Positions 1 through 64,000 of a DNA stretch of 64,000 bases are shown one piece after another. How positions within the stretch are numbered: position 1 is the first letter of the stretch; the number at the start of each line of letters is the position of its first letter. Below the pieces are notes generated by a model. That model searched no databases. It worked only from the letters and a program-made list of their open reading frames with translations, and was not told the DNA's origin. The position numbers were made by a program, and so were the translations under genes. The stretch comes from an uncultured SAR116 cluster alpha proteobacterium. GTDB lineage: Bacteria; Pseudomonadota; Alphaproteobacteria; Puniceispirillales; Marisalimonadaceae. The stretch covers positions 62,001-126,000 of the forward strand of contig CACNWE010000005.1 in assembly GCA_902623995.1 (NCBI GenBank), read 5' to 3'.

Positions 1-247
1 CGTTACCGCGCATTATTGATATAATTCCACCACCGCCTCCATCTCTTTCCCATTTATTTTGTTCAAAGGTTATTTGCTGTTTTTTATTAAATTTTTTGTT
101 TTCAATTTCTTCAAAAGAGTTACAAATTTTATCACGAAGCTCTTTGAACCAAGAACTTGCTAGTTCCTTTTTGTGTTGTAATGTTTGAAAATTATCTAAA
201 CATTCTTTTTCGTTTAAATTTTTAATCATTTCATTTTTTACAGACAT
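1..247 (-). CDS. hemF: Oxygen-dependent coproporphyrinogen III oxidase, N-terminal part (runs off the window)
   Basis: HemF oxidatively decarboxylates coproporphyrinogen III to protoporphyrinogen IX in aerobic heme synthesis, in the cytoplasm. Only about 82 N-terminal codons are present; the frame is open to base 1. The start is the ATG at 245-247, 12 nt after the cca stop, so the two genes probably share a transcript. After a short lead the translation reads SSWFKELRDKICNSFEEIE, then a Gly-rich GDGGGGG stretch followed by IISIMRGN. That matches the HemF N-terminus, where the Gly-rich segment precedes the MxG(R/N)VFEKxGVN block. The C-terminal catalytic half lies outside the window. Confidence 0.85.
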   Translation of the reverse strand, partial: MSVKNEMIKNLNEKECLDNFQTLQHKKELASSWFKELRDKICNSFEEIENKKFNKKQQITFEQNKWERDGGGGGIISIMRGN

Positions 248-259
248 ACTATTAACTTC

Positions 260-1579
260 TTAACTTTTTTCTAAGAAATTTGAAATTTCTTCTTGTGAAC
301 TTTTAAAATTATTATTTACCCAAAACTCTTCAGCTTGGAAAAATGCTTTTTCGACTTGATCAAATGTAAATTTTTTCTTTGATTTCATTATTTTTTCTCT
401 AACTAATGGAAATTTAGGCCAATTTATTTCAAACAAATCAATGTCTTTTATTTTTTCTAAGGGCAAAACATGTAATAAAGCAAGTTTATACCAATTAAAT
501 GGTATACGATCTTTATAGAATAATCCTTGTTTTTTTAAATTTAAACCACACCTAAGTTGCCAAATTAATTGAAAAATATATATATGTTTTTCTCTAAGTG
601 TTTGTATCTCCAAATTATTTTTAATTTTAATTTTTAAATTTATTATTTGTCTAATAAAATTTAAAAACTTAATTTTTCTTTTATTTAAATCAAACCTATT
701 AATTATTTTGTCAATACAATGTTCCCCATACAAATGGATCATTATCACAGAAATTAAATCTAATTTTTCGTTTTGAACCAAAGTTATTCCGTTTAATTTA
801 ATAAAATCAATTATTTCAAAGTTTTTTAGTACAAATCCAGTTGGTATCTCATATCTGTTATAATTATTTTTATTAATTAGAAGATATTTGTCTAAAGTTA
901 GTTTTTTCATCATTAAAAAACATTTATAACAACTCTTAGTTAATAAGATTTTATTGATCTCATCCCTAATTCTCTTGTTTGATAAATTAATGATTTTGGG
1001 AACTCTTAAAGTAATTTCTTTTTTGAGATTTTTTGATAATTTACTCTCAAAATTTCCAGAAAAACGACAAAATCTTACAATTCTTAAATAATCTTCTTCA
1101 ATTCTTTCTATTGGATTACCTATGAAGACAAGCTTTCTTTTAATTAGATCGTTTTCTCCATTAAGAAAATCAGTTAAATTTCCTTGAGAGTCTAAATACA
1201 AGCTATTAATAGTAAAATCTCTTCTTTTGACATCATCATTCAAACTAGCAGCAACATCAACTAGTGCAGATCTTCCATAAGAAATTAGATCCTTTCTGAA
1301 AGTAGTTATATGGTATTCTTTTTTATTGATTATAATTGATATAGTTTTATATCTTATATAATTGTCCTTAACAATAATGTTATTTTTAGTTATTTTTTTT
1401 GCAAATTTTTTTATATCTTCATTTATTACAAAATCAATGTCCGTTACTTTTTCATTAGTAAGGTAATCCCTTAAAGCCCCACCAACAATCCAAATTTTAA
1501 CACCAATACTGTCAGCTAAATTAAAAATAGCTTCAATATTCTGATCTATCTTAAAAAAATTTATAAACTTATTTTTTAT
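260..1579 (-). CDS. cca: CCA-adding tRNA nucleotidyltransferase with no canonical start codon
   Basis: Adds or repairs the 3' CCA end of tRNAs in the cytoplasm. The frame is open from 1597 down to 260. In order it shows IWIVGGALRDYL, the metal-binding pair in TDIDFV, TTFRKDL, then DDVKRRDFTINSLYLD and RIEEDYLRIVRFCRFSG, all class-II nucleotidyltransferase/poly(A) polymerase hallmarks. The first ATG, GTG or TTG codon in frame is the TTG at 1241-1243, which would remove the GG..RD and DxD catalytic motifs and so cannot be the true start. The coordinates assume ATA at 1577-1579 (439 aa), 7 nt after AGGTG at 1587-1591. The alternative is a one-base indel in the A6 run at 1571-1576, which would join the GTG at 1587-1589 to this frame. 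It follows the DUF6111 gene and precedes hemF. Confidence 0.85.
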   Translation of the reverse strand: MKNKFINFFKIDQNIEAIFNLADSIGVKIWIVGGALRDYLTNEKVTDIDFVINEDIKKFAKKITKNNIIVKDNYIRYKTISIIINKKEYHITTFRKDLISYGRSALVDVAASLNDDVKRRDFTINSLYLDSQGNLTDFLNGENDLIKRKLVFIGNPIERIEEDYLRIVRFCRFSGNFESKLSKNLKKEITLRVPKIINLSNKRIRDEINKILLTKSCYKCFLMMKKLTLDKYLLINKNNYNRYEIPTGFVLKNFEIIDFIKLNGITLVQNEKLDLISVIMIHLYGEHCIDKIINRFDLNKRKIKFLNFIRQIINLKIKIKNNLEIQTLREKHIYIFQLIWQLRCGLNLKKQGLFYKDRIPFNWYKLALLHVLPLEKIKDIDLFEINWPKFPLVREKIMKSKKKFTFDQVEKAFFQAEEFWVNNNFKSSQEEISNFLEKS

Positions 1580-1593
1580 ATTCGAACACCTGA

Positions 1594-1848
1594 TTACTTA
1601 GAAAAATTACCATCATTAACTTTTCCATCAATTATTGAGGGTGGTTGATAAGAGTAACTTGGATCAAAAGAATCTAATTCTAAATACATAAAACATAATA
1701 AAACAAAAACACAAAAACCTATAATACTTACTAATGCGGAGTAAAAAATTTGATTATTTTTTGTCAATTTATTTAAAATATATTTTGTTATGAAAAAAAG
1801 ACCTATAGAAAATATTATTGCTAAAAAAATAATTAAATATCGTCGCAC
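1594..1848 (-). CDS. DUF6111 family small membrane protein
   Basis: An 84-residue protein of unknown function. It has two hydrophobic helices (about residues 3-22 and 31-55) and a short C-terminal tail with a YQPPSIIDGKVNDG motif. That tail resembles the PP..DG.(I/V).G ending of DUF6111 proteins, which in alphaproteobacteria sit between a Nudix CoA pyrophosphatase and cca, exactly as here. I chose GTG at 1846-1848 because GGAG lies 8 nt upstream and the protein then begins MRRYLIIFL. A longer frame to 1914 would overlap the Nudix gene far more. The chosen start overlaps the Nudix stop by 16 nt, which suggests translational coupling. The family assignment is from memory of the motif and context. 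Confidence 0.7.
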   Translation of the reverse strand: MRRYLIIFLAIIFSIGLFFITKYILNKLTKNNQIFYSALVSIIGFCVFVLLCFMYLELDSFDPSYSYQPPSIIDGKVNDGNFSK

Positions 1849-2456
1849 GGTGGAAACTCCCTTAAACCTAAACCAGCAGATATAGTTACTAATACCCTTG
1901 CTGTTAACCCCCAAATATTTTTATTATTATAGTTAATTTTCCATGTCATGGACATGCTTGATTTAGTTGGAGGTTTTTCTCTTAAATGATATTTTGGTGA
2001 TAATAGATAATTAATAGGCGGGAAAAAAATTTGTTCCACCTCACTTAGATTTGGTTTTAACGCTTTTTTCCAATTTGAATCGGAATTAATAATACCAAGA
2101 AATGGTGTAACAACATAACCTGTCCCAGTAAAAAATTTTGGGAAACTTCCTATTATATTGTATTTCTCACTAGAAACATTTATTTCTTCTTCAGTTTCCC
2201 TTTTTGCTGTTTCTTCTAAATTTAAATCTTTTTTTTCTTTTTTCCCACCTGGGAAAGCTATTTGCCCTGCATGTTTTCTTAAATTATCTCTTCTCTTAAT
2301 CATTAAAATCGAACTATTTTTTTTGATTTCATCATTAATAAATAATACTAAAACACTTGCTTGATTATATTTATCATTTGATCGCTTTTTATCACCTGCA
2401 TTTCTAACTTTATTAATACATATTTCGAGATCAATTTTAGATACACTTTTTATCAT
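1833..2456 (-). CDS. Nudix hydrolase, CoA pyrophosphatase type
   Basis: Predicted to hydrolyse CoA or its thioesters to 3',5'-ADP and phosphopantetheine, limiting coenzyme turnover or oxidised CoA in the cytoplasm. The 207-residue protein carries the subfamily motif LRKHAGQIAFPGG, directly followed by the Nudix box, whose core EETAKRETEEEI supplies the metal-binding glutamates. The box has a few extra residues (KKEKKDLN) between the GG and the first E, a length variant often seen in this subfamily. Downstream, GTGYVVTPFLG also fits CoA pyrophosphatases. It is first in a minus-strand string with DUF6111, cca and hemF; the 76 nt to the divergent exporter gene must hold both promoters. Confidence 0.85.
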   Translation of the reverse strand: MIKSVSKIDLEICINKVRNAGDKKRSNDKYNQASVLVLFINDEIKKNSSILMIKRRDNLRKHAGQIAFPGGKKEKKDLNLEETAKRETEEEINVSSEKYNIIGSFPKFFTGTGYVVTPFLGIINSDSNWKKALKPNLSEVEQIFFPPINYLLSPKYHLREKPPTKSSMSMTWKINYNNKNIWGLTARVLVTISAGLGLREFPPCDDI

Positions 2457-2532
2457 ATTTTATGTTCAAATAATTATTTTTTAAATATTAATAATGTATT
2501 ATTATAATTTAAGAAACAATATTGAAAGTTTT

Positions 2533-3447
2533 ATGTATTTATATTTACCTATAGCAGAACAACCAATACATTCATTAGCAATTTTGGGTATTGGAGCTTT
2601 TCTTGGTCTTATAATGGGACTCGTTGGGGTAGGTGGTGGATTTCTTTTAACACCACTTATGATGTTTTTAGGTATACCACCCCCTGTGGCCGTAGCTTCT
2701 GTTGCGAACCAGTTGGTTGCGCCTTCAGTTTCAGGTGTTTTGTCTCATTGGAAAAGAAGTAATGTTGATTTTAAAATGGGCACAGTTTTACTACTTGGAG
2801 GTATTGTAGGTTCTTCAATAGGTGTCATCTTATTCAATTTTTTAGGTAAAATTGGACAATTAGACTTTGTGATCAAATCATCCTACATAATTTTTTTAAC
2901 TCTTATTGGAACCTTGATGTTTTCAGAGTCACTTAGATTAATCTTACGAACACGAAAAGGTAAAGTTACAAGAGGTAAGCTTCATCAGCATAATTGGCTT
3001 CACGGTTTACCTTTTAAGATTAGATTCAGGAAATCCAAATTATATATTTCAGTTTTATTACCTATTTTAATCGGGGTTGTAGTCGGTATCCTTGCTGCTT
3101 TGATGGGTATTGGTGGTGGTTTTATTATAGTACCAGCAATGATATATCTCTTAGGTATGCCAACATCTCTGGTAGTAGGCACATCTCTATTTCAAATCAT
3201 TTTTGTTGCCGCAAACACAACTATTTTACAAGCATCTCAAAATCAAACTGTTGATATAGTACTTGCAACAATATTATTGTTAGGTTCTGTGATAGGAGTC
3301 CAAATAGGCTCGAGGTTTACAAATATTTTAAAAGGCGAATATTTAAGGTTGATATTATCTTCTATAATTATTTTAGTAAGCTTAAAGCTTTTAATTGATT
3401 TAGTTACTATTCCTTCTGATCTTTTTTCAGTTATAATTAGTAGGTAA
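2533..3447 (+). CDS. TauE/SafE family membrane transporter (sulfite/organosulfonate exporter family)
   Basis: An inner-membrane protein with about eight helices and the two characteristic Gly-rich repeats, LVGVGGGFLLTPLMMFLGIPP near the N-terminus and LMGIGGGFIIVPAMIYLLGMP in the second half. Family members export small sulfur-containing or carboxylate anions; the substrate here is not known. I chose the ATG at 2533, not the ATG at 2494, because MYLYLPIAEQ matches the conserved M..YLPIAE opening of alphaproteobacterial relatives. Six nucleotides separate it from the TIGR02186 gene. TauE/SafE, TIGR02186 and a universal stress protein recur together in alphaproteobacteria, suggesting a joint role. 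Confidence 0.85.
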   Translation: MYLYLPIAEQPIHSLAILGIGAFLGLIMGLVGVGGGFLLTPLMMFLGIPPPVAVASVANQLVAPSVSGVLSHWKRSNVDFKMGTVLLLGGIVGSSIGVILFNFLGKIGQLDFVIKSSYIIFLTLIGTLMFSESLRLILRTRKGKVTRGKLHQHNWLHGLPFKIRFRKSKLYISVLLPILIGVVVGILAALMGIGGGFIIVPAMIYLLGMPTSLVVGTSLFQIIFVAANTTILQASQNQTVDIVLATILLLGSVIGVQIGSRFTNILKGEYLRLILSSIIILVSLKLLIDLVTIPSDLFSVIISR

Positions 3448-3453
3448 TCTCAA

Positions 3454-4203
3454 ATGAAATTTTTTTTTCATATTAATCTAATTTTTTTATTATCAATTCT
3501 GACATCTAAAACATTTGCACTAAACCAAATAGTTGCTGATTTATCACAAGAAAATGTTAAAATTGAAACAGATTTTCAAGGTGCTAAGATACTTTTATTT
3601 GGTGCCTATGATGGTAAAAAAGGTGATGATATAATTGTAATTGTTAAAGGACCCAAAGGATTAGTCACGGTTCAAAAAAAAGAAAAAATACTAGGGGTTT
3701 GGGTAAATACAAGAAAAGTAAACTATATAAATACTCCTAAATATTTAAGTATTTCATCTAATAGGAGAATTGATGACATACTTAATAAAAAAACTCAAAA
3801 GATATCTGAAATTGGGTTAAATAATTTAAAAATTAGGATTCAACCAGGTATTAAAGTTGAAAATGAAAAACAATGGAGACAAGCACTTACAAGAAATATG
3901 TTGAAATCAAATTTGTGGAGTATAAATGAAAACTCTGTAAGTTTAAATAAAGATTCTCTTTTTAGATCTTATCTGGAATTACCATCGAATGTAATTACTG
4001 GTCGGTTTGAAGTTAAGATTTTACATTATCGCAACAGTAAACTTGTGTCACAGCAAATTAATTCAATCAAGGTTTCAAAATCAGGTATTAGTGCAGAAAT
4101 TTATGATATAGCTCAAAATTATTCTACATTATATGGTATTTTTGCAGTTTTGTTGGCAGTTTTAGTTGGTTGGGGATCTAATTTAATTTTTAGAAAAGTT
4201 TGA
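3454..4203 (+). CDS. TIGR02186 / Alph_Pro_TM family membrane-anchored periplasmic protein
   Basis: A 249-residue protein with an N-terminal signal peptide (hydrophobic stretch to about residue 22, cleavage likely near TFA-LN), a beta-rich periplasmic body, and one C-terminal transmembrane helix (LYGIFAVLLAVLVGWG) with a short basic tail. Motifs such as VKIETDFQGAKILLFGAYD and a GVWVNT segment are typical of the TIGR02186 family, which has no established biochemical function. The gene lies between the TauE-type exporter and a universal stress protein, with spacings of 6 and 10 nt, so the three are almost certainly one operon. A role as partner of the exporter is an inference from that conserved linkage. 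Confidence 0.8.
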   Translation: MKFFFHINLIFLLSILTSKTFALNQIVADLSQENVKIETDFQGAKILLFGAYDGKKGDDIIVIVKGPKGLVTVQKKEKILGVWVNTRKVNYINTPKYLSISSNRRIDDILNKKTQKISEIGLNNLKIRIQPGIKVENEKQWRQALTRNMLKSNLWSINENSVSLNKDSLFRSYLELPSNVITGRFEVKILHYRNSKLVSQQINSIKVSKSGISAEIYDIAQNYSTLYGIFAVLLAVLVGWGSNLIFRKV

Positions 4204-4213
4204 TGAGGAATTA

Positions 4214-4720
4214 ATGACTAATAAAAATATAAGTAGGAAGTCACAAATTTCAAAACCAAGAAATAGATTATTCTTAGTTGTAGCAGATGATAGTAAGGAA
4301 TTACATCAAGCCCTTTATTATGCTGCAAGAAGAGCTGCAACAGCTGGCGGAGAAGTTGCATTATTTAGATGCATTGAACCTATTGAAGGACAGCTTTGGG
4401 GAGGAGTTACTGAAATTATGGAAGCAGAGGCTGAACAAGCTAGTAAAAAACTACTTCTAGAATTAAGTGAATATTGCGAAAAGCTAGGGGCACCGAAACC
4501 TAGAACATTTGTTCGAAAAGGAATTCTTCATGAAGAACTTTTTAATTTAATCGATAAAGAAAAAGCTATAAGAGTATTAGTTTTGGGTGTTTCAATAGAA
4601 CATGGGAATCCTGGCCCATTGATAAACTATGTAATTAATAAAGGTAGCACTGAGTGCAGAGTACCCATTACAATAGTGCCTGGAAATCTTACTGATGATC
4701 AAATCGATGCACTTGTTTAA
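4214..4720 (+). CDS. Universal stress protein (UspA family)
   Basis: A single-domain Usp of 168 residues, probably cytoplasmic. The first strand reads NRLFLVVADDS, followed by a helix with ALYYAARRAA. The C-terminal part contains VLVLGVSIEHGNPGPLINYV and CRVPITIVPG, placed like the GxxG..S nucleotide-binding turn and last strand of Usp domains. The GX2GX9GS motif is imperfect (G-N-P-G, then NKGS), so ATP binding is possible but not certain. GAGG lies close upstream of the ATG. It is the third gene of the TauE-TIGR02186-Usp operon. Confidence 0.85.
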   Translation: MTNKNISRKSQISKPRNRLFLVVADDSKELHQALYYAARRAATAGGEVALFRCIEPIEGQLWGGVTEIMEAEAEQASKKLLLELSEYCEKLGAPKPRTFVRKGILHEELFNLIDKEKAIRVLVLGVSIEHGNPGPLINYVINKGSTECRVPITIVPGNLTDDQIDALV

Positions 4721-4780
4721 AATAATAGTTGATTTTAATTACACTAACTTTATACGTATATTATAATTTAAGAGTGATTT

Positions 4781-5311
4781 ATGTACAAAAGATTATTTAT
4801 TATTATTTTAGGGATAATGTGTGTAACAATGGTAAAACCTGTAAAAAAAGCAACTGCCAGTTCAAGTAAATTTATAACGATTGAAACAACCAAAGGTAAA
4901 GTCGTCATTGAGACTTTACCGAAAATCGCGCCTAAGCATGTTAAAAGAATTAAAGAATTAGTTAAGCAAGGGTTTTACGATGGGATTATATTTCATAGGG
5001 TTATAGAGGGGTTTATGGCTCAGACAGGTGATCCCGATGGCAATGGTACAGGTGGATCTGGAAAGAATTTAAAAGCTGAGTTCTCAGATTACGAATATAA
5101 GTACGGTACTGTTGGAATGGCCAGATCAATGAGCCCTGACAGTGGAGATAGCCAATTTTTCATATGTTTTGATGGATGTGGTCATTTAACAGGTCAGTAT
5201 ACAGTATGGGGTAAAGTAATCTCGGGCATGGAAGCAGTTGAAAACCTAGCAGCAGGTGAACCTCCTATCAATCCGGATAAAATGATATCAGTTAAAATCG
5301 GTAAAAAATAA
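4781..5311 (+). CDS. Cyclophilin-type peptidyl-prolyl isomerase, exported
   Basis: Catalyses cis-trans isomerisation of proline peptide bonds, probably on folding periplasmic proteins. Residues 1-26 form a signal peptide (basic MYKR, hydrophobic core, likely cut after ATA). The mature part shows the cyclophilin motifs FYDGIIFHRVIEGFMAQTGD, GTGGSG, an AMARS-like GMARSMSPDSGDSQFFIC, and GQYTVWGKVISG. The catalytic Arg of FHRV and the QTGD and SQFF positions are present. At 176 residues it has the usual length of small bacterial PpiA/PpiB proteins. A TATAAT hexamer at 4762-4767 lies before the gene but has no convincing -35 partner. It ends 2 nt from the convergent pyk stop. Confidence 0.9.
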   Translation: MYKRLFIIILGIMCVTMVKPVKKATASSSKFITIETTKGKVVIETLPKIAPKHVKRIKELVKQGFYDGIIFHRVIEGFMAQTGDPDGNGTGGSGKNLKAEFSDYEYKYGTVGMARSMSPDSGDSQFFICFDGCGHLTGQYTVWGKVISGMEAVENLAAGEPPINPDKMISVKIGKK

Positions 5312-5313
5312 AA

Positions 5314-6729
5314 TTAAATTTCCACAACTCTAATTGAATTTGTTGAACCAGATATTCCAAAAGGCATACCTGCAACTACTACTATTGTATCACCTTCTTT
5401 TGCAAGATTTTTAACTTTTATTATCTCTCTTGCCTCTTGTATTGCTGCTTCATAGCCTTGAACTTTACTAAAAAAAGGACAAGCTCCCCATAAAAGTGAT
5501 AGTTTTCTTTTTACTTTAATTTCAGGTGTCATAACCACTAACAATAAATTTGAGCGTTCTCTAGACATTCTATAAGCCGTATTTCCAGATGCTGTAAAAG
5601 CAACTACAGCTTTTGCATTTACTGATTCAGCCAAGCTCACAGCAGAACGCGACACAGCATTATAAATAAAGTTTTCACTTCTTAAATTTTGTGGGCCATC
5701 ACCTGGATGTATTTTGATATGATTTTCTGCAGATGTAATTATTCTATCCATAATGTTCACTGTTTCAAGAGGATAAGAACCAACAGCAGTTTCTGCAGAT
5801 AACATAACTGCATCTGCACCATCAAAAACAGCGGTAGCAACATCCGACGCTTCTGCTCGTGTTGGTGATGGTGTTTCAATCATAGATTCCAGCATTTGTG
5901 TAGCAACAATAACTGGCTTACCTGCTTGTCTACATTTCAGAATAATTTCCTTTTGTATACCTGGAACTTCTTCGGGCGGTAATTCAACTCCTAAATCACC
6001 TCTTGCAACCATTATACCATCGCAAGATTCAATTATTTCGTTTAATTCTTCTAAAGCAGATGGCTTTTCTATTTTTGCAATTACACCTGCTTTATCACCA
6101 ATATATTTTTTAACTTCTTCTACATCTTTTAATTTCTGAACAAAAGAAAGAGCTATCCAATCAATTTCTTGATTTAATATAAATTTGAGATCTTCGATAT
6201 CCTTGGACGTTAAGGGACTTGTATCAAGCATTACATCTGGAAGGTTTATGCCTTTATTACTTTTAATAACTCCTCCTACAACGACTTCAGTTATTATTTT
6301 ATCTTTTGATATATCTTTCACTTTAAATTTTAACTTCCCATCGTCCATGAGAATGTTTGAGCAAATTGACAAACTTTTAAAAATTTCATCGTGTGGTAAA
6401 TTTACCCTTTTAAAATCTCCAATTCCTGGATCTTTATCAAAAATATAATTACTTCCCTTGATGACTTTTGATTCATTTTTTACTTCTCCAATTCTAAATT
6501 TTGGTCCTTGAAGATCAGCTAGAATTGCAACATTAGAATTCATTTCCTTTTCTGCTGATCTTATGTAGGTAATTCTTTTCAAGTGGTCTCCATGATTGCC
6601 ATGACTAAAATTTAAACGAAAAACATTTACACCTGTTTTTATTAATTCTTTAATAATTTCTGGGTCATTTGTTGCTGTACCAATTGTTGCAACTATTTTA
6701 GTCGATCGAGGAAACTTAGATTCTGTCAT
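5314..6729 (-). CDS. pyk: Pyruvate kinase
   Basis: Converts phosphoenolpyruvate and ADP to pyruvate and ATP, the last step of glycolysis, in the cytoplasm. The 471-residue protein has normal family length. It opens with STKIVATIGTATNDPEII and VFRLNFSHGNHGDH, has AILADLQGPKFR in the substrate region, and the signature IAKIEKPSALEELNEII with the active-site lysine. GIMVARGDLGVELP and VIVATQMLESMIETPSPTRAEASDVA follow. The C-terminal allosteric domain is complete. The gene is alone on the minus strand; its promoter must lie in the 122 nt shared with the divergent small gene at 6852. Confidence 0.97.
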   Translation of the reverse strand: MTESKFPRSTKIVATIGTATNDPEIIKELIKTGVNVFRLNFSHGNHGDHLKRITYIRSAEKEMNSNVAILADLQGPKFRIGEVKNESKVIKGSNYIFDKDPGIGDFKRVNLPHDEIFKSLSICSNILMDDGKLKFKVKDISKDKIITEVVVGGVIKSNKGINLPDVMLDTSPLTSKDIEDLKFILNQEIDWIALSFVQKLKDVEEVKKYIGDKAGVIAKIEKPSALEELNEIIESCDGIMVARGDLGVELPPEEVPGIQKEIILKCRQAGKPVIVATQMLESMIETPSPTRAEASDVATAVFDGADAVMLSAETAVGSYPLETVNIMDRIITSAENHIKIHPGDGPQNLRSENFIYNAVSRSAVSLAESVNAKAVVAFTASGNTAYRMSRERSNLLLVVMTPEIKVKRKLSLLWGACPFFSKVQGYEAAIQEAREIIKVKNLAKEGDTIVVVAGMPFGISGSTNSIRVVEI

Positions 6730-6851
6730 TATTTATCCTTTAATTTATATATTTATACATTAATTTTAAAAAAATTATTAAATTTATTTATTTAAAAATT
6801 AAAATCGGCAAGCTATTTGCAAATTCCTAATATATTACAGGAGAAATATAG

Positions 6852-7061
6852 ATGGCGCAGATTGTTCCCTTTCCACTTGATAAAGTTAGAAAGTCAAAAA
6901 ATGAAAATATTTTTGAAGAAAAGCATATACTTCATATGATTAAAAATATTAGGCAAAATTATCCGCCATCACTTTGGAACACCGTTTATCAACTTACAAA
7001 ACAAGGTCATATTGGTAATGATGAATACTATAGTTCTGAAGATGTAAAACCCCAAAAGTAA
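6852..7061 (+). CDS. Small uncharacterised protein (69 aa)
   Basis: I do not recognise this family. The reading frame is supported by GGAG eight nucleotides before the ATG and by a gene-like composition. The protein begins MAQIVPFPLDKVRK, a proline-containing lead also seen at the start of several small alphaproteobacterial proteins, followed by a basic, amphipathic, mostly helical segment (KHILHMIKNIRQNYPPSLW) and a polar tail. There is no signal peptide, membrane segment or cysteine pair. It lies between pyk (divergent) and a GST gene 72 nt downstream. A regulatory or adaptor role is possible but unsupported. Confidence 0.6.
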   Translation: MAQIVPFPLDKVRKSKNENIFEEKHILHMIKNIRQNYPPSLWNTVYQLTKQGHIGNDEYYSSEDVKPQK

Positions 7062-7133
7062 GTTTTTATTTAAAATCATTTCAAAAACAAAAGGATTTCA
7101 AATTATATAAAAGTCATTTAAAGTTATCCGAGA

Positions 7134-7796
7134 ATGGTAATAAATTTTAAATATCCTATTTTATATACTTTTAGAAGATGTCCTTATGCTATGAGGGCAA
7201 GATTTGCCATTAGATCATCTCAAATATTAGTTGAAGTTAGAGAAATTAAATTACAAGAAAAACCAACTGAATTTTTAAAATCGTCCCCAAAAGGGACTGT
7301 GCCAGTTTTAATCACAAAATCAGGTGAAGTTTTAGAAGAAAGTTTGGATATAATTAACTGGGCTTTAAATAAAAATGATCCAGGTAAATGGCTTGCTAAA
7401 GGAAAACTAAAAAATCATGAGATTGTAAAACTTTTAGATGATCTTGAAGATAGATTTAAACCTAATTTAGATAAATATAAATATCCAAATAGATTTTCTA
7501 GGCTTGATCAATTTTTATATAGAGATAAAAATTTATGCTTTCTTGAAAAATTAAATTCTTACCTTGAAAAAAACAAATCACTTAATTGCGAACATCTTAC
7601 TTTCCTAGATTATGCTATATTTCCATTTATCAGACAATTTAGAAATGTTAATGAAGAATGGTTTGACAAATTAAATCTTATTTTTTTAAACAAGTGGATA
7701 AATCAAATCATTGATAGTGAAGACTTTTCATCTATAATGAAGAAATTCAAAAAATGGGAACCAAATGATTTACCTATTTATACATATTTTGAATAA
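7134..7796 (+). CDS. Glutathione S-transferase-like protein
   Basis: A cytoplasmic protein of 220 residues with an N-terminal thioredoxin-fold domain (about 1-85) and a helical C-terminal domain. The start of the fold reads YPILYTFRRCPYAMRARFAI; the RRCPYA motif is characteristic of bacterial GSTs and glutaredoxin-like GSTs, with the cysteine where the catalytic residue sits. KGTVPVLI (cis-Pro loop) and EESLDIINW (the glutathione-binding E-S) follow. The acceptor substrate cannot be predicted. The ATG has only a weak Shine-Dalgarno match. It sits 23 nt upstream of the thiolase gene and may be co-transcribed with it. Confidence 0.85.
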   Translation: MVINFKYPILYTFRRCPYAMRARFAIRSSQILVEVREIKLQEKPTEFLKSSPKGTVPVLITKSGEVLEESLDIINWALNKNDPGKWLAKGKLKNHEIVKLLDDLEDRFKPNLDKYKYPNRFSRLDQFLYRDKNLCFLEKLNSYLEKNKSLNCEHLTFLDYAIFPFIRQFRNVNEEWFDKLNLIFLNKWINQIIDSEDFSSIMKKFKKWEPNDLPIYTYFE

Positions 7797-7819
7797 TTTA
7801 TTTATCTGGGAGAAATTTT

Positions 7820-9022
7820 ATGTCAGAAGCATTTATTTGTGAAGGAACAAGAACACCGATTGGTAAATTTGGTGGCAGTTTATCATCAGTAAGAACTGAC
7901 GACCTAGCAGCTTTACCACTTACGTCACTGAAAAAAAAATTAAACAAAACTGATTGGGAGAATTTGGAAGAAGTCTTCTATGGTAATGCTAATCAAGCTG
8001 GCGAAGATAATCGTAATATTGCAAGAATGGCTCTACTTTTAGCAGATCTTCCAAATACAGTTCCAGGTATAACACTCAATCGATTATGTGCTTCAGGCAT
8101 GGAAACAATATCAAGTGCAGCACGCATGATTAAGTCTAGTGAGGCAGATATGACTATTGCTGGAGGTGTAGAAAGTATGAGCCGAGCTCCTTTTGTAATG
8201 CCCAAAGCTAGTACAGCATTTTCTAGGAATGCGGAAATTTATGATACAACTATTGGTTGGAGATTTGTAAACCCTAAAATGAAAGCTAATTATGGTATAG
8301 ATTCAATGCCAGAAACAGCAGAAAACATTGCAGAAAAATATCAAGTTAGCAGAGACGACCAAGACAAAATGGCTCTTTCCAGTCAAATAAAGGCTTCTGC
8401 TGCAATTCAAAATGGAAGATTGGCTAAAGAAATTACTCCCGTAGAAATCCCTCAAAGAAAAGGTGAAGTATTCATATTTGATAAGGACGAACATCCTAGA
8501 AGTACATCAATCGAAAAACTTTCTTCACTTCCAACACCATTTAGAAATAATGGTACTGTTACTGCAGGAAATGCCAGTGGCGTTAACGATGGTGCAGCAG
8601 CGATGATAATTGCAAGTGAAGAAGGAGTTAAACGAAATCACTTAACAGCTAAGGCAAGAATAATTTCGGCAGCTAGTTCTGGTGTTGAGCCAGCGTTTAT
8701 GGGTATTGGACCAGTTCCAGCTTCTTTAAAAGCCCTTAAAATAGCAGGGATTAAAATTAAAGATATTGATATTATTGAAATAAACGAAGCATTTGCTGCA
8801 CAAGGTTTGGCTAGTTTGAGGTCTCTTGGTGTTGAAGATGACGATGATCGAGTAAATCCTAATGGTGGAGCAATAGCACTTGGTCATCCTCTTGGCATGT
8901 CTGGAACAAGATTAGTTCTTACAGCAACTCAAGAATTAATAGAAAAAAACTTGAAATACGCATTATGTACGATGTGCGTTGGTGTTGGTCAAGGCAGTTC
9001 TGTCATAATTGAAAGAGTCTAA
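7820..9022 (+). CDS. Acetyl-CoA acyltransferase, PcaF-like thiolase
   Basis: A thiolase of 400 residues that cleaves a 3-oxoacyl-CoA with CoA, or condenses two acyl-CoAs, in the cytoplasm. The nucleophile is Cys90 in NRLCASGMETI; GGVESMSRAPFV, NEAFAAQ, NPNGGAIALGHPLGMSGTR (catalytic His) and TMCVGVGQG (second Cys) are all present. The 400-residue length and the SEAFICEGTRTPIG opening resemble 3-oxoadipyl-CoA thiolase PcaF more than PhaA or FadA. There is no other ketoadipate-pathway gene beside it, so the exact substrate is open. GGGAG precedes the ATG. It ends 5 nt from the convergent modC stop. Confidence 0.88.
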   Translation: MSEAFICEGTRTPIGKFGGSLSSVRTDDLAALPLTSLKKKLNKTDWENLEEVFYGNANQAGEDNRNIARMALLLADLPNTVPGITLNRLCASGMETISSAARMIKSSEADMTIAGGVESMSRAPFVMPKASTAFSRNAEIYDTTIGWRFVNPKMKANYGIDSMPETAENIAEKYQVSRDDQDKMALSSQIKASAAIQNGRLAKEITPVEIPQRKGEVFIFDKDEHPRSTSIEKLSSLPTPFRNNGTVTAGNASGVNDGAAAMIIASEEGVKRNHLTAKARIISAASSGVEPAFMGIGPVPASLKALKIAGIKIKDIDIIEINEAFAAQGLASLRSLGVEDDDDRVNPNGGAIALGHPLGMSGTRLVLTATQELIEKNLKYALCTMCVGVGQGSSVIIERV

Positions 9023-9027
9023 ATAAT

Positions 9028-10149
9028 CTATTTGGATTGATATGCTTGTCGATCTATAGATACCGAGCTGACATAAACAAATACGTTATCATGTAATAAT
9101 AATTTCTTATTTTTTAGATTATATGTTGTTATCCTTGCTCTAAGTTTTTGTTTTTTTCTATTATTTTTGAAATTTTTTAACACAATTACTAATTCGGAGA
9201 AAGCTGAGTTTTTTTCAATTTCAATCGAAGATATAAAACCTTGCAATTCGTTTTCAGTTATTTGTGCTTTTAAACGTGAAGATGAAAGAAGTATATCCCT
9301 AGACCTGACTCTAACTCTTACTATATCATTTAAATTACCTGGCAAACCTGGAACAACAAGCTTTTGTCCATTTAAATCAAGAGTTGTAATATGTAAGTTC
9401 TTATCATGCCGAGAAACTATCCCTTCTAAAATGGAGCTTGACTCAAATTTGCCTGTCAGATCTACAAATGAACTTCTATTAAGGATATTTGAAACACTTC
9501 CACTATCGATTTTCCTACCATTTTTTATTAATACGATTTGATCTCCAATTTGTGAAATTTCTTCGATTGAGTGGGTAATATATAAAATTGGTATTTTAAA
9601 TTTTTTATTAAAATCTTTTAAAAAAACTAATATCTTGGCTTTGTATTTTATATCTAAATCTGACATAGGCTCGTCTAGAAGCAGATAATTAGGATTTTTT
9701 AAAATTGTTCTAGCAAGAACCACTCTTAATTTTTCACCTCCTGACAAATTCTCAGGTGACCTTTTTAAAAAAGAATTCAATTCAAGTTGATTAATTAAAT
9801 AATTTTTACTTATTAAACTTTTATTTTGGATATTTAATTGATTCCTTTTTATAACAAAATCAAGGTTTTCTTCTACACTTAGGTGTTCAAATAATATTGG
9901 ATTTTGAAACATTATTCCAAAGGGCCTCTTATTAGGAGGATATTTATCTATATCGTGAAGTTCATTTCCGTTAAAAAGAATTCTAGTTTCTAAATTATTA
10001 ATAAATCCACCTAATGCAGAAATAATTGTGGTTTTTCCTGATCCATTTGGACCATATAAAATAGTTATACCATCATTTTTAAAATGATGCTCAAAATTTA
10101 AAAATAAATTTCCAATTTTACCATTTAACAAAACTGACAAATTTGACAT
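9028..10149 (-). CDS. modC: Molybdate ABC transporter ATP-binding protein
   Basis: The ATPase that powers oxyanion import at the inner membrane. Walker A is YGPNGSGKTT, the signature is LSGGEKLRVVLAR (L replaces the usual Q after EK), Walker B is YLLLDEPMSDLD and the switch His is in ITHSIEEI. NKRPFGIMFQNPILFEHLSVEENL is a ModC-style Q-loop region. The last 130 residues fit the Mop/TOBE oxyanion-binding region typical of ModC. It overlaps modB by one nucleotide, a coupled arrangement. No modA solute-binding gene is next to it. Tungstate or a related oxyanion is an alternative substrate. Confidence 0.85.
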   Translation of the reverse strand: MSNLSVLLNGKIGNLFLNFEHHFKNDGITILYGPNGSGKTTIISALGGFINNLETRILFNGNELHDIDKYPPNKRPFGIMFQNPILFEHLSVEENLDFVIKRNQLNIQNKSLISKNYLINQLELNSFLKRSPENLSGGEKLRVVLARTILKNPNYLLLDEPMSDLDIKYKAKILVFLKDFNKKFKIPILYITHSIEEISQIGDQIVLIKNGRKIDSGSVSNILNRSSFVDLTGKFESSSILEGIVSRHDKNLHITTLDLNGQKLVVPGLPGNLNDIVRVRVRSRDILLSSSRLKAQITENELQGFISSIEIEKNSAFSELVIVLKNFKNNRKKQKLRARITTYNLKNKKLLLHDNVFVYVSSVSIDRQAYQSK

Positions 10150-10841
10150 TATTTAACTCTTACAACTGTTTTTTTGTTAAAATAAAATAGAATCAATAAT
10201 ATAATAAATGATAAAATTAACATTCCACCTGCTAAAATATGTGCTTTACCAAAGGATAATTGTTCTACATGATCATAAATCGAAATAGCAATTACTTTTG
10301 TTTTACCGTGAATGCCACCTCCAACCATTAGAACAATACCAAATTCACCTAAGGTGTGCGCAAAAGATATTATTAAAGAAGTAAAAAATCCTCTTTTACA
10401 TAAGGGTATTATCACATTAAAAAAAGTATCTAATGGACCAGCCCCTAAACTATAAGATGTCCTAATAGTATCTCTTCCTATTTTTTCAAATGAAGCTTGA
10501 AGAGGCTGAACCCAAAAAGGAAGAGCATAAATTATAGAAGCCAGAACTAAACCGTAAAAAGAAAAAATTAATTGTTCTCCTGTTAGTATTATAAAAATTT
10601 TACCTAATACAGCTTCAGGACTAAAAAAAATAATAAGATAAAAGCCAATAACTGTAGGTGGTAATACAAGTGGTAGCGTTACAATTGTTTCAATAAATGG
10701 TTTGGTCTTTTTTGACTTAAATGCTAAAAAATATGCTAATGGTGTGCCTATTAAAGCGAGAAAAAAACAAGTTACAATAGCTAACTTTAATGTAATTAAA
10801 ATTGCTATAAAATCTGAACCTAAATGGTGATAAATATCCAT
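10149..10841 (-). CDS. modB: Molybdate ABC transporter permease
   Basis: An inner-membrane permease of 230 residues with about five to six helices. It carries the ModB/CysT-type motif LPLVLPPTVIGFYL in the second helix region and the coupling-helix EAA-like loop SYSLGAGPLDTFFNVIIPLCKRG, then HTLGEFGIVLMVGGGIHGKT, which is characteristic of ModB. It is the first gene of a two-gene modBC unit; the 73 nt to the divergent hydrolase gene must hold its promoter. ModA would normally come first in such an operon and is missing here. Confidence 0.88.
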   Translation of the reverse strand: MDIYHHLGSDFIAILITLKLAIVTCFFLALIGTPLAYFLAFKSKKTKPFIETIVTLPLVLPPTVIGFYLIIFFSPEAVLGKIFIILTGEQLIFSFYGLVLASIIYALPFWVQPLQASFEKIGRDTIRTSYSLGAGPLDTFFNVIIPLCKRGFFTSLIISFAHTLGEFGIVLMVGGGIHGKTKVIAISIYDHVEQLSFGKAHILAGGMLILSFIILLILFYFNKKTVVRVK

Positions 10842-10914
10842 ATTAAAAGACCAACTAAATTTGGAATTGATTTTGAGTATTATATCCTAACTAGATTATA
10901 ATGGGGAATTTTAA

Positions 10915-11802
10915 ATGTCATTTATAAAAACTGATGATAATGTAAGATTATTTTATGAATCAACTGGCAAAGGTGAACCAATAATATTTGTTCATGAATT
11001 TGCTGGTGATTACAGAAGTTGGGAACCACAAATTAATTATTTTTCTAGATTTTATCAATGTATATCATTTTGTGCTAGAGGGTACCCACCATCCGAAGTT
11101 CCAGAAAATGAAAACAGTTATAGTCAAGAAAGAGCATGGCGTGATATTTTGAGTATAATGGATAATCTAAACATAGAGAAAGCTCATATCGTTGGCTTAT
11201 CTATGGGTGGATTTGCAACTCTTCATCTAGGGATAAATGCTGAAGATAGAGTGTTAAGTCTAGTAATTGCTGGTTGTGGATATGGTGCCATACCAATAAA
11301 TAAAACTAATTTCAACAAAGAAGCAGATTTTTCAAATATTTCTTTAGATAGTGCAAAAATTATTTTAAATGAGGGAATGGATAAATTTGGATCAGAATAT
11401 GCTCTAGGTCCTTCTAGAGTCCAATTTCAAAATAAAGATCCAAAAGGTTGGGAACTATTTAATGACCAACTAATTAAACATGATCCTGTCGGCTCAGCCA
11501 ATACTTTATTGGGCGTTCAAAATAAAAGAGCTAATTTATATTCTTTAGAAAAGGAAATAAGTGGCATAACTTGTCCAACTCTAATTATAAATGGTGATGA
11601 AGATGATATGTGTCTTGAAGTAGGTCTATATTTGAAAAGGACTATTAAGACAGCAGGTTTGTTAATAGTTCCAAAAACAGGGCATACAATCAATTTAGAA
11701 GAACCAAATTTATTTAATAATCATTTACTTGAATTTTTTACTGCAGTAAATTCATCTTCGTGGGGTAGTAGAGATTATAGAGCAAAAATAATAAAATTCT
11801 AA
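10915..11802 (+). CDS. Alpha/beta hydrolase
   Basis: A 295-residue cytoplasmic serine hydrolase. The oxyanion segment is VHEFAGDYRSW, the nucleophile is Ser96 in GLSMGG, the acid is probably in NGDEDD and the base is His in GHTINLEEP. The fold order and size match 3-oxoadipate enol-lactonase-like and carboxylesterase-like members of the family; the substrate cannot be read from sequence. GGGGAATTTTA precedes the ATG. Its last 4 nt overlap the convergent yajQ stop. The nearby PcaF-like thiolase makes a lactonase role tempting, but the two are not in one operon. Confidence 0.85.
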   Translation: MSFIKTDDNVRLFYESTGKGEPIIFVHEFAGDYRSWEPQINYFSRFYQCISFCARGYPPSEVPENENSYSQERAWRDILSIMDNLNIEKAHIVGLSMGGFATLHLGINAEDRVLSLVIAGCGYGAIPINKTNFNKEADFSNISLDSAKIILNEGMDKFGSEYALGPSRVQFQNKDPKGWELFNDQLIKHDPVGSANTLLGVQNKRANLYSLEKEISGITCPTLIINGDEDDMCLEVGLYLKRTIKTAGLLIVPKTGHTINLEEPNLFNNHLLEFFTAVNSSSWGSRDYRAKIIKF

Positions 11803-12284
11803 TCTCTGAAATTTTCATATTGTAATGGGTGCTTAATATTTAATTCTTTTATTAATTTAATTGCTGCTTGAAGATCATCTCTTTTTTTACCAGATACTCT
11901 TACTTCATCGCCTTGAATAGAAGTTTGTACTTTACTTTTTGAGGATTTAATTACCTTTATTATCTTTTGAGCTACTTCTCTATCAACACCTTGTTTGATT
12001 AATACAATTTGTCTAATGGAATTACCTGACGCAGCTTCTGGTTTTTCAAATACCAATGCGCCTGTGTCGACTTTTTTTCTAGTAAGGTGAGTAATAATAA
12101 GATCCTCAACTTGTTTTCTTTTCAAATCATCATCAGCTTTAATAATAATTTTATCTTCTTGCTGCTCTACCTCACACATGCTTCCTTTAAAATCATATCT
12201 AGTACTAATTTCTTTTTTTACCCCTTCTAAACCATTTTGAACTGAAGGCATGTCTATTTTACTTACTATATCAAAGCTAGGCAT
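11799..12284 (-). CDS. yajQ: YajQ family nucleotide-binding protein
   Basis: A 161-residue cytoplasmic protein of the YajQ/XC_3703 family, members of which bind cyclic di-GMP and nucleic acids. It opens MPSFDIVSKIDMPSVQNGL and continues ISTRYDFKGS, both diagnostic. The two tandem ferredoxin-like halves are visible, with VEDLIITHLTRKKVD at the junction and VQTSIQGDEVRVSGKKRDDLQ near the end. Length is normal. Whether it senses c-di-GMP in this organism is not shown by the sequence. It is a single gene between two plus-strand genes. Confidence 0.93.
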   Translation of the reverse strand: MPSFDIVSKIDMPSVQNGLEGVKKEISTRYDFKGSMCEVEQQEDKIIIKADDDLKRKQVEDLIITHLTRKKVDTGALVFEKPEAASGNSIRQIVLIKQGVDREVAQKIIKVIKSSKSKVQTSIQGDEVRVSGKKRDDLQAAIKLIKELNIKHPLQYENFRD

Positions 12285-12423
12285 TTTTTAATTCCCATAA
12301 AGTGTTATTTATTATAATAATATTAAATTTTTATTTCTCAAACAATCTAAATAAAAGTTGATAGAAATTCCTTAAAATTATAGATTATGTATTTATTAAT
12401 ACTAACTATAAATAAAGTTTTTA

Positions 12424-13221
12424 ATGGATATTATCTTTAAATTAATTTTACTTATACCTATAATTTTAAGTACAGTTTTTCTTTTTATAAATATTGGAAT
12501 ATGGACAATATTTCCATTCTGGATTTTATGTGGATTAATTGATGTCTCTAGACACAAAACAATGGATCTAAAATTAATTAAAGAATATTTCATAGGTAAA
12601 GGTTTTTTAACCTTTTTACTATCACCATTAAATCTTTTATCTGATCTTTTGTCGCATAGAAATCTTCATACTTATAACATTGAAGATCTTCCTCAAGGTC
12701 ATCAAAATGAAATCAATGACGTTATTTCGCTATTTGATAAAAACTCTAAAGAAATCGCAAAGAGATTTAAAGAAAATCCAAATGATAATAGAACAATGTT
12801 ATTTTATAAATGGTATGGATATGAACTGGATAATTCAATTGAAGAATTTAATAATGAATATAAATATATAAAAACTATTGGTGTTTCACTTTTTAGAGAG
12901 AAGACTTCAACGTCTAGACATTTTGGTCCTCTAAGAATGACTTATAGAATTTTGTATAATTTTAATAAAGTTAAAAAGGAAGGTTCTTTTATTGAAGCTG
13001 ATGGTAGAATTCATAAGTGGAAGTCTGATCCATTGTTTATCTTTGATGATACATTAATACATCAAAGCTTTAACGAAGAAGATAATTTAAGATTTTGCGC
13101 TTTTATCGATATTATTAGGCCTTCTCATTTAGACAATATAATTAAACTGATTTTAAAAACTGTCGGTTTTTTATTAAAAAATACTAGAAGTATATTTTAT
13201 AAAAATTGGAAAATGATATAA
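12424..13221 (+). CDS. LpxO/aspartyl-asparaginyl beta-hydroxylase-like membrane protein with altered active site
   Basis: Two hydrophobic N-terminal helices (about residues 5-24 and 26-40) anchor a cytoplasmic domain resembling the Asp/Asn beta-hydroxylase family, which includes lipid A hydroxylase LpxO. MLFYKWYGYEL, then W-K-S-D-P-LFIFDDT, LIHQSFNEEDN and CAFIDIIRPS correspond to LpxO's YLKWYE, W.DGE..MFDETY, IHYAENKT and CDIERP blocks. The second iron ligand (His213) is present, but the first, normally in an LRxHLGL motif, is not: here the strand reads RMTYRILYNF. His166 in SRHFGP is the nearest histidine. It may be inactive, use a different ligand, or have changed function. It ends 3 nt from the convergent ADH stop. 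Confidence 0.7.
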   Translation: MDIIFKLILLIPIILSTVFLFINIGIWTIFPFWILCGLIDVSRHKTMDLKLIKEYFIGKGFLTFLLSPLNLLSDLLSHRNLHTYNIEDLPQGHQNEINDVISLFDKNSKEIAKRFKENPNDNRTMLFYKWYGYELDNSIEEFNNEYKYIKTIGVSLFREKTSTSRHFGPLRMTYRILYNFNKVKKEGSFIEADGRIHKWKSDPLFIFDDTLIHQSFNEEDNLRFCAFIDIIRPSHLDNIIKLILKTVGFLLKNTRSIFYKNWKMI

Positions 13222-13224
13222 AAG

Positions 13225-14364
13225 CTATGCATTTGGCATTAGTATCTGTCTAACAACTTCTCCCTTAGACAATTTATCAAAACCTTCATTTAAATTATCA
13301 AATGTAATTTTCCCATCTATTAGCTTATCTACTGGTAAACGACCTTGTTTATATAAGTTTAGGAATCTAGGTACATCTCTTACAGGAACACATGAGCCCA
13401 TATAGCTTCCTAAAATTGATTTTTCTTGTGCAACTAAATCACTATGATTAAAACTAAATTGAGTATTTATTGGTGATAAACCAGCAGTAACCACAGAGCC
13501 TCCATATCTTATTATTTGATAAGCAGTATTCATGGCTTGTATTACCCCAGCTAGATCAATAGCATAGTCAACACCACCATTTGTTAAGTCCCTTATTTCT
13601 TCAACCATATCATTGTTTCTACTATCAAAACAATGTGTTGCACCAAGTTCTTCTGCTCTACTAAATTTTGATGGATCAATATCAATAGCAATTATAGTTT
13701 CAGCTCCCGCCAATTTTGCCCCAATTATACCATTTAGCCCTACACCTCCTAGTCCAATAATAGCAACTGAATCTCCAGGCCTTATTCTAGCTGTATTAAT
13801 CACAGCTCCTACACCAGTCATAACAGCACACCCAAAAAGAGCTGCATCTTCAATATTAAAGGCTTTATCAATTACAACTACTGATCCTCTATCAACTACA
13901 TTATATTGAGACATACATGATATCCCAGTATGGTGATTAAGCCTATTGCCCTCCATATCTGTCAATCTGCTTCCACCTGACATCAAATCACCTTTGCCTT
14001 TTGTTGCAGCTGCGAGTTCACATACTTGAGGTCTTCCTTCAAGACATCTTCTACATCTTCCACAAGAAGGTGAAAATTGAAAAGCAACATGATCTCCAAC
14101 TTTTATGTCTTTTACAGCACTTCCTAACTCAACCACTTCACCCGAACCTTCATGACCAATTACTAATGGTAGTGGCATAACTCTTGATCCATTAATAACT
14201 GATAAATCAGAGTGACAAAGACCTGCACCCATAACCTTCACAAGAACTTCATTTTCAAGTGGAGGTGATATTTTGATTTCCTCAATAGATAATGGCTTAG
14301 AGGTCTTATATGGCTCAGTTAATTTATTATTTCTAATAACTGCAGCTTTACATTTAATTGACAT
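13225..14364 (-). CDS. Zinc-dependent alcohol dehydrogenase (MDR family, long form)
   Basis: A 379-residue cytoplasmic NAD(P)-linked oxidoreductase. The catalytic zinc site is GLCHSD (Cys, with GHEGSGEV supplying His-Glu), the structural zinc cysteines are in CGRCRRCLEGRPQVC, and the Rossmann motif is GLGGVGLNGIIGAKLAGA followed by IDIDPSKFSRAEELGATHCFD. The length and CGRC spacing match aryl/benzyl-alcohol or class-III-like dehydrogenases. It is the last gene of the nitrile hydratase operon and starts directly at the stop of the accessory gene. The substrate is probably an alcohol or aldehyde from that pathway (inference). Confidence 0.9.
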   Translation of the reverse strand: MSIKCKAAVIRNNKLTEPYKTSKPLSIEEIKISPPLENEVLVKVMGAGLCHSDLSVINGSRVMPLPLVIGHEGSGEVVELGSAVKDIKVGDHVAFQFSPSCGRCRRCLEGRPQVCELAAATKGKGDLMSGGSRLTDMEGNRLNHHTGISCMSQYNVVDRGSVVVIDKAFNIEDAALFGCAVMTGVGAVINTARIRPGDSVAIIGLGGVGLNGIIGAKLAGAETIIAIDIDPSKFSRAEELGATHCFDSRNNDMVEEIRDLTNGGVDYAIDLAGVIQAMNTAYQIIRYGGSVVTAGLSPINTQFSFNHSDLVAQEKSILGSYMGSCVPVRDVPRFLNLYKQGRLPVDKLIDGKITFDNLNEGFDKLSKGEVVRQILMPNA

Positions 14365-14724
14365 TTAAACACTCCTGTTTTTAATATTTACCGGTTTCCC
14401 ATGAGGTGTAGACAAATAAGCTTGTGTCCAGTCTTCTTTTAATGATATCAAAGCATCTTGATCACTTATTTTCTTAATAATCAAAATTTCTTCAAGTGCG
14501 TTTAACCAACAAGAAAAATAATCATTGCTACCATCTAAATTTTTAGAGAGTGTTCTTTGTTTTTTAAGGGTAACTCCAAAAACTTCTACAAATTCTTTCC
14601 AGCTAAAATATCCTTTCTCAGATAATTGAACTGTAATAACAAATAATTGACTATGCCAAGGATTTTGGAAAACAATTTGATCTTCGGTTCTATTCGTGAA
14701 TGGTAAATTATAATCAGATTTCAT
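14365..14724 (-). CDS. Nitrile hydratase accessory protein (P14K/activator type)
   Basis: A 119-residue protein related to the C-terminal half of nitrile hydratase beta and to P14K-type activators, which help load cobalt and oxidise the active-site cysteines of the alpha subunit. Diagnostic segments are FQNPWHSQLFVITVQLSEKG, FSWKEFVEVFG and SCWLNALEEIL, matching the family pattern of PW..Q.FA, F.W.EW and WL.ALE. I chose the ATG at 14722-14724; the upstream ATG at 14775 would overlap the beta gene by 34 nt and add residues foreign to the family. It lies 17 nt after nthB. Confidence 0.85.
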   Translation of the reverse strand: MKSDYNLPFTNRTEDQIVFQNPWHSQLFVITVQLSEKGYFSWKEFVEVFGVTLKKQRTLSKNLDGSNDYFSCWLNALEEILIIKKISDQDALISLKEDWTQAYLSTPHGKPVNIKNRSV

Positions 14725-14741
14725 CTTTATCTTTTTAAAAA

Positions 14742-15482
14742 TTAATTTGGTGAAAGTTTTAAATATGGTTCCCACAAGTCTAGAAATATACTGTCATTTT
14801 GACTTTCAGCTAATTCTCCCCACAACTCTGAAGATTTAAACTCCACTGTATATAATGGTAAAGGGTTCTCTCCAAAACCATGCGCATTTTTGTCAGGGAA
14901 AACATGGTTGTTGTTATAAGAATGAATTACTCCAACTCTTCCCATGGCATATTTTGGTAATCGTGTATGACCGCCACTAACATCTTTATTTGGACTGTAA
15001 TTTTGTGTAATAACCTTATCGCCTATATCAAAAACAGGTTTTAAATTGGTGTCTCTAACAGAAGGACCTCCCCAACCTAGTGTTTTTTGAACATCTTTAG
15101 CTAACCAAGTTCTATGATCAAGTTTGACGTCTTTATCAGAAAACTTTGTTAAAGTTCCGTTTTTTGCTGCAGAAACATATTCTTTTAATTCATTTAATGA
15201 AATCAGTTCTTTATCTATTAGAAGATTAACAAGGGCAGCCAACCATTTTTCATAATAAGAAAAATTTATGTAGTCCTTTGGTGGCAAACACTCTCTATAA
15301 TGACGACTAATATCTAAATTCCATTCACCTAGAGCTCCAGAAGCAAGAGTAATTGCCCATGCCTTAGCATGCCACTCATACTTGAAAGTTGGTTCAAAAT
15401 TAATAACTTCATTTTCATCATTCCTTGGTACAGGAATTGATCCATCACCAAAACGGCCACCCATATCATGTAATCTGCTCAT
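14742..15482 (-). CDS. nthB: Nitrile hydratase beta subunit
   Basis: The structural partner of the alpha subunit in the heterodimeric enzyme that hydrates nitriles to amides in the cytoplasm. The 246-residue protein begins [17 protein letters not shown], close to the conserved M.G.HD.GG opening of beta subunits. It contains [17 protein letters not shown] and a C-terminal SH3-like barrel with [29 protein letters not shown] and [13 protein letters not shown], all typical. Its ATG overlaps the alpha-subunit stop by 4 nt, so the subunits are translationally coupled in the order alpha-beta. Confidence 0.93.
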
Positions 15483-16123
15483 TTGATTTCCTTTGGCAAT
15501 CCAGTACCTATCATTGAATTTCTAGTAACTAACTCTGCAAGTTCATTTTCACCCATATGTTCAGTACCTTTAGGTCTCATTGGCAATACCAAATATCTTA
15601 TTTCTGCGGTAGAGTCCCATACCTTAATTTTAACTTTAGGATCTAAAGATAAACCAAATTCTAAAAGAACTTTCCTTGGTTCTCTTACTGTTCTAGATCT
15701 ATATTCGTCACTTTTATACCAAGTTGGGGGAATGCCAAGGACTGGCCATGGATAACAACTACATAATGTACAAACTATTACATTGTGAGTTTCAGGTGTG
15801 TTTTCAACAACAACCATATTTTCACCCTGTCTTCCTTGGTAACTTAATTCTCTAATTGCTGATGTAGCATCATTCAAAAGTCTTTTTTTATATTCTAGAT
15901 CTACCCAGGCTTTAGCTACTACTTTTGCACCATTTTTAGGACCTATTCGATTCTCATAAGTATCAATCAATTCATCTAAAGTTTTAGAGTCTATTAATCC
16001 TTTGTTTAAAAGTAAAGTCTCGACAGCTTTTACCCTTAATTCAGGATCAGATGGTAAATGTGAATGCGCATGATCATGTGAATGATTGTCACCCTCAGCA
16101 ATATTTTTCTTATCACTCATCAT
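15479..16123 (-). CDS. nthA: Nitrile hydratase alpha subunit, cobalt type
   Basis: The catalytic subunit of nitrile hydratase. The metal-binding claw CTLCSC is at residues 118-123, with Cys118, Cys121 and Cys123 as thiol ligands; Thr at position two of the motif marks the cobalt form, whereas iron enzymes have Ser. [21 protein letters not shown] and [11 protein letters not shown] follow, as in the family, and the 214-residue length is normal. The N-terminus is unusual in carrying a His-rich stretch ([10 protein letters not shown], residues 13-22) that could help gather metal. The order alpha-beta-accessory matches proteobacterial cobalt enzymes. No amidase gene adjoins it. Confidence 0.95.
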
Positions 16124-16147
16124 TAATAACCTTAGATGTAATTCTGA

Positions 16148-17194
16148 TTAACTCGGAATTAAAACTATTCTACCATTAACTTTTCCTGCTCGCAAATCAG
16201 ACATTGCTTGGTTTGCTGTAGATAAATCTTGTCTCTTAACTGGCATTAATTTGATTTTTCCTGATTTTATTATATCTACAAGCTCTCTCAACTCTCTAAG
16301 TTCACCAACATATGAACCTCTTAATGTAATTGACCTCATTGGGACAAGTGGAAGAGATAGTTTTAGCGAACCACCATATAATCCAATTACAACTACCATT
16401 CCACCTTTTTTTACTAGAGACAATGCAAGATCTGAAGTTTCTGGCATTCCAACGAAATCAATGGCTGCTGATGCCCCAATTCCTATAACACTTCTAATTT
16501 TTTCTTCCTCGTCAGGATCATATGCTGCATGTGCGCCTGCTTCAATGGCTTTATCTCTTTTTTCCTTATTATTATCTATGACCAAAATTTTTGCTTTATG
16601 TACTGCTGATGATAATAAAATACCATTAATGCCAACGCCACCAGCTCCAATTATAATTATCCAATCTTCTGAATGAGTATCAGGTATTTTTTTTAACGCA
16701 CTAAAAGCAGTTAAACCTGAACAAGCATATGGAGCAGCCACTGCAGGATCCATATCACCATAAGAAACAAGATATTTACTATCTGGTACAATTATGTGAT
16801 CAGAGTAACCTCCATTCAGACGAGCACCTAAATATTTAGGAGCTTCACATAATGTTTCATTTCCTTCTTTGCATGCTTGACATATTCCACATCCGATCCA
16901 AGGGAAAACAATCCCACTATCCCCGATATTTACTTCTTTTGCATCTTCACCTTTGGCGACAACTGAACCTGTTATCTCGTGTCCTGGCGTAAATGGTAAT
17001 TTCGTTCCTCTATCAGCTAAAGTGATTCTCTTACCATCCCCTAGATCAAAAAATCCATCTGCAAGATGAAGATCACTATGACAGACACCACATGCTAATA
17101 TTTTGATTAGAATTTCCTTACCCTTGGGAATAGGATTTTCATAAACTCTAAGTGCTAATGGTTTTCCAAAGTTGATAACTTGATAACATTTCAT
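16148..17194 (-). CDS. Zinc-dependent alcohol dehydrogenase (MDR family)
   Basis: A 348-residue NAD(P)-dependent oxidoreductase. The catalytic zinc site is ACGVCHSDLHLADG with FTPGHEITGSV, the structural zinc site is CGICQACKEGNETLC and the cofactor site is IIGAGGVGINGILLSSAV followed by VIDNNKEKRDKA. It resembles six-transmembrane-independent bacterial alcohol dehydrogenases of the AdhA/NDMA-free class. It shares little obvious identity with the other ADH in this operon at 13225, so the two probably handle different substrates or steps. It lies 25 nt upstream of nthA and 26 nt after the lyase gene, inside the same transcript. Confidence 0.9.
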   Translation of the reverse strand: MKCYQVINFGKPLALRVYENPIPKGKEILIKILACGVCHSDLHLADGFFDLGDGKRITLADRGTKLPFTPGHEITGSVVAKGEDAKEVNIGDSGIVFPWIGCGICQACKEGNETLCEAPKYLGARLNGGYSDHIIVPDSKYLVSYGDMDPAVAAPYACSGLTAFSALKKIPDTHSEDWIIIIGAGGVGINGILLSSAVHKAKILVIDNNKEKRDKAIEAGAHAAYDPDEEEKIRSVIGIGASAAIDFVGMPETSDLALSLVKKGGMVVVIGLYGGSLKLSLPLVPMRSITLRGSYVGELRELRELVDIIKSGKIKLMPVKRQDLSTANQAMSDLRAGKVNGRIVLIPS

Positions 17195-17220
17195 AAACTA
17201 AACTCCCCTATTTGAAATAT

Positions 17221-18093
17221 CTAACCTCTTCTAGAAGTTTCGTATTTGCTTGATATTTCATAATAATCATCAAATCCAATTTTATGTCTTAAATCATTAA
17301 AATCTAGTAATAACTCAGATCTATCTTCATCTTTCATTAGTAAATTTAATGAGTTTGTCATAGCTTTCATTGCTGAACTCATAACGGTAAGTGGATAAAC
17401 GGCAAGTTTGTAACCAATTTCTGTCAATTCTTTCATGGATAAATTTGGTGTAATACCTCCCTCAACAATGTTAGCTATTTTAACACCAGGAATTTCTTTA
17501 CATATTGTTCTCATTTCTTCTTTGTTTTTTGGAGCTTCAACAAACATGATATCTGCCCCAAGTTCATAAAATTTTTGTGATCTTAATATTGCCTCACTCA
17601 GACCATGAGTGTGATTGGCATCTGTTCTGGCCATAATTAAAATATCATAACCTTCATTTCTCATATCAGTAGCTGCCCTTATTCTATCAAATGCCTCCTC
17701 ACGATTTACCACATCCTTTCCTGGAGTGTGACCACAACGCTTGGGCGCTAATTGATCTTCAATCAATATGCCAGCACAACCTGCCTTAGAACATTCTTTC
17801 AATGTTCTACGAACGTTCATGGCATTCCCATAACCTGTGTCTCCATCTACGATCATCGGTATATCAATTGCGTTACAAATATTATTTGCTTGGTCAAAAA
17901 CTTCTGAGAAGGTCATAAGCCCAAGATCTGGAGATCCTATCCTAGAGGCGGACGCAGCAAAACCTGACATAAAGGTTACATCAAAATTTGCTTGTTGTAT
18001 TAATTTAGCAGATAAAGCATCAAAACAAGACGGTATTGGAATAAAAAGTTTTTCTTTTAAAATCTTTCTTAAATTATCAGGCTTACTCATCAT
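17221..18093 (-). CDS. Isocitrate lyase/PEP mutase superfamily C-C lyase
   Basis: A (beta/alpha)8 enzyme of 290 residues. VDGDTGYGNAMNVRRT (residues 82-97) holds the metal-binding Asp pair, and KRCGH (118-122) is the catalytic loop with the Cys used by true lyases such as methylisocitrate lyase and 2,3-dimethylmalate lyase; phosphonopyruvate enzymes lack that cysteine pattern. FIPIPSCFDALSAKL and MSGFAASASRIG also fit. The likely reaction is retro-aldol cleavage of a branched 2-hydroxy dicarboxylate to pyruvate plus another acid, but the substrate is not readable. It sits between the MdeB-like gene (49 nt) and an alcohol dehydrogenase (26 nt). Confidence 0.85.
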   Translation of the reverse strand: MMSKPDNLRKILKEKLFIPIPSCFDALSAKLIQQANFDVTFMSGFAASASRIGSPDLGLMTFSEVFDQANNICNAIDIPMIVDGDTGYGNAMNVRRTLKECSKAGCAGILIEDQLAPKRCGHTPGKDVVNREEAFDRIRAATDMRNEGYDILIMARTDANHTHGLSEAILRSQKFYELGADIMFVEAPKNKEEMRTICKEIPGVKIANIVEGGITPNLSMKELTEIGYKLAVYPLTVMSSAMKAMTNSLNLLMKDEDRSELLLDFNDLRHKIGFDDYYEISSKYETSRRG

Positions 18094-18141
18094 TTTATTT
18101 CTTTCTATATAAGTCCTGTATATCTTAATATTAAGAATTAC

Positions 18142-20439
18142 TTAGGCTAAGTTAAAGCCTAGGTTACTTATATTGCCAGAGTCAATTGTAAACTCTGTCA
18201 AAAGTTCTTTTATATTTCCAGTTTGTCCAAAGCGATCAACTCCAAGAGGTATTACTTTATGACCAAGGACAGAGCCTAACCAAGATAATGTTAATTGATG
18301 ACCATCAATTACTGTTAAAATTTTAGTGTCTCTTGGAACATCTTTTAATAAATTTTCAATAAGAGATTCAGTTTTATTTTGATTTGTAGATAAATGTTTA
18401 TCTTTCCAGTTACTTAATAATAAATCTGAACTCGTAATAGCTAAGACTCCAATATCTCTAAATTTTTCTCCTAAATTAGCAGTTGCTTCAATAACTTCTG
18501 CTGCTATAACACCTTGATAGGCTAATATGATTTCTGGATTTGAACCAGGTTGCTTTAACCAATATCCTCCCTTCAAAATTTGATCTTGTAAATCTTTAGT
18601 TAATTCTCTAGATGGTTGATCAATAGATCGAGTGCTTAATCTGATATATACTGAACCACCATTTTCATCTTGCAAATAATTGAAACTATAGTTCATAATA
18701 ATTGACAATTCATCTGCAAAAGCAGGTTCAAAACTTAATAAGCCTGGCTGACTTATTCCAGTTAAAGGAGTTCCTATAGATTGATGTGCGCCGCCCTCTG
18801 GTGCTAGGGAGACACCAGAGGGAGTTCCTACAATTATAAATCTTGCATCTTGATAACAGGCATAGTTTAGGGCATCTAAACCTCGTGCTATAAACGGATC
18901 ATAAACTGTACCTATAGGGAAAAGTCTTTCATTAAACAACTCATGAGAAAGACCAGCAGATCCAAGCATTATAAATAAATTCATTTCAGCTATACCAAGT
19001 TCTATATGCTGGCCATCTGGAGAAAAAATCCATTTTTGAGCTGAAGGTATCTTCCTATCCTTAAAAATATCAGAATTATCTTTTCTACTGAACAATCCTC
19101 TCCTATTAATCCATGATCCAAGGTTAGTAGAAACTGATACATCGGGTGATGTGGTTACAATTCTTTGCGTAAATTCAGTATTGTTTTTTGCATAAGAGTC
19201 TAAAATTTTTCCAAACGCACTTTGAGTAGATATTTTATTATCATTAATCAAAATAGGTTCATCAATTACTACTTTATTTCCACTAAATTTTCTATGACCT
19301 GCTTTTTGAAAAGGTAAGTTTTTAATATATTCATCTATATTTAAATGTTTTTTTTCATCAGAAAAATTATTCCATTCCTCACCATCATTAATTTCTAATT
19401 TAGATTTAAAATCGTTCATTTGAGCTTTCGTCATAAGACCAGCATGATTATCTTTATGGCCCGCTAATGGAGTGCCCCACCCTTTAATTGTGTATGCAAT
19501 AAATGCAGTAGGTTTATCATCTTTTATATTGTTAAATGCTTCACACAATGTTGAAATACAGTGACCACCTAAATTTGACATTAATTCTAAAAAATCAGAA
19601 TCAGATCTTTTGTTAATTAATTTTGAAACCTCAGATTGATCGCCAATATCATCTAAGATTCTTTTTTTAAAAACTTCACCACCTTCAAATATCAAAGCTG
19701 AATATAATTGATTAGGACAATCATCAATCCATTTTTTTAATTTATTTCCACCAGGCTCTTTAAATGCTTCCTCTTGTAATTTTCCATATTTTAATACCAC
19801 AAGGTTCCAATCAAATGCTGAAAAAACAGAGCTTAGTCGCTCTGAAAGTCCTTCATGAACAACACCATCAAGTGACTGCCGATTATAATCAATTATCCAC
19901 CAAACATTTCTTAAATCATGTTTCCAACCTTCTTGAAGACATTCATAAACATTACCCTCATCAAGCTCTGCATCACCAACTAATGCAATCATTCTCCCTA
20001 GAGGTTTATTTTTATAAAATTTTTTTCTTGCAACATAATCCTGAATTAGAGAAATAAAACTTGTCATTGCAACACCCAAACCTACTGATCCAGTTGAAAT
20101 GTCAACATCGTCTATATCTTTTGTTCTAGAAGGGTATGATTGTGCGCCACCAAAACCTCTAAAATTTTGAATTTTTTCTTTAGTTTGCAATCCAGATAAA
20201 TACTGAATAGCATGAAATACTGGACTTGCATGAGGTTTAACTGCAACTCTGTCTTCAGGTCTTAAAATACTAAAATACAAAGCTGTCATTATTGAAACTA
20301 TTGAAGCAGAACTAGCTTGATGACCACCAACTTTAAGTCCATCTTGATTTTCTCTAATGTGATTTGCATTATGAATCATCCAACAAGCAAGCCACAACAC
20401 TTTCTTTTCAATTTTTTTTAAAATATCAACATCATTCAT
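18142..20439 (-). CDS. AceE/MdeB-like thiamine-diphosphate 2-oxoacid dehydrogenase E1 (transketolase fold)
   Basis: A 765-residue protein with the three-domain transketolase layout in one chain, as in homodimeric E1 AceE. KVGGHQASSASIV (37-49) is the conserved His segment, and GDAELDEGN (155-163) with N186 forms the ThDP-Mg motif. GWGTPLAGHKDNH and LAPEGGAHQSIGTPL are AceE-like, and VDRFGQTGN near the C-terminus is the AceE-type ending. It is shorter than E. coli AceE (about 887). Family knowledge: MdeB of Pseudomonas is an AceE homologue acting on 2-oxobutyrate, with an Lrp-type regulator gene nearby. No E2 or E3 gene is present. It is the first gene of the nitrile hydratase operon. Confidence 0.8.
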   Translation of the reverse strand: MNDVDILKKIEKKVLWLACWMIHNANHIRENQDGLKVGGHQASSASIVSIMTALYFSILRPEDRVAVKPHASPVFHAIQYLSGLQTKEKIQNFRGFGGAQSYPSRTKDIDDVDISTGSVGLGVAMTSFISLIQDYVARKKFYKNKPLGRMIALVGDAELDEGNVYECLQEGWKHDLRNVWWIIDYNRQSLDGVVHEGLSERLSSVFSAFDWNLVVLKYGKLQEEAFKEPGGNKLKKWIDDCPNQLYSALIFEGGEVFKKRILDDIGDQSEVSKLINKRSDSDFLELMSNLGGHCISTLCEAFNNIKDDKPTAFIAYTIKGWGTPLAGHKDNHAGLMTKAQMNDFKSKLEINDGEEWNNFSDEKKHLNIDEYIKNLPFQKAGHRKFSGNKVVIDEPILINDNKISTQSAFGKILDSYAKNNTEFTQRIVTTSPDVSVSTNLGSWINRRGLFSRKDNSDIFKDRKIPSAQKWIFSPDGQHIELGIAEMNLFIMLGSAGLSHELFNERLFPIGTVYDPFIARGLDALNYACYQDARFIIVGTPSGVSLAPEGGAHQSIGTPLTGISQPGLLSFEPAFADELSIIMNYSFNYLQDENGGSVYIRLSTRSIDQPSRELTKDLQDQILKGGYWLKQPGSNPEIILAYQGVIAAEVIEATANLGEKFRDIGVLAITSSDLLLSNWKDKHLSTNQNKTESLIENLLKDVPRDTKILTVIDGHQLTLSWLGSVLGHKVIPLGVDRFGQTGNIKELLTEFTIDSGNISNLGFNLA

Positions 20440-20561
20440 TTTTTTACTTTAGCATCTTTCAAATGGAATGAATGACTAAATATTATAAAAATACTTCTAA
20501 AATTAATATTATCTGCTAATATAAATCTATTAGTAAAATATTATATTAAAATAGGATTTTT
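20440..20561. promoter_or_regulatory. Divergent control region between the E1-like operon and the Lrp/AsnC gene
   Basis: This 122-nt spacer must hold promoters for both the seven-gene minus-strand operon and the lrp-like gene. It is extremely AT-rich. An 8-base direct repeat, AATATTAT, occurs twice about 20 nt apart near 20483 and 20503, a spacing compatible with phased Lrp binding. I see no strong -35/-10 pair in either direction. The operator assignment is an inference from the divergent layout and the regulator family. Confidence 0.35.
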
Positions 20562-21029
20562 TTGAGCAATATTGATAAAATAGATCAAAAAATTATTTTT
20601 TATCTTCAGCAAAATGGAAAATTAACAAATTTTGAGTTAGCTGAAAAAGTTGGCTTGTCACCTTCTCCTTGCTTAAGAAGAGTAAAAACCTTAGAGCAAA
20701 AAGGTTTAATAGCTGGTTATACAGCTATAATTGATGAAATTGCTTATGGTTATCCGGTAACTGCTTTTGTATCTGTTAGATTAGAGAATCAAACTGATCA
20801 AATTTTAAAATCATTTGAAAAAGAAGTAATATCTTTAGATGCTGTTATGGATTGTTGGTTAGTAACTGGAAATAGAGATTATTTATTAAGAGTTGTTGCG
20901 ACTGACTTAAAAAACTATGAAATATTTATGAGAGAAGAACTCACAAAGGTTAAAGGTATTGCATCAATAGAAACAAATTTTGCGCTAGGAAGAGTTAAAA
21001 CAATAAATACCTTACCTATAAATTATTAA
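20562..21029 (+). CDS. Lrp/AsnC family transcriptional regulator
   Basis: A 155-residue DNA-binding regulator. Residues 1-60 form the AsnC winged helix (IDKIDQKIIFYLQQNGKLTN, LAEKVGLSPSPCLRRVKTLE), and the rest is an effector-binding Lrp/RAM domain (AFVSVRLEN, VMDCWLVTGNRDYLLRV). Start codon TTG at 20562, with AGGA 5 nt upstream. The SPSPCLRR recognition helix is typical of AsnC proteins that sense 2-oxo or amino acids. It is divergent from the AceE/MdeB-like operon, and such pairs (mdeB with mdeR in Pseudomonas) are usually regulator and target, so it most likely controls 13225-20439. Confidence 0.9.
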   Translation: MSNIDKIDQKIIFYLQQNGKLTNFELAEKVGLSPSPCLRRVKTLEQKGLIAGYTAIIDEIAYGYPVTAFVSVRLENQTDQILKSFEKEVISLDAVMDCWLVTGNRDYLLRVVATDLKNYEIFMREELTKVKGIASIETNFALGRVKTINTLPINY

Positions 21030-21049
21030 TAATTTATGTTGTTTGAAAA

Positions 21050-21955
21050 TTGATAAAGAATTTAAAAAATATAAATGCTGGAGATTTAAATGTAAGCTAC
21101 TTTGAGGCAGGTTCAAGAAAAGGTTTACCTGTAATACTTCTGCATGGCTTTCCATACGATATTCACGCTTACAAAGAAGTAGCCCCGTTATTAATGTCAA
21201 GCTGCAGAATAATTATTCCTTACTTAAGAGGGTATGGACACACAATTTTTTTACATAATGATACCTTACGTTCAGGTCAACAAGCAGCACTTGGATTTGA
21301 CTTGTTAAAACTTATGGACGCACTCAAAATAGATAAAGCAATTTTAGGAGGATATGATTGGGGCGGCAGGGCAGCTTGCATAGTTGCTGCACTATATCCA
21401 AATAAGTGTTTAGGTATAGTTTCCTGCAACGGCTACAATATTCAAGACATAAAAAAGTCATCAATACCAGTTAAACCAGAAACTGAACAAAAATTGTGGT
21501 ATCAATATTTTTTCCATAGTGAAAGGGGACGAAATGGTCTTTTAAATCAACGTCATGATTTTATAAAATTTATTTGGAAAACATGGTCACCAACCTGGGA
21601 TGTTAATAATAATTTATATAATTTAAGTGCTAATGCTTTTGAGAATCCTGATTTTGTAGAAGTAGTCATTCATAGTTACCGGCATCGATTTGGGCTAGTA
21701 TGTGGAGACAAAAGGTTTGAAAAATTAGAAAAGAAATTATCTAAACAGCCTGTTATTTCTGCGCCCGCCATAACAATTGACGGTGATAATGACGGCGTGA
21801 CCGGATTATCTGATATTGCAAAAATTAAACAAAAATTTTCAAATCATCTCAAACATGAAATTCTTCCAAATATTGGTCATAATGTACCTCAGGAGGACCC
21901 TAAAAATTTTTCCAAAGCCATTTTACATATAATAAAGATTCACAAAAATTTATAA
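21050..21955 (+). CDS. Alpha/beta hydrolase with aspartate nucleophile (epoxide hydrolase/dehalogenase-like)
   Basis: A 301-residue alpha/beta hydrolase. LLHGFPYDIHAY is the HGxP oxyanion motif, and the nucleophile elbow is GGYDWGGRAA, with Asp103 where esterases carry Ser. An Asp nucleophile indicates epoxide hydrolase, haloalkane or fluoroacetate dehalogenase chemistry through an alkyl-enzyme ester. The acid is probably in DGDNDGV and the base is His in IGHNVPQEDP. Start codon TTG at 21050, 20 nt after the lrp stop, so it may be co-transcribed with the regulator. Its end overlaps the convergent aminotransferase gene by 6 nt. Confidence 0.82.
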   Translation: MIKNLKNINAGDLNVSYFEAGSRKGLPVILLHGFPYDIHAYKEVAPLLMSSCRIIIPYLRGYGHTIFLHNDTLRSGQQAALGFDLLKLMDALKIDKAILGGYDWGGRAACIVAALYPNKCLGIVSCNGYNIQDIKKSSIPVKPETEQKLWYQYFFHSERGRNGLLNQRHDFIKFIWKTWSPTWDVNNNLYNLSANAFENPDFVEVVIHSYRHRFGLVCGDKRFEKLEKKLSKQPVISAPAITIDGDNDGVTGLSDIAKIKQKFSNHLKHEILPNIGHNVPQEDPKNFSKAILHIIKIHKNL

Positions 21956-23158
21956 ATTTGCAATCTTTGTGGGTATTCCAAATTCTTTTCTACATATTAT
22001 AGCCAAACGTTTAATGCCCTCATCAATTTCTTTAATTGAAGGATTACCAAAGCAAAGTCTCATTTTATGTCTACCACTTTTGTTAATTGACCATTCATTT
22101 CCTGGATTTATAGCCACACCATCTTTTAATGCCAATTCGTAAAGACGAGATGTATCTACTTTTTTATGCATGTCAACCCAAACAAAAATTCCACCATCAG
22201 GTTTTTTATATTCAGCAGAAGAACCAAAATATTTGTCCAAAGCATTGCATATAGCTTCTGATTTTTTTTGCAATTTATTTTTTATTGTTTTGACATGTGA
22301 ATTAAAATTTTCTTTACAAAACTCTGCCAGTGCCATTTGTTCTAATGATCCGCTACCTGCATCAGTTTTATAAGGTAATATTCTTGATAAAACTTCCCAA
22401 TTGGCAATTAAATAACCAACTCTAAGTGCAGGTGCAATTGATTTAGAAAAAGATCCACAGTAAGTAACATATCCTTCTTTATCAAATGACTTTATCGCAG
22501 GGGGTCTTTCTTTTTCAAAAAGAAGATCTGCGTAACAATCATCTTCAAAAATTGGTATTTGATATTTTTTTGATAATTTTATTAGTTGCTTTCTTTTAGC
22601 AACAGACATTACTGTTCCAGTAGGGTTTTGAATTGTTGGGATCGTGTAAATATATCTTGGGATTATTTCTTTTTTCTGAAGATCATTTAACTCTTGCTCT
22701 AGGATTTTTAAATTCATTCCGTCTTTTTCTAGAGGTATTCCGACCATGTTTACACCAAGTCTTCTCAGCCTTGAAATAGTTCCTCCATAATTTTCCTCTT
22801 CAATTATTACTGTATCTCCTTTTCTAAGAAATGTCTGGTTTACAAGATCTAAAGCTTGCAATGAACCAGAAAGAACTAATATCTCTCTTTCGGAACAATT
22901 AATTTTTGAACTAATTTTTAATTGATTTGATATAAATTTTCTTAATGGTAAAAAGCCCTGAGGACCACTTTCTAGTCCATATTTCGCTAGAGTTTTTCCC
23001 TCTTTTAATATTATTTTATTGAGAGAGTCCTTTATAGGTTGCACAGGGATACTATCACTATCAATATGCCCTCCTACAAAATTGTATTTTGGAAAACCTT
23101 TCCATTCCACTGCTGGTTTTAGAGCGTCTAAATGTAAAAAATTATTAATGTTAAACAT
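21950..23158 (-). CDS. PLP-dependent aminotransferase, class I/II (2-aminoadipate/LysN-like)
   Basis: A 402-residue fold-type-I aminotransferase. TYGLESGPQG-like YGLESGPQGFLPLRKFI, SGSLQALDLVNQTF, the PTIQNPTGTVMS loop, EDDCYADLL (Asp207 pairs with the PLP ring) and GSFSKSIAPALRVGY (Lys239 Schiff base) are all present, and a carboxylate-binding Arg lies in KMRLCFGNP. The sequence style is that of the LysN/Aro8/MocR-catalytic group, without the GntR DNA-binding domain. The amino donor is not predictable. It is a single gene whose upstream region is shared with the divergent SCP2-like gene. Confidence 0.88.
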   Translation of the reverse strand: MFNINNFLHLDALKPAVEWKGFPKYNFVGGHIDSDSIPVQPIKDSLNKIILKEGKTLAKYGLESGPQGFLPLRKFISNQLKISSKINCSEREILVLSGSLQALDLVNQTFLRKGDTVIIEEENYGGTISRLRRLGVNMVGIPLEKDGMNLKILEQELNDLQKKEIIPRYIYTIPTIQNPTGTVMSVAKRKQLIKLSKKYQIPIFEDDCYADLLFEKERPPAIKSFDKEGYVTYCGSFSKSIAPALRVGYLIANWEVLSRILPYKTDAGSGSLEQMALAEFCKENFNSHVKTIKNKLQKKSEAICNALDKYFGSSAEYKKPDGGIFVWVDMHKKVDTSRLYELALKDGVAINPGNEWSINKSGRHKMRLCFGNPSIKEIDEGIKRLAIICRKEFGIPTKIANL

Positions 23159-23250
23159 TTCTTCTCCTATATTATAAACTTATACCAAAGATTCCTTTTG
23201 TAAAATATTTATAAAGATTTATATTTTTACATAATGGAAAGAATATAGTT

Positions 23251-23619
23251 ATGCTATCAATCGAAAATTGGATAAACAACATAAATTCCAATAAAAGATT
23301 AATTGAAAATGGTCGTTGGTTAAATATCACTTTCACATTTGGTATTGGAGAAAAAGATTATTTATTTGAGATCCTAAGTGGAAATGTATTGTCTATAAAT
23401 GAAAGAGAAATTTTAACACAAAGTGGAACTTTTAAAATTTATGGTCAAAGGGATAGTTGGAAAAAACATTGGTTAAAAGTACCTCCAAGAGATTATCATG
23501 ATATCTTTGCTATGCTTGCAAAAAAAATTATATATATAGATGGAGATCTAACCCCATTTATACAAAACCTTCAATATTTCAAGGATCTAATAGCTTCTAA
23601 TAGGGATATGCATGACTGA
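23251..23619 (+). CDS. Small SCP2-like domain protein
   Basis: A 122-residue protein without signal peptide or membrane helix. Its pattern of strands followed by helices (ITFTFGIGEKDYLFEILSGN, SGTFKIYGQRDSWKKHW, AKKIIYIDGDLTPFIQNLQY) resembles SCP2 sterol-carrier-like domains, in which a substrate-sized W and a late GD precede the last helix. The match is by eye and only moderate. It overlaps the following hydrolase gene by 8 nt, so the two are translationally coupled and probably act on the same ligand. I cannot name the ligand. Confidence 0.5.
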   Translation: MLSIENWINNINSNKRLIENGRWLNITFTFGIGEKDYLFEILSGNVLSINEREILTQSGTFKIYGQRDSWKKHWLKVPPRDYHDIFAMLAKKIIYIDGDLTPFIQNLQYFKDLIASNRDMHD

Positions 23620-24460
23620 TTTAAACTTTGAGGATATTATTGGCAGATATTTTAATTTAAATTTAAAGAAGGACAATTATAGAATTTATGTTGAGGAGGC
23701 AGGACAGGGGACACCTCTATTATGCCTGCATACAGCTGGGTCTGATGGAAGACAATTTCGACATATTTTAAATGATAAAAGAATTACAAATAATTATAGA
23801 GTAATTGTTTTTGATTTGCCTTGGCATGGGAAATCCAACCCACCAGAAGGTTATGAATTGAAAGACTATAAACTAACTACAAATCTTTACAAAGAAATAA
23901 TAATGTCTTTTTGTAAGCAATATGAATTAATTGATCCAGTTATAATGGGTTGCTCAATGGGTGGAAGAGTAGTCTTACATCTTGCCCTAGAACATTGTGA
24001 TTACTTTAAAGCTGTGATTGCACTTGAAGGTTCTGACAAACTTGAACCTTATTATGATCTAGATTGGCTGCACAGACCAGATGTGCATGGTGGTTTAGTT
24101 CAAGCGGCATTTGTTTCCTCACAAATAGCACCTCAGAGCCCAAATAATTTTAAACATGAAACTTTATGGCATTATATGCAAGGAGGGCCCGGCGTTTTCA
24201 AAGGAGATCTTTATTTTTATTGGCATGACGGAGACTTTGATGACCGTTCAAATTTAATAGATACTTCAAAATGTCCAGTATATCTTTTATCAGGTGAATA
24301 TGATTGTTCTTGTACACCTGAGCGGACACTAGAAACAGCAAAAAGAATTAAGGGATCTAAAGCAACTATAATACCAGGAATGGGTCATTTTCCTATGTCA
24401 GAAAACCCAGATTTATTTAAAACTTATATATATCCAATATTAGATGAAATTATAAAATAA
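23612..24460 (+). CDS. Alpha/beta hydrolase
   Basis: A 282-residue serine hydrolase. LLCLHTAGSDGRQF gives the oxyanion loop, DLPWHGKSNPP the strand-4 turn, Ser115 in GCSMGGR the nucleophile, the acid is probably in GEYDCSC and His is in GMGHFPMSENP. It is close in layout to meta-cleavage-product hydrolases and lactonases. It is coupled (8-nt overlap) to the upstream SCP2-like gene, which suggests a shared lipophilic or CoA-linked substrate. It ends 2 nt from the convergent SDR gene stop. Confidence 0.85.
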   Translation: MTDLNFEDIIGRYFNLNLKKDNYRIYVEEAGQGTPLLCLHTAGSDGRQFRHILNDKRITNNYRVIVFDLPWHGKSNPPEGYELKDYKLTTNLYKEIIMSFCKQYELIDPVIMGCSMGGRVVLHLALEHCDYFKAVIALEGSDKLEPYYDLDWLHRPDVHGGLVQAAFVSSQIAPQSPNNFKHETLWHYMQGGPGVFKGDLYFYWHDGDFDDRSNLIDTSKCPVYLLSGEYDCSCTPERTLETAKRIKGSKATIIPGMGHFPMSENPDLFKTYIYPILDEIIK

Positions 24461-24462
24461 AC

Positions 24463-25239
24463 TTATCCGGCCTTTTCTATATTCCCACAAACACTTACAG
24501 CTTGACCAGAAATATTTTTCCCAAGAGGGCTACATAAGAAATGAGCTTGCTCTGCTAAATCTTCGTGAGTTACAAATCTATTCAATGACGCACCAGATAA
24601 AATTTCGTCTCTCATTACTTCGAAAGATACTTTTTTAACTTTAGCCTTTGCGTCAATAACTCGGTTTTGTCTCTCGCCTTCAACGATACCTGGTAAAAGT
24701 GCGTTTGCTCTTATACCCCGGGGACCTAATTCAATTGCTAAACTCTTAACCATGCCTATAACCGCCCATTTTGTAGCTGCGTACGGAATTCTGTAAGCAA
24801 AGCCAACTCTACCAGCAACAGAAGATACCGACAGAATTGATCCATCGTTATTCATACGTGGAACAACTAGTCTCATTGTTTCAAAATGACTTGTAATATT
24901 AACTTGTAAACACTCTTGCCAACCTCCTAGCGTTTGCTCACCAACACCAGCAGTCTCTCCTGCAATCCCAGCATTATTCACTATAATGTCAATTTCTTTT
25001 AGGTAATCAAACCCAGCTTCAACCATAGATGAGATCAATTGGGTTTGCCTAAGGTCACATACAACTGCTTTAATATTATCATCAATATCATTGACTTTGT
25101 TCACAGCTTCAGGATTGATATCACATACAAAGACTTTAGCTCCTGCCTTTTCAAATCTTTTAGCTATTGCGTAACCAATCCCATCAGCTCCAGCTGTTAT
25201 AAGAGCTTTTTTACCTTCAAGAAGTTTTTCGTAGTTCAT
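24463..25239 (-). CDS. Short-chain dehydrogenase/reductase
   Basis: A classical SDR of 258 residues using NAD(H) or NADP(H). The cofactor motif is ITAGADGIGYAIA (TGxxxGIG with A in place of the first G), an acidic VFVCDIN follows strand 2 and favours NAD, NNAGIAG is the structural motif, and Ser in LSVSSVAG with YAATK completes the catalytic triad. PGIVEG follows. It is the last gene of the TRAP-3HCDH-BKACE operon, 10 nt after the BKACE gene, and so probably oxidises or reduces a hydroxy acid intermediate of that pathway (inference). Confidence 0.9.
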   Translation of the reverse strand: MNYEKLLEGKKALITAGADGIGYAIAKRFEKAGAKVFVCDINPEAVNKVNDIDDNIKAVVCDLRQTQLISSMVEAGFDYLKEIDIIVNNAGIAGETAGVGEQTLGGWQECLQVNITSHFETMRLVVPRMNNDGSILSVSSVAGRVGFAYRIPYAATKWAVIGMVKSLAIELGPRGIRANALLPGIVEGERQNRVIDAKAKVKKVSFEVMRDEILSGASLNRFVTHEDLAEQAHFLCSPLGKNISGQAVSVCGNIEKAG

Positions 25240-25249
25240 TTTTAACTTT

Positions 25250-26182
25250 CTAATTTATGTTAGTATTATTTTTTCCTTTTAGCCCTAACATTTCTCTTAC
25301 TTCATCAGGTGATGCAATCTCCAGTGAAAGTCCTTCTAGGATTTCTCTTACCCTTTTTACTTGATCAGCATTTGTTTTAGCTAAATTACCAGGACCGTCC
25401 CATAGAGAATCTTCAAGACCAACACGCACATGAGAACCTAAAGAAGCACCAGTTGCATTCATCCTCATTTGAGTTGCTCCTGCACCGACAACTGACCACT
25501 CATAACCTACTTCACCAAATAATTTATCAGCTGTTTTTTTCATATGTAATAAATTGTCAGCATCAGCACCAATACCACCCATTATTCCCATAACAAATTG
25601 AATAAAGTAAGGACCTTTTAACATACCTTCTCTATGAAAATAATGAAGATTATATAAGTGACCAACATCATAACATTCAAACTCAAATTTAGTTCCATTT
25701 TCATAACCAAATGTCATTATGTTTTCAATATCTTCAAAAGTATTTTTAAAAAGAGAATACTTACTTTTTTCAAGCATTTCTTTTTCCCAAGGATATTTTA
25801 ACTGATTATGTCTTTTGAGCATTGGGAAAAGTCCAAAATTCATTGATCCCATATTCAAGGAAGCAAGTTCTGGTTTAAAATGCATTGCAGGCTTCATTCT
25901 CTCTTCCACTGTCATTTGTGGACCACCTCCAGTTGTAATGTTTATCACTGCATCACACGAGTTGTGAATGGTTGGCAGAAATTTTTGAAATTCTTCCGGA
26001 TCTTGAGTTGGGTGGCCATCATTCTCATCTCGTGCATGCAAATGCAGGACAGCAGCACCAGCTTCATGTGCTGCTAATGAATGTTCAATAACTTCTTCTG
26101 CTGTCACAGGTAAAAACTCTGACATTGAAGGTGTATGTATCGCTCCTGTTACTGCACAGCTGATAATTACTTTTTTAGCCAT
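25250..26182 (-). CDS. Beta-keto acid cleavage enzyme (BKACE, DUF849/Kce family)
   Basis: BKACE enzymes use acetyl-CoA to split a beta-keto acid into acetoacetate and a new acyl-CoA. The 310-residue protein carries the zinc-binding HLHARD motif (His47 and His49), ISCAVTGAIHTPSMS at the start of the barrel, INITTGGGPQMTVEERM, and MGSMNFG, all standard in the family. Known members act on 3-keto-5-aminohexanoate, dehydrocarnitine and others; the specificity residues cannot be judged by eye. It begins one base before the end of the 3-hydroxyacyl-CoA-dehydrogenase-like gene. That dehydrogenase would supply the 3-keto substrate. Confidence 0.92.
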   Translation of the reverse strand: MAKKVIISCAVTGAIHTPSMSEFLPVTAEEVIEHSLAAHEAGAAVLHLHARDENDGHPTQDPEEFQKFLPTIHNSCDAVINITTGGGPQMTVEERMKPAMHFKPELASLNMGSMNFGLFPMLKRHNQLKYPWEKEMLEKSKYSLFKNTFEDIENIMTFGYENGTKFEFECYDVGHLYNLHYFHREGMLKGPYFIQFVMGIMGGIGADADNLLHMKKTADKLFGEVGYEWSVVGAGATQMRMNATGASLGSHVRVGLEDSLWDGPGNLAKTNADQVKRVREILEGLSLEIASPDEVREMLGLKGKNNTNIN

Positions 26183-27118
26183 TTAAATATCCTCTCCTAA
26201 TTCAGATTTAAGCTTTCTAATTAATGCAATCATTTTATTTCTTTTTTCTACTCTATTATCTCTTTGATCATAAGATAATCTTTTTCTTTGATCCATTTCT
26301 AATTTATTTAAATATTCTTCTGAATATTCAGGAACACTATTTTGCTCCTTAGCTAAATTTTGTATACCCTTTCTATATCGAGTAAAGGAATCTTTGATAC
26401 CCTCTGGTGCATTTAAATCCATAATCTCAAAGGGACCCATAAATGCCCACCTTATACCTAATGCATGTTTTAAAGCTATATCTATATCTTCCATAGAAGC
26501 AAACCCTCCTTCGTGAAGTCTAACTGCTTCATTAAGAAGAGCACCCTGCAATCTATTTAAGACAAAACCTTCTGCCTCTTTATTTACGGTTATAGCTGCA
26601 TATTTGGCCTTTTTGTATATTGAGACAGCATGTTTAATAATTTTTGAATCGGTGTTTTCCCCACCAGCAACTTCAACAAATGGAACAATATGGGGTGGCA
26701 ACGCTGGATGAGCATTGATACATCTATGCTTGTGTTTAACAAGTTCCGAAATTCTAGAAATTAAGAGGTAAGATGATGATGAGGCAATTATAGTATTTTC
26801 TGATGTTAGTTTATCTAATTGTACAAAAATTTTTTTTTTAATCTCTAAATCTTCTATTACACTTTCCTGGACTAACACAGTGTCATTACAAATTTCTTCA
26901 ATACTACTGTTAAGTTTTATATTAGAATTTATCCTAACTTCGTCAATATCGGAATTAATTATACGTAAATCTTGAATTAATTTGTTTGATGTTTTCTTAA
27001 ATTTTGCAAAAATATTTTGATTTGCGTCATATACAAAACATTTAAAACCAGCATTTGCAAAACCTATTGCCCAGCTTGCTCCAATCAAACCCGCGCCACA
27101 GATCCCAATTTTATCCAT
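26183..27118 (-). CDS. 3-hydroxyacyl-CoA dehydrogenase-like enzyme (carnitine/gulonate 3-dehydrogenase type)
   Basis: A 311-residue single-fold 3HCDH-family protein. IGICGAGLIGASWAIGFANAG is the NAD site, followed by an N-terminal Rossmann domain with IASSSSYLLISRI and INAHPALPPHIVPFVEV (His and Pro of the active site). A C-terminal helical domain reads VNKEAEGFVLNRLQGAL and IRWAFMGPFEIMDLN. The size and H-P-(A/L)-P-P motif are those of lambda-crystallin/L-gulonate and L-carnitine 3-dehydrogenases, which oxidise free 3-hydroxy acids rather than CoA esters. Its position directly before BKACE supports that reading. It is the fifth gene of the TRAP operon. Confidence 0.87.
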   Translation of the reverse strand: MDKIGICGAGLIGASWAIGFANAGFKCFVYDANQNIFAKFKKTSNKLIQDLRIINSDIDEVRINSNIKLNSSIEEICNDTVLVQESVIEDLEIKKKIFVQLDKLTSENTIIASSSSYLLISRISELVKHKHRCINAHPALPPHIVPFVEVAGGENTDSKIIKHAVSIYKKAKYAAITVNKEAEGFVLNRLQGALLNEAVRLHEGGFASMEDIDIALKHALGIRWAFMGPFEIMDLNAPEGIKDSFTRYRKGIQNLAKEQNSVPEYSEEYLNKLEMDQRKRLSYDQRDNRVEKRNKMIALIRKLKSELGEDI

Positions 27119-27165
27119 TTATTGATCCTAAAAAAACAGCATCAAGATGCGGGTTTTGTTAATTT

Positions 27166-28557
27166 CTAAATTAGTCGTGGCAGCCACAAAGCCATTTCTG
27201 GCTGGTATATAACGAAGCCTAGACCTATTAACTGTATAATAACAAAAGGTATAACACCTCTATAAATACTTAATGTAGCAACTTCTGGTGGAGCAACTCC
27301 TTTTAAGTAAAATAGGGCAAAACCAAATGGTGGTGTAAGAAATGAAGTTTGAAGGTTAATCGCCATCAAGACTAAAAACCACACCATAGTTTCTTTACGA
27401 CCGTCAAGGCCAGTTAATTGCGAAACATGATCACCAAAATCCAGTAGAACCACAAGTGGAGCGAATATTGGAAGAATAATTAAAGTGATTTCAACCCAAT
27501 CTAAGAAAAATCCAAGTAAAAATGTCATTCCCATTAAAAGAAATAATAAACCCCAGGATCCAAGACCAGCCTTTTCGATGAGCTCCTCCACAATATAGTC
27601 TCCACCAAGCGATCTAAACACATACGCAAAACATGTAGCACTTAAAATGATCATAAAGACCATAGAAATAGTCAGACCAGAGGAATGCAAAACGCTCCTT
27701 AACATAGGTATAGTGAATTTATTTCCAATTATAGCTAATATAGTTGCTCCAAAAGCTCCAACTGCACCAGCTTCACTAGGTGTTGCCCATCCAAGCAGAA
27801 TTGAACCCTTGATAAGAACAATCAATGCAACTGGGGGTAGAAATGCCTTTAAGACCATTTGGGGTAATTTACCCTTTTCATATTCCAAATCACCTTCTTT
27901 TAGGGCTGGCGCAACATTTCGGTCAATAGAACACCATACAAAAATAAATATTAAATACATTAAGGCCAATGTTAATCCAGGAATAACTGCTCCCATAAAC
28001 AAGTTCCCGACAGAAACCTGCATAATGTCAGCCATAATAATTAACATAATACTTGGAGGAATAAGTATACCTAGGGTACCTGATGCAGCAATTACTCCAG
28101 TAGAAAGTGCATGGCTATATTTATTTTTTAACATTGTAGGTAATGCTAGTGCTGTCATCATAGTAACTGAAGCGCCAATGATACCAGTCATAGCTGCCAA
28201 AACGGTACCCATAACTGTCACAGACATAGCCAATCCACCAGGAACTTTTCTAAGTAAAATCTGTGTTGTTCTTAATAAGTCATTAGCAATACCACTTCTT
28301 TCCATCATGGTTCCCATAAAAACAAAGCTTGGTATGGCTACTAATATTAGGTTTTCTGCAGAAAACCCCCACATTCGAGGAACAAAGTTAAAAAACTCTG
28401 CAATTTTGAAAACTCCAAATAGATAACCTATAAATCCGTAAGTTATAGCTACACCACCAAGTATGAAACCAACAGGATATCCAATAAATAATAGTACACC
28501 CATCGTAAGGAACATAAAAATTGGGAGATATTCTATGATAATATCAACAAAATCCAT
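27166..28557 (-). CDS. dctM: TRAP transporter large permease (DctM family)
   Basis: The 12-helix ion-transport subunit of a tripartite ATP-independent periplasmic transporter, 463 residues, in the inner membrane. Segments such as IGYPVGFILGGVAITYG, LVAIPSFVFMGTMMERSGIA, GTVLAAMTGIIGASVTMM and ASGTLGILIPPSIMLIIMADIMQVSVG are hallmark DctM motifs. LLGFFLDWVEITLIILPIFAPL and QTSFLTPPFGFALFYLKGVAP mark the C-terminal half, and the length is slightly above the usual 430. It follows an extra membrane-protein gene by 8 nt and precedes the 3-hydroxy-acid dehydrogenase by 47 nt. Confidence 0.95.
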   Translation of the reverse strand: MDFVDIIIEYLPIFMFLTMGVLLFIGYPVGFILGGVAITYGFIGYLFGVFKIAEFFNFVPRMWGFSAENLILVAIPSFVFMGTMMERSGIANDLLRTTQILLRKVPGGLAMSVTVMGTVLAAMTGIIGASVTMMTALALPTMLKNKYSHALSTGVIAASGTLGILIPPSIMLIIMADIMQVSVGNLFMGAVIPGLTLALMYLIFIFVWCSIDRNVAPALKEGDLEYEKGKLPQMVLKAFLPPVALIVLIKGSILLGWATPSEAGAVGAFGATILAIIGNKFTIPMLRSVLHSSGLTISMVFMIILSATCFAYVFRSLGGDYIVEELIEKAGLGSWGLLFLLMGMTFLLGFFLDWVEITLIILPIFAPLVVLLDFGDHVSQLTGLDGRKETMVWFLVLMAINLQTSFLTPPFGFALFYLKGVAPPEVATLSIYRGVIPFVIIQLIGLGFVIYQPEMALWLPRLI

Positions 28558-28565
28558 AACTGCAC

Positions 28566-29042
28566 CTATGCTTTCTCTTTTTTAAAATTATAATTTTCAT
28601 ATTCTCCAGTATATCTTTGCCAAGCAACAATCCTTGAAATTCTCCAGCCATATTTAAGCGAGAGAAGAAGCAAACAAACAAAAATAGTCATCGTTAATAA
28701 AGATGAATTTTTTATAATTGCTTCGTAGAAGCAGAATAATACTATAACAGACGGAGCTAAAGAAATTATATAAGATGAAAATAATTCATAATTTCGTATG
28801 ACGCTGAATATCGAATAAATTACTGAAACAGAAGCTAATAACCAGATATAGTAAATCCAATTATTACCTTCAAATATTGATAACATTGCGGCTAATCCAA
28901 TAATTCCATAAATAGTTCCAACAAACACTCCGTAAGCAGTCAACTCATATTGAGATTGAGCCAAACTTAGTTCCTTAGCTTCAGTTAAGTACGGTGTTTT
29001 TTGTTTATCAAAAATATAACCTGGAACTTTTGAAAACCACAT
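28566..29042 (-). CDS. Uncharacterised four-helix membrane protein inside the TRAP operon
   Basis: I do not recognise this family. The 158-residue protein has a soluble N-terminal segment (MWFSKVPGYIFDKQKTPYL to about residue 36) and four predicted helices (about 37-55, 60-80, 88-108, 112-128), then a basic and aromatic tail (WRISRIVAWQRYTGEYENYNF). It lies between dctQ (40 nt upstream) and dctM (8 nt downstream), where TRAP operons normally have no extra gene. It could be a transporter accessory subunit, a folding or stability factor, or an unrelated passenger. Confidence 0.7.
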   Translation of the reverse strand: MWFSKVPGYIFDKQKTPYLTEAKELSLAQSQYELTAYGVFVGTIYGIIGLAAMLSIFEGNNWIYYIWLLASVSVIYSIFSVIRNYELFSSYIISLAPSVIVLFCFYEAIIKNSSLLTMTIFVCLLLLSLKYGWRISRIVAWQRYTGEYENYNFKKEKA

Positions 29043-29082
29043 TGTTTATCTCGTAGAAATCTTGGTAAATAATTTTTTAATC

Positions 29083-29694
29083 TTACTTACTTTTATCATA
29101 ATCAAGTACCATAAGATCAAGTTTCTTTTTATTATCGCCCCAAATTACAGCGATTAATTGTATCATAACAGACATTCCACCCAAGAATAAAAAGAAATAT
29201 CCAATAGGCAGGAATGTTTTTATAATCCATCTATTACTTAAACCAACTAATGATGCGGATACTTCTTTAATTATGTATGAATCTACCATATAAATCCAAG
29301 AAAAATATACACAAATAAGTGTGAAAGGTAGCATAAAAAATATATTTCCATAAAATTCAACTTTCGCCTTTGATCGAAAGTTAAAATTTTCTCTTAGAAA
29401 ATCCACTCTTACATGCCTGTTGTGAGTATATCCATAACCCAAAACCAAACAGAAAACTACTGTATGAAGGTGCCATTCCATTTCTTGCATTAAAGTTGAT
29501 TCAAAGAAAGAGCCAAAATTAGCCACCATCCAAATTTGTATCCAAACCAATTTTCTGGCAACCACATCCCACATTGTAATTATCACTAAGGGTACTAACA
29601 ACCATGTACTAGCCCGTCCAACTCTATTTACAATTTCACGAAGTTTTTCGCTAACTGAAATTAGACCTTCCATATTTTGCTCTGTAAGTGCCAT
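29083..29694 (-). CDS. dctQ: TRAP transporter small permease (DctQ family)
   Basis: A four-helix inner-membrane protein of 203 residues that bridges DctP and DctM. Motifs: ASTWLLVPLVIITMWDVVAR in helix 1, LMQEMEWHLHTVVFCLVLGYGYTHNRHVRVDF spanning helices 2-3 (the EW..H and R.D motifs of DctQ), and a final helix FLPIGYFFLFLGGMSVMIQL. The HNRHVRVDF element is strongly diagnostic. GGGGGG lies just before its ATG. It is separated from dctP by 132 nt that contain the terminator hairpin at 29768-29809, so it is probably expressed at a lower level than dctP. Confidence 0.93.
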   Translation of the reverse strand: MALTEQNMEGLISVSEKLREIVNRVGRASTWLLVPLVIITMWDVVARKLVWIQIWMVANFGSFFESTLMQEMEWHLHTVVFCLVLGYGYTHNRHVRVDFLRENFNFRSKAKVEFYGNIFFMLPFTLICVYFSWIYMVDSYIIKEVSASLVGLSNRWIIKTFLPIGYFFLFLGGMSVMIQLIAVIWGDNKKKLDLMVLDYDKSK

Positions 29695-29767
29695 TATTCC
29701 CCCCAGAAAAGTAGACCGTTTGTAATTTTAATTAACTTATTAAATACAAAAATTCAATTTATTTATC

Positions 29768-29809
29768 AAAAAAAAAGTACACTTGTTAGCATAAATAACA
29801 AGTGTACTT
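29768..29809 (-). terminator. Rho-independent terminator/attenuator between dctP and dctQ
   Basis: On the minus strand, 18 nt after the dctP stop, a perfect 14-bp stem (arms 29796-29809 and 29775-29788, TAACAAGTGTACTT on the plus strand) closes a 7-nt loop and is followed by an uninterrupted run of seven further T residues (nine A in a row on the plus strand, 29768-29776). This is the only strong factor-independent terminator I see in the window. It lies inside an operon, so partial read-through would give more binding protein than permease, the usual TRAP stoichiometry. Confidence 0.85.
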
Positions 29810-29826
29810 AAAATTAAGTAATATAA

Positions 29827-30885
29827 TTAGTACTTTTTAGCTTTTAGATAAGCTCTTGATGACCAAATACTGTAGTCTTCTCTGAACTTGTTATAGCTAG
29901 CAGTAATTTCTTTGAAAAGAGGGTCAGATGCTGACTTCTCTTCAACAACAGCATCCCAAGCTCTCTTAAACTTAGAAATTTCTGAGTCAGGCCAAGTCAC
30001 AAATGTAACACCTTTTTTCTCAAGCTCTGCCATAGCAGGAACCTGCTTAGCATCGGATCTAACTAAAGCCCACCACATTGTGTCACGACATGCTGTGTTA
30101 ATAACTGCTTGTTGTGTCTTAGTTAGGCCACCCCATCCTTTAGTGCTCATTAGAAGCTCACCAATTGATGTTTGCTGATGCCAACCTGGAAAATAGTTAA
30201 ATTTTGCTAACTGATAGAAACCATAACTTAAGTCATGAGTAGGCATAGAAAATTCTGTTGCATCAATAACACCTTTTTCAAGTGCTGGATAAATATCACC
30301 ACCTGCTAATAATTGTGTTGATACTCCTAATTTACTCATAACCATAGCACCAAGACCGAAGAAACGCATTTTCATACCTTTCAACTCTTCAACATTGTTG
30401 ATTTTCTTTCTAAACCAACCTGATGTCTCAGGAGCGTGAGTTAGGCAGTTAAGAGCTTTAAGGCCATACTCGCCATAAATTCTATCTTTCAACTGCTGAC
30501 CTCCACCATATTCCATCCAACCATGGTACTCACTAGCACCTGGACCAAAAGGAACAGCTGTGAAGTAAGAAACTGCAGGGATTTTACCAGCATGGTATCC
30601 AGGTGTTGTATAACCTGCATCTACTGATCCATTCTTAACAGCATCCCAAACTTCTAATGAAGGTACAAGAGCGTTTGGCTCGTGAAATCTCAACTGAACG
30701 TCGCCACCTGAAATTGACTTAACTTTGTTGGAAAAATAAACAGCAGCTTCGCCATTAATTGCGACCTGGCTACCCCACGTGCTTTGCATTTTCCAACGTA
30801 GCTTGTCAGCATTTGCTGAAACAGCTACTAAACTAGTTGCAGCTAAAGCTACAGCGCCTACAAATAGGCTTGATTTGAATTTCAT
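29827..30885 (-). CDS. dctP: TRAP transporter substrate-binding protein (DctP family)
   Basis: The periplasmic receptor of the TRAP system, 352 residues. Residues 1-26 are a signal peptide (KSSLFVGAVALAATSLVAV, cut near ANA-DKLRW). The mature part begins LRWKMQSTWGSQ and contains KMRFFGLGAMVMSKLGV, GDIYPALEKGVIDATEFSMPTHD and GFYQLAKFNYFPGWHQQTS. That set is typical of the subfamily that includes the 2-oxoacid receptor TakP, in which the Arg of K(M)RF..G binds a carboxylate. The substrate is therefore probably a carboxylate. The Shine-Dalgarno AGGGAGGA is the strongest in the window and lies 5 nt before the ATG. Confidence 0.93.
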   Translation of the reverse strand: MKFKSSLFVGAVALAATSLVAVSANADKLRWKMQSTWGSQVAINGEAAVYFSNKVKSISGGDVQLRFHEPNALVPSLEVWDAVKNGSVDAGYTTPGYHAGKIPAVSYFTAVPFGPGASEYHGWMEYGGGQQLKDRIYGEYGLKALNCLTHAPETSGWFRKKINNVEELKGMKMRFFGLGAMVMSKLGVSTQLLAGGDIYPALEKGVIDATEFSMPTHDLSYGFYQLAKFNYFPGWHQQTSIGELLMSTKGWGGLTKTQQAVINTACRDTMWWALVRSDAKQVPAMAELEKKGVTFVTWPDSEISKFKRAWDAVVEEKSASDPLFKEITASYNKFREDYSIWSSRAYLKAKKY

Positions 30886-30922
30886 GAAATTCCTCCCTAG
30901 TATTGTAATAGGCTGTAAAGAA

Positions 30923-30950
30923 ATTATAAAAAATAATTCAATAAAGCCAA
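30923..30950 (-). promoter_or_regulatory. Candidate sigma-70 promoter for the TRAP operon
   Basis: On the minus strand a TTGGCT -35 element (30945-30950) and a TATAAT -10 element (30923-30928) are separated by 16 nt. Transcription from about 30916 would leave a 5' leader of roughly 30 nt ending in the strong Shine-Dalgarno of dctP. The spacing and -10 match are good; AT-richness makes chance matches likely, so this is a moderate call. Confidence 0.45.
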
Positions 30951-31252
30951 AATAAAAGAAACATTAGTTTCTCAACTGATTCATATCTTTCTTAATAATT
31001 TCAATAAAGGCAAGAAAAAACTTATAAAATTTCAATTATTTTTTTTTGCTTGACAGACTTTAGTTTTAATATTGCCTAAATTATGTTCTAATCTAATTAG
31101 AAAATATATTTTGATTAAATTTCAGACAAATTTAATTAAAAGTAACACTTGTTTTTTAGTTAATTAAAATTAAGAGAATTATACCTACAAGTTATTGATT
31201 ATTAATAATTTTTTATAAAAACTAAAATTTTGGTTGCAATTTTATGCTTGAT
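30951..31252. other. Long AT-rich intergenic stretch upstream of the TRAP promoter
   Basis: Together with the promoter region this is the longest non-coding gap in the window (30886-31252, 367 nt). It lies between the dctP start and the stop of the uronate dehydrogenase gene, both on the minus strand. I see no reading frame of note, no tRNA or known RNA motif and no clear hairpin with a T-run. A plus-strand TTGACA at 31050-31055 lacks a -10 partner and a target gene. The length could reflect regulator sites or a small RNA. Confidence 0.6.
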
Positions 31253-32062
31253 CTAATCATCAAAGTGACCTGAAGATGCAAAATAACCACCATGAGTTGT
31301 AACTAAAGAATCTGTAGAAGCAATAAATCCATCTTTTTTTTCAATTAAACTTCTGAATTCTTCTGCATTATCTTTTGGCTTATAACCAATGTGTTTGGCA
31401 TATTTGTTATCGATTAGCACCGAATCGTTATTTGATACTCCAAAAATTACAGAGTGTTGTACATTAGGACAATTTATACACGCAATAATAAGGCTCCTCA
31501 AATCATCATAACTTAACCATGTTGAGAGCATTCTATGATCTTTAGGCTCAGGAACACATGAGTAAATTCTTACTGATACGGTTTCTATTTTGTATTTGTC
31601 CCAATAATACTGAGCCAAGGACTCTCCAAAGACCTTTGACAAACCATAATTGCTATCTGCTCTAGGCATTACTTTACTATCTATAACTTCGGATCTTGGA
31701 TAAAAACCAACTGTATGAACTGAACTAGCCCAAATAACTCTTTTAATTTTATTCTTTCTGCATGCCTCATATAGATTATACATGCCTATAATGTTTGAAT
31801 TTAAAACATTATCCCAAGAACCTTCTATACTTTGACCACCCATATGAACTATGCAGTCTATATCTTTTGTTAATTTTAATATTGATTCTGTTGAGGCAAG
31901 ATCAGCAATTTCAACTTTCTCATTATGAAATTTTTTTTCTAAATTTACCTTGTCAGAAATTTTAAGCGAATCACATTCTTTAGATAATGTTTCCCTTAGT
32001 TGATTGCCTAAGGCCCCAGCTGCACCGGTTAAAAGAATATTTTTATATTTATGTTTAGACAA
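31253..32062 (-). CDS. NAD-dependent epimerase/dehydratase family, uronate dehydrogenase-like
   Basis: A 269-residue extended SDR. ILLTGAAGALGNQLRE is the NAD motif, VIWASSVHTVGFYPR holds the catalytic Ser, and YGLSK gives the Tyr and Lys. The segment RIYSCVPEPKDHRMLSTWLSYDD, followed by FGVSNND and HIGYKPKDNAEEFR, closely follows bacterial uronate dehydrogenases (Udh), which oxidise galacturonate or glucuronate to the aldarolactone with NAD. The YSC in place of the usual GSC is a small difference. It is the last gene of a minus-strand cluster with an EamA transporter, an epimerase and an esterase. Confidence 0.8.
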   Translation of the reverse strand: MSKHKYKNILLTGAAGALGNQLRETLSKECDSLKISDKVNLEKKFHNEKVEIADLASTESILKLTKDIDCIVHMGGQSIEGSWDNVLNSNIIGMYNLYEACRKNKIKRVIWASSVHTVGFYPRSEVIDSKVMPRADSNYGLSKVFGESLAQYYWDKYKIETVSVRIYSCVPEPKDHRMLSTWLSYDDLRSLIIACINCPNVQHSVIFGVSNNDSVLIDNKYAKHIGYKPKDNAEEFRSLIEKKDGFIASTDSLVTTHGGYFASSGHFDD

Positions 32063-32956
32063 TTAATTAATCCCCTCATTAATTTGGTTTTTTATATATT
32101 CTCTCCAAAAAGTGAATAGCCCTGCTGAAATTACAATTAATGATCCTATGACTATTTCACTCTCCAATTTCTCATTAAACATTAATACACCAATTATAGA
32201 AACAAAAACTAACTGAAGATATGTAAATGGCTGTAATATTGAAGCCTCACTATGTTTGAAAGCAGTTATCATCAAAAAATGCCCTCCAGCTCCGAGCATG
32301 CAAACTAGTAACAAATATATCCAATGCGCGTTATCAACGAGTGTGTAAAAGAAAGGCCCTACAGAACCTAATATTACAAATCCTGTAATACCAGTATAAA
32401 AAAGACTAGTGTCAGGACTATCTTCACTAGAAACATATCTTGTTAAAATTTGATAAATAGCGAATGCAATTGCGCACCCCAATGCTATTAGAGATAAAGG
32501 GTCAAAGACTTTAGTACCTGGCCGTAGCATAATTAAGATACCCATAAAGCCAATCAATATTGCACTCCACCTTCTCCAACCTACTTTTTCTCCTAAAAAA
32601 ATTACTGATAATGCCGCAACTATTAGAGGACAACTTGCAAAAATAGCATGTGTCTCTATGAGACCAATTTTTAAAAAAAGATAGTGAGCAAAACACATCT
32701 CTACAGCAAGAATAGTACCTCTCAAAATTTGGATGAGTTTAAACTTACTTTTTGAAACAAGAATAACACTTTTGTTTCCTATACTGTTAATTGATATTAC
32801 AAATAGAAATAAAAACAAATATCGAAACATATTAATTGCTATTACATTATAATAATCTGTTAGGTATCTTGTAACCCCATCCATTACAGACAAACATGAT
32901 ACAGCAGCAATAATAAATAATATGCCCTTTGCATTAGAAGAAATATTTAGAGGCAT
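32063..32956 (-). CDS. EamA/DMT family transporter
   Basis: A ten-helix inner-membrane transporter of the drug/metabolite superfamily with two EamA repeats. The first includes CLSVMDGVTRYLTDYYNVIAINMFRYLF and the second IALGCAIAFAIYQILTRYVS; HAIFASCPLIVAALSVIFLGEKVGWRRW and LQPFTYLQLVFVSIIGVLMFNEKL are the paired repeat ends. I chose the ATG at 32954-32956 (MPLNISSNAKGILF), since upstream starts to 33073 would overlap the epimerase gene. The substrate is unknown; genes around it suggest a sugar acid or its product. It shares 1 nt of spacing with the udh-like gene downstream. Confidence 0.85.
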   Translation of the reverse strand: MPLNISSNAKGILFIIAAVSCLSVMDGVTRYLTDYYNVIAINMFRYLFLFLFVISINSIGNKSVILVSKSKFKLIQILRGTILAVEMCFAHYLFLKIGLIETHAIFASCPLIVAALSVIFLGEKVGWRRWSAILIGFMGILIMLRPGTKVFDPLSLIALGCAIAFAIYQILTRYVSSEDSPDTSLFYTGITGFVILGSVGPFFYTLVDNAHWIYLLLVCMLGAGGHFLMITAFKHSEASILQPFTYLQLVFVSIIGVLMFNEKLESEIVIGSLIVISAGLFTFWREYIKNQINEGIN

Positions 32957-32978
32957 AATTAATTTTTCTTTCAAAGTT

Positions 32979-33863
32979 TTAATAAAAATCGATTGTCCTT
33001 TTAATCCCATCTTCAAGGGAAGTATACTTAAATTTTTTAAATATGTTAGAGGGCTCATTTCCTCGTATTTCATCTACTACACTTAATGGATTGCCCTTGA
33101 TACCTATACTCGCCAGTGGTATATTTTTTTTAATTAAATTTATAAAATGGCTAACATCGGTTGTTATTCCGTTTATATTAATAGTTAATGCACCTGAGGG
33201 AATTTGATCTATTGATATTTCAACTAAATCCGCAACATCTTGAACATAAACAAAACCTGCCTTGCCTGTAAAGTTTACAGTGTAACTATCTCCTAGTTTT
33301 GCCGCCTTGCAGGCTAAGGTTACTCCTGCAGTTCCCCCAACTTCTCTTCCTGGCCCATAAATTACATATGGCCTAATTCCAACACTTGAAATTCCAGATT
33401 CATTAAAATACGCCCTTGCAACCCCCTCAACCGCCAACTTATATGCACCGTAATGAGTTTCTGGAAATGGGTTATAATGATCTTTTAGCCCAAAAACACC
33501 TGCACTGCTTGCATAAACTAAAAACTTAATATTATTTTTTTTCAAAGCTTCAAAAACATTAATTGAGCCGAGGAGATTTACTTTGGCACCTAAAATAGGG
33601 TTTGAACTACAATCTGGGGTCATTAACCCAGCTAAATTTATAACATGGTCCATATTATTTGTTGCTTCTTGGACCTGATTATAAATTGTTATATCACCAT
33701 TAATAAATTTGATTTTATTAATATCCTCACCAACAACAAGGCTGACTAATTCTTTTTTGATTTTTAAGTCAAAAATTGAAACACTATAACCCTTTTTTAA
33801 AAATGCTCTTACTATCCAGCTTCCTAAAAAACCACATCCTCCAAAAATAATTACTTTTTCCAT
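32979..33863 (-). CDS. NAD-dependent epimerase/dehydratase
   Basis: A 294-residue extended SDR. IIFGGCGFLGSWIVRAFLKKG is the cofactor site, INLAGLMTPDC the post-strand-4 segment, LVYASSAGVFG supplies the Ser and YGAYKLAVEGVAR the Tyr-x-x-x-Lys. SSVGIRPYVIYGPGREVG is the substrate loop shared with UDP-sugar epimerases and with related sugar-acid enzymes. The usual C-terminal substrate domain is short. The exact sugar cannot be called. It overlaps nothing upstream: its start abuts the esterase stop and its stop precedes the EamA gene by 22 nt. Confidence 0.85.
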   Translation of the reverse strand: MEKVIIFGGCGFLGSWIVRAFLKKGYSVSIFDLKIKKELVSLVVGEDINKIKFINGDITIYNQVQEATNNMDHVINLAGLMTPDCSSNPILGAKVNLLGSINVFEALKKNNIKFLVYASSAGVFGLKDHYNPFPETHYGAYKLAVEGVARAYFNESGISSVGIRPYVIYGPGREVGGTAGVTLACKAAKLGDSYTVNFTGKAGFVYVQDVADLVEISIDQIPSGALTININGITTDVSHFINLIKKNIPLASIGIKGNPLSVVDEIRGNEPSNIFKKFKYTSLEDGIKRTIDFY

Positions 33864-34820
33864 TTAACCTCTCTTATTCAATACCATTGAATTAGCAGCC
33901 TTTCCTATTTCTTTTATACATTCAGCAGCTTTAGGAAAATGTGCAGAATTGGACAAAAAACCATGGATCTGACCAGGATATAATTTATAAGTCACTTTAT
34001 TGCCAAAGGCCTTTAATCTGCTTGTGTAAGCTATTCCTTCATCTAGCAAAGGATCCAATCCTGCCGCAAAGATAAATGTTTCAGGTAGATTATATAAATC
34101 CTTGGCAAAAAGCGGTGATGCTTCCCAGTTAACTCCATCATTACTTGAATTAAGATAATGTTTAACGAAATAGTCCATAGTATCAAAAGTTAAAGTCATG
34201 CCTTCTAGAAAAACATCCATAGATCTCATCGTTAGCGTTAGATCGACACAAGGATATACTAACAACTGACCTCTTATCGGAATTACTTTTTTATCCCTTG
34301 AGTTAATACTCAAAACAGTTGCCAAATTACCACCAGCGCTGTCACCACATACGAAAATATTTTTAAGATCAATAAAAAATTCTTTTTCAAAATTTACAAG
34401 GCTATTTAGAACATCCTTTACCTCTTCTACCGCATAGGGAAACTTATGTTCTGGAGACAAACTATAATCCACAGCCACAACAATCATTTGAGACGCTAAG
34501 CAAATTGATCTGCATGTAAAGTCATGAGTATCTAAATCTCCCATGACAAATCCACCTCCATGAAAGAAAACTATAATTGGAATTTTAGTTTTTTTATTGA
34601 AGTTATTTGGAAAATAAAATCTTAATTTAACATCTTTGTTAAAGCGGTTTTTTATTTTTAAATTTTCTACATCATAAACTTTTGGAGGTGTTAAATTATC
34701 TTCCTTTAACTGTCTCAAACGTTCAGTTCTTAATTGTACTGGATCTAATAAATGATGTAATTTTGAATTATTTTTAATTCGATTTTTTAAAAAAATATCA
34801 GTTTCTTTATCAATTATCAT
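33864..34820 (-). CDS. Alpha/beta hydrolase, hormone-sensitive-lipase/acetyl esterase type
   Basis: A 318-residue cytoplasmic esterase. VFFHGGGFVMGDLDTHD (HGGG at 87-90) is the oxyanion motif of the HSL family, GDSAGGNLA contains nucleophile Ser161, ALDPLLDEG-like AAGLDPLLDEG carries the Asp and GQIHGFLS the His. The N-terminal lid of about 75 residues is typical. Probable substrates are short-chain esters or lactones; a lactone would fit next to uronate dehydrogenase, whose product is an aldarolactone (inference). It is the first gene of the minus-strand cluster and divergent from the DHDPS-like gene. Confidence 0.88.
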   Translation of the reverse strand: MIIDKETDIFLKNRIKNNSKLHHLLDPVQLRTERLRQLKEDNLTPPKVYDVENLKIKNRFNKDVKLRFYFPNNFNKKTKIPIIVFFHGGGFVMGDLDTHDFTCRSICLASQMIVVAVDYSLSPEHKFPYAVEEVKDVLNSLVNFEKEFFIDLKNIFVCGDSAGGNLATVLSINSRDKKVIPIRGQLLVYPCVDLTLTMRSMDVFLEGMTLTFDTMDYFVKHYLNSSNDGVNWEASPLFAKDLYNLPETFIFAAGLDPLLDEGIAYTSRLKAFGNKVTYKLYPGQIHGFLSNSAHFPKAAECIKEIGKAANSMVLNKRG

Positions 34821-34927
34821 TGATCTATATTTTCCTATACTGATTTGTTGTGTTCTTTTAGCTTTATATTTTTAATAAAGTTTATTTATAATAAAAAATC
34901 TAGTGAATTTTTTTAAAGGAGAAAAGC

Positions 34928-35812
34928 ATGACTACATTAAAAGGAATTATAGCACCTTTTACAACTCCATTTAAGGCTAATGGAGAAATTGATCTTACTT
35001 TGATAAAGCCACAAGTGGATTGGTTAATTGAAAATGGTGTTCATGGTTTAGCTGCTGGAGGTAGCACAGGTGAAGGTCATGCTTTAAGTCGAGAAGAGTA
35101 TTTATCCCTAATGACAGAAACCGCTTCATCTTTAAATGGCAGGGTCCCTTTGGTTGCTGGTATTATTGCGAATTCGACATCTGAAGTAATTGTAAGAGGT
35201 AAGTCAGTAAAGTCTCTAAACGTTGCAGCCCTTCAAATAACACCACCAAGCTATTTATTTAGGCCTGATGATGATGCAATGGTCAGACATTTTAGAGAGA
35301 TACATGATGAATGCCAGATACCAATATTAATTTATAATGTTGTTCCTTGGTGCTATTTATCACCAGATTTACTTTTAAGAATTATGGATGAAGTCCCAGG
35401 AGTTTTGGGGGTAAAACAAAGCGCCGGTGATATGAAACTTTTTGCTGACCTAATTAGAAGAGCAAACCCTAAAAATATGATTTTTAGTGCTGTTGATGCT
35501 CTACTTTACTTATCATACAAATTGGGAGCCCCAGGATCAATTGCAGCGATTTTAACTGCTGCCCCAGGTCCATCTGTTAAATTATGGGACGCTGTCATTG
35601 ATCAAGATTGGGAAACGGCAAAGGATCTTCATGAAAAACTAATGCCTTTATGGGATGCAATTGGCTTAGATAATATGCCATCTTTATGTAAATATGCTCA
35701 AAGTTTTCAAGGTCTTGAAAGTGGCTTTGCCAGAAGACCAACCTCTCCTGCAACCGATGATCAGAAAGAAAAAGTCAAGGAGGCCCTAATTAATCTAAAC
35801 CTTATAAAGTAA
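34928..35812 (+). CDS. Dihydrodipicolinate synthase/N-acetylneuraminate lyase family aldolase
   Basis: A 294-residue class I aldolase or dehydratase. IIAPFTTPFKANGEID opens the barrel, GGSTGEGHALSREEY is the 2-oxoacid-binding loop, Tyr136 is in ILIYNVVP and the Schiff-base Lys163 is in LGVKQSAGD. It is not biosynthetic DapA by context (dap genes lie elsewhere); the family also includes sugar-acid lyases and KdgD. The strong AAAGGAG precedes the ATG. It is followed 16 nt later by a PhyH-family dioxygenase, then an MFS gene, so a catabolic role is likely. The substrate is unresolved. Confidence 0.85.
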   Translation: MTTLKGIIAPFTTPFKANGEIDLTLIKPQVDWLIENGVHGLAAGGSTGEGHALSREEYLSLMTETASSLNGRVPLVAGIIANSTSEVIVRGKSVKSLNVAALQITPPSYLFRPDDDAMVRHFREIHDECQIPILIYNVVPWCYLSPDLLLRIMDEVPGVLGVKQSAGDMKLFADLIRRANPKNMIFSAVDALLYLSYKLGAPGSIAAILTAAPGPSVKLWDAVIDQDWETAKDLHEKLMPLWDAIGLDNMPSLCKYAQSFQGLESGFARRPTSPATDDQKEKVKEALINLNLIK

Positions 35813-35828
35813 GATTGGGAGGATAAAC

Positions 35829-36788
35829 ATGAAACTTAATTATCCAAAGCCAACAGAATCAATACAGGCTGCAAAAACTGACTTAAAAAAATGGGGTTAT
35901 TGTTTACTTAAAAACGCTATTCCACCAGATCTAAATAGCAGGGCTATGGAAAGATTAATTGAACAAGCTAATGCAGAAAAAGAATTAAATCTTGCATATG
36001 AGGATGGCAGTGAAAAAAAGAAATGGGGTGATTTCAATAATAATGCTGATGCTCCTGGAGTAAACCAACGAGTATGGATGTTGCCAAATAAAGGTAAAGT
36101 ATTTTTAGATATTTTAGCAAAACACAATTATGTGGATTGCGTAAAAGAAATTGTTGGAGATGAATTCCTAGTTTCAAGCTTTGGAGCAAATATTGCTAAG
36201 CCAGGTGGCGTTGCAATGGATCTTCATACTGATCAATGGTGGTTTCCAGACCCAGTTAGTCGAAATGATGATTTTCTGCCTCCAGGATCTATTAAAAGAA
36301 ATAAATTTAATATCAAAATCAATGAAAATATTAGTAACAACAACGAACTTATTTCAAGGCCAGCTGTAACTAATGTTTTAATAATGCTAAATGGAATGAG
36401 TAAAGAAAATGGTGGTACGCGTATTGTCCCAGGATCTCATTTATTTGGACGTCATCCAGATAAAGTTTTAGATAAAGATATAGAAGTTATATCTGCTGAA
36501 GGCCCTCCTGGTTGTGCTATTATTACTGATGGTAGGGTATGGCACGGAACAGGTGCAAATATTACAAAGGATAATAGGCTTGCGCTATTAATAACTTTTT
36601 GTGGTCCACAATTTAGGCCTCAAGAGAATTTTACCTTAGGTATTAAAAAAGATGTTTTTTCAAATTTAAATGATTATCAAAAAGAATTACTGGGGTTTAA
36701 AGTTTGGAATGGATATGGAAGAATTGGAAACCCTACTGATACATTTCTTGATATAGAAAATCATGAAATTGGTGAATTAAAAATTTAA
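35829..36788 (+). CDS. Phytanoyl-CoA dioxygenase (PhyH) family Fe(II)/2-oxoglutarate oxygenase
   Basis: A 319-residue cytoplasmic oxygenase. The facial iron triad is visible as H133 and D135 in DLHTDQWWFP and H239 in RVWHGTGAN, and Arg250 (KDNRLAL) can bind 2-oxoglutarate; GGTRIVPGSHLFGRHP is the typical second-strand region. Family members hydroxylate small molecules as different as phytanoyl-CoA, ectoine and alkaloids, so the substrate is not predicted. It is 16 nt after the aldolase gene in a probable three-to-four-gene plus-strand unit with the MFS transporter. Confidence 0.9.
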   Translation: MKLNYPKPTESIQAAKTDLKKWGYCLLKNAIPPDLNSRAMERLIEQANAEKELNLAYEDGSEKKKWGDFNNNADAPGVNQRVWMLPNKGKVFLDILAKHNYVDCVKEIVGDEFLVSSFGANIAKPGGVAMDLHTDQWWFPDPVSRNDDFLPPGSIKRNKFNIKINENISNNNELISRPAVTNVLIMLNGMSKENGGTRIVPGSHLFGRHPDKVLDKDIEVISAEGPPGCAIITDGRVWHGTGANITKDNRLALLITFCGPQFRPQENFTLGIKKDVFSNLNDYQKELLGFKVWNGYGRIGNPTDTFLDIENHEIGELKI

Positions 36789-36849
36789 ACTATTGCCTTA
36801 ACTTTGTTTAAGTATCATAAAATCTAGCTAACGATTAGATTGGTATCTT

Positions 36850-38079
36850 ATGAATTTTATAATTGAAAATGCTAGGTGGTTGTTAGCAACAGCTCTTTTG
36901 TATTTTAGTTCCTGTTTTGGACAAACTTTTTTTATCTCATTATTTGCTGGTGAAATTAGACAAGCATTTGATTTATCTCATGGTGATTGGGGCGCCATCT
37001 ATTCTGGAGGAACATTAGTTTCTGCTATGGCCATGTTAGTTTGTGGGGGGTACATTGATAAATATAAAATTACATCAAATATAAAAATTGTAATTATTTG
37101 CTTAAGCCTCCTTTGCTTAAGCATGACCTTTATTGAGATTGTTTGGCTTCTTCCATTTATAATTTTTGGTCTCAGATTTTTTGGTCAAGGAATGTTAATA
37201 CACATACCTGCAGTGGCTATCGGTAAATGGTATGGGAAAAACAAAGGTAAAGCTCTATCTTTATCAATAATGGGATTTTCCATTGGTGAAGCAATTTTCC
37301 CTGTAATATTTGTAAGTTTGTTCACAATTATTGGCTGGAGAAATAGTTGGATTGTGGGGATGATTATTCTAGTATTATTATTACCAATAATATTGAAATT
37401 ATTATCCAATGAAAGAATTCCTAATAGCAAACAAGAAAATATTTCTAATCAATTAGGAATGCATAATAAGCATTGGACGAGAAAAGAAGCTCTTAATCAT
37501 TGGGTATTTTGGGCTGTAATAGTCCCCTTTTTAATTCCTCCAATTTTTTCTACTGCCTTCTTTTTTAATATGGTTCACTTAACAGAAATTAAAGATTGGT
37601 CTTTAATTTCTTTTACTGCCCTATTCCCATTCTATACTTCAATGTCCATTTTCACTACGTTATGCTCTGGTTGGATACTTGACAAATTTGGTGTTGAAAA
37701 ACTTTTACCATTCTACTTACTACCAATGTCCTTGGGATTGTTAATAATTTCTTTCGGTAACATATATCTTCATGCAATGATTGGACTTGCCTTTCTAGGA
37801 ATGACCCAAGGATTAGCAATGACAATCGGGGGAACTTTTTGGCCAAATTACTACGGAACAAAAAATTTGGGATCTGTTAGATCTTTATCAACATCAACAA
37901 TGGTGTTTGGGACTTCATTAGGTCCAGCAATAGTAGGCATGCTATTAGATTTTGGACATAATTATAATTCTATTTTATTAGGAATGTGTATATTAGCTAT
38001 GATTGCAAGCATTTCTTTGGCTATTACCATGAAGCATGCACCAAAACTATTATCTAACAATATCAAGAAGGGAGCTTAA
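36850..38079 (+). CDS. Major facilitator superfamily transporter
   Basis: A 12-helix inner-membrane protein of 409 residues. GDWGAIYSGGTLVSAMAMLVCGGYIDKYK is the MFS motif A region (G...D-K in the 2-3 loop), ALSLSIMGFSIGEAIFPVI covers helix 5, and GWILDKFGVEKLLPFYLLP repeats motif A in the second half. The overall style is that of the oxalate/formate or monocarboxylate transporter branch of the MFS, which would fit a sugar acid or a carboxylate. It is followed one nucleotide later by ytoQ, so the two are co-transcribed. Confidence 0.88.
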   Translation: MNFIIENARWLLATALLYFSSCFGQTFFISLFAGEIRQAFDLSHGDWGAIYSGGTLVSAMAMLVCGGYIDKYKITSNIKIVIICLSLLCLSMTFIEIVWLLPFIIFGLRFFGQGMLIHIPAVAIGKWYGKNKGKALSLSIMGFSIGEAIFPVIFVSLFTIIGWRNSWIVGMIILVLLLPIILKLLSNERIPNSKQENISNQLGMHNKHWTRKEALNHWVFWAVIVPFLIPPIFSTAFFFNMVHLTEIKDWSLISFTALFPFYTSMSIFTTLCSGWILDKFGVEKLLPFYLLPMSLGLLIISFGNIYLHAMIGLAFLGMTQGLAMTIGGTFWPNYYGTKNLGSVRSLSTSTMVFGTSLGPAIVGMLLDFGHNYNSILLGMCILAMIASISLAITMKHAPKLLSNNIKKGA

Positions 38080-38080
38080 G

Positions 38081-38530
38081 ATGTTGAACATTTATCTTTC
38101 AGGAGAAATTCACACTGATTGGCGTGAAGAAATAATCAATTTATGCAAAAATGAAAATTTAAATATTTCTTTTTCCTCACCAATAACAAATCATGAAGCA
38201 TCTGATAATTGTGGAGTCGAAATATTAGGACAAGAAGAAAAAAATTTCTGGAAAGACAGTAAAGGTGCAAATATTAACTCTATAAAAACAAGAAAAGCAA
38301 TTAAAGATGCTGATATTGTTATTGTTAAATTTGGAGAAAAATATAAACAATGGAATGCAGCTTTTGATGCAGGTTTTGCTGCAGCTTTAAACAAATCTAT
38401 AATTGTAATCCATAATGATGAACATCAACATGCATTGAAAGAAGTTGATGCGGCAGCATCTGCTGTTGCAAAAGATCAATATCAAGTTGTAAGAATCCTG
38501 AAATATATTCTAGAAGGTTCTCTAAATTAA
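38081..38530 (+). CDS. YtoQ family protein
   Basis: A 149-residue cytoplasmic protein. MLNIYLSGEIHTDWREEI, then NHEASDNCGVEILG, KTRKAIKDADIVIVKFGEKYKQWNAAFDAGFAAALNKSIIVIHNDEHQHALKEVDAAA-style segments are strongly conserved in the YtoQ family, which is distantly related to nucleoside 2-deoxyribosyltransferases (I-x-L-A/S-G plus D/E at mid-protein). No biochemical function is established. I chose the ATG at 38081, with AAGGGAG upstream and 1 nt after the MFS stop; an earlier ATG at 38036 lies inside the MFS gene. Confidence 0.85.
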   Translation: MLNIYLSGEIHTDWREEIINLCKNENLNISFSSPITNHEASDNCGVEILGQEEKNFWKDSKGANINSIKTRKAIKDADIVIVKFGEKYKQWNAAFDAGFAAALNKSIIVIHNDEHQHALKEVDAAASAVAKDQYQVVRILKYILEGSLN

Positions 38531-38549
38531 ACTAAGTTAGAAAATTTTA

Positions 38550-39014
38550 ATGTTTCATATAATTTTATATAATCCTGAAATCCCGCCTAATACTGGTAAT
38601 ATTATAAGGTTAGCAGCTAATACTGGCACTCAATTACATTTAATTAGACCATTAGGTTTTAATCTAAGTAATAATTCACTGAAAAGAGCGGGGCTAGATT
38701 ATAAAAAAGATGCAGATTTTTTTTTACATGATAGCTTTGATTTATGTTTAAATTCAATAAAGTTTAATGAAATTTATGCATTCACCAAATTTGCTAAAAA
38801 AACTTTTACTAAAATAAAATTTAAAAGAAATGATTGCTTCTTATTTGGAAGTGAAACCAGCGGATTACCTGATAACATCTTAGATAAAATAAAAGTTACA
38901 AATAAGCTTAGGATACCAATGATTATGAATAGTAGAAGTCTTAATCTAAGTAACTCCGTGGCAATAACAGTTTATGAAGGACTAAGACAAAATAAGTTTG
39001 AAAATTTAGTTTAA
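38550..39014 (+). CDS. trmL: tRNA (cytidine(34)-2'-O)-methyltransferase
   Basis: A SPOUT-fold methyltransferase of 154 residues that methylates the wobble nucleotide of tRNA-Leu isoacceptors, using SAM. The opening MFHIILYNPEIPPNTGNIIRLAAN is diagnostic. The knot motifs are LFGSETSGLPDN and LRIPMIMNSRSLNLSNSVAITVYEGLR, which build the SAM site. Length is normal. It is preceded by the YtoQ gene (19 nt) and followed by a short AGTTTA-repeat spacer and a LysE-type gene. Confidence 0.93.
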   Translation: MFHIILYNPEIPPNTGNIIRLAANTGTQLHLIRPLGFNLSNNSLKRAGLDYKKDADFFLHDSFDLCLNSIKFNEIYAFTKFAKKTFTKIKFKRNDCFLFGSETSGLPDNILDKIKVTNKLRIPMIMNSRSLNLSNSVAITVYEGLRQNKFENLV

Positions 39015-39036
39015 AGTTTAGTTTAAGGTTTAAGTT
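39008..39036. repeat. Short imperfect AGTTTA tandem repeats
   Basis: Four near-copies of AGTTTA(A/G) follow each other from the last codons of trmL to just before the LysE-type gene (exact units at 39008-39013, 39015-39020 and 39020-39025, then a variant GGTTTA). This looks like local slippage in AT-rich DNA. I see no regulatory motif in it. Confidence 0.5.
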
Positions 39037-39041
39037 TTAAT

Positions 39042-39674
39042 ATGGGTATTTATGAATGGTTGTCTATTGCACTTATTTGTGTAGCAGGTGCAACAACACC
39101 TGGACCAAGTGTTTTAGTAATTATTTACATAAATAATACTAGAGGCTTTTTGTCAGGAATAATTGCTTCATTAGCGCATGGGTTTGGTATATTTATTTAT
39201 GCCCTAATCTCTATTTTCACCATAAGTTTAATTGATAAAAATTTACCCTCTATAATACCATTCATTCAATTGATGGGTGCAATATTTCTTATATTTTTTG
39301 GTTATAAAATGATGTTTTTTAAAACAAATGAAAAAAACATAAACGAAAATTATATAATATCAAAAAAAGTTACAGATAGTTTTTTTTGGGGACTTACAAC
39401 ATCTTTAATAAACCCTAAAATTCTAATTTTTTTTACATCTGTATTTAGTCAGTTTATAAAAAATGACTTTAATGACTATAACAAAGTTGGGATTGGATTA
39501 TTAGCAGGAATAATTGACACAGTCTGGTATATTTTAGTTTCTTACTCAGTTAACCTTCCAAAATTAAAAAACTACATTATCGTTAATCAAAAAATAATTT
39601 TTTTATTTTTTGGGTTTATTTTAATTATCTTTTCTATTTATTTAGTTAGTATGTCAATTGAGTATTTTATTTGA
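39042..39674 (+). CDS. LysE family translocator
   Basis: An inner-membrane exporter of 210 residues with about six helices. CVAGATTPGPSVLVIIYINNTRGFLSG contains the family PGP motif in helix 1, and GLTTSLINPKILIFFTSVFSQFI has the second conserved NPK motif. Members export amino acids or related metabolites (threonine, homoserine, leucine); specificity is not predictable. The last 21 nt overlap the convergent hemY stop region, the largest convergent overlap in the window. Confidence 0.88.
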   Translation: MGIYEWLSIALICVAGATTPGPSVLVIIYINNTRGFLSGIIASLAHGFGIFIYALISIFTISLIDKNLPSIIPFIQLMGAIFLIFFGYKMMFFKTNEKNINENYIISKKVTDSFFWGLTTSLINPKILIFFTSVFSQFIKNDFNDYNKVGIGLLAGIIDTVWYILVSYSVNLPKLKNYIIVNQKIIFLFFGFILIIFSIYLVSMSIEYFI

Positions 39675-41048
39675 TAATCTATTAGACCCATTATCTGATG
39701 ATATTTTTAAAACATCAAAATTTTGATTATTTTCTATTTTAATCCAATCAATAGTACTTAATTGATCACATTTTGGGCAATGTAATTCCCAATTATTATT
39801 TTTATTACCACAGGAATAACAAAAATAATTAAATCCTTCTTTAGCGTTTGCAGCTTTTTCAAGATAATTCTTAACTACTTCAGGATTGTTTTGAGATCCA
39901 GCTATATCAGCCAACCCTTGATATGCTTTTGTTGTAAGTTTTTCCTCTGGAATATCTTTTAATAGTTTTTCAGCCTCTCCCCAAATTTCCTCTGAAATAG
40001 CGTAACATGCCACTTCTATTTTAAGATCATTGTTAATTTCTTGGGAAGATTTTTTATTCAAAAGATTAATCGCTTTTGAAACACGAGATCCTGGTGTTTT
40101 TAAATTCCATTTTTTTGATAGTTCTTCTAAAATATCTGGGTTGGCAGTTAACAGAAAAGTTTTTTCTAATTGATCGATTGACTTTGTCTTTGAACCAATA
40201 CCTCTAAGCAGGCCTGACAACTTTACAGAAACCCCAATATGACTTGGTTTTTGCTTAAAGGCTTCTTTTAAATGATTGGTAGCAAGATAACTTTTTTCAT
40301 CTTCTAAGTAATCTAATGCCATTAAGTAATTTAAATCCGCAGATATATTTTTGTATATATTATCTTCGATATAATTCAGTTTTTTTAATTTATTGAGATA
40401 TACAAGAGAATTTGAAATGTCTTTCAGCTTTGCATATGAAAATAATAAAACTTCTAGAATTTGTTTTGACTTAGGTTCAAATTTAAGAGCCTTTAGACCT
40501 TCATTAATAATTTCATTTAAATCTTTTTTATCAAATATTGCTTGTCTCATAAGTGCCAAATGACCAACAAATGCTGTAGATGGTTCATCAGTAAGCTGTT
40601 TAAAATAATTTTTTGATAATTTTTCATTTTCATTAGAGTTTTTATTTATTTTGTTAAAGACATTAATGTGTGTGTTTAATAATTTACCCAAGTTTTTATC
40701 CTTGGTATTCCTTGATACTAAAGCAGCTTCTTTTGCTGCAGTTTCTAATTCTCCATGACTTGCTAATAAAAATGCCTTTACTAATTTTTGTTCGACTTTT
40801 TTATTATTGTTAGCTTCAAATCGTCTTAATGTCGCTTTTGGCAAATTCAAAAAAGCTAGCCAAATTCTGTCAATAAAAATTAAAATTACAGAAAATAAAA
40901 TAATAATTAGAATAAACCTGTCTGTAGGTATTTGAATTCCCCACTCCATCCAATTTATAGATGTTACTCCTGGATCCTCAGAAAAGAACTCTGATAAATA
41001 CCATATGATGGAAATAAATATAATTAGTTTTAAGATTTTTAAAATCAC
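39654..41048 (-). CDS. hemY: HemY-like TPR membrane protein
   Basis: A 464-residue protein. Two N-terminal membrane helices (about 3-19 and 42-62) precede a TPR-rich cytoplasmic domain with LASHGELETAAKEAA and related repeats. It ends with a C-x2-C...C-x2-C zinc ribbon (FNYFCYSCGNKNNNWELHCPKCDQLSTIDW is the region; only its cysteines matter), as often in alphaproteobacterial HemY. HemY is genetically linked to heme synthesis but its reaction is not defined. It is 15 nt downstream of the mitofilin-family gene, in the hemC-hemD-mitofilin-hemY order that is conserved in this class. Confidence 0.85.
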   Translation of the reverse strand: MILKILKLIIFISIIWYLSEFFSEDPGVTSINWMEWGIQIPTDRFILIIILFSVILIFIDRIWLAFLNLPKATLRRFEANNNKKVEQKLVKAFLLASHGELETAAKEAALVSRNTKDKNLGKLLNTHINVFNKINKNSNENEKLSKNYFKQLTDEPSTAFVGHLALMRQAIFDKKDLNEIINEGLKALKFEPKSKQILEVLLFSYAKLKDISNSLVYLNKLKKLNYIEDNIYKNISADLNYLMALDYLEDEKSYLATNHLKEAFKQKPSHIGVSVKLSGLLRGIGSKTKSIDQLEKTFLLTANPDILEELSKKWNLKTPGSRVSKAINLLNKKSSQEINNDLKIEVACYAISEEIWGEAEKLLKDIPEEKLTTKAYQGLADIAGSQNNPEVVKNYLEKAANAKEGFNYFCYSCGNKNNNWELHCPKCDQLSTIDWIKIENNQNFDVLKISSDNGSNRLSNKILN

Positions 41049-41063
41049 TTATTCACTCTTTTT

Positions 41064-41921
41064 TTAATTTTGATTTAATGCTCTTTCAAACCTATTTATT
41101 GAGTCTTTTATAGTTTCTTTCCAATTCTCAGGAAGTGTCTTTATGATAGATAAAAAATTATTAAATTTTTTGTTTTCAAGTTCTTTTTCTGCCATTGTAA
41201 TTAATCCTCTAGGAGTGGTGTTGTCTGAAAACTTTCTAAGCTTTACAAAACCTGCAAAATAATTTTTCAATCTATTCAAATAGGTTTGTTCACTTAAAAC
41301 TTCCTCGTAATTGGAAGATGAACCAAAGTCTTTTTTTGAGAGAAGTTTCTCTATTATTATTTCGCCTTCTTTTATAAGTTCTTTTTGAGATTTCTCATTA
41401 TTTTGTGAAAACTTTATGAGTTCGTAAGAATTTTCAACTTGAACAGCATTATTATTTTGTTCTATTTCTTTATTTGCTGTTTTAGTTTTGTTTTCTAAAA
41501 TTTTAATTTTATTTGAGATTTTATCTAGCTCTTCTTTTATCATTAATAATGAATTACCTTGATTTTCAATTTCGAGATTTATTGTTTCGCTAGTATTGGA
41601 ATCAAGAGTATTAAGCTTATTTTTTAGTAATTTAATTTCTGTAATAATTTCATTAATTTTTAAATTTTCTTTACCTTTTAAAGCCTCAATCTCATTGTTT
41701 AGTTGAATGATTTTATTTGACTGTTGTTCAATATGATTTGGCAAATAATATACTGTTAACCAAATTAAAATTATAATAAACGAAAAGACGGTTATAAATG
41801 GTATTAAAAAAATAGGATTTTTTAAAATAATTGTTTTTTGTTTTTCATTTACTGGCTCCATATCGATGATTGTCTCTTTATCACTCTTAGCTTTATGAGT
41901 TTTGGCTTTTATCATCGTCAT
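41064..41921 (-). CDS. Mitofilin/Mic60-like membrane protein
   Basis: A 285-residue inner-membrane protein. One transmembrane helix (about 35-57, IFLIPFITVFSFIIILIWLTV) is followed by a long coiled coil (about 65-165, rich in E, K, N and L) and a short C-terminal domain with RLKNYFAGFVKLRKF and FNNFLSIIKTLPENWKETI. This layout and its place between hemD and hemY match alphaproteobacterial Mic60 homologues, which shape membranes and are the ancestors of the mitochondrial MICOS subunit. Family members usually have about 350-450 residues, so this one is short. The link is mainly by context and architecture. Confidence 0.75.
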   Translation of the reverse strand: MTMIKAKTHKAKSDKETIIDMEPVNEKQKTIILKNPIFLIPFITVFSFIIILIWLTVYYLPNHIEQQSNKIIQLNNEIEALKGKENLKINEIITEIKLLKNKLNTLDSNTSETINLEIENQGNSLLMIKEELDKISNKIKILENKTKTANKEIEQNNNAVQVENSYELIKFSQNNEKSQKELIKEGEIIIEKLLSKKDFGSSSNYEEVLSEQTYLNRLKNYFAGFVKLRKFSDNTTPRGLITMAEKELENKKFNNFLSIIKTLPENWKETIKDSINRFERALNQN

Positions 41922-41932
41922 GTCCCTGTTGA

Positions 41933-42682
41933 CTAAGGTAATTTAATTATATTATCTAAAAATTCTTTAGTAAAATTTTTCTTGATAATTTTTATATTTT
42001 TCCAACCTAAACTCTCTGCTTTTTTAGCAACATTTTCACTATTAACATATAAAGTTGCTTTATTTTTAACAATGTTGAATAAATTGTAATTTTCTAAAAT
42101 TTGTTTTGTAATTGATACATTTCTTGACGAAAATAAGACTAAATTTAAGAAATCATATTCAATTAAATCCGTTTGCAAAGGTTTTGGTAATTCTAAAATT
42201 GGATGGGTGCTATAACCTTCGATAATTTCTATTTTTCTGTTGTTATTTAATAAATTTTTTTCAAATTCAATACTTCTATTTTTAGCAGCAATCCATAAAC
42301 CATAATCTTCCTTTTTAGTGTTAATTACAATTAAGTTATGTAGAGATTGAGAATTATTATTTGCTTGTAAAATATTAGTATAAGATAATTTTTTCAATTG
42401 ATATGTGGTTTCAAATCCTACAGAAAAAATTCTTATATCTTTATTGAAATTGCCTATTGTTTCTAAAATTATCTTTTCAAGAATTTTTAATGCTTTAGGA
42501 CTTGTTATAATAATATAATTAAAATCATTTTTAGAAATATTTAAGCTTTTAAAATGTTCATATTTTAATGTTGTTATAGGAAACGGTTTTGAAAAAAAAC
42601 CATTATCATTTAGATATTGTGAATTCCTTTCAGCGTCTTTTTTCTCTCGAAGTACAAAAGTTATTGTTTTTGATTTTTTAAT
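41933..42682 (-). CDS. hemD: Uroporphyrinogen-III synthase with no canonical start codon
   Basis: Cyclises hydroxymethylbilane to uroporphyrinogen III, the next step after HemC. The frame is open from 42685 to 41933. Its N-terminal part reads TFVLREKKDAERNSQYLND and FPITTL, then YIIITSPKAL and RIFSVGFETT, the U3S pattern of domain 1, so the true protein begins near 42682. The first canonical codon in frame is TTG at 42397, which would discard about 95 residues. The best start is ATT at 42680-42682, 7 nt after a perfect AAGGAG (42690-42695), giving 249 aa, normal for HemD. Alternative: the ATG at 42684-42686 is one frame off and stops at once (ATG GAT TAA), so a single-base indel would rescue it. 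It lies 24 nt after hemC. Confidence 0.85.
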   Translation of the reverse strand: MKKSKTITFVLREKKDAERNSQYLNDNGFFSKPFPITTLKYEHFKSLNISKNDFNYIIITSPKALKILEKIILETIGNFNKDIRIFSVGFETTYQLKKLSYTNILQANNNSQSLHNLIVINTKKEDYGLWIAAKNRSIEFEKNLLNNNRKIEIIEGYSTHPILELPKPLQTDLIEYDFLNLVLFSSRNVSITKQILENYNLFNIVKNKATLYVNSENVAKKAESLGWKNIKIIKKNFTKEFLDNIIKLP

Positions 42683-42706
42683 CCATCAACTCCTTGTTTA
42701 ATGAAG

Positions 42707-43621
42707 TTATTTAAATAAAAAGTCACCGTTAGTTTGAGCTTTAATTTCATTTCCTAACTCTTTACCTAACTGAATTGCGTTTTTAATCGATCCTTTAATT
42801 TTAGATTTAATTACTTTCTTACCATCTAAAGTTGCAATTGCTCCATACAATATCAATTCTTTACTATCAGTAAAATATGCGCTTGCTGAAATTGGAGATC
42901 TACAAGATCCATCTAAAGTTTTTAATAGACTTCTTTCAGCTAAAGTTTCAAAAAAAGCCCTTTCATCGTTAATTTTATTTAAAAGCATCTTTAATTGTTT
43001 TTGATATTCACTATTACCATTTATAGTAGATTGAATTGCAATAACCCCTTGAGAAGATGCTGGAGGAATAATTTCATTTGGAATTATGTTACCAACGTTA
43101 ATACTTAACCTATCCAAACCTGCTTTGGCTAATATAATTGCATCATACAATCCAGAGTTTAGCTTTTCAATTCGAGTTTCAACATTACCTCTCAGAAACT
43201 TTATGATTAAATCAGGTCTATAATATTTAGCAAAAGCAGCTCTTCTTACAGAACTTGTTCCCACAATTGCTTTATCTGGCAAATTATCGAATGAATCATA
43301 ATTTCCTAACAAGACATCACTTCTATCACCTCTTGGAAGAACAGCTGAGATTTCAGTATTTTTTGCAATATCTGTTTCCATATCTTTCATTGAGTGAACA
43401 GCAATGTCTGCAAATCCATTTAAAATAAAATACTCTAATTCCTTAATAAAAAGACCTTTACCTCCAATGTCAGATAAAGATTTATCTAAAATTTTGTCCC
43501 CTGATGTAGTAACTTTGATAGTTTCAGTTTGAACATCTTCTCCAAAATAACTTTTAACAATATCGACTTGTCGTAAAGCGAGTTCTGATTTTCGAGTAGC
43601 AATTCTTATTTTAAGTGTCAT
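42707..43621 (-). CDS. hemC: Hydroxymethylbilane synthase (porphobilinogen deaminase)
   Basis: Polymerises four porphobilinogens into hydroxymethylbilane in the cytoplasm. The 304-residue protein opens KIRIATRKSELALRQ and has GDKILDKSLSDIGGKGLFIKELE, SMKDMET, VGTSSVRRAAF and RGNVETRIEKL (substrate and cofactor arginines and lysines). The dipyrromethane-binding Cys is in LDGSCRSPISA. Length is normal. It is the first gene of the minus-strand hem operon; 158 nt separate it from divergent tsaD, where both promoters must lie. Confidence 0.97.
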   Translation of the reverse strand: MTLKIRIATRKSELALRQVDIVKSYFGEDVQTETIKVTTSGDKILDKSLSDIGGKGLFIKELEYFILNGFADIAVHSMKDMETDIAKNTEISAVLPRGDRSDVLLGNYDSFDNLPDKAIVGTSSVRRAAFAKYYRPDLIIKFLRGNVETRIEKLNSGLYDAIILAKAGLDRLSINVGNIIPNEIIPPASSQGVIAIQSTINGNSEYQKQLKMLLNKINDERAFFETLAERSLLKTLDGSCRSPISASAYFTDSKELILYGAIATLDGKKVIKSKIKGSIKNAIQLGKELGNEIKAQTNGDFLFK

Positions 43622-43779
43622 TTTAATTTATTAATCTTTTATATTATCAAGTTATTTATTAATTCTTGAATATTTCTATACACTTATAGTAAATCGTAAA
43701 ACATACAATATTAATTTATATTGCATTACTTAGTTTTAAATTTAATTTATAGTATAATTTTAATTTACTTAGGAATTTT

Positions 43780-44874
43780 ATGCGTGGTTCTAATGACATA
43801 AAGATACTTGGTATTGAAACAAGTTGTGATGATACAGCAATTGGCGTAGTTACTTCAAAAAAAGATATTTTATCTAATGTTGTAATCAATCAGGACTCAA
43901 ATTTAAATAATTATGGTGGCGTTGTGCCTGAAATAGCAGCTAGAGACCATCTATCTAACTTAGATCAAGCAATTAATAGAGCATTAGATGAATCAAAGCT
44001 AGATTTAAAAGAAATTGACTTAATTGCAGCTACGGGAGGACCAGGATTAATTGGTGGCGTAATTGTAGGTACTGTATTTGCTAAATCTTTAGCTATGTCT
44101 CTTAAAAAACCTTACGTTGCTGTAAATCATTTAGAAGGACATGCATTAACCGCCCGTTTAACAGATAATATTGAATATCCTTATCTTCTGCTTTTAGTTT
44201 CTGGAGGACATACTCAAATAATAGCTGTAATAGAATATGGGAAATATACCAGAATAAGTTCGACCTTAGACGATGCAGCTGGAGAAACTTTTGATAAAGC
44301 TGCAAAAATACTTGGCATAGGTTTTCCAGGTGGACCCATGATAGAAAAAATGTCTAAAGATGGAGATCCAACGAGTTTTAATTTACCAAGACCAATGCAT
44401 AAATCTAATAATCCAAATTTCTCTTTTTCAGGTCTCAAAACAGCTTTTAATCAGATAGCAATGAAAAACAAATTAAACAACAAAATAATAAGTGATTTGT
44501 CAGCAAGCATTCAAAAATCTATAACTGATTGTTTAATTGATAGAACTAGATTAGGAATTAAAAAATTTAAGGATATTCTTGGTAAAATGTCTAATATTCA
44601 ACTTGTAGTTTCAGGTGGAGTTGCTGCAAATTTACATATAAGAGAAGAACTAAAAAAACTATGTTTAGAAACAGATAGCACTTTTTTTGCGCCTCCATTA
44701 AATTTATGCACAGATAATGGAGCAATGATAGCATGGGCAGGCTTCGAAAAATATAATAATGAAGGTGAAAGTAATTTAAATTTTAAGCCAAGACCAAGGT
44801 GGCCATTAGATCCCAATGCACATTTAATAAACCCTATACATCAAAATATTGGGAAAAGTGGAGCAAAAGCGTAA
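43780..44874 (+). CDS. tsaD: tRNA N6-adenosine threonylcarbamoyltransferase
   Basis: Transfers threonylcarbamoyl to A37 of ANN-decoding tRNAs as part of the TsaBDE complex in the cytoplasm. ILGIETSCDDTAIGVV, GVVPEIAARDHLSNL, VNHLEGHALTARL (metal-binding His pair) and LLLVSGGHTQI are all present, followed by DDAAGETFDKAAKILG and FSFSGLKTAF. The catalytic GGVAAN is in LVVSGGVAANLHIR. The C-terminal DNGAMIAWAG completes the metal site. At 364 residues it is full-length. It is one base from gpsA, so the two are co-transcribed. The hem and tsaD genes diverge here as in other alphaproteobacteria. Confidence 0.97.
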   Translation: MRGSNDIKILGIETSCDDTAIGVVTSKKDILSNVVINQDSNLNNYGGVVPEIAARDHLSNLDQAINRALDESKLDLKEIDLIAATGGPGLIGGVIVGTVFAKSLAMSLKKPYVAVNHLEGHALTARLTDNIEYPYLLLLVSGGHTQIIAVIEYGKYTRISSTLDDAAGETFDKAAKILGIGFPGGPMIEKMSKDGDPTSFNLPRPMHKSNNPNFSFSGLKTAFNQIAMKNKLNNKIISDLSASIQKSITDCLIDRTRLGIKKFKDILGKMSNIQLVVSGGVAANLHIREELKKLCLETDSTFFAPPLNLCTDNGAMIAWAGFEKYNNEGESNLNFKPRPRWPLDPNAHLINPIHQNIGKSGAKA

Positions 44875-45858
44875 ATGTCAATTTATTCAAATATATGTTT
44901 TTATGGAGGCGGCGCATGGGGGCAAGCATTAGCAATTACACTTTCCACGTTAAATCATAATTCTACTATATTAGTATCCGATAAAAGACGAGAAACACAA
45001 ATAAATAATTGTAAATCAGAGAGATTCCCTAATTTAAAATTAAGTCCTTTAATACAATCTACCACAAATAAAGAAAAAGCCATAAAAGGTAGTGATTTAA
45101 TTTTTATTACCACAGAAAGCAATAGAGTTTTAATGGCTATCGAAGAAATCTCATCTTTTTCTAAAAACAAAATAAATGTAATTGTTACTTCAAAAGGTTT
45201 TGCAACAAAAAAAGGTGAAACTTTTAATAAAATTGTAGCAAATAGATTTCATAACATATCACTTTCTATACTAACCGGACCCACTTTTGCTGATGAGATT
45301 GCTAAAAACAAGCCAGCAGCTGCGATAGTGGCTAATAAAGATATTGATGCAGCCACTTCTATTTGCGAATTATTTCACAATTCCAATTTAAGACTTTATC
45401 CTAGTAATGATCCAAGTGGGGCATCTATTGCAGGTGCAATAAAAAATATAATTGCTATTGGTGCTGGTATTGTTGAAGGTTTAGAATTAGGTGATAATGC
45501 TAAAGCTGCGCTTATTACTAGAGGTATTTCGGAAACATGCGAATTAATTAAAAAATCAGGTGGGGATCACGCAACCGCCTTTGGTCTTGCTGGAATTGGA
45601 GATATGAGCCTAACATGTAGTGGGCCGCATTCTAGAAATATGGCATATGGGATTAATTTAATAAAAAATAATTTTCAGCGTCCTACTCGTCTAGTAGAAG
45701 GTTTAAACGCTCTAGATGCTGCCATTTCTTTGTCCAAAGAACTTAATGTAGAGCTACCAATCGTGGACGCAATTTATAAAATAATAAACAAAAAATCAGA
45801 TATCAAAGACATTATAAAAAACTTACTTGCCAGACCAATTAAAAATGAATTCTCATAA
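44875..45858 (+). CDS. gpsA: Glycerol-3-phosphate dehydrogenase [NAD(P)+]
   Basis: Reduces dihydroxyacetone phosphate to sn-glycerol 3-phosphate for phospholipid synthesis. CFYGGGAWGQALAITLS is the dinucleotide site, ILTGPTFADEIAKNKPAAA the family GPxxAxE motif, IAGAIKNIIAIGAGIVEGL contains the catalytic Lys and GLAGIGDMSLTCSGPHSRN follows. Length (327) is normal. It begins immediately after tsaD. It ends 22 nt from the convergent LABN gene; an 8-bp inverted repeat (AATTCTCA and TGAGAATT) frames that gap but is too loose and lacks a T-run. Confidence 0.96.
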   Translation: MSIYSNICFYGGGAWGQALAITLSTLNHNSTILVSDKRRETQINNCKSERFPNLKLSPLIQSTTNKEKAIKGSDLIFITTESNRVLMAIEEISSFSKNKINVIVTSKGFATKKGETFNKIVANRFHNISLSILTGPTFADEIAKNKPAAAIVANKDIDAATSICELFHNSNLRLYPSNDPSGASIAGAIKNIIAIGAGIVEGLELGDNAKAALITRGISETCELIKKSGGDHATAFGLAGIGDMSLTCSGPHSRNMAYGINLIKNNFQRPTRLVEGLNALDAAISLSKELNVELPIVDAIYKIINKKSDIKDIIKNLLARPIKNEFS

Positions 45859-45880
45859 ATCTAGCCTCAAGATTAATATA

Positions 45881-46273
45881 CTAAAAAGTTCTTTGAGAAT
45901 TATTTCCTAGTTTTTTTTCTCTATGTATAAAATATAAATTCCTAGCGTATATAAATACACCAACCGACTGTCCAGCAATTATAACTGGATCTTGTCTCCA
46001 AATTGCATAAGTTAATAAAACCAGTCCACCTGAAATTGAAAAATACCAAAAAGCTATGGGTATAACTGACTTACCTGCATTTTCACTGCTTATCCATTGT
46101 ATGATAAAACGTGTTGCAAATAATGCCTGCCCTCCAAAACCTATAGTAATCATAATTGCTTCTGGGTGATCTAATAAATAAGGCTCCATAAATGGTAGAA
46201 TAACGATTATAAACTCATTTAAAAAAATTGCACCTTTTTCTATCTGGGTTGATAAGAATGATATAAAATTCAT
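45881..46273 (-). CDS. Lipid A biosynthesis N-terminal domain (LABN) protein
   Basis: A 130-residue inner-membrane protein with about three helices. GFGGQALFATRFIIQWISSENAGKSVIPIAFWYFSISGGLVLLTYAIWRQDPVIIAGQSVG-type content is the LABN domain pattern: FxxRFxxQWxxSE, followed by PxxFWxxSxxGxxxLLxYxxxRxDPVxIxGQ, all of which are present. The domain occurs beside Und-P-sugar glycosyltransferases and is thought to help handle lipid-linked sugar. It is the third gene of the GT39, GT2, LABN minus-strand trio, 13 nt after the GT2 gene. Confidence 0.85.
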   Translation of the reverse strand: MNFISFLSTQIEKGAIFLNEFIIVILPFMEPYLLDHPEAIMITIGFGGQALFATRFIIQWISSENAGKSVIPIAFWYFSISGGLVLLTYAIWRQDPVIIAGQSVGVFIYARNLYFIHREKKLGNNSQRTF

Positions 46274-46286
46274 TACAAATTCCTAA

Positions 46287-47018
46287 TTATTTTAAAATCT
46301 CTCTAAAGGAAGTATTTTTTGGCATTCTATTTCTAAGCCAGATTACACCTAGCACATCAAAAAGGCCAACTAGGAATCTTCCTAAATTAGTATAATTTGA
46401 AGTTCCTACTACTCTTTCTCTATGATTAACATTAAATTTTAACACCTTGGCTCCTTCACGTAAGGCTAAAGCTGATAAAAATCTATGCATATGGTCAAAA
46501 TAAGGAAGCCTTAAAAATAACTCTTTATGAAATACTTTTATTCCACAACCTGAATCAGGGTGAGTGTCCTTAAGCAAAATAAATCTACAATATTTTGCAA
46601 AAGATGATGCCCATAACCTTGTAATACTATCCTTACGATTTACTCTAACTCCGCCAATTAATATTAACTCATCTTTACAGCTCTTGAGTGTGTCAATCAT
46701 TTTAGGAAGATCTGATGGATCATTTTGACCGTCTCCATCCAAAGTTGCTATTAGTATTGAATTTGATGCTTTAATACCTGTCCTTAAAGCTGCAGATTGA
46801 CCTTGACTGTTTTCATGACTAATAACCCTTAACTTTTTGTTATTTTTCATATTATTTTTCAATTCTAATTCAGTATTATCTACTGAGCCGTCATTTACGT
46901 ATATTATTTCATAACTAAACTTTTTTAATGCCTGATGAATTTCACTTACTAAAGTATCAATATTTCCTGCTTCATTTTTAACAGGAATAACTACAGATAT
47001 TTCGGTTGTTTTGGACAT
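46287..47018 (-). CDS. Glycosyltransferase family 2, dolichyl/undecaprenyl-phosphate sugar synthase-like
   Basis: A GT-A glycosyltransferase of 243 residues. EISVVIPVKNEAGNIDTLV starts the fold, EIIYVNDGSVDNTE is the nucleotide-binding strand, LIATLDGDGQNDPSDLPKM contains the DxD-like metal motif, and SGCGIKVFHKELF plus VNHRERVVGTSNY (acceptor side) match DPM1/ArnC-type enzymes. There are no C-terminal membrane helices, so it is probably membrane-associated. I chose the ATG at 47018 because MSKTTEISVVIP fits the family; an earlier ATG at 47054 adds unrelated residues. It would make an undecaprenyl-phosphate sugar for the adjacent GT39. Confidence 0.87.
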   Translation of the reverse strand: MSKTTEISVVIPVKNEAGNIDTLVSEIHQALKKFSYEIIYVNDGSVDNTELELKNNMKNNKKLRVISHENSQGQSAALRTGIKASNSILIATLDGDGQNDPSDLPKMIDTLKSCKDELILIGGVRVNRKDSITRLWASSFAKYCRFILLKDTHPDSGCGIKVFHKELFLRLPYFDHMHRFLSALALREGAKVLKFNVNHRERVVGTSNYTNLGRFLVGLFDVLGVIWLRNRMPKNTSFREILK

Positions 47019-47062
47019 GTTTAGTATTGCAATAATTGAATGTATAGAAATCAATAGCTATT

Positions 47063-48790
47063 TTAATTAGTCAGGTCAAACAATTGATTTTGAAAAATGT
47101 ATATTTCTACATGTCTACCTTTAGCTATATTGAAACCTTTTACTATAAATATTTCATTTATTTTCAAATTAAGATCATTTGTTGTTTCTAAGAATAGTTT
47201 TAGATCATTTTTTTCTATTAACGCTACATTGTTTTTACCCTCTGCCATAAAAATAGCAGCTTCATGAGGATTAGATAGTAAAACATTACCATTTAATAAA
47301 AAAACAAGACTTGGTTCACTATAGCCTGAAGACACAACCGCATCAGCCTTAGCTTTTTTTAATTTCTTTATGATAGCCTTACTTGGATGTAAATAATCTA
47401 ATTCAGGTAAAACAAAATTGTAGTTAATTATATTAAAAATTGATCCAAGAGCAATGATTGCAAATAAGATATTGTAAAAACTTTTACTAATATCTAGGTA
47501 TAAAGTTTTGAAATTAAAAATCAAAGTATGTGACAAAATAAAAATAACAATCGCAATTAAGACAAGCAACATTGTAAAAAATGTTAAAATATAATCGTTT
47601 TCAATATTAAACTTAGAAGAAATATAAAAAATTCCTCCACTTAAAATAATTCCTCCAAAGCTAAATAAAATAGAAGAGACATAGGTAATTTTACGAAGTA
47701 ATACACTATTTATTTTTTTGATATTAGATTTAAACTGCAATAGCCCACCTATTGATAGAATTGCAATTGCTGGCAGAACTGGAAGTGGATAATGAAGAAG
47801 TTTTGTTGGAATTAATTCGATAATACCCCAAAATGGTAATATCCAACACATTAAAAATTTTATAATTATATTAGTTTTATTTTGTAAAATAAATAAAATC
47901 AAGCAAGGTAAAAAAGTGGCTATAGGCCATATTGAAATTGATAATGTTAATAAATGAGTTCCTGGCATTGCACCATGTCCCTCTTGACCACTCTCCAATT
48001 TACTAAAAAAATCTTCTTGAAAAGCTTTTTGTAAAAACATACTGTTTGTTGCTTCATCAATCGCCAAAAACCATGGCAGAATAACTAAAGTACATATTAA
48101 AAAACCTAACATGGGTCTTAAAGATTTTATCAGACTTATAGATTTCTGAATTATGGAAAAGGCAATGACTGTAGGAAATAGTATAGCTATTGAAACAGGA
48201 CCTTTTACCAAAACTCCAAAAGAAAAAGCTAGCCATACTAATATTGGGTAAAGGTATTTTACTTTGAAAGTATTGTCTTGATCCAAAATTATTTTGAGTA
48301 AAAAATATTGCTGAACACAGATTAAACACAAAAGAGTAGCATCAGTTTTGGCAAGGTGGGCTTCTCCCATAAATACAATTGATGATGCAAATAATAATGT
48401 TACGATAAGGGTCTGATAAAGAGGAAAAATCAACCTAGTTATTAAACCAACAAAAACTAGTGTTATAATAGAGCTTAATAAAGATGGTATTCTATACGAA
48501 CCAATATCTTCCTGACCAAATATTTTTGCCGAAAACGCTTGAAGCCAATAAATGCCAATTGGTTTCTTGGCTCTAATTTCGTCTTGAAATTTAATATTTA
48601 CATAATCACCAGTCTGAATCATTTGACTGCTAGCTTGAGCAAAACGGGCTTCATCCCGATCTATAGGAGGTATTGAGTATTGCCCAGAGAAAAGAGCTAA
48701 AATTATTAAAATAATCAAGGAACCAAAAATTAAATAATTCAATTTTTTTAATTTTTTAAAAAATGCTGAAAATTCTAAAATACTATTCAT
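47063..48790 (-). CDS. ArnT-like membrane glycosyltransferase (GT39/PMT family)
   Basis: A 575-residue polytopic inner-membrane protein with roughly 11-12 helices. The first periplasmic loop carries IPPIDRDEARFAQASSQMIQTGDYVNIKFQDEIRAKKPIGIYW, with the catalytic RDEARFA motif typical of ArnT-type enzymes, and the YRIPSLLSS segment follows. These enzymes move a sugar from a polyprenyl phosphate donor to lipid A or another acceptor on the outer face. Together with the GT2 and LABN genes downstream (44 and 13 nt) it forms a lipid A or polysaccharide modification set. The sugar is unknown. Confidence 0.88.
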   Translation of the reverse strand: MNSILEFSAFFKKLKKLNYLIFGSLIILIILALFSGQYSIPPIDRDEARFAQASSQMIQTGDYVNIKFQDEIRAKKPIGIYWLQAFSAKIFGQEDIGSYRIPSLLSSIITLVFVGLITRLIFPLYQTLIVTLLFASSIVFMGEAHLAKTDATLLCLICVQQYFLLKIILDQDNTFKVKYLYPILVWLAFSFGVLVKGPVSIAILFPTVIAFSIIQKSISLIKSLRPMLGFLICTLVILPWFLAIDEATNSMFLQKAFQEDFFSKLESGQEGHGAMPGTHLLTLSISIWPIATFLPCLILFILQNKTNIIIKFLMCWILPFWGIIELIPTKLLHYPLPVLPAIAILSIGGLLQFKSNIKKINSVLLRKITYVSSILFSFGGIILSGGIFYISSKFNIENDYILTFFTMLLVLIAIVIFILSHTLIFNFKTLYLDISKSFYNILFAIIALGSIFNIINYNFVLPELDYLHPSKAIIKKLKKAKADAVVSSGYSEPSLVFLLNGNVLLSNPHEAAIFMAEGKNNVALIEKNDLKLFLETTNDLNLKINEIFIVKGFNIAKGRHVEIYIFQNQLFDLTN

Positions 48791-48875
48791 TTCTCTAACT
48801 TTTTTATTAATTTAGAAATACCATATTTTGAGAGTAATGTTATAATTTTAAATTTTAATACGAGGTAATTAAATA

Positions 48876-50339
48876 ATGGCATATAATTTCAATGAGATTC
48901 TAAATGGATTTTGCGAAAATAGAAAAATCAAATCAATTCCTCTTTATCTTTTTAACGATATAAAAAGTTTAAATTCAAGTAAGTTAATATCCAAAAAACA
49001 AAAAAAATTTTTAAATACAAGTTTTGCTCTAGAAACGCAGCATTTTGGATTTTTCCCAGATGAGGAATTTGCTCTTGGTGGAGCAATTGCTATAATTAAA
49101 AAATCGCATGAACCGAAAAAAAGCTTAATTGACCAAGCAGCAAAACTATCACAAAAACTTCCAAAGAAAAAATGGAGTGTTCAATTTGTTGACGAATTTG
49201 AAAGCTTTGACAAGTTAAACTTTATTTTAGGGTGGGGTTTAGCATTCTATAATTTTTCCATGAAAAAAATAACCAAAAATTCTCATACAAAGCAGTCCTT
49301 ATGCTTGTCTCAATGTAGAAAAGAACTTTCAAAAAATTCATTGCAAAAATGCTTTGCAGAAATGCGAGGTATCTTTCTAGCAAGAGATTTAATAAATTTA
49401 CCACCAAACATCCTAACGCCATTAAACTATGAAAAAATAATTAAAAAATTATTTAAAAAATTTTCACCTATAATTTCAACATTTAAAGACAAACAACTAG
49501 AAAAGAATTTCCCCTTAATAGATATTGTTGGTAGATCTTCTGAAAACAAACCTGTACTCATTGATCTTCAATGGAATAAAAATAAAAAAAACAATTATCC
49601 TAACATTGTTTTGGTTGGTAAAGGAGTTACTTTTGATAGTGGTGGTTTGGATATAAAATCTTCCAATAATATGTTATTAATGAAAAAAGATATGGGGGGT
49701 AGTGCAGTAGTTCTTGGAATAGCATATGCATTAATGTCAATAAACTGTCCTATTAATTTAAGAGTAATTTTACCACTTGCTGAGAATGCAGTCTCTGAAA
49801 AATCTATGAGACCATTAGATATTGTTTATTCAAGAAACCAAACTCCTGTTGAAATTGGTAATACCGACGCGGAAGGCAGATTATTACTTGCAGACTCACT
49901 CACTTATTGTCAGGAAAGCAAAATAAAAAGTGATTTTATTTTAGATTTCGCCACTTTAACGGGAGCTGCAAGAGTGGCTTTAGGTACAGAATTACCTGCA
50001 TTATTTACAAACAATGATACTTTGGGGGAAGATATAATAAATGAGGGGATAAAACAAATTGACCCAATGTGGAGATTACCTTTATTTAAACCTTATAATA
50101 AACAACTTGATAAAAATAATAATACAATAAGCAGTACAGGATCATCAGGAACAGGTGGTGCAATAACTGCAGCATTATTCCTAAATAGATTTATAGATAA
50201 AAATACAAATTGGGCACATGTTGATCTTATGGCTTGGAATATTTCATCACGGCCTGGCTTTCCTATAGGTGGAGAAGCTATGGGATTAAGAAGCATAGTA
50301 AATATGATTATTAAGTATTGTTCAAAAATTAAATTTTAA
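48876..50339 (+). CDS. Leucyl aminopeptidase family (M17) metallopeptidase
   Basis: A 487-residue cytoplasmic aminopeptidase. The catalytic C-terminal half is well conserved: VLVGKGVTFDSGGLDIKSS (metal-binding Lys and Asp), MLLMKKDMGGSAVVLG, LRVILPLAENAVSEKSMRPLD and NTDAEGRLLLADSLTY (the metal-ligand signature). GAARVALGTELPALFTN and SSTGSSGTGGAITAALFLNRF follow. The N-terminal macro-like half is divergent and contains cysteines. It is the PepA/PepB-like family without certainty of substrate. It is transcribed alone and ends 1 nt from the convergent phosphatase stop. Confidence 0.9.
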   Translation: MAYNFNEILNGFCENRKIKSIPLYLFNDIKSLNSSKLISKKQKKFLNTSFALETQHFGFFPDEEFALGGAIAIIKKSHEPKKSLIDQAAKLSQKLPKKKWSVQFVDEFESFDKLNFILGWGLAFYNFSMKKITKNSHTKQSLCLSQCRKELSKNSLQKCFAEMRGIFLARDLINLPPNILTPLNYEKIIKKLFKKFSPIISTFKDKQLEKNFPLIDIVGRSSENKPVLIDLQWNKNKKNNYPNIVLVGKGVTFDSGGLDIKSSNNMLLMKKDMGGSAVVLGIAYALMSINCPINLRVILPLAENAVSEKSMRPLDIVYSRNQTPVEIGNTDAEGRLLLADSLTYCQESKIKSDFILDFATLTGAARVALGTELPALFTNNDTLGEDIINEGIKQIDPMWRLPLFKPYNKQLDKNNNTISSTGSSGTGGAITAALFLNRFIDKNTNWAHVDLMAWNISSRPGFPIGGEAMGLRSIVNMIIKYCSKIKF

Positions 50340-50340
50340 A

Positions 50341-51132
50341 TTAATTCATATAATTAATTGCTGTGTCATGAATATTCTTATCTCTTGCAACAACTACAGA
50401 GTACTTGCTGAATAAATCATTCTTAAGATCAATTTTTTTAGATTTCCAGTCGGTTACAATAATATCTTTTGATTTTAATATAGGTATCAATGGGAAGATA
50501 TCATATGAAGAAAGACCTTCTTCAACTACTAAATCTAATCCTCCTTTGACTACCAAACAATAATTATGACAATCTCCTGACCAAACATGATACTTGGATT
50601 TTTTTATCAAAGTTTCATATTTTTGTTTACCAATTTCAGAAAATAAATGTGGTCCTGTAGAACCAACTGTTGCTTCAGATATATTTGTGATGGATTTATA
50701 ATTTTTTTTAAAAGCTAAGTTGTTAAGTATACATTTATTTTTATAACCAATCCATCTTTCATCTAGAGCAGGAAAATCAGCCATGCCAATAATTGGTTCA
50801 CCTTTAAATGCAAGTGATATTAATGTACCCCATAAAGGCCTTCCAATAACATAGCTACGAGTACCGTCTATTGGATCTATAATCCAGGTATAATCGGAGT
50901 TATTTGATGTAAATCCCATCTCTTCCGCAAATATATTATGATTCGGAAATTTGGCTGATATAATGTCTCTTAATATTTTCTCAGAATTTATGTCATAGTC
51001 TGTTACAGGACTTCCGTCATCTTTAACTTGTAGAGTTAGATTTGAATTAAAACCTTCTAAAGTTATAACTTTTGAACGATCAGCCAACAAATTCATAAAA
51101 TCTGAAATTTCAATAAATTCAGCTTCATTCAT
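50341..51132 (-). CDS. hisN: Inositol-monophosphatase family phosphatase, histidinol-phosphatase-like
   Basis: A 263-residue Mg-dependent phosphatase. The IMPase signature is IDPIDGTRSYVIGRPLWGTLI with the metal-binding Asp residues, preceded by IFAEEMGF (Glu ligand). The second metal motif is SSYDIFPLIPILK, where the family has a W-D/Y-D pattern. WSGDCHNYCLVVKGGLDLVVE is typical of HisN (histidinol phosphatase of the IMPase type), which alphaproteobacteria use in histidine synthesis in place of HisB-N or HisJ. A more general phosphatase role is possible. It is 45 nt after the cytochrome gene on the same strand. Confidence 0.82.
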   Translation of the reverse strand: MNEAEFIEISDFMNLLADRSKVITLEGFNSNLTLQVKDDGSPVTDYDINSEKILRDIISAKFPNHNIFAEEMGFTSNNSDYTWIIDPIDGTRSYVIGRPLWGTLISLAFKGEPIIGMADFPALDERWIGYKNKCILNNLAFKKNYKSITNISEATVGSTGPHLFSEIGKQKYETLIKKSKYHVWSGDCHNYCLVVKGGLDLVVEEGLSSYDIFPLIPILKSKDIIVTDWKSKKIDLKNDLFSKYSVVVARDKNIHDTAINYMN

Positions 51133-51177
51133 AAAAAGGACCTTTTCAAAAAGGATTTTTGTTCATTTCTATTTTAT

Positions 51178-51711
51178 CTATGGCAAGGCTACAGGACTAT
51201 CGCTTTTTGTTCTTAACCAAGCAATTAGATCAGCTCTATCTTTTGTTTTTGATAAACCTGCATAATTCATTTTAGTGCCTTTATAAAATAGTTTTGGTTT
51301 ATACAAAAATTTATTCAGCTCTTCGTAAGTCCATTTACCAGATAATGTTGCAAGTGTTTTAGAATATGCATAGTCAGCTTTACCTTGTTCTTTGTTAACG
51401 ATATTATACAGGTTAGGCCCAACTTTGTTTGCACCTCCAGCCTCAAATCCATGACAAGCAGTGCATTTTTTAGAAATTTTCTGACCACTATCTATGTCTG
51501 CATTGGCTAAAAGAGCAAGTATAGGTTCAACAACTATTTCTTTAGTTTCTTTTAATTTTGTTTCAGCTTTTTCTGGAACTTCGATTGGGTATGCGTTTGA
51601 GACTTCCGTATTTGGATTAACAAGTAAATTGCCAATTTTTCCAAAAACCATTATCAACAAAACACCTGATAATAAAGCTGCTGCTATCTTGTTAAATCTC
51701 AATGCATCCAT
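51178..51711 (-). CDS. Membrane-anchored c-type cytochrome (CycM-like)
   Basis: A 177-residue protein. An uncleaved N-terminal helix (about residues 10-26) anchors it in the inner membrane, followed by an acidic, proline-rich linker and one class I cytochrome c domain. The heme site is CTACH (83-87) with KVGPNLYNIV and the axial Met in FYKGTKMNYAGLS. Length and motif spacing match CycM/cytochrome c552 of rhizobia, which can pass electrons from the bc1 complex to a terminal oxidase. It is divergent from kdsB, and cycM-kdsB-pheA neighbours recur in alphaproteobacteria. Confidence 0.9.
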   Translation of the reverse strand: MDALRFNKIAAALLSGVLLIMVFGKIGNLLVNPNTEVSNAYPIEVPEKAETKLKETKEIVVEPILALLANADIDSGQKISKKCTACHGFEAGGANKVGPNLYNIVNKEQGKADYAYSKTLATLSGKWTYEELNKFLYKPKLFYKGTKMNYAGLSKTKDRADLIAWLRTKSDSPVALP

Positions 51712-51852
51712 AAATTAACCCACAAAAAAAATTCCAATAAATAATTATTTACATGCAAGAAATGCTTTCTTCAAGTATAAAAGTCAAAAAGGGTAATAAA
51801 TTATTTCCAAGAAACTTTAAATATTATTATAGATGATTCATGGAGCCTAAAA

Positions 51853-52611
51853 TTGGAATATACTGATACCATAATTATGATACCTGCTAGGTTAGGTTCA
51901 TCAAGATTACCTAATAAACCACTACTTAAGATTAATGGTATCCCATTAATAATTCATGCATACAATTGTGCAAAAAACGCAAAATTAAATGCTCCAATAG
52001 TTGTCGCAACTGATGATAAATTGATTTTTAAAACTGTAAGTGAATATGGTGGAACTGCATTAATGACTTCTCATCAACATGAAAGTGGATCAGATAGGAT
52101 ATTAGAAGCTCTTGAAAAGTTTGATCATGAAAAAAAATATAAAATTATTATTCATCTACAAGGCGACCTACCAAATATTTCAGGAAATTTAATTCAAAAA
52201 TTAGCTCAAGTAGCAAATGATCCATTAAAGGAAATTACTACAGTAATTGTTAAAGCCTATCCAGATGAGTTTGATGACCCATCAGTTGTGAAAGTAGCAA
52301 CAACTTTCACAAACAATAATCCAAAAGTGGACGATGTTGGAAGAGCATTATATTTTAGTAGAGCATGTATTCCAACTGGAAGTGAAAATATTTGGCATCA
52401 TATTGGGATTTATGCATGGCGAAGAGATATTTTAGAAAAATTTGTAAAACTAAAACCCTCCCCACTAGAAAAATCAGAGAAACTTGAACAGCTTCGAGCA
52501 CTAGAATCTGGAATACAGATACACACAATTATTACTTCAGAACACCCGATTGGAGTAGATACTAAATCAGATTTAAAGAAAGCAGAAAATTATTTTAAAG
52601 ACTTAACCTAG
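51853..52611 (+). CDS. kdsB: 3-deoxy-manno-octulosonate cytidylyltransferase
   Basis: Activates KDO with CTP for lipopolysaccharide core assembly, in the cytoplasm. IMIPARLGSSRLPNKPLLKINGIPLI is the nucleotide-binding loop, VATDDKLI holds the metal Asp, and MTSHQHESGSDRILEAL and IHLQGDLPNISGNLI are characteristic. ACIPTGSENIWHHIGIYAWRRDILEKF is the KDO-side region; families usually have R/I at the first residues and the fit is good. The 252-residue length is normal. Start codon TTG at 51853, with GGAG 7 nt before it. Confidence 0.95.
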   Translation: MEYTDTIIMIPARLGSSRLPNKPLLKINGIPLIIHAYNCAKNAKLNAPIVVATDDKLIFKTVSEYGGTALMTSHQHESGSDRILEALEKFDHEKKYKIIIHLQGDLPNISGNLIQKLAQVANDPLKEITTVIVKAYPDEFDDPSVVKVATTFTNNNPKVDDVGRALYFSRACIPTGSENIWHHIGIYAWRRDILEKFVKLKPSPLEKSEKLEQLRALESGIQIHTIITSEHPIGVDTKSDLKKAENYFKDLT

Positions 52612-52654
52612 TTATTCATATAATAAATTAAGTCAAACAAAATAGAGATAAAAA

Positions 52655-53503
52655 ATGAATGATAAAAGTAAACTTATAATTGCTTTTCAAGGTATGGCTG
52701 GCGCATATTCAAATATGGCATGTGAAGCTTATTTTCCTAGCTCTAAAACTCTAGCATGTAATTCATTTGAAGACATGCTTAACTCCACTAAAAATGGTGA
52801 ATCAGATTATGCAATGGTCCCTGTTGAAAATTCTTTGGCTGGAAGAGTGGCAGATATTCATCATTTAATACCAGAAAGTGGTTTATTTATTGTTGGCGAA
52901 CATTTTCAAAGAGTGAATCATCAATTACTTGGACTTAAAACTTCCAAAATAGAGGATTTGAAATATGTTAAAAGTCATGCACAAGGACTTGCTCAATGTA
53001 GAAAATTTATAAAAAAACATAACCTAATACCAATACAACATATAGATACTGCTGGAGCAGCGGAAGAAGTTTCAAAGTTAGAAGATCCTAAAATCGCTGC
53101 AATTGCGTCAAATATGGCAGCAAAAATCTATGACTTACAAATATTGAAAAATAATATTGAAGATGCAGAACATAATACAACTAGATTTTTGATAATGGCT
53201 AGAGATCCCCAGACACCATCTGTAGACATACCAATTCCTGTGACTACTATAATTTTTGAAGTTAGATCTGTTCCTGCTGCATTATATAAAGTATTAGGTG
53301 GATTTGCTACTAACGGAATAAATCTTACTAAACTTGAAAGCTATATTGGTGGTAAGGAGATGAACGCAGCAAGATTTTATGTTGATGCAGAAGGTCATCC
53401 TGATACAAAACCTATGCAAAACGCTCTTGAAGAGATGTATTTCTATAGCGAACCTAATTCAGTTAAAATTATTGGAACTTACTCTAGAGCAAAGAAAAAC
53501 TAA
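52655..53503 (+). CDS. pheA: Prephenate dehydratase
   Basis: Decarboxylates and dehydrates prephenate to phenylpyruvate in phenylalanine synthesis. The 282-residue monofunctional protein has no chorismate mutase domain. IAFQGMAGAYSNMAC opens the PDT domain, VPVENSLAGRVADIHHLI and VKSHAQGLAQCRKFI are the conserved active-site segments, and NTTRFLIMAR includes the T-R-F motif. The C-terminal ACT domain (PAALYKVLGGFATNGINLTKLES) is the phenylalanine-sensing part. It is 43 nt downstream of kdsB on the same strand and 54 nt upstream of the SRP RNA gene. Confidence 0.95.
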   Translation: MNDKSKLIIAFQGMAGAYSNMACEAYFPSSKTLACNSFEDMLNSTKNGESDYAMVPVENSLAGRVADIHHLIPESGLFIVGEHFQRVNHQLLGLKTSKIEDLKYVKSHAQGLAQCRKFIKKHNLIPIQHIDTAGAAEEVSKLEDPKIAAIASNMAAKIYDLQILKNNIEDAEHNTTRFLIMARDPQTPSVDIPIPVTTIIFEVRSVPAALYKVLGGFATNGINLTKLESYIGGKEMNAARFYVDAEGHPDTKPMQNALEEMYFYSEPNSVKIIGTYSRAKKN

Positions 53504-53557
53504 TTCAAAAGCACAGAAATTCTTGCATATTATAACTATTTATAACATATATATTTG

Positions 53558-53650
53558 TGAAGGGTCACACGGACGTAATTCTTGCCAATCCGGTCAGGTC
53601 CGAAAGGAAGCAGCCGTAACAATGATAGCGGGTTGTGAGGCCCTTCGTTT
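53558..53650 (+). ncRNA. ffs: Signal recognition particle 4.5S RNA (small bacterial type)
   Basis: The RNA scaffold of the signal recognition particle, binding Ffh and guiding ribosomes to the membrane. The universally conserved apical hairpin is present as CAGGTCCGAAAGGAAGCAGC at 53595-53614, with the GAAA-type tetraloop and the symmetric A/G internal loop region. The 5' GAAGGGTC (53559-53566) pairs with 3' GGCCCTTC (53639-53646) to close the molecule, giving about 93 nt. A gttt tail follows. Exact ends are estimated. It precedes dnaX directly, a common alphaproteobacterial neighbour pair. Confidence 0.93.
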
Positions 53651-53683
53651 TACTGATTATAAACGAGATATCAAATAAATAAT

Positions 53684-55384
53684 ATTAATGAACAAAGCAA
53701 TTATAGAGTTTTAGCTCGTAAATATAGACCAAATGATTTTAGTGAATTAATTGGACAAGACACACTAGTCAAAACTTTTAATAACGCTCTTAACAAAGGC
53801 AGATTAGCTCACGCATTTCTCTTAACTGGGATAAGAGGTGTTGGGAAAACTACCACAGCAAGAATAATAGCTAAAGCCTTAAATTGTATCGGCGATGGCA
53901 GTAAAGAGGATCCCTCTTTTGAAATTTGTAATAATTGTTCACCGTGCAAATCCATAAATAATGGAAATTTTCTTGATGTCATTGAGGTTGATGCCGCTAG
54001 TAGAACTGGTGTTGATGGCATAAGAGAAATAATTGACTCTGTTATATATTCACCAAATAATGCAAGATACAAGGTTTACATTATTGATGAAGTTCATATG
54101 TTGTCTAACGCAGCATTTAATGCTCTTTTAAAAACCTTAGAAGAACCTCCACAAAATGTTAAATTCATTTTTGCAACAACTGAAATAAAAAAAATACCAG
54201 CAACAATAATTTCAAGATGTCAAAAATTTGATCTTCAAAAAGTTGATTTAAAAACATTATCAAATCATTTAAAAAACATTTGTCAAAATGAAAGTATTTC
54301 TTATGAGAATGATTCTATCTCACATATTTGTAAAGCAAGTGAAGGATCTGTAAGAGATGCTTTATCGTTACTAGATCAAGCAGCATCTCTATGTGGCGAC
54401 GACATTAAGGAACAAACAGTCTTAAATATGCTTGGATTAAATGGTTATGAAAAAAACATTGAATTGTTTGAACTATGTTTATCAAATCAATGTAGCGAAG
54501 CTTTAAAAGTTTATGATGATATTTTACAAAATGGTGTGCAACCACTTCAAATCATATCAAATCTTTTGGAAATAAGTCATTTAGCATCAAAAATTAATGT
54601 TATTGAATCAGACACTAATATGACTGAGTCGATCCAGAAAAAAATTTCTGAAATTTCTGCAAATGGGTTACCAAAACTTGTAAGATTATGGCAAATTTTA
54701 ATTAAAAGTTTTGAAGAATTAAAATATGCTCCTAATGAGGAACAAGCTGGTTCAATGGCAATAATAAAATTATGTTATGGGTCATCACTTCCAGATCCAA
54801 GTCAATTTTTAGAAAAAATATCAGAGCAAACAAATACTCAATCAGAGAATAAACAAACTAAAGTTTCTGAGAATACAGACTCTAAAGAAAATATAACAAA
54901 TTATAAAGAAGAGAAATCAGAAAATGATCAAATTAGAGTTTCTGAGGCATCATATTCTCAAGACAAGTTAAACAAAGAAGTTATAGTTAATAATGAAGAA
55001 AAATCAGAAAATTTCAAAAATCCTGAATCTTTTGAAGATATGTTAGATTTACTTTTAAAAAACAAAGAGGCTCTGCTCCATGCTCAATTGATCAATAATG
55101 TTCATTTAATATCTTTTGAAGAAAGTAGTATAAAGCTAAGGTTAAAATTAAAATCTGATACAGAAATTCTAAGAAACTTATCTTCCACTTTAGAAAAAAT
55201 AACAAAAAATAAATGGAATGTTACCCATTCTGAGGAAGATGGAGAAAAAACTATAGTTGAAAAACAAAATATTAAATTGAATGAGCAGAAAGAACAAATA
55301 AAAGCAAATCCTCATTTTGCAGAAGTATTTAAACATTTTCCTCAGGCTGAGATAACTTCAATTGAAGATAAAAAATCAAATTAA
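53684..55384 (+). CDS. dnaX: DNA polymerase III gamma/tau subunit with no canonical start codon
   Basis: The clamp-loader ATPase of the replisome. The frame is open from 53663; YRVLARKYRPNDFSELIGQ, Walker A GIRGVGKTTTAR (49-60), zinc cysteines C68, C82, C85, C88, YIIDEVHML and TIISRCQKFD are all intact. The first ATG in frame is at 54098, inside the ATPase domain after the DE motif, so it cannot be the start. Candidates are ATT at 53684 (used here; begins (M)NEQSNYRVLA, 566 aa) or ATA at 53675, 6 nt after GAGA. An out-of-frame ATG at 53688 would join the frame if one A were added to the A3 run at 53694. The tau tail (about 280-460) is polar, Glu/Lys/Asn-rich and divergent. Confidence 0.88.
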   Translation: MNEQSNYRVLARKYRPNDFSELIGQDTLVKTFNNALNKGRLAHAFLLTGIRGVGKTTTARIIAKALNCIGDGSKEDPSFEICNNCSPCKSINNGNFLDVIEVDAASRTGVDGIREIIDSVIYSPNNARYKVYIIDEVHMLSNAAFNALLKTLEEPPQNVKFIFATTEIKKIPATIISRCQKFDLQKVDLKTLSNHLKNICQNESISYENDSISHICKASEGSVRDALSLLDQAASLCGDDIKEQTVLNMLGLNGYEKNIELFELCLSNQCSEALKVYDDILQNGVQPLQIISNLLEISHLASKINVIESDTNMTESIQKKISEISANGLPKLVRLWQILIKSFEELKYAPNEEQAGSMAIIKLCYGSSLPDPSQFLEKISEQTNTQSENKQTKVSENTDSKENITNYKEEKSENDQIRVSEASYSQDKLNKEVIVNNEEKSENFKNPESFEDMLDLLLKNKEALLHAQLINNVHLISFEESSIKLRLKLKSDTEILRNLSSTLEKITKNKWNVTHSEEDGEKTIVEKQNIKLNEQKEQIKANPHFAEVFKHFPQAEITSIEDKKSN

Positions 55385-55404
55385 ATTATATTTGGAAAAT
55401 TAAA

Positions 55405-55998
55405 ATGTCTGAACAATATTTAGAAAAACTAATAAAAAAAGTTTCAAAACTACCTGGTTTGGGCCCTAGATCATCCAGAAGGGTTGTTTTACACTTATTA
55501 AAAGATAAAGAAAAATTACTATTACCACTTATTGAAGATTTGACTACAGTAGCTAATAACATAACAAGTTGTATCGAATGTGGTAATTTAGATGAAAATG
55601 AAATCTGTCAAATTTGTAAAGATTCTTCTAGAAATCAAAACTTATTATGCGTAGTTGAAACTGTTGCAGATTTATGGGCCTTAGAAAGATCAAATGTTTA
55701 TAATGGAAAATATCATATATTAGGTGGTGTTTTGTCAGCAATAGATGGTGTCAATCCAGAGCAACTTAATATTGCTTCTTTAGAAAAAAGATTAGAAAAC
55801 AAATCTATTACAGAAATAATTATTGCAATCTCGGCTACACTTGACGGACAAACAACCGCGCATTATTTGGCAGAAATATTGAGTAAATTTAATATTAACA
55901 TCACAAGATTAGCCCATGGATTACCAGTTGGTGGAGAATTAGATTTTTTGGACGATGGAACAATTGCTCAAGCTTTAAAAGCTAGAAATAAATTATAA
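55405..55998 (+). CDS. recR: Recombination mediator protein RecR
   Basis: Works with RecO and RecF to load RecA on gapped DNA. The 197-residue protein starts with the HhH region (KKVSKLPGLGPRSSRRVVLHLL) and has a C4 zinc finger (CIECGNLDENEICQIC). The Toprim domain contains LCVVETVADLWALE and YHILGGVLSAIDGV, and ITRLAHGLPVGGELDFLDDGT ends the protein. It lies 20 nt after dnaX; the ybaB/ebfC gene that usually sits between them is absent. Confidence 0.96.
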   Translation: MSEQYLEKLIKKVSKLPGLGPRSSRRVVLHLLKDKEKLLLPLIEDLTTVANNITSCIECGNLDENEICQICKDSSRNQNLLCVVETVADLWALERSNVYNGKYHILGGVLSAIDGVNPEQLNIASLEKRLENKSITEIIIAISATLDGQTTAHYLAEILSKFNINITRLAHGLPVGGELDFLDDGTIAQALKARNKL

Positions 55999-55999
55999 T

Positions 56000-57040
56000 T
56001 TATTCAGTCAATTTTTTTTTGTCACTTACATCAATAGAAGTTATAACATTGCCTCTATTTTCAATTTTTCTATGAGAAATTTTAATTTCATCTAAGTCTT
56101 TTCTTGCCAAGTCAAAATGTTTGTCGAGTTTTAAGATTCTGTCTGCTAATAAATTTAAATCATTAGTTAACTTATCTACTTCAATTTGTATTTTTCCTGC
56201 TGTTTGACTCATCGTTGCATCTCTTAATATAGCCCTAACAGTATGCAAAAGAAGCATTAAATTATCAGGACCTGCCATGTAAACTTTCTTATTTCTACTT
56301 TCATTGACTAGTCTTGGAAACCTAATATTAATTTCTGAATATATTGATTCACTAGGAAGAAACATTATGGCTGAATCTGCTGTTTCACCTGGTGAAATAT
56401 ATTTATCAGCAATATCTTTAATATGCTTTTGAACTGCATTATGAAATGATTTTAAATTATCTTTTTTTTCTTGTTCATTTGAAGAATTTGCAAATTTTTT
56501 ATAATCTTCTAGTGGAAACTTTGAATCTATACAAATTGAACCAGGTGGTTGTGGCATTTTTACAATGCAGTCAACTCTAGTATTAGATATTAGTGTATAT
56601 TGAAATTGGTATGCATTCTGAGGAAGTGCATCTTTAACTATATTTTCAAGTTGAACCTCGCCAAAAGCTCCTCTGAGTTGTTTATTTGACAAAATATTTT
56701 GCAGGTCATTTACCTGAGTTGATAAGGAATGGATATTCTCTTGAGCTCTGTCAATAATTGCTAATCTCTCATGCATCTCCATAAGAGATTTTTGTGTATT
56801 TTGTGTTTGTTGTGTAAGACTATTACCAATAGAGGTCCCAAAGTTACCCAACCTCTCTTCAATGCTACTGCTCAATTGAGACACTGCTCCTTTTAATTCA
56901 GTGATTTGGTTTAATTCATGATTTAAAGGTGTGTTAAGATTTTTATTTTTATTTTCAAAATATAATTTACATATTAAAAAAATTATGATTGAGAGTATAA
57001 ATAAAGAAATGATAAATATAATTAAATATTTTAAATCCAT
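56000..57040 (-). CDS. rmuC: DNA recombination protein RmuC
   Basis: A predicted nuclease-fold protein that limits recombination at inverted repeats. It has an N-terminal membrane helix (about 5-26), a coiled-coil region (40-110) and a conserved RmuC domain with QLRGAFGEVQLENIVKDALP, RVDCIVKMPQ, CIDSKFPLEDYKKF and MFLPSESIYSEI. The C-terminal coiled region has LLLHTVRAILRDATMSQTA. At 346 residues it is on the short side of the family. It is convergent with recR (1 nt between stops) and divergent from def. Confidence 0.9.
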   Translation of the reverse strand: MDLKYLIIFIISLFILSIIIFLICKLYFENKNKNLNTPLNHELNQITELKGAVSQLSSSIEERLGNFGTSIGNSLTQQTQNTQKSLMEMHERLAIIDRAQENIHSLSTQVNDLQNILSNKQLRGAFGEVQLENIVKDALPQNAYQFQYTLISNTRVDCIVKMPQPPGSICIDSKFPLEDYKKFANSSNEQEKKDNLKSFHNAVQKHIKDIADKYISPGETADSAIMFLPSESIYSEINIRFPRLVNESRNKKVYMAGPDNLMLLLHTVRAILRDATMSQTAGKIQIEVDKLTNDLNLLADRILKLDKHFDLARKDLDEIKISHRKIENRGNVITSIDVSDKKKLTE

Positions 57041-57120
57041 TTTGTCTCCATATTAAGATAATATAATATTACAAATTGTTTTTAAATTAACTAGCATAAA
57101 ATACATAAGGATTTTGCTAA

Positions 57121-57687
57121 ATGAGCCTAAGAGAAATTATTAAAGTACCTAATCCTTTTTTGAAAGTTACTGCTAAGCCTGTAACAGTTATTGATGAAGA
57201 TATTTTAATCATTCTAGATGACATGATGGAAACTATGTATCATGCAAATGGTATTGGTTTAGCCGCCACACAAATTGCAATTGATAAGAGATTAATTGTA
57301 ATGGATTGTGGAAAAACTAAGTATGAAACTCAAAATAATTCTGAAGAACAATATGATAAAAAAATAAAGGATGAAAAATTTGAACCTTTTCCAATTAAAA
57401 TGATTAACCCAGAAATAATAAGTTTAGGTAAAAATCTTGAAGAAAGAGAAGAGGGTTGCTTGTCTATACCTGGATACAATGCAAAAATCAAAAGACCATC
57501 AACCTTAAAAGTAAAGTATACTGACGAAAATAAAAAAGATAATATCATTGATGCTGAGGGATTGTTAGCAACTTGCATTCAACATGAAATAGATCATTTA
57601 AATGGTATTCTTTTTATTGATCATCTATCAAAATTAAAAAGAGAAATAATTCTTAAAAAAGCTATCAAAGAATACTCTAAAAATTAA
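57121..57687 (+). CDS. def: Peptide deformylase
   Basis: Removes the N-formyl group from nascent proteins. The three family motifs are GIGLAATQI, EEGCLSIPG (Cys metal ligand) and CIQHEIDHLNGILFIDHL (HExxH). The 188-residue protein carries an insert of roughly 12-15 polar residues (about 66-82, NNSEEQYDKKIKDEK) between motifs 1 and 2 relative to the typical 165-170 residue form. def-fmt-truA forms a gene string here with gaps of 23 nt and then an overlap. Confidence 0.96.
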   Translation: MSLREIIKVPNPFLKVTAKPVTVIDEDILIILDDMMETMYHANGIGLAATQIAIDKRLIVMDCGKTKYETQNNSEEQYDKKIKDEKFEPFPIKMINPEIISLGKNLEEREEGCLSIPGYNAKIKRPSTLKVKYTDENKKDNIIDAEGLLATCIQHEIDHLNGILFIDHLSKLKREIILKKAIKEYSKN

Positions 57688-57710
57688 AACGTTACGAAAA
57701 CGAGGGTTAG

Positions 57711-58640
57711 TTGAATATAATATTTATGGGAACTCCTGATTTTGCTGTACCCAGCCTAAGGTTTATGGAGAAAAATTATAATATTGTTGCTGTTTATTCA
57801 CAACCTGCTCGCCCTAGTGGAAGAGGTATGAAAACAAAACTTTCTCCAGTTGAAAAAAATGCAAAAGAATTAAATTTAAAAACAATTACTCCTTCAACTT
57901 TAAAACAGGAAGATGTGTTTCTCCAATTTAAAAAACTTAAGCCAGATTTAGTTGTAGTCGTAGCATATGGTTTGCTTCTACCTGAAAGGTTCTTGTTAAC
58001 ACCCAAATTTGGTTGTATTAACGGTCATGCTAGCCTTTTACCAAGGTGGCGTGGCGCTGCTCCAATACAAAGAGCTATAGAAGCAGGTGATCGTAAAACT
58101 GGTTCATGTATAATGTTAATGGAAAAGGGTATGGATACTGGACCAATATTATCTTCAAAATCAATCAATATTCATACTAGTGATACTTCTAAAACTATAC
58201 ATGATAAACTATCTAATTTAACAGCTGAAATGCTTGTGAAGACTATAAAAGAATATATTGATGGAAAAGTTGTGCCAATTAAGCAAAAAGAGGATGATGT
58301 TAAATATGCAGAAAAAATTGTTAAAGATGAGGCTATCATAAACTGGAGTTTGCCCTCGATTAATATTTTTAATAAAGTAAGAGCTTTTAATCCCTTTCCA
58401 AGCACTTATACATTTTTATCTGGTGTTAAAATTAAAATTTTTGAAACCAAACTTTGTGAAGATAGTCATCAATTTGAACCAGGTACAATAATTGAATGTA
58501 ACAACAAAATAATTGTAGCATGTGGAAATAAATCGTCGTTAGAAATTAAATACCTTCAAAAATCTGGGAAAAATCTCATGTCTGTAAAAGATTTTCTCAA
58601 TGGAACTAAAATAAGTATTGGTGAAAAATTTGGAAGTTAA
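57711..58640 (+). CDS. fmt: Methionyl-tRNA formyltransferase
   Basis: Formylates initiator Met-tRNA with 10-formyl-THF. IIFMGTPDFAVPSL opens the protein, YSQPARPSGRGMKTKLSPVEKNAKE is the loop that contacts tRNA, and NGHASLLPRWRGAAPIQRAIEAGD is the catalytic formyltransferase motif. GSCIMLMEKGMDTGPIL and a C-terminal OB-like domain follow, total 309 residues. Start codon TTG at 57711 with GAGGG 4 nt upstream. It overlaps the truA start region. Confidence 0.96.
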   Translation: MNIIFMGTPDFAVPSLRFMEKNYNIVAVYSQPARPSGRGMKTKLSPVEKNAKELNLKTITPSTLKQEDVFLQFKKLKPDLVVVVAYGLLLPERFLLTPKFGCINGHASLLPRWRGAAPIQRAIEAGDRKTGSCIMLMEKGMDTGPILSSKSINIHTSDTSKTIHDKLSNLTAEMLVKTIKEYIDGKVVPIKQKEDDVKYAEKIVKDEAIINWSLPSINIFNKVRAFNPFPSTYTFLSGVKIKIFETKLCEDSHQFEPGTIIECNNKIIVACGNKSSLEIKYLQKSGKNLMSVKDFLNGTKISIGEKFGS

Positions 58641-59454
58641 TAAGAATGTTAGATTTGCTTTACTAATTGAGTATGATGGCAATAATTTAGTTGGCTGGCA
58701 AAAGCAAAACGAAGGAATTTCTGTCCAAGGCAGTTTAGAAGAAGCTGCTAAAAATATTTTTAATCAAGAATTTGAAATTCAAGGTTCTGGTAGAACTGAT
58801 GCTGGAGTTCATGCTCTTGGACAAGTAGCTCATATAAATCTTCCAAAAAATCATAAATTAACAACTAAACATCCATTTTATATAATTTCTGCTTTCAACT
58901 CACATTTAAGAAAATCTAATATTAGGGTAGTTTCTACTAAACAAGTTGAACCAGAGTTTAACGCCAGGTTCAGTGCTATAAAACGTCATTATAAGTATAG
59001 AATTTTATGTCGTGCCGCACCGCCTGGTATTGAAAAGGGAAAAGTTTGGCATTCAAGAAAAAAATTAAATATTCGATTAATGGAAGAAGGAGCCAAACAC
59101 TTAATTGGGAAGCATGATTTTACAAGTTTTAGAACTATAAACTGTCAAGCCAAATCTCCCATTAGAACATTAAACAAAATATCACTATCATGTGTAGGTG
59201 ATGAAATTATTATAAATATATCAGCAAAAAGTTTTTTACATAGTCAAGTAAGAATTATTGTGGGAACAATTTACAAAGTAGGTGACGAAACATTGGAACC
59301 TTATGATATAAAAAACATTCTTGAAGGTAAAGATAGAAATCTTTCAGGGCCCACTGCTCCAGCAGAAGGTCTATATCTTGAGAAAGTAGAATATCCAAAT
59401 AATTTACTTGATGATAATTGGCCAATTATTTATGACAGTAATCAGTATAATTAA
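58618..59454 (+). CDS. truA: tRNA pseudouridine(38-40) synthase
   Basis: Isomerises uridines 38, 39 and 40 in the tRNA anticodon stem. FALLIEYDGNNLVGWQKQ begins the catalytic core, EIQGSGRTDAGVHALGQVAHINL holds the catalytic Asp in GRTDAGVHA, and FNARFSAIKRHYKYRIL and KHDFTSFRTINCQAKSPIRTL follow. At 278 residues it is full-length. The start is ambiguous: TTG 58618 (used), GTG 58621, or TTG 58630; the last has GGTG six nt upstream and is closest to the family N-terminus. All three overlap the end of fmt, so the genes are coupled. Confidence 0.93.
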   Translation: MVKNLEVNKNVRFALLIEYDGNNLVGWQKQNEGISVQGSLEEAAKNIFNQEFEIQGSGRTDAGVHALGQVAHINLPKNHKLTTKHPFYIISAFNSHLRKSNIRVVSTKQVEPEFNARFSAIKRHYKYRILCRAAPPGIEKGKVWHSRKKLNIRLMEEGAKHLIGKHDFTSFRTINCQAKSPIRTLNKISLSCVGDEIIINISAKSFLHSQVRIIVGTIYKVGDETLEPYDIKNILEGKDRNLSGPTAPAEGLYLEKVEYPNNLLDDNWPIIYDSNQYN

Positions 59455-59455
59455 A

Positions 59456-60046
59456 TCAAATTGTCATTGATAATGAACGTGAAAACATTCCTAAACTTGC
59501 TTCAATAATAACAGATAAGAAAATCATACCCGTGGCTCCCCAACCAGTCAAACCAACCTCTTCTTTTCCAATACGCCATAAAGAAAAAGTAACCCAAATT
59601 ACTACCATAATTCCAAAAAATATAAAAATCGATGGAGGTAAAATCAAACCTAAAACAGCAAAACTTAGCATTAAAATAGCCTGAAAAGACTGTATCCAAT
59701 TAAATGGTATTATAAATTCAAAGAACTTATCACCCTTCCCAATTTTTTCAAAAATTGAGTTGACTAAGATTGAGAATAAACTTATGTCTATAATTGTAAT
59801 TAGAAGTAATCTAGGTAATATTCCACTTTGAATATCACCATCAATATTAGCTTTAATTCCATATGAAGCTAAAGTTGATACAACTGCATTCACAAAAAAA
59901 ACTATCCAACAGCTATCCCAAAAACCATTTAAATTTAAGTTGAATAATTGAGAAGAATTACCTTTTTTCGACATAAATTGAAAAGCAGAAAAAAACCCAT
60001 CTTTTATTACAAAAGGATTTGGAGGAAATTTAATCATTTTTTTCAA
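59456..60046 (-). CDS. Uncharacterised YIP1-like integral membrane protein
   Basis: A 196-residue protein with about five helices (roughly 42-62, 72-92, 110-128, 128-152, 165-185). It begins with a soluble segment containing KFPPNPFVIKDGFFSAFQFMSKKG. The five-helix layout resembles Yip1-domain proteins, but I cannot see a defining motif. It overlaps the dapE end by 17 nt and so is translationally linked to dapE; its stop is 1 nt from truA's. The family would be worth a profile search. An alternative start is Met4. Confidence 0.6.
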   Translation of the reverse strand: MKKMIKFPPNPFVIKDGFFSAFQFMSKKGNSSQLFNLNLNGFWDSCWIVFFVNAVVSTLASYGIKANIDGDIQSGILPRLLLITIIDISLFSILVNSIFEKIGKGDKFFEFIIPFNWIQSFQAILMLSFAVLGLILPPSIFIFFGIMVVIWVTFSLWRIGKEEVGLTGWGATGMIFLSVIIEASLGMFSRSLSMTI

Positions 60047-61196
60047 CTCTGAAATAATTTTTAAGGAACCTATTATAAATACTTGTTAACTTCATAATAT
60101 CATCAACTTCAACATTTTCATCTATCTTATGCATTGTTTTTCCTACCAAACCAAACTCTATTACAGGACATATTTTTGTTATGAACCTTGCATCTGAAGT
60201 GCCACCTGTTGTAGATTTTTTGGGATTAACATTTACAACTTTTTTGATTGCATTTTGAAGAGTTGATTTGAGATCTTCATCACTTGTAAGGAAAGGTTCA
60301 GCATTACAAAAATAATCAAACTCATAGTTTTTAGTAATAGAATCAAACTGGTTTTTTAGCATGGATTTTAGCGAAGCAACAGAATGTAAGGTATTAAATC
60401 TTATGTTAAATTTTGCTTTTACTTCCTCAGGAATAACATTACTTGCATCATTATTCACATCAATTGTAGTAATCATTACAGTACTAGGTTGGAATTCACT
60501 AGTTCCTTTATCTAAATATATTTTTGTAAAAGGCTCTAGCATTTTAAAAAGTGAATTTATTGGATTTTCTGCTAAATCAGGATAACCAACATGACCTTGA
60601 ATACCTTTCACAATTAAAGAGCCAGTAAAACTTCCTCTTCTACCAATTTTAATTGTATCACCCATTTGGTTCACATTAGTTGGTTCACCAACAAGACAAC
60701 CAGAAATTTTTTCTGACTTGTTTATAAGCCATTCAACTACCTTTTTTGTACCGTTTATGGCCTTTCCTTCTTCATCACTTGTTATTATAAAGGAGATACT
60801 ACCATAATCTTTTAGATTCTTGTTTGTTTCCATAAACTCTGATACAGCCGCTATAAAGGCCGCTATCCCAGATTTCATGTCTGCAGCACCTCTTCCCCAT
60901 ATTTTTCCTTTTTTAATTTCCCCACCAAAAGGATCTATGGACCAACTTTGTTCATCACCAGTAGGAACAACATCCACATGACCTGCAAAGCAAATATTTG
61001 GTTCTAAGGAACCAAATCTTGCATATAAATTTTCAACCTTTTCATCAGCCTGTCCAAAATTAATTTTTGTGCAGGTAAATCCCATAGGTTCTAAATATGA
61101 AATAATTAAGTCAATAGAACCTGCAGATTTTGGAGTTATACTTTTACACTTAATTAAAGCTGAAGTTAACTCTAACGGGTTTAAAACATTAGACAT
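60030..61196 (-). CDS. dapE: Succinyl-diaminopimelate desuccinylase
   Basis: Removes succinate from N-succinyl-LL-DAP in lysine and peptidoglycan precursor synthesis. It is an M20 metallopeptidase of 388 residues. ICFAGHVDVVPTGDEQSW has the first metal His and Asp, GRGAADMKSGIAAFI the bridging Asp, FIITSDEEGKAINGT the catalytic Glu pair, and CLVGEPTN and STTGGTSDARFI are typical of DapE rather than ArgE. It follows dapD by 12 nt, so the last steps of the succinylase branch are together. Confidence 0.95.
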   Translation of the reverse strand: MSNVLNPLELTSALIKCKSITPKSAGSIDLIISYLEPMGFTCTKINFGQADEKVENLYARFGSLEPNICFAGHVDVVPTGDEQSWSIDPFGGEIKKGKIWGRGAADMKSGIAAFIAAVSEFMETNKNLKDYGSISFIITSDEEGKAINGTKKVVEWLINKSEKISGCLVGEPTNVNQMGDTIKIGRRGSFTGSLIVKGIQGHVGYPDLAENPINSLFKMLEPFTKIYLDKGTSEFQPSTVMITTIDVNNDASNVIPEEVKAKFNIRFNTLHSVASLKSMLKNQFDSITKNYEFDYFCNAEPFLTSDEDLKSTLQNAIKKVVNVNPKKSTTGGTSDARFITKICPVIEFGLVGKTMHKIDENVEVDDIMKLTSIYNRFLKNYFRVEKND

Positions 61197-61208
61197 AAAA
61201 GGCCTTAA

Positions 61209-62069
61209 CTAATCTCTTAAAAGTTCGTTTACAGATGTCTTTGAACGTGTCTGAGCATCAACTTTTTTTACAATTACGGCACAATATAAACTTGGTCCTT
61301 GGGAACCCTCAGTTAGCGTTTTCCCAGGAAGAGAACCTGGAACTACAACAGAATATGCAGGTACCCTACCTATATAGATTTCACCTGTGTTTCTATCAAT
61401 AACTTTTGTAGATGCACCAATAAATACTCCCATAGATAAAACTGCACCTGTTTCGATAACTACACCCTCTGCTACTTCAGATCTTGCTCCAATAAAACAG
61501 TTATCTTCAATTATAACTGGTCCTGCTTGAACAGGTTCTAAAACACCCCCAATACCTGCGCCGCCAGAAATATGAACATTTTTACCAATTTGTGCGCATG
61601 ATCCAACAGTTGCCCACGTATCAATCATACTTCCACTATCAACATAAGCACCAATATTTACAAATGATGGCATTAACACAACACTGGGTGCAATATAAGC
61701 AGAACGTCTTACCACACTTCCAGGAACTGCTCTAAAACCAGCTTTTTTAAAATTTTCTTTATTCCATCCTGAAAACTTAGAGGGAATTTTGTCCCACCAA
61801 TTAGCTGGACCAGTGTTTTTACTTTTTGGTCCTCCAGAAATTACGTCCATATCATTTATCTTAAAAGATAATAAAACAGCTTTTTTAAGCCATTGATTTA
61901 CTTGCCATTTACTATTTCCCAATGGCTCAGCTACTCTTAATTTACCCTTATCTAAGTAATCTAAAGCAGTTTCAATAGAGTCTCTGATTTCACCAGTAGT
62001 ATTTGGATTAATATTTTCATTATTATCGAAAACTCTCTCTATAACTGACTTCATATTCTCTATATCCAT
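61209..62069 (-). CDS. dapD: Tetrahydrodipicolinate N-succinyltransferase
   Basis: Adds succinyl from succinyl-CoA to tetrahydrodipicolinate. The 286-residue protein has an N-terminal alpha/beta part and a left-handed beta-helix of hexapeptide repeats (about 110-240). Characteristic blocks are [93 protein letters not shown] (read as successive segments) and [14 protein letters not shown]. It lies between the HAD phosphatase and dapE in one operon. Confidence 0.96.
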
Positions 62070-62098
62070 GACTATACCTTCAATTAAATTAAAACAAA

Positions 62099-62809
62099 TT
62101 ACAATTTTTCACATTTTAACATATTACTTAAAATAGATTTTATGTCTGATCCAGTGAAATTAATATATTCTCCTAAAATATTAGCTTCTTTTCTGTTAAA
62201 ATCATTTTCAATCCATGCAGTACTCATTCCTAATTCACTAGCAGGCTTTAAGTTTTTAGCTGTATCTTCGAAAAAAATACTTTTAGAAATATTATCATCA
62301 TTAAGACCAAGTTTTTTTTTCATCATAAGATAAGAGTTAAGATCTGGTTTGGCTATATAATTTGCATCTTTAATGTCAAAAATAATCTCAAATTCTTCAA
62401 ATATTCCCATTGATTTTAATATATTTTTCGCATGTTTAAATGACGCATTAGTGTAAATTGATTTCTTGCCTTTAATTTTACCTAGTAATGTTTTAAGGGT
62501 AATATCTTCATCTAATTCACTAAAATCTACATCATGTACAAACTCAAGAAATGGCTCTGGGTCAATTTTTTTTTCAATTATTAGACCTCTTAAAGTTAGT
62601 CCATATTTTTTATACATATTTCTTTGAAGTATAAGTGCATCAACATCATTTAAATCAAAAAAATCTTTAATGTACTCTGTCATTCTTGAAGAGACTCTAG
62701 AAAATAAACCTAAATTAAAATCATAAATTGTATTATCTAAGTCAAAAATCCAATGATCATATTGTTCATTAAAGTCTATGGCATCTTTATTATTAAAAAT
62801 CGGTTTCAT
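62099..62809 (-). CDS. HAD-family hydrolase, pyrimidine 5'-nucleotidase type
   Basis: A 236-residue phosphatase. [15 protein letters not shown] is the DxDNT nucleophile motif of the SDT1/pyrimidine 5'-nucleotidase group, [20 protein letters not shown] is motif [19 protein letters not shown] holds the Lys and [19 protein letters not shown] the last acidic motif. Members dephosphorylate UMP/CMP or non-canonical nucleotides. It sits between argB (11 nt) and dapD (29 nt), an arrangement conserved in alphaproteobacteria. Confidence 0.9.
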
Positions 62810-62820
62810 AAAAATAAAAA

Positions 62821-63735
62821 CTAATTAGTACCTTTTCTAATGATAGTTCCAACGCCATGTTCTGTAAAAAGTTCTAACAACAGAGAATGAGGCATTCTTC
62901 CATCCATAATTACTGATGCCTCTGCACCACCTAAAACTGCATCGATACATGTTTTAATTTTTGGGATCATGCCCCCAACAACAATTTTATTTTTAATTAA
63001 TTCTTGTGCTTCAGAAATTGTTAATTCTGGGATCAACTTGCCTTTTTGGTCAAGAACTCCCGCAACATCAGTTAACATTATCATTCTAGAAGCTTTCATT
63101 GCAGCTGAAATAGAACCTGCTGCCGTATCAGCATTTATATTATATGTTAAGCCATCGGTTCCAATCCCAACAGGCGCAATTACAGGTATCATTTTTTCAT
63201 TAATTAAAGCATGAATAACTTGAGGATCAATTGTTTCTGGTTCACCTACATAACCAAGATCAATTGCTTTTTCTACATTAGAGTCAGAATTGGTATCAAC
63301 TTTATTTAATCTTTTGGCAGTTATTAAGTTTCCATCTTTACCAGAAATTCCAACTGATTTTGCACCAGAATTAGCAATGGCTGAAACTATAGATTTATTT
63401 GTTACTCCACTAAGAACCATTTCGACTACATCAATTGTTGCAGCATCAGTTATTCGAAGTCCATTTATAAACTCGGTTTTTATTTGAAGCTTAGATAACA
63501 TTTCACCTATTTGTGGTCCACCTCCATGTACTACAACAGGAAGCATCCCTACTTGTTGTAATAAAACAATATCTTTTGCAAAGTTTTTTACATATTCCTT
63601 TTTACCCATTGCGTTTCCACCAAACTTTACAACAATAACCTTGTTTGCATAACGTTTCATAAAAGGTAAAGTTTCTGTAAGTAAATCAGCTTTTTTTAGC
63701 CATTCAGTTTGAATTTGATCTTTATTTTTTTTCAA
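62821..63735 (-). CDS. argB: Acetylglutamate kinase
   Basis: Phosphorylates N-acetylglutamate in arginine synthesis. The 304-residue protein has VVKFGGNAMG (ATP phosphate loop), VVVHGGGPQIGEMLSKL, FINGLRITDAATIDVVEMVLSG with the substrate Arg, INADTAAGSISAAM and GGMIPKIKTCIDAVLGG (second Lys). The N-terminal helix (about 1-25) before the core is the extension that lets arginine-sensitive ArgB form hexamers, so feedback inhibition by arginine is possible. engB lies upstream on the same strand. Confidence 0.96.
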   Translation of the reverse strand: MKKNKDQIQTEWLKKADLLTETLPFMKRYANKVIVVKFGGNAMGKKEYVKNFAKDIVLLQQVGMLPVVVHGGGPQIGEMLSKLQIKTEFINGLRITDAATIDVVEMVLSGVTNKSIVSAIANSGAKSVGISGKDGNLITAKRLNKVDTNSDSNVEKAIDLGYVGEPETIDPQVIHALINEKMIPVIAPVGIGTDGLTYNINADTAAGSISAAMKASRMIMLTDVAGVLDQKGKLIPELTISEAQELIKNKIVVGGMIPKIKTCIDAVLGGAEASVIMDGRMPHSLLLELFTEHGVGTIIRKGTN

Positions 63736-63809
63736 TGCTTTAACCGTCTAAAATTTATTCCACTATTATTATCATATATTTTTGAATTTAATTATTATTT
63801 TATCTTTTT

Positions 63810-64000
63810 TTATGCAAAGCTTGATAAATATGTTCTCAAAATTTCAATACCATTATTTTTGAGACTTGAAGTGACCATAATTTCTGGGAAAGCAGCTGTA
63901 TATTTAGAAATAATATTATTTGAATTATCTTTTACCTTTATTATTTCTTCATCACTCAATTTATCAATTTTTGTAAGAACTAAAACCCAACTTACTGCTG
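63810..64000 (-). CDS. engB: Ribosome biogenesis GTP-binding protein EngB, C-terminal part
   Basis: Only the last 63 codons, including the stop, lie in the window. The frame reads WVLVLTKIDKLSDEEIIKV, containing the G4 GTPase motif (T-K-x-D, guanine specificity), followed by MVTSSLKNNGIEILRTYLSSF, the G5 SS segment and C-terminal helix. The match to YihA/EngB (VLTKADKL ... TSS..G..ELR) is clear. EngB acts in 50S subunit assembly. In many alphaproteobacteria engB lies beside argB as here, often with yidC upstream. Confidence 0.85.
   Translation of the reverse strand, partial: AVSWVLVLTKIDKLSDEEIIKVKDNSNNIISKYTAAFPEIMVTSSLKNNGIEILRTYLSSFA

Follow-up and report, generated by a model that had tools for sequence, protein, structure and literature searches.

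Where does translation start in the cca, hemD and dnaX genes of the window (the whole stretch of 64,000 nucleotides analysed here), for which the comparison of frames and domains revealed no ATG, GTG or TTG able to encode the conserved N-terminus? As the earlier note had claimed, the open frames of all three genes extend 5' of every canonical start codon. In the stop-to-stop frame of cca (260-1597, minus strand) the first ATG/GTG/TTG is a TTG at codon 118, in that of hemD (41933-42685, minus strand) a TTG at codon 96, and in that of dnaX (53663-55384, plus strand) an ATG at codon 145. Also in agreement with that note, starts at these codons would cut into conserved domains: the Pfam match to PolyA_pol in the cca frame begins at residue 35, the match to HEM4 in the hemD frame at residue 49, and in dnaX the Pfam DnaX domains begin at residue 32 and NCBIfam dnaX_nterm at residue 14, in each case ahead of the first canonical codon. 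The matches of cca and hemD lie above the Pfam cut-offs and below those of the curated NCBIfam equivalogs, and thus both names hold at the family level. As the sole PF01743 match found in the window's genome, cca presumably encodes the CCA-adding enzyme. AUA, AUU and AUC are collectively termed AUH (ATH in DNA) in the following, and the features concerned are:

260..1579, minus strand: cca-like gene (tRNA nucleotidyltransferase / poly(A) polymerase family), from ATA; frame and domains
1577..1579, minus strand: proposed cca start codon ATA; aligned column ATA/ATT in 29/29 genus loci
1589..1591, minus strand: AGG, Shine-Dalgarno-like, 9 nt ahead of the cca ATA
1587..1589, minus strand: GTG, out-of-frame decoy near cca; not seen there in the other genus loci compared
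41933..42682, minus strand: hemD (uroporphyrinogen-III synthase family), from ATT; frame and domain matches
42680..42682, minus strand: proposed hemD start codon ATT; ATT in 24/30 loci
42690..42695, minus strand: AAGGAG Shine-Dalgarno, 7 nt ahead of the hemD ATT
42684..42686, minus strand: ATG, out-of-frame decoy near hemD; missing in L071, L076, L077 and L080-L083
53556..53652, plus strand: small bacterial SRP RNA directly 5' of dnaX; Rfam RF00169, 53.3 bits
53665..53667, plus strand: GAG, weakly Shine-Dalgarno-like, 7 nt ahead of the dnaX ATA; same spacing in 26/27 loci, 6 nt in the other
53675..55384, plus strand: dnaX (DNA polymerase III gamma/tau), from ATA; NF006585, 655 bits vs cut-off 604
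53675..53677, plus strand: proposed dnaX start codon ATA; ATA 23, ATC 2, ATT 2 of 27 loci
53688..53690, plus strand: ATG, out-of-frame decoy near dnaX; in several relatives absent or promptly closed by a stop

For dnaX, the ATA at 53675-53677 is favoured as the start by the alignment, though not proven. None of the 27 loci carries an ATG in this column, which underwent at least three changes on a quick protein tree, and in L025 an in-frame TAA is situated immediately 5' of it. The earlier note had chosen the ATT at 53684-53686, three codons downstream; its proposal of a non-canonical start holds, whereas the codon is probably misplaced, since that column reads ATT in 24 of the 27 loci compared to an AUH codon in all 27 for the ATA column, and the GAG would be 16 nt off. 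In-frame canonical codons that might serve instead occur upstream in L012 (ATG, four codons) and L026 (TTG) and at a distance in L024, L233, and L234. The sister genus (G064 and G065) has an ATT in the same column as the genus start. As a background, the best 80 of 593 candidate dnaX loci were taken, of which 79 could be anchored; 78 of these contain an in-frame canonical codon, and the sole exception, with the same leader, belongs to a SAR116 single-cell genome (L281).

In case of cca, the start column contains ATA in 10 and ATT in 19 of the 29 genus loci (the window's own counted), never ATG, with at least three changes on a quick protein tree. The preceding codon is also ATA or ATT in 25 of the 29, so that in those loci either codon of the pair could serve; in the window only ATA 1577-1579 fits. 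The ATA at 1562-1564, to which the lower coordinate of the earlier note (1562) corresponds, was rejected: its column reads ATA in only 7 and ATC in 2 of the 29 genus loci. The codon is probably the one at 1577-1579, and the spacing to the AGG is 9 nt rather than the 7 nt of that note. In the sister genus the cca ATT is located right behind a stop, one codon earlier than the genus column. In-frame ATG codons that might serve instead occur about nine codons downstream of the start in 6 of the 29 genus loci and farther downstream in the sister-genus locus L219.

The start of hemD is the one whose earlier placement needs no correction; the AAGGAG lies 7 nt before the ATT. An in-frame stop is found immediately 5' of this codon in four loci (L080-L083) and with one intervening codon in 17. 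In 7 of the 30 loci a TTG, GTG or ATG that might serve instead occupies the start position or shortly precedes it, and L080-L083 have a TTG eight codons downstream. In G045, the hemD match was too weak for anchoring.

AUH starts are not confined to these three genes. The infC gene of the window's genome starts at ATA, and in all 27 genus loci infC has this ATA behind GGAG and no AUG. The same arrangement was observed in 13 of 22 further loci of the order, these 13 being the anchorable ones, of which 11 possess a canonical codon between stop and anchor. A stop directly precedes the proposed infC start in L207, L215, and L218, and an upstream TTG is present in 4 of the 27 genus loci. For pccB, four loci out of 26 near full-length orthologues were read, with ATT, ATC, ATT, and ATT as starts. 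A clpB-like gene also lacks a canonical start, and no Shine-Dalgarno-like motif was seen ahead of it. The motif AGGAG precedes 3 of 5 scored AUH genes (hemD, infC, and pccB) compared to 55 of 751 ATG genes; the window's cca has AGG and dnaX only GAG.

A scan of the window's genome (G000), as the earlier note had recommended, showed that this class is rare: of 1122 genes in 1.24 Mb, 6 have an AUH start backed by homology, which is a lower bound, since the scan undercounts and misses, e.g., E. coli pcnB. The remaining 19 of its 25 candidates are either spurious or masked or could not be decided, with a gene for 5-formyltetrahydrofolate cyclo-ligase in the last group. In the related genome G022, 11 candidates were obtained among 748 genes. 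They include dnaX, cca, and the clpB-like gene, whereas the TTG of hemD kept it from being flagged. Two more AUH-like starts in G022 belong to genes which, from their sequences, we take to be a SulP-type transporter and a nitrilase-type gene. In a single comparison, the G000 relative of the latter proved to contain a canonical codon close to its 5' end, and the transporter had no relative in the G000 gene set. Among 290 gene pairs of G000 and G022, there are 29 in which both members show homology extending at least six codons upstream of the first canonical one; except for cca, hemD, and dnaX, these were judged to be short extensions ahead of ATG/GTG/TTG. Taken by themselves, the G022 contigs C1 and C10 matched only a small part of the other G000 contigs.

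The apparent non-canonical starts of cca, hemD, and dnaX are, by comparison with relatives, biology and not sequencing error. Each gene does have a nearby out-of-frame ATG or GTG, from which a base-call or assembly indel near the 5' end might have cut the frame off, but intact frames with AUH columns recur in relatives (dnaX 27/27, genus cca 29/29, hemD 24/30), which amounts to 24-29 loci per gene in different genomes, the single-cell genome included, and the decoys are not conserved. That of dnaX is absent in L013, L020, L022-L024, and L026 and reads ATG AAA TAA in L015-L017 and L025. Relatives with one base more or fewer, named in the earlier note as the finding that would speak against it, did not occur in the loci read, nor, apart from single-species exceptions, was an in-frame canonical start the pattern in relatives where the window has none. 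The chance that indels explain the three genes is practically negligible. Hardly more credible is initiation elsewhere combined with recoding, be it a frameshift from a decoy ATG, read-through of the preceding stop or another near-cognate start such as the ACG four codons upstream of the dnaX ATA. Of the 27 dnaX leaders, 24 carry this ACG in frame, and L012 has ATG in its place; the ACG was rejected since a stop separates it from the ATA in L025 and since it is missing from L022 and L024. The dnaX decoy frames that close at once, as well as the varying identity and distance of the preceding stop among loci, also argue against recoding.

If initiation does occur at AUH, start selection might be relaxed throughout the lineage by an altered IF3 or initiator tRNA, as the earlier note had suggested for IF3. 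More AUH genes were indeed found here than the two that textbooks give for E. coli, and in G022 the anticodon stem of the initiator tRNA is of the AGG/CCT type, which presumably matters for start selection. A special initiator tRNA was nevertheless discarded as a candidate: G022 and G044 are the only genomes in which this tRNA was seen, searching the incomplete genome of the window for its pattern gave no match, and G044, of another family, shares its first 50 bases, yet has canonical codons in its dnaX and cca loci. The IF3 of the window's genome aligns to E. coli IF3 (8jsg_A, the start of which matches E. coli infC) over residues 14-177 with one single-residue gap. The rarity of AUH starts, the merely short extensions in the remaining gene pairs, the non-AUG start of infC in 27/27 loci, and the lack of AUG in the dnaX, cca, and infC columns fit a discrimination that still works; general relaxation is thus unsupported and very unlikely. 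Rather unlikely, too, is that the AUH starts are real but only tolerated, as slightly poor weak starts that drift has fixed or that coupling to the upstream gene rescues, and lack regulation by IF3. In favour of this view, 24 nt separate the end of hemC from the hemD ATT, 14 nt lie between the end of an upstream frame and the cca ATA, and hemD alternates with TTG/GTG/ATG. On the other hand, dnaX follows an RNA gene, a position in which one would not expect coupling to a coding frame, and the counted changes in the start columns remain within ATH, with infC being ATA throughout the genus loci. Fully conserved K/E/Q columns have a G-ending codon in 25 of 38 cases in dnaX (27 loci) and 6 of 7 in cca (28 loci), so a change of the third base to G is possible at other places in both genes; taken alone, the absence of AUG from two varying columns is modest evidence.

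We consider it quite probable that cca, hemD, and dnaX are intact genes with weak AUH starts (AUA, AUU, and AUA in the window) against which IF3 discriminates. Comparison strongly supports initiation at AUH, and control by IF3 is inferred from known biology. The AUH codons would be read by an ordinary CAU initiator tRNA, the anticodon found in G022; the mismatched third base would weaken the start and expose it to rejection by IF3, and the resulting low expression may track the ratio of IF3 to ribosomes, as for infC. In this family, cca and dnaX thus appear to form with infC a small set of weak-start genes that selection keeps weak, to which hemD, pccB, and the clpB-like gene belong in part.

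E. coli infC and pcnB both have ATT starts in their sequences, and the AUU start of pcnB (poly(A) polymerase I) was reportedly described by Binns and Masters in 2002. The product of pcnB belongs to the same nucleotidyltransferase superfamily as that of cca, which differs in being the only PF01743 gene found in its genome and in starting at AUA/AUU. According to PMC13009471 and PMC5472188, infC starts at AUU in E. coli, AUA in S. aureus, and ATC in Streptomyces. The infC of the window's genome, ATA behind a strong Shine-Dalgarno, resembles this class; IF3 autoregulation has been shown elsewhere, whereas here it is inferred and further core genes are involved. In Streptomyces, sigR has a GTC start that is repressed by IF3 and misannotated in databases (PMC5472188). 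It shares with the present genes a non-canonical start kept genus-wide, and with hemD, infC, and pccB also a strong ribosome-binding site, but it is a regulator gene with an experimentally shown start, whereas we deal with proposed AUH starts on housekeeping genes. Further AUH starts are those of S. aureus ccpN (AUA), cvfC1 (AUU), and citZ (AUA), i.e., other genes in another phylum, with extended Shine-Dalgarno motifs that occur only partly here; in poor medium, AUH reporters there reached about 10% of the level obtained with AUG (PMC13009471). By title and abstract opening, no paper listed in our searches of the open PMC library reports AUH starts in dnaX, hemD or cca or deals with start codons in SAR116. 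The best reading of our comparison is that the infC/pcnB-type class extends to further core genes.

Few bacterial genes are known to have AUH starts. Gene finders restricted to ATG/GTG/TTG truncate such genes, and core-protein N-termini of marine genomes in databases may be wrong. A genus with AUH on dnaX, cca, and infC is a natural set in which to ask whether IF3 coordinates more than its own synthesis. The functions in question are clamp loading (dnaX), tRNA 3'-end synthesis (cca), heme synthesis (hemD), a carboxylase (pccB), and a disaggregase-like activity (clpB). It is tempting to speculate, tentatively and with more doubt than confidence, that the family built a small IF3-gated set, in which dnaX, cca, hemD, pccB, and clpB share the AUH start of infC and their output follows the ratio of free IF3 to 30S subunits. 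If true, this set would couple replication and tRNA maturation to ribosome supply.

The pattern of proposed AUA, AUU and AUC starts in the three genes listed below is real and conserved and is not an artefact; cca, hemD and dnaX are additional members of an already known start class.

1577-1579, minus strand, proposed ATA start of cca
42680-42682, minus strand, proposed ATT start of hemD
53675-53677, plus strand, proposed ATA start of dnaX

All three frames are open, with family homology from close to the 5' end, and lack ATG, GTG and TTG in their first 118 (cca), 96 (hemD) and 145 (dnaX) codons. Pfam cut-offs were passed by cca and hemD and curated NCBIfam cut-offs were not reached, so that these two names hold at family level. 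The genome (2.08 Mb, 48 contigs) contains PF01743 once; GC content of the window is 31%. Alignment with relatives, which include single-cell data and otherwise, judging by completeness values, probably mostly metagenome bins, revealed an ATA/ATT/ATC column for each gene. The earlier note was right in substance in proposing AUA/AUU initiation here; its hemD codon stands, and those chosen for cca and dnaX were probably misplaced.

For dnaX, 55 of 61 genomes matched and 5' ends were compared for 30 loci (25 of the genus including the window, 5 of other families); two sister-genus loci were added, giving 27 within the family. The start column is occupied by ATA (23), ATC (2) or ATT (2) in 27/27 family loci, preceded by GAG at 7 nt in 26 and at 6 nt in one. 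In L025, an in-frame TAA immediately precedes the ATA. Five of the 27 have a canonical codon in the stretch from the preceding stop to the anchor, namely an ATG four codons upstream of the ATA (L012), a TTG (L026) and distant upstream codons (L024, L233, L234). Due to the near-equal conservation of flanking codons (ACG four codons before and ATT three after, 24/27 each), ATA as the exact start codon is favoured by the alignment rather than proven. In each of the five loci outside the family, canonical codons are in frame. Among the best 80 of 593 candidates in genome_contigs, 79 were anchored and 78 of these have an in-frame canonical codon, the sole exception being the SAR116 single-cell genome AG-915-E09. 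Of the named records in the same best 80, this one has the closest dnaX, at 86% identity; the list may leave out records from the genome of the window itself. An inverted repeat (CGTTTT...AAACG, 53648-53665), present in many of the relatives printed as well, joins the SRP RNA 3' end to the dnaX leader, and the ATA thus sits just behind a possible hairpin.

In case of cca, 29 of 40 genus genomes matched and all 29 loci were compared; the proposed start column holds ATA (10) or ATT (19). An in-frame stop is situated one codon before it in 18/29, and the in-between codon is itself ATA or ATT in 25/29, so that either member of the pair may be the start there. For the window, L037, L054 and L058, the second codon alone fits. 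In both sister-genus loci, the ATT immediately follows a TAA and is aligned one codon further upstream. In 6/29 loci, an in-frame ATG approximately 9 codons downstream is a possible alternative start in the species concerned. A wider search of 12 genomes gave 11 matches, two of them from the sister genus; the nine from other families all have an upstream canonical codon.

The hemD comparison comprises 30 loci (29 of 40 genus genomes matched, 28 loci extending to the 5' end, plus two of the sister genus), of which 24 have ATT in the column. The arrangement AAGGAG, 7 nt, ATT is found in 19 close loci, window included. The nearby out-of-frame ATG of the window is missing in L071, L076, L077 and L080-L083; the last four have AAGGAG, a stop immediately before the ATT, and a TTG 8 codons downstream. 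ATT occurs together with an in-frame upstream ATG in L084, and L085-L088 and both sister-genus loci have a canonical codon (GTG, ATG or TTG) in or close to the start position. Given these exceptions, the non-canonical start is kept less strictly in hemD than in dnaX and cca.

On quick protein trees, the start column changed at least three times each for dnaX and cca, among ATA, ATT and ATC. In fully conserved K/E/Q columns elsewhere in the two genes, G-ending codons are used in 25/38 (dnaX) and 6/7 (cca) cases, hence G is allowed at the third position. These codon patterns suggest with moderate confidence, strengthened by infC, that AUG is avoided at both starts. AGGAG lies upstream of 3/5 scored genes with such starts versus 55/751 ATG genes, and in 0.4% of shuffled upstream sequence.

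For infC, the textbook case of this class, ATA after GGAG was observed in 27/27 genus loci, that of the window's genome included; in four of these, a TTG also precedes the Shine-Dalgarno. In the wider order, another 22 infC loci were cut out and 13 anchored; ATA follows GGAG in 13/13, and the stretch from stop to anchor also includes a canonical codon in 11 of these and none in the other two. For pccB, 26 near full-length orthologues were found in 40 genomes, and the four compared start with ATT, ATC, ATT and ATT. Further candidates are in the window's genome (G000, locus L248) and its relative G022:

G000:C6:47524-50103 (L248 7524-10103), minus strand, clpB-like gene without a canonical codon for 52 codons
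G022:C4:44974-46596, SulP-type transporter, apparent ATT start after AGGAG
G022:C1:48069-48935, nitrilase-type gene, apparent ATA start after GGAG

The G022 orthologue of the clpB-like gene lacks ATG, GTG and TTG among its first 100 codons; inspection by eye revealed no Shine-Dalgarno or AGGAG upstream of the clpB-like gene. Directly downstream of it, G000:C6 reads as N (approximately 39748-47508, L247-L248). The names of the last two genes are presumed by us; the G000 relative of the nitrilase-type gene holds a canonical codon.

A codon-usage scan for coding-like prefixes of at least 12 codons without a canonical start gave 25 candidates among 1122 called genes of G000 (1.235 Mb). We judge six to be homology-supported (dnaX, cca, hemD, infC, pccB and the clpB-like gene), and 19 to be spurious, masked or undecided. 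Elsewhere the scan gave 11/748 (G022), 0/160 (G042) and 1/183 (G044, ambiguous). In E. coli K-12 (100 kb, 73 genes), infC was flagged strongly and the next candidate is weak; pcnB (ATT start, L361 27730-29127) was overlooked because of a TTG located in frame, seven codons ahead of the ATT. Scans that rely on a lack of canonical codons thus miss members of this class, and the count is a lower bound. With only these six cases, itself a lower bound, relaxed IF3 discrimination, as suggested in the earlier note, is unsupported. Among 290 G000-G022 gene pairs (from 836 kb and 800 kb), homology began at least six codons ahead of the first canonical codon in both members of 29, all of which except cca, hemD and dnaX resemble short extensions before a canonical start. 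Three such genes in one 64 kb window are partly luck of the window.

The anticodon stem of the textbook initiator tRNA is GGG/CCC; that of the G022 initiator tRNA is AGG/CCT. The latter has anticodon CAU, and its first 50 bases are identical to those of G044, from another family. Ordinary machinery reading weak AUA, AUU and AUC starts would be the simplest account. According to published work, IF3 discriminates against start codons whose third base pairs weakly with the anticodon (PMC10158994), infC autoregulation works through its own non-canonical start (PMC5472188), and expression from AUA/AUU starts in S. aureus reaches about 10% of that from AUG in poor medium and, for one gene, up to 30% in rich medium (PMC13009471). 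It is tempting to propose, though not as a result, that dnaX, cca, hemD, pccB and clpB may be jointly gated by IF3.
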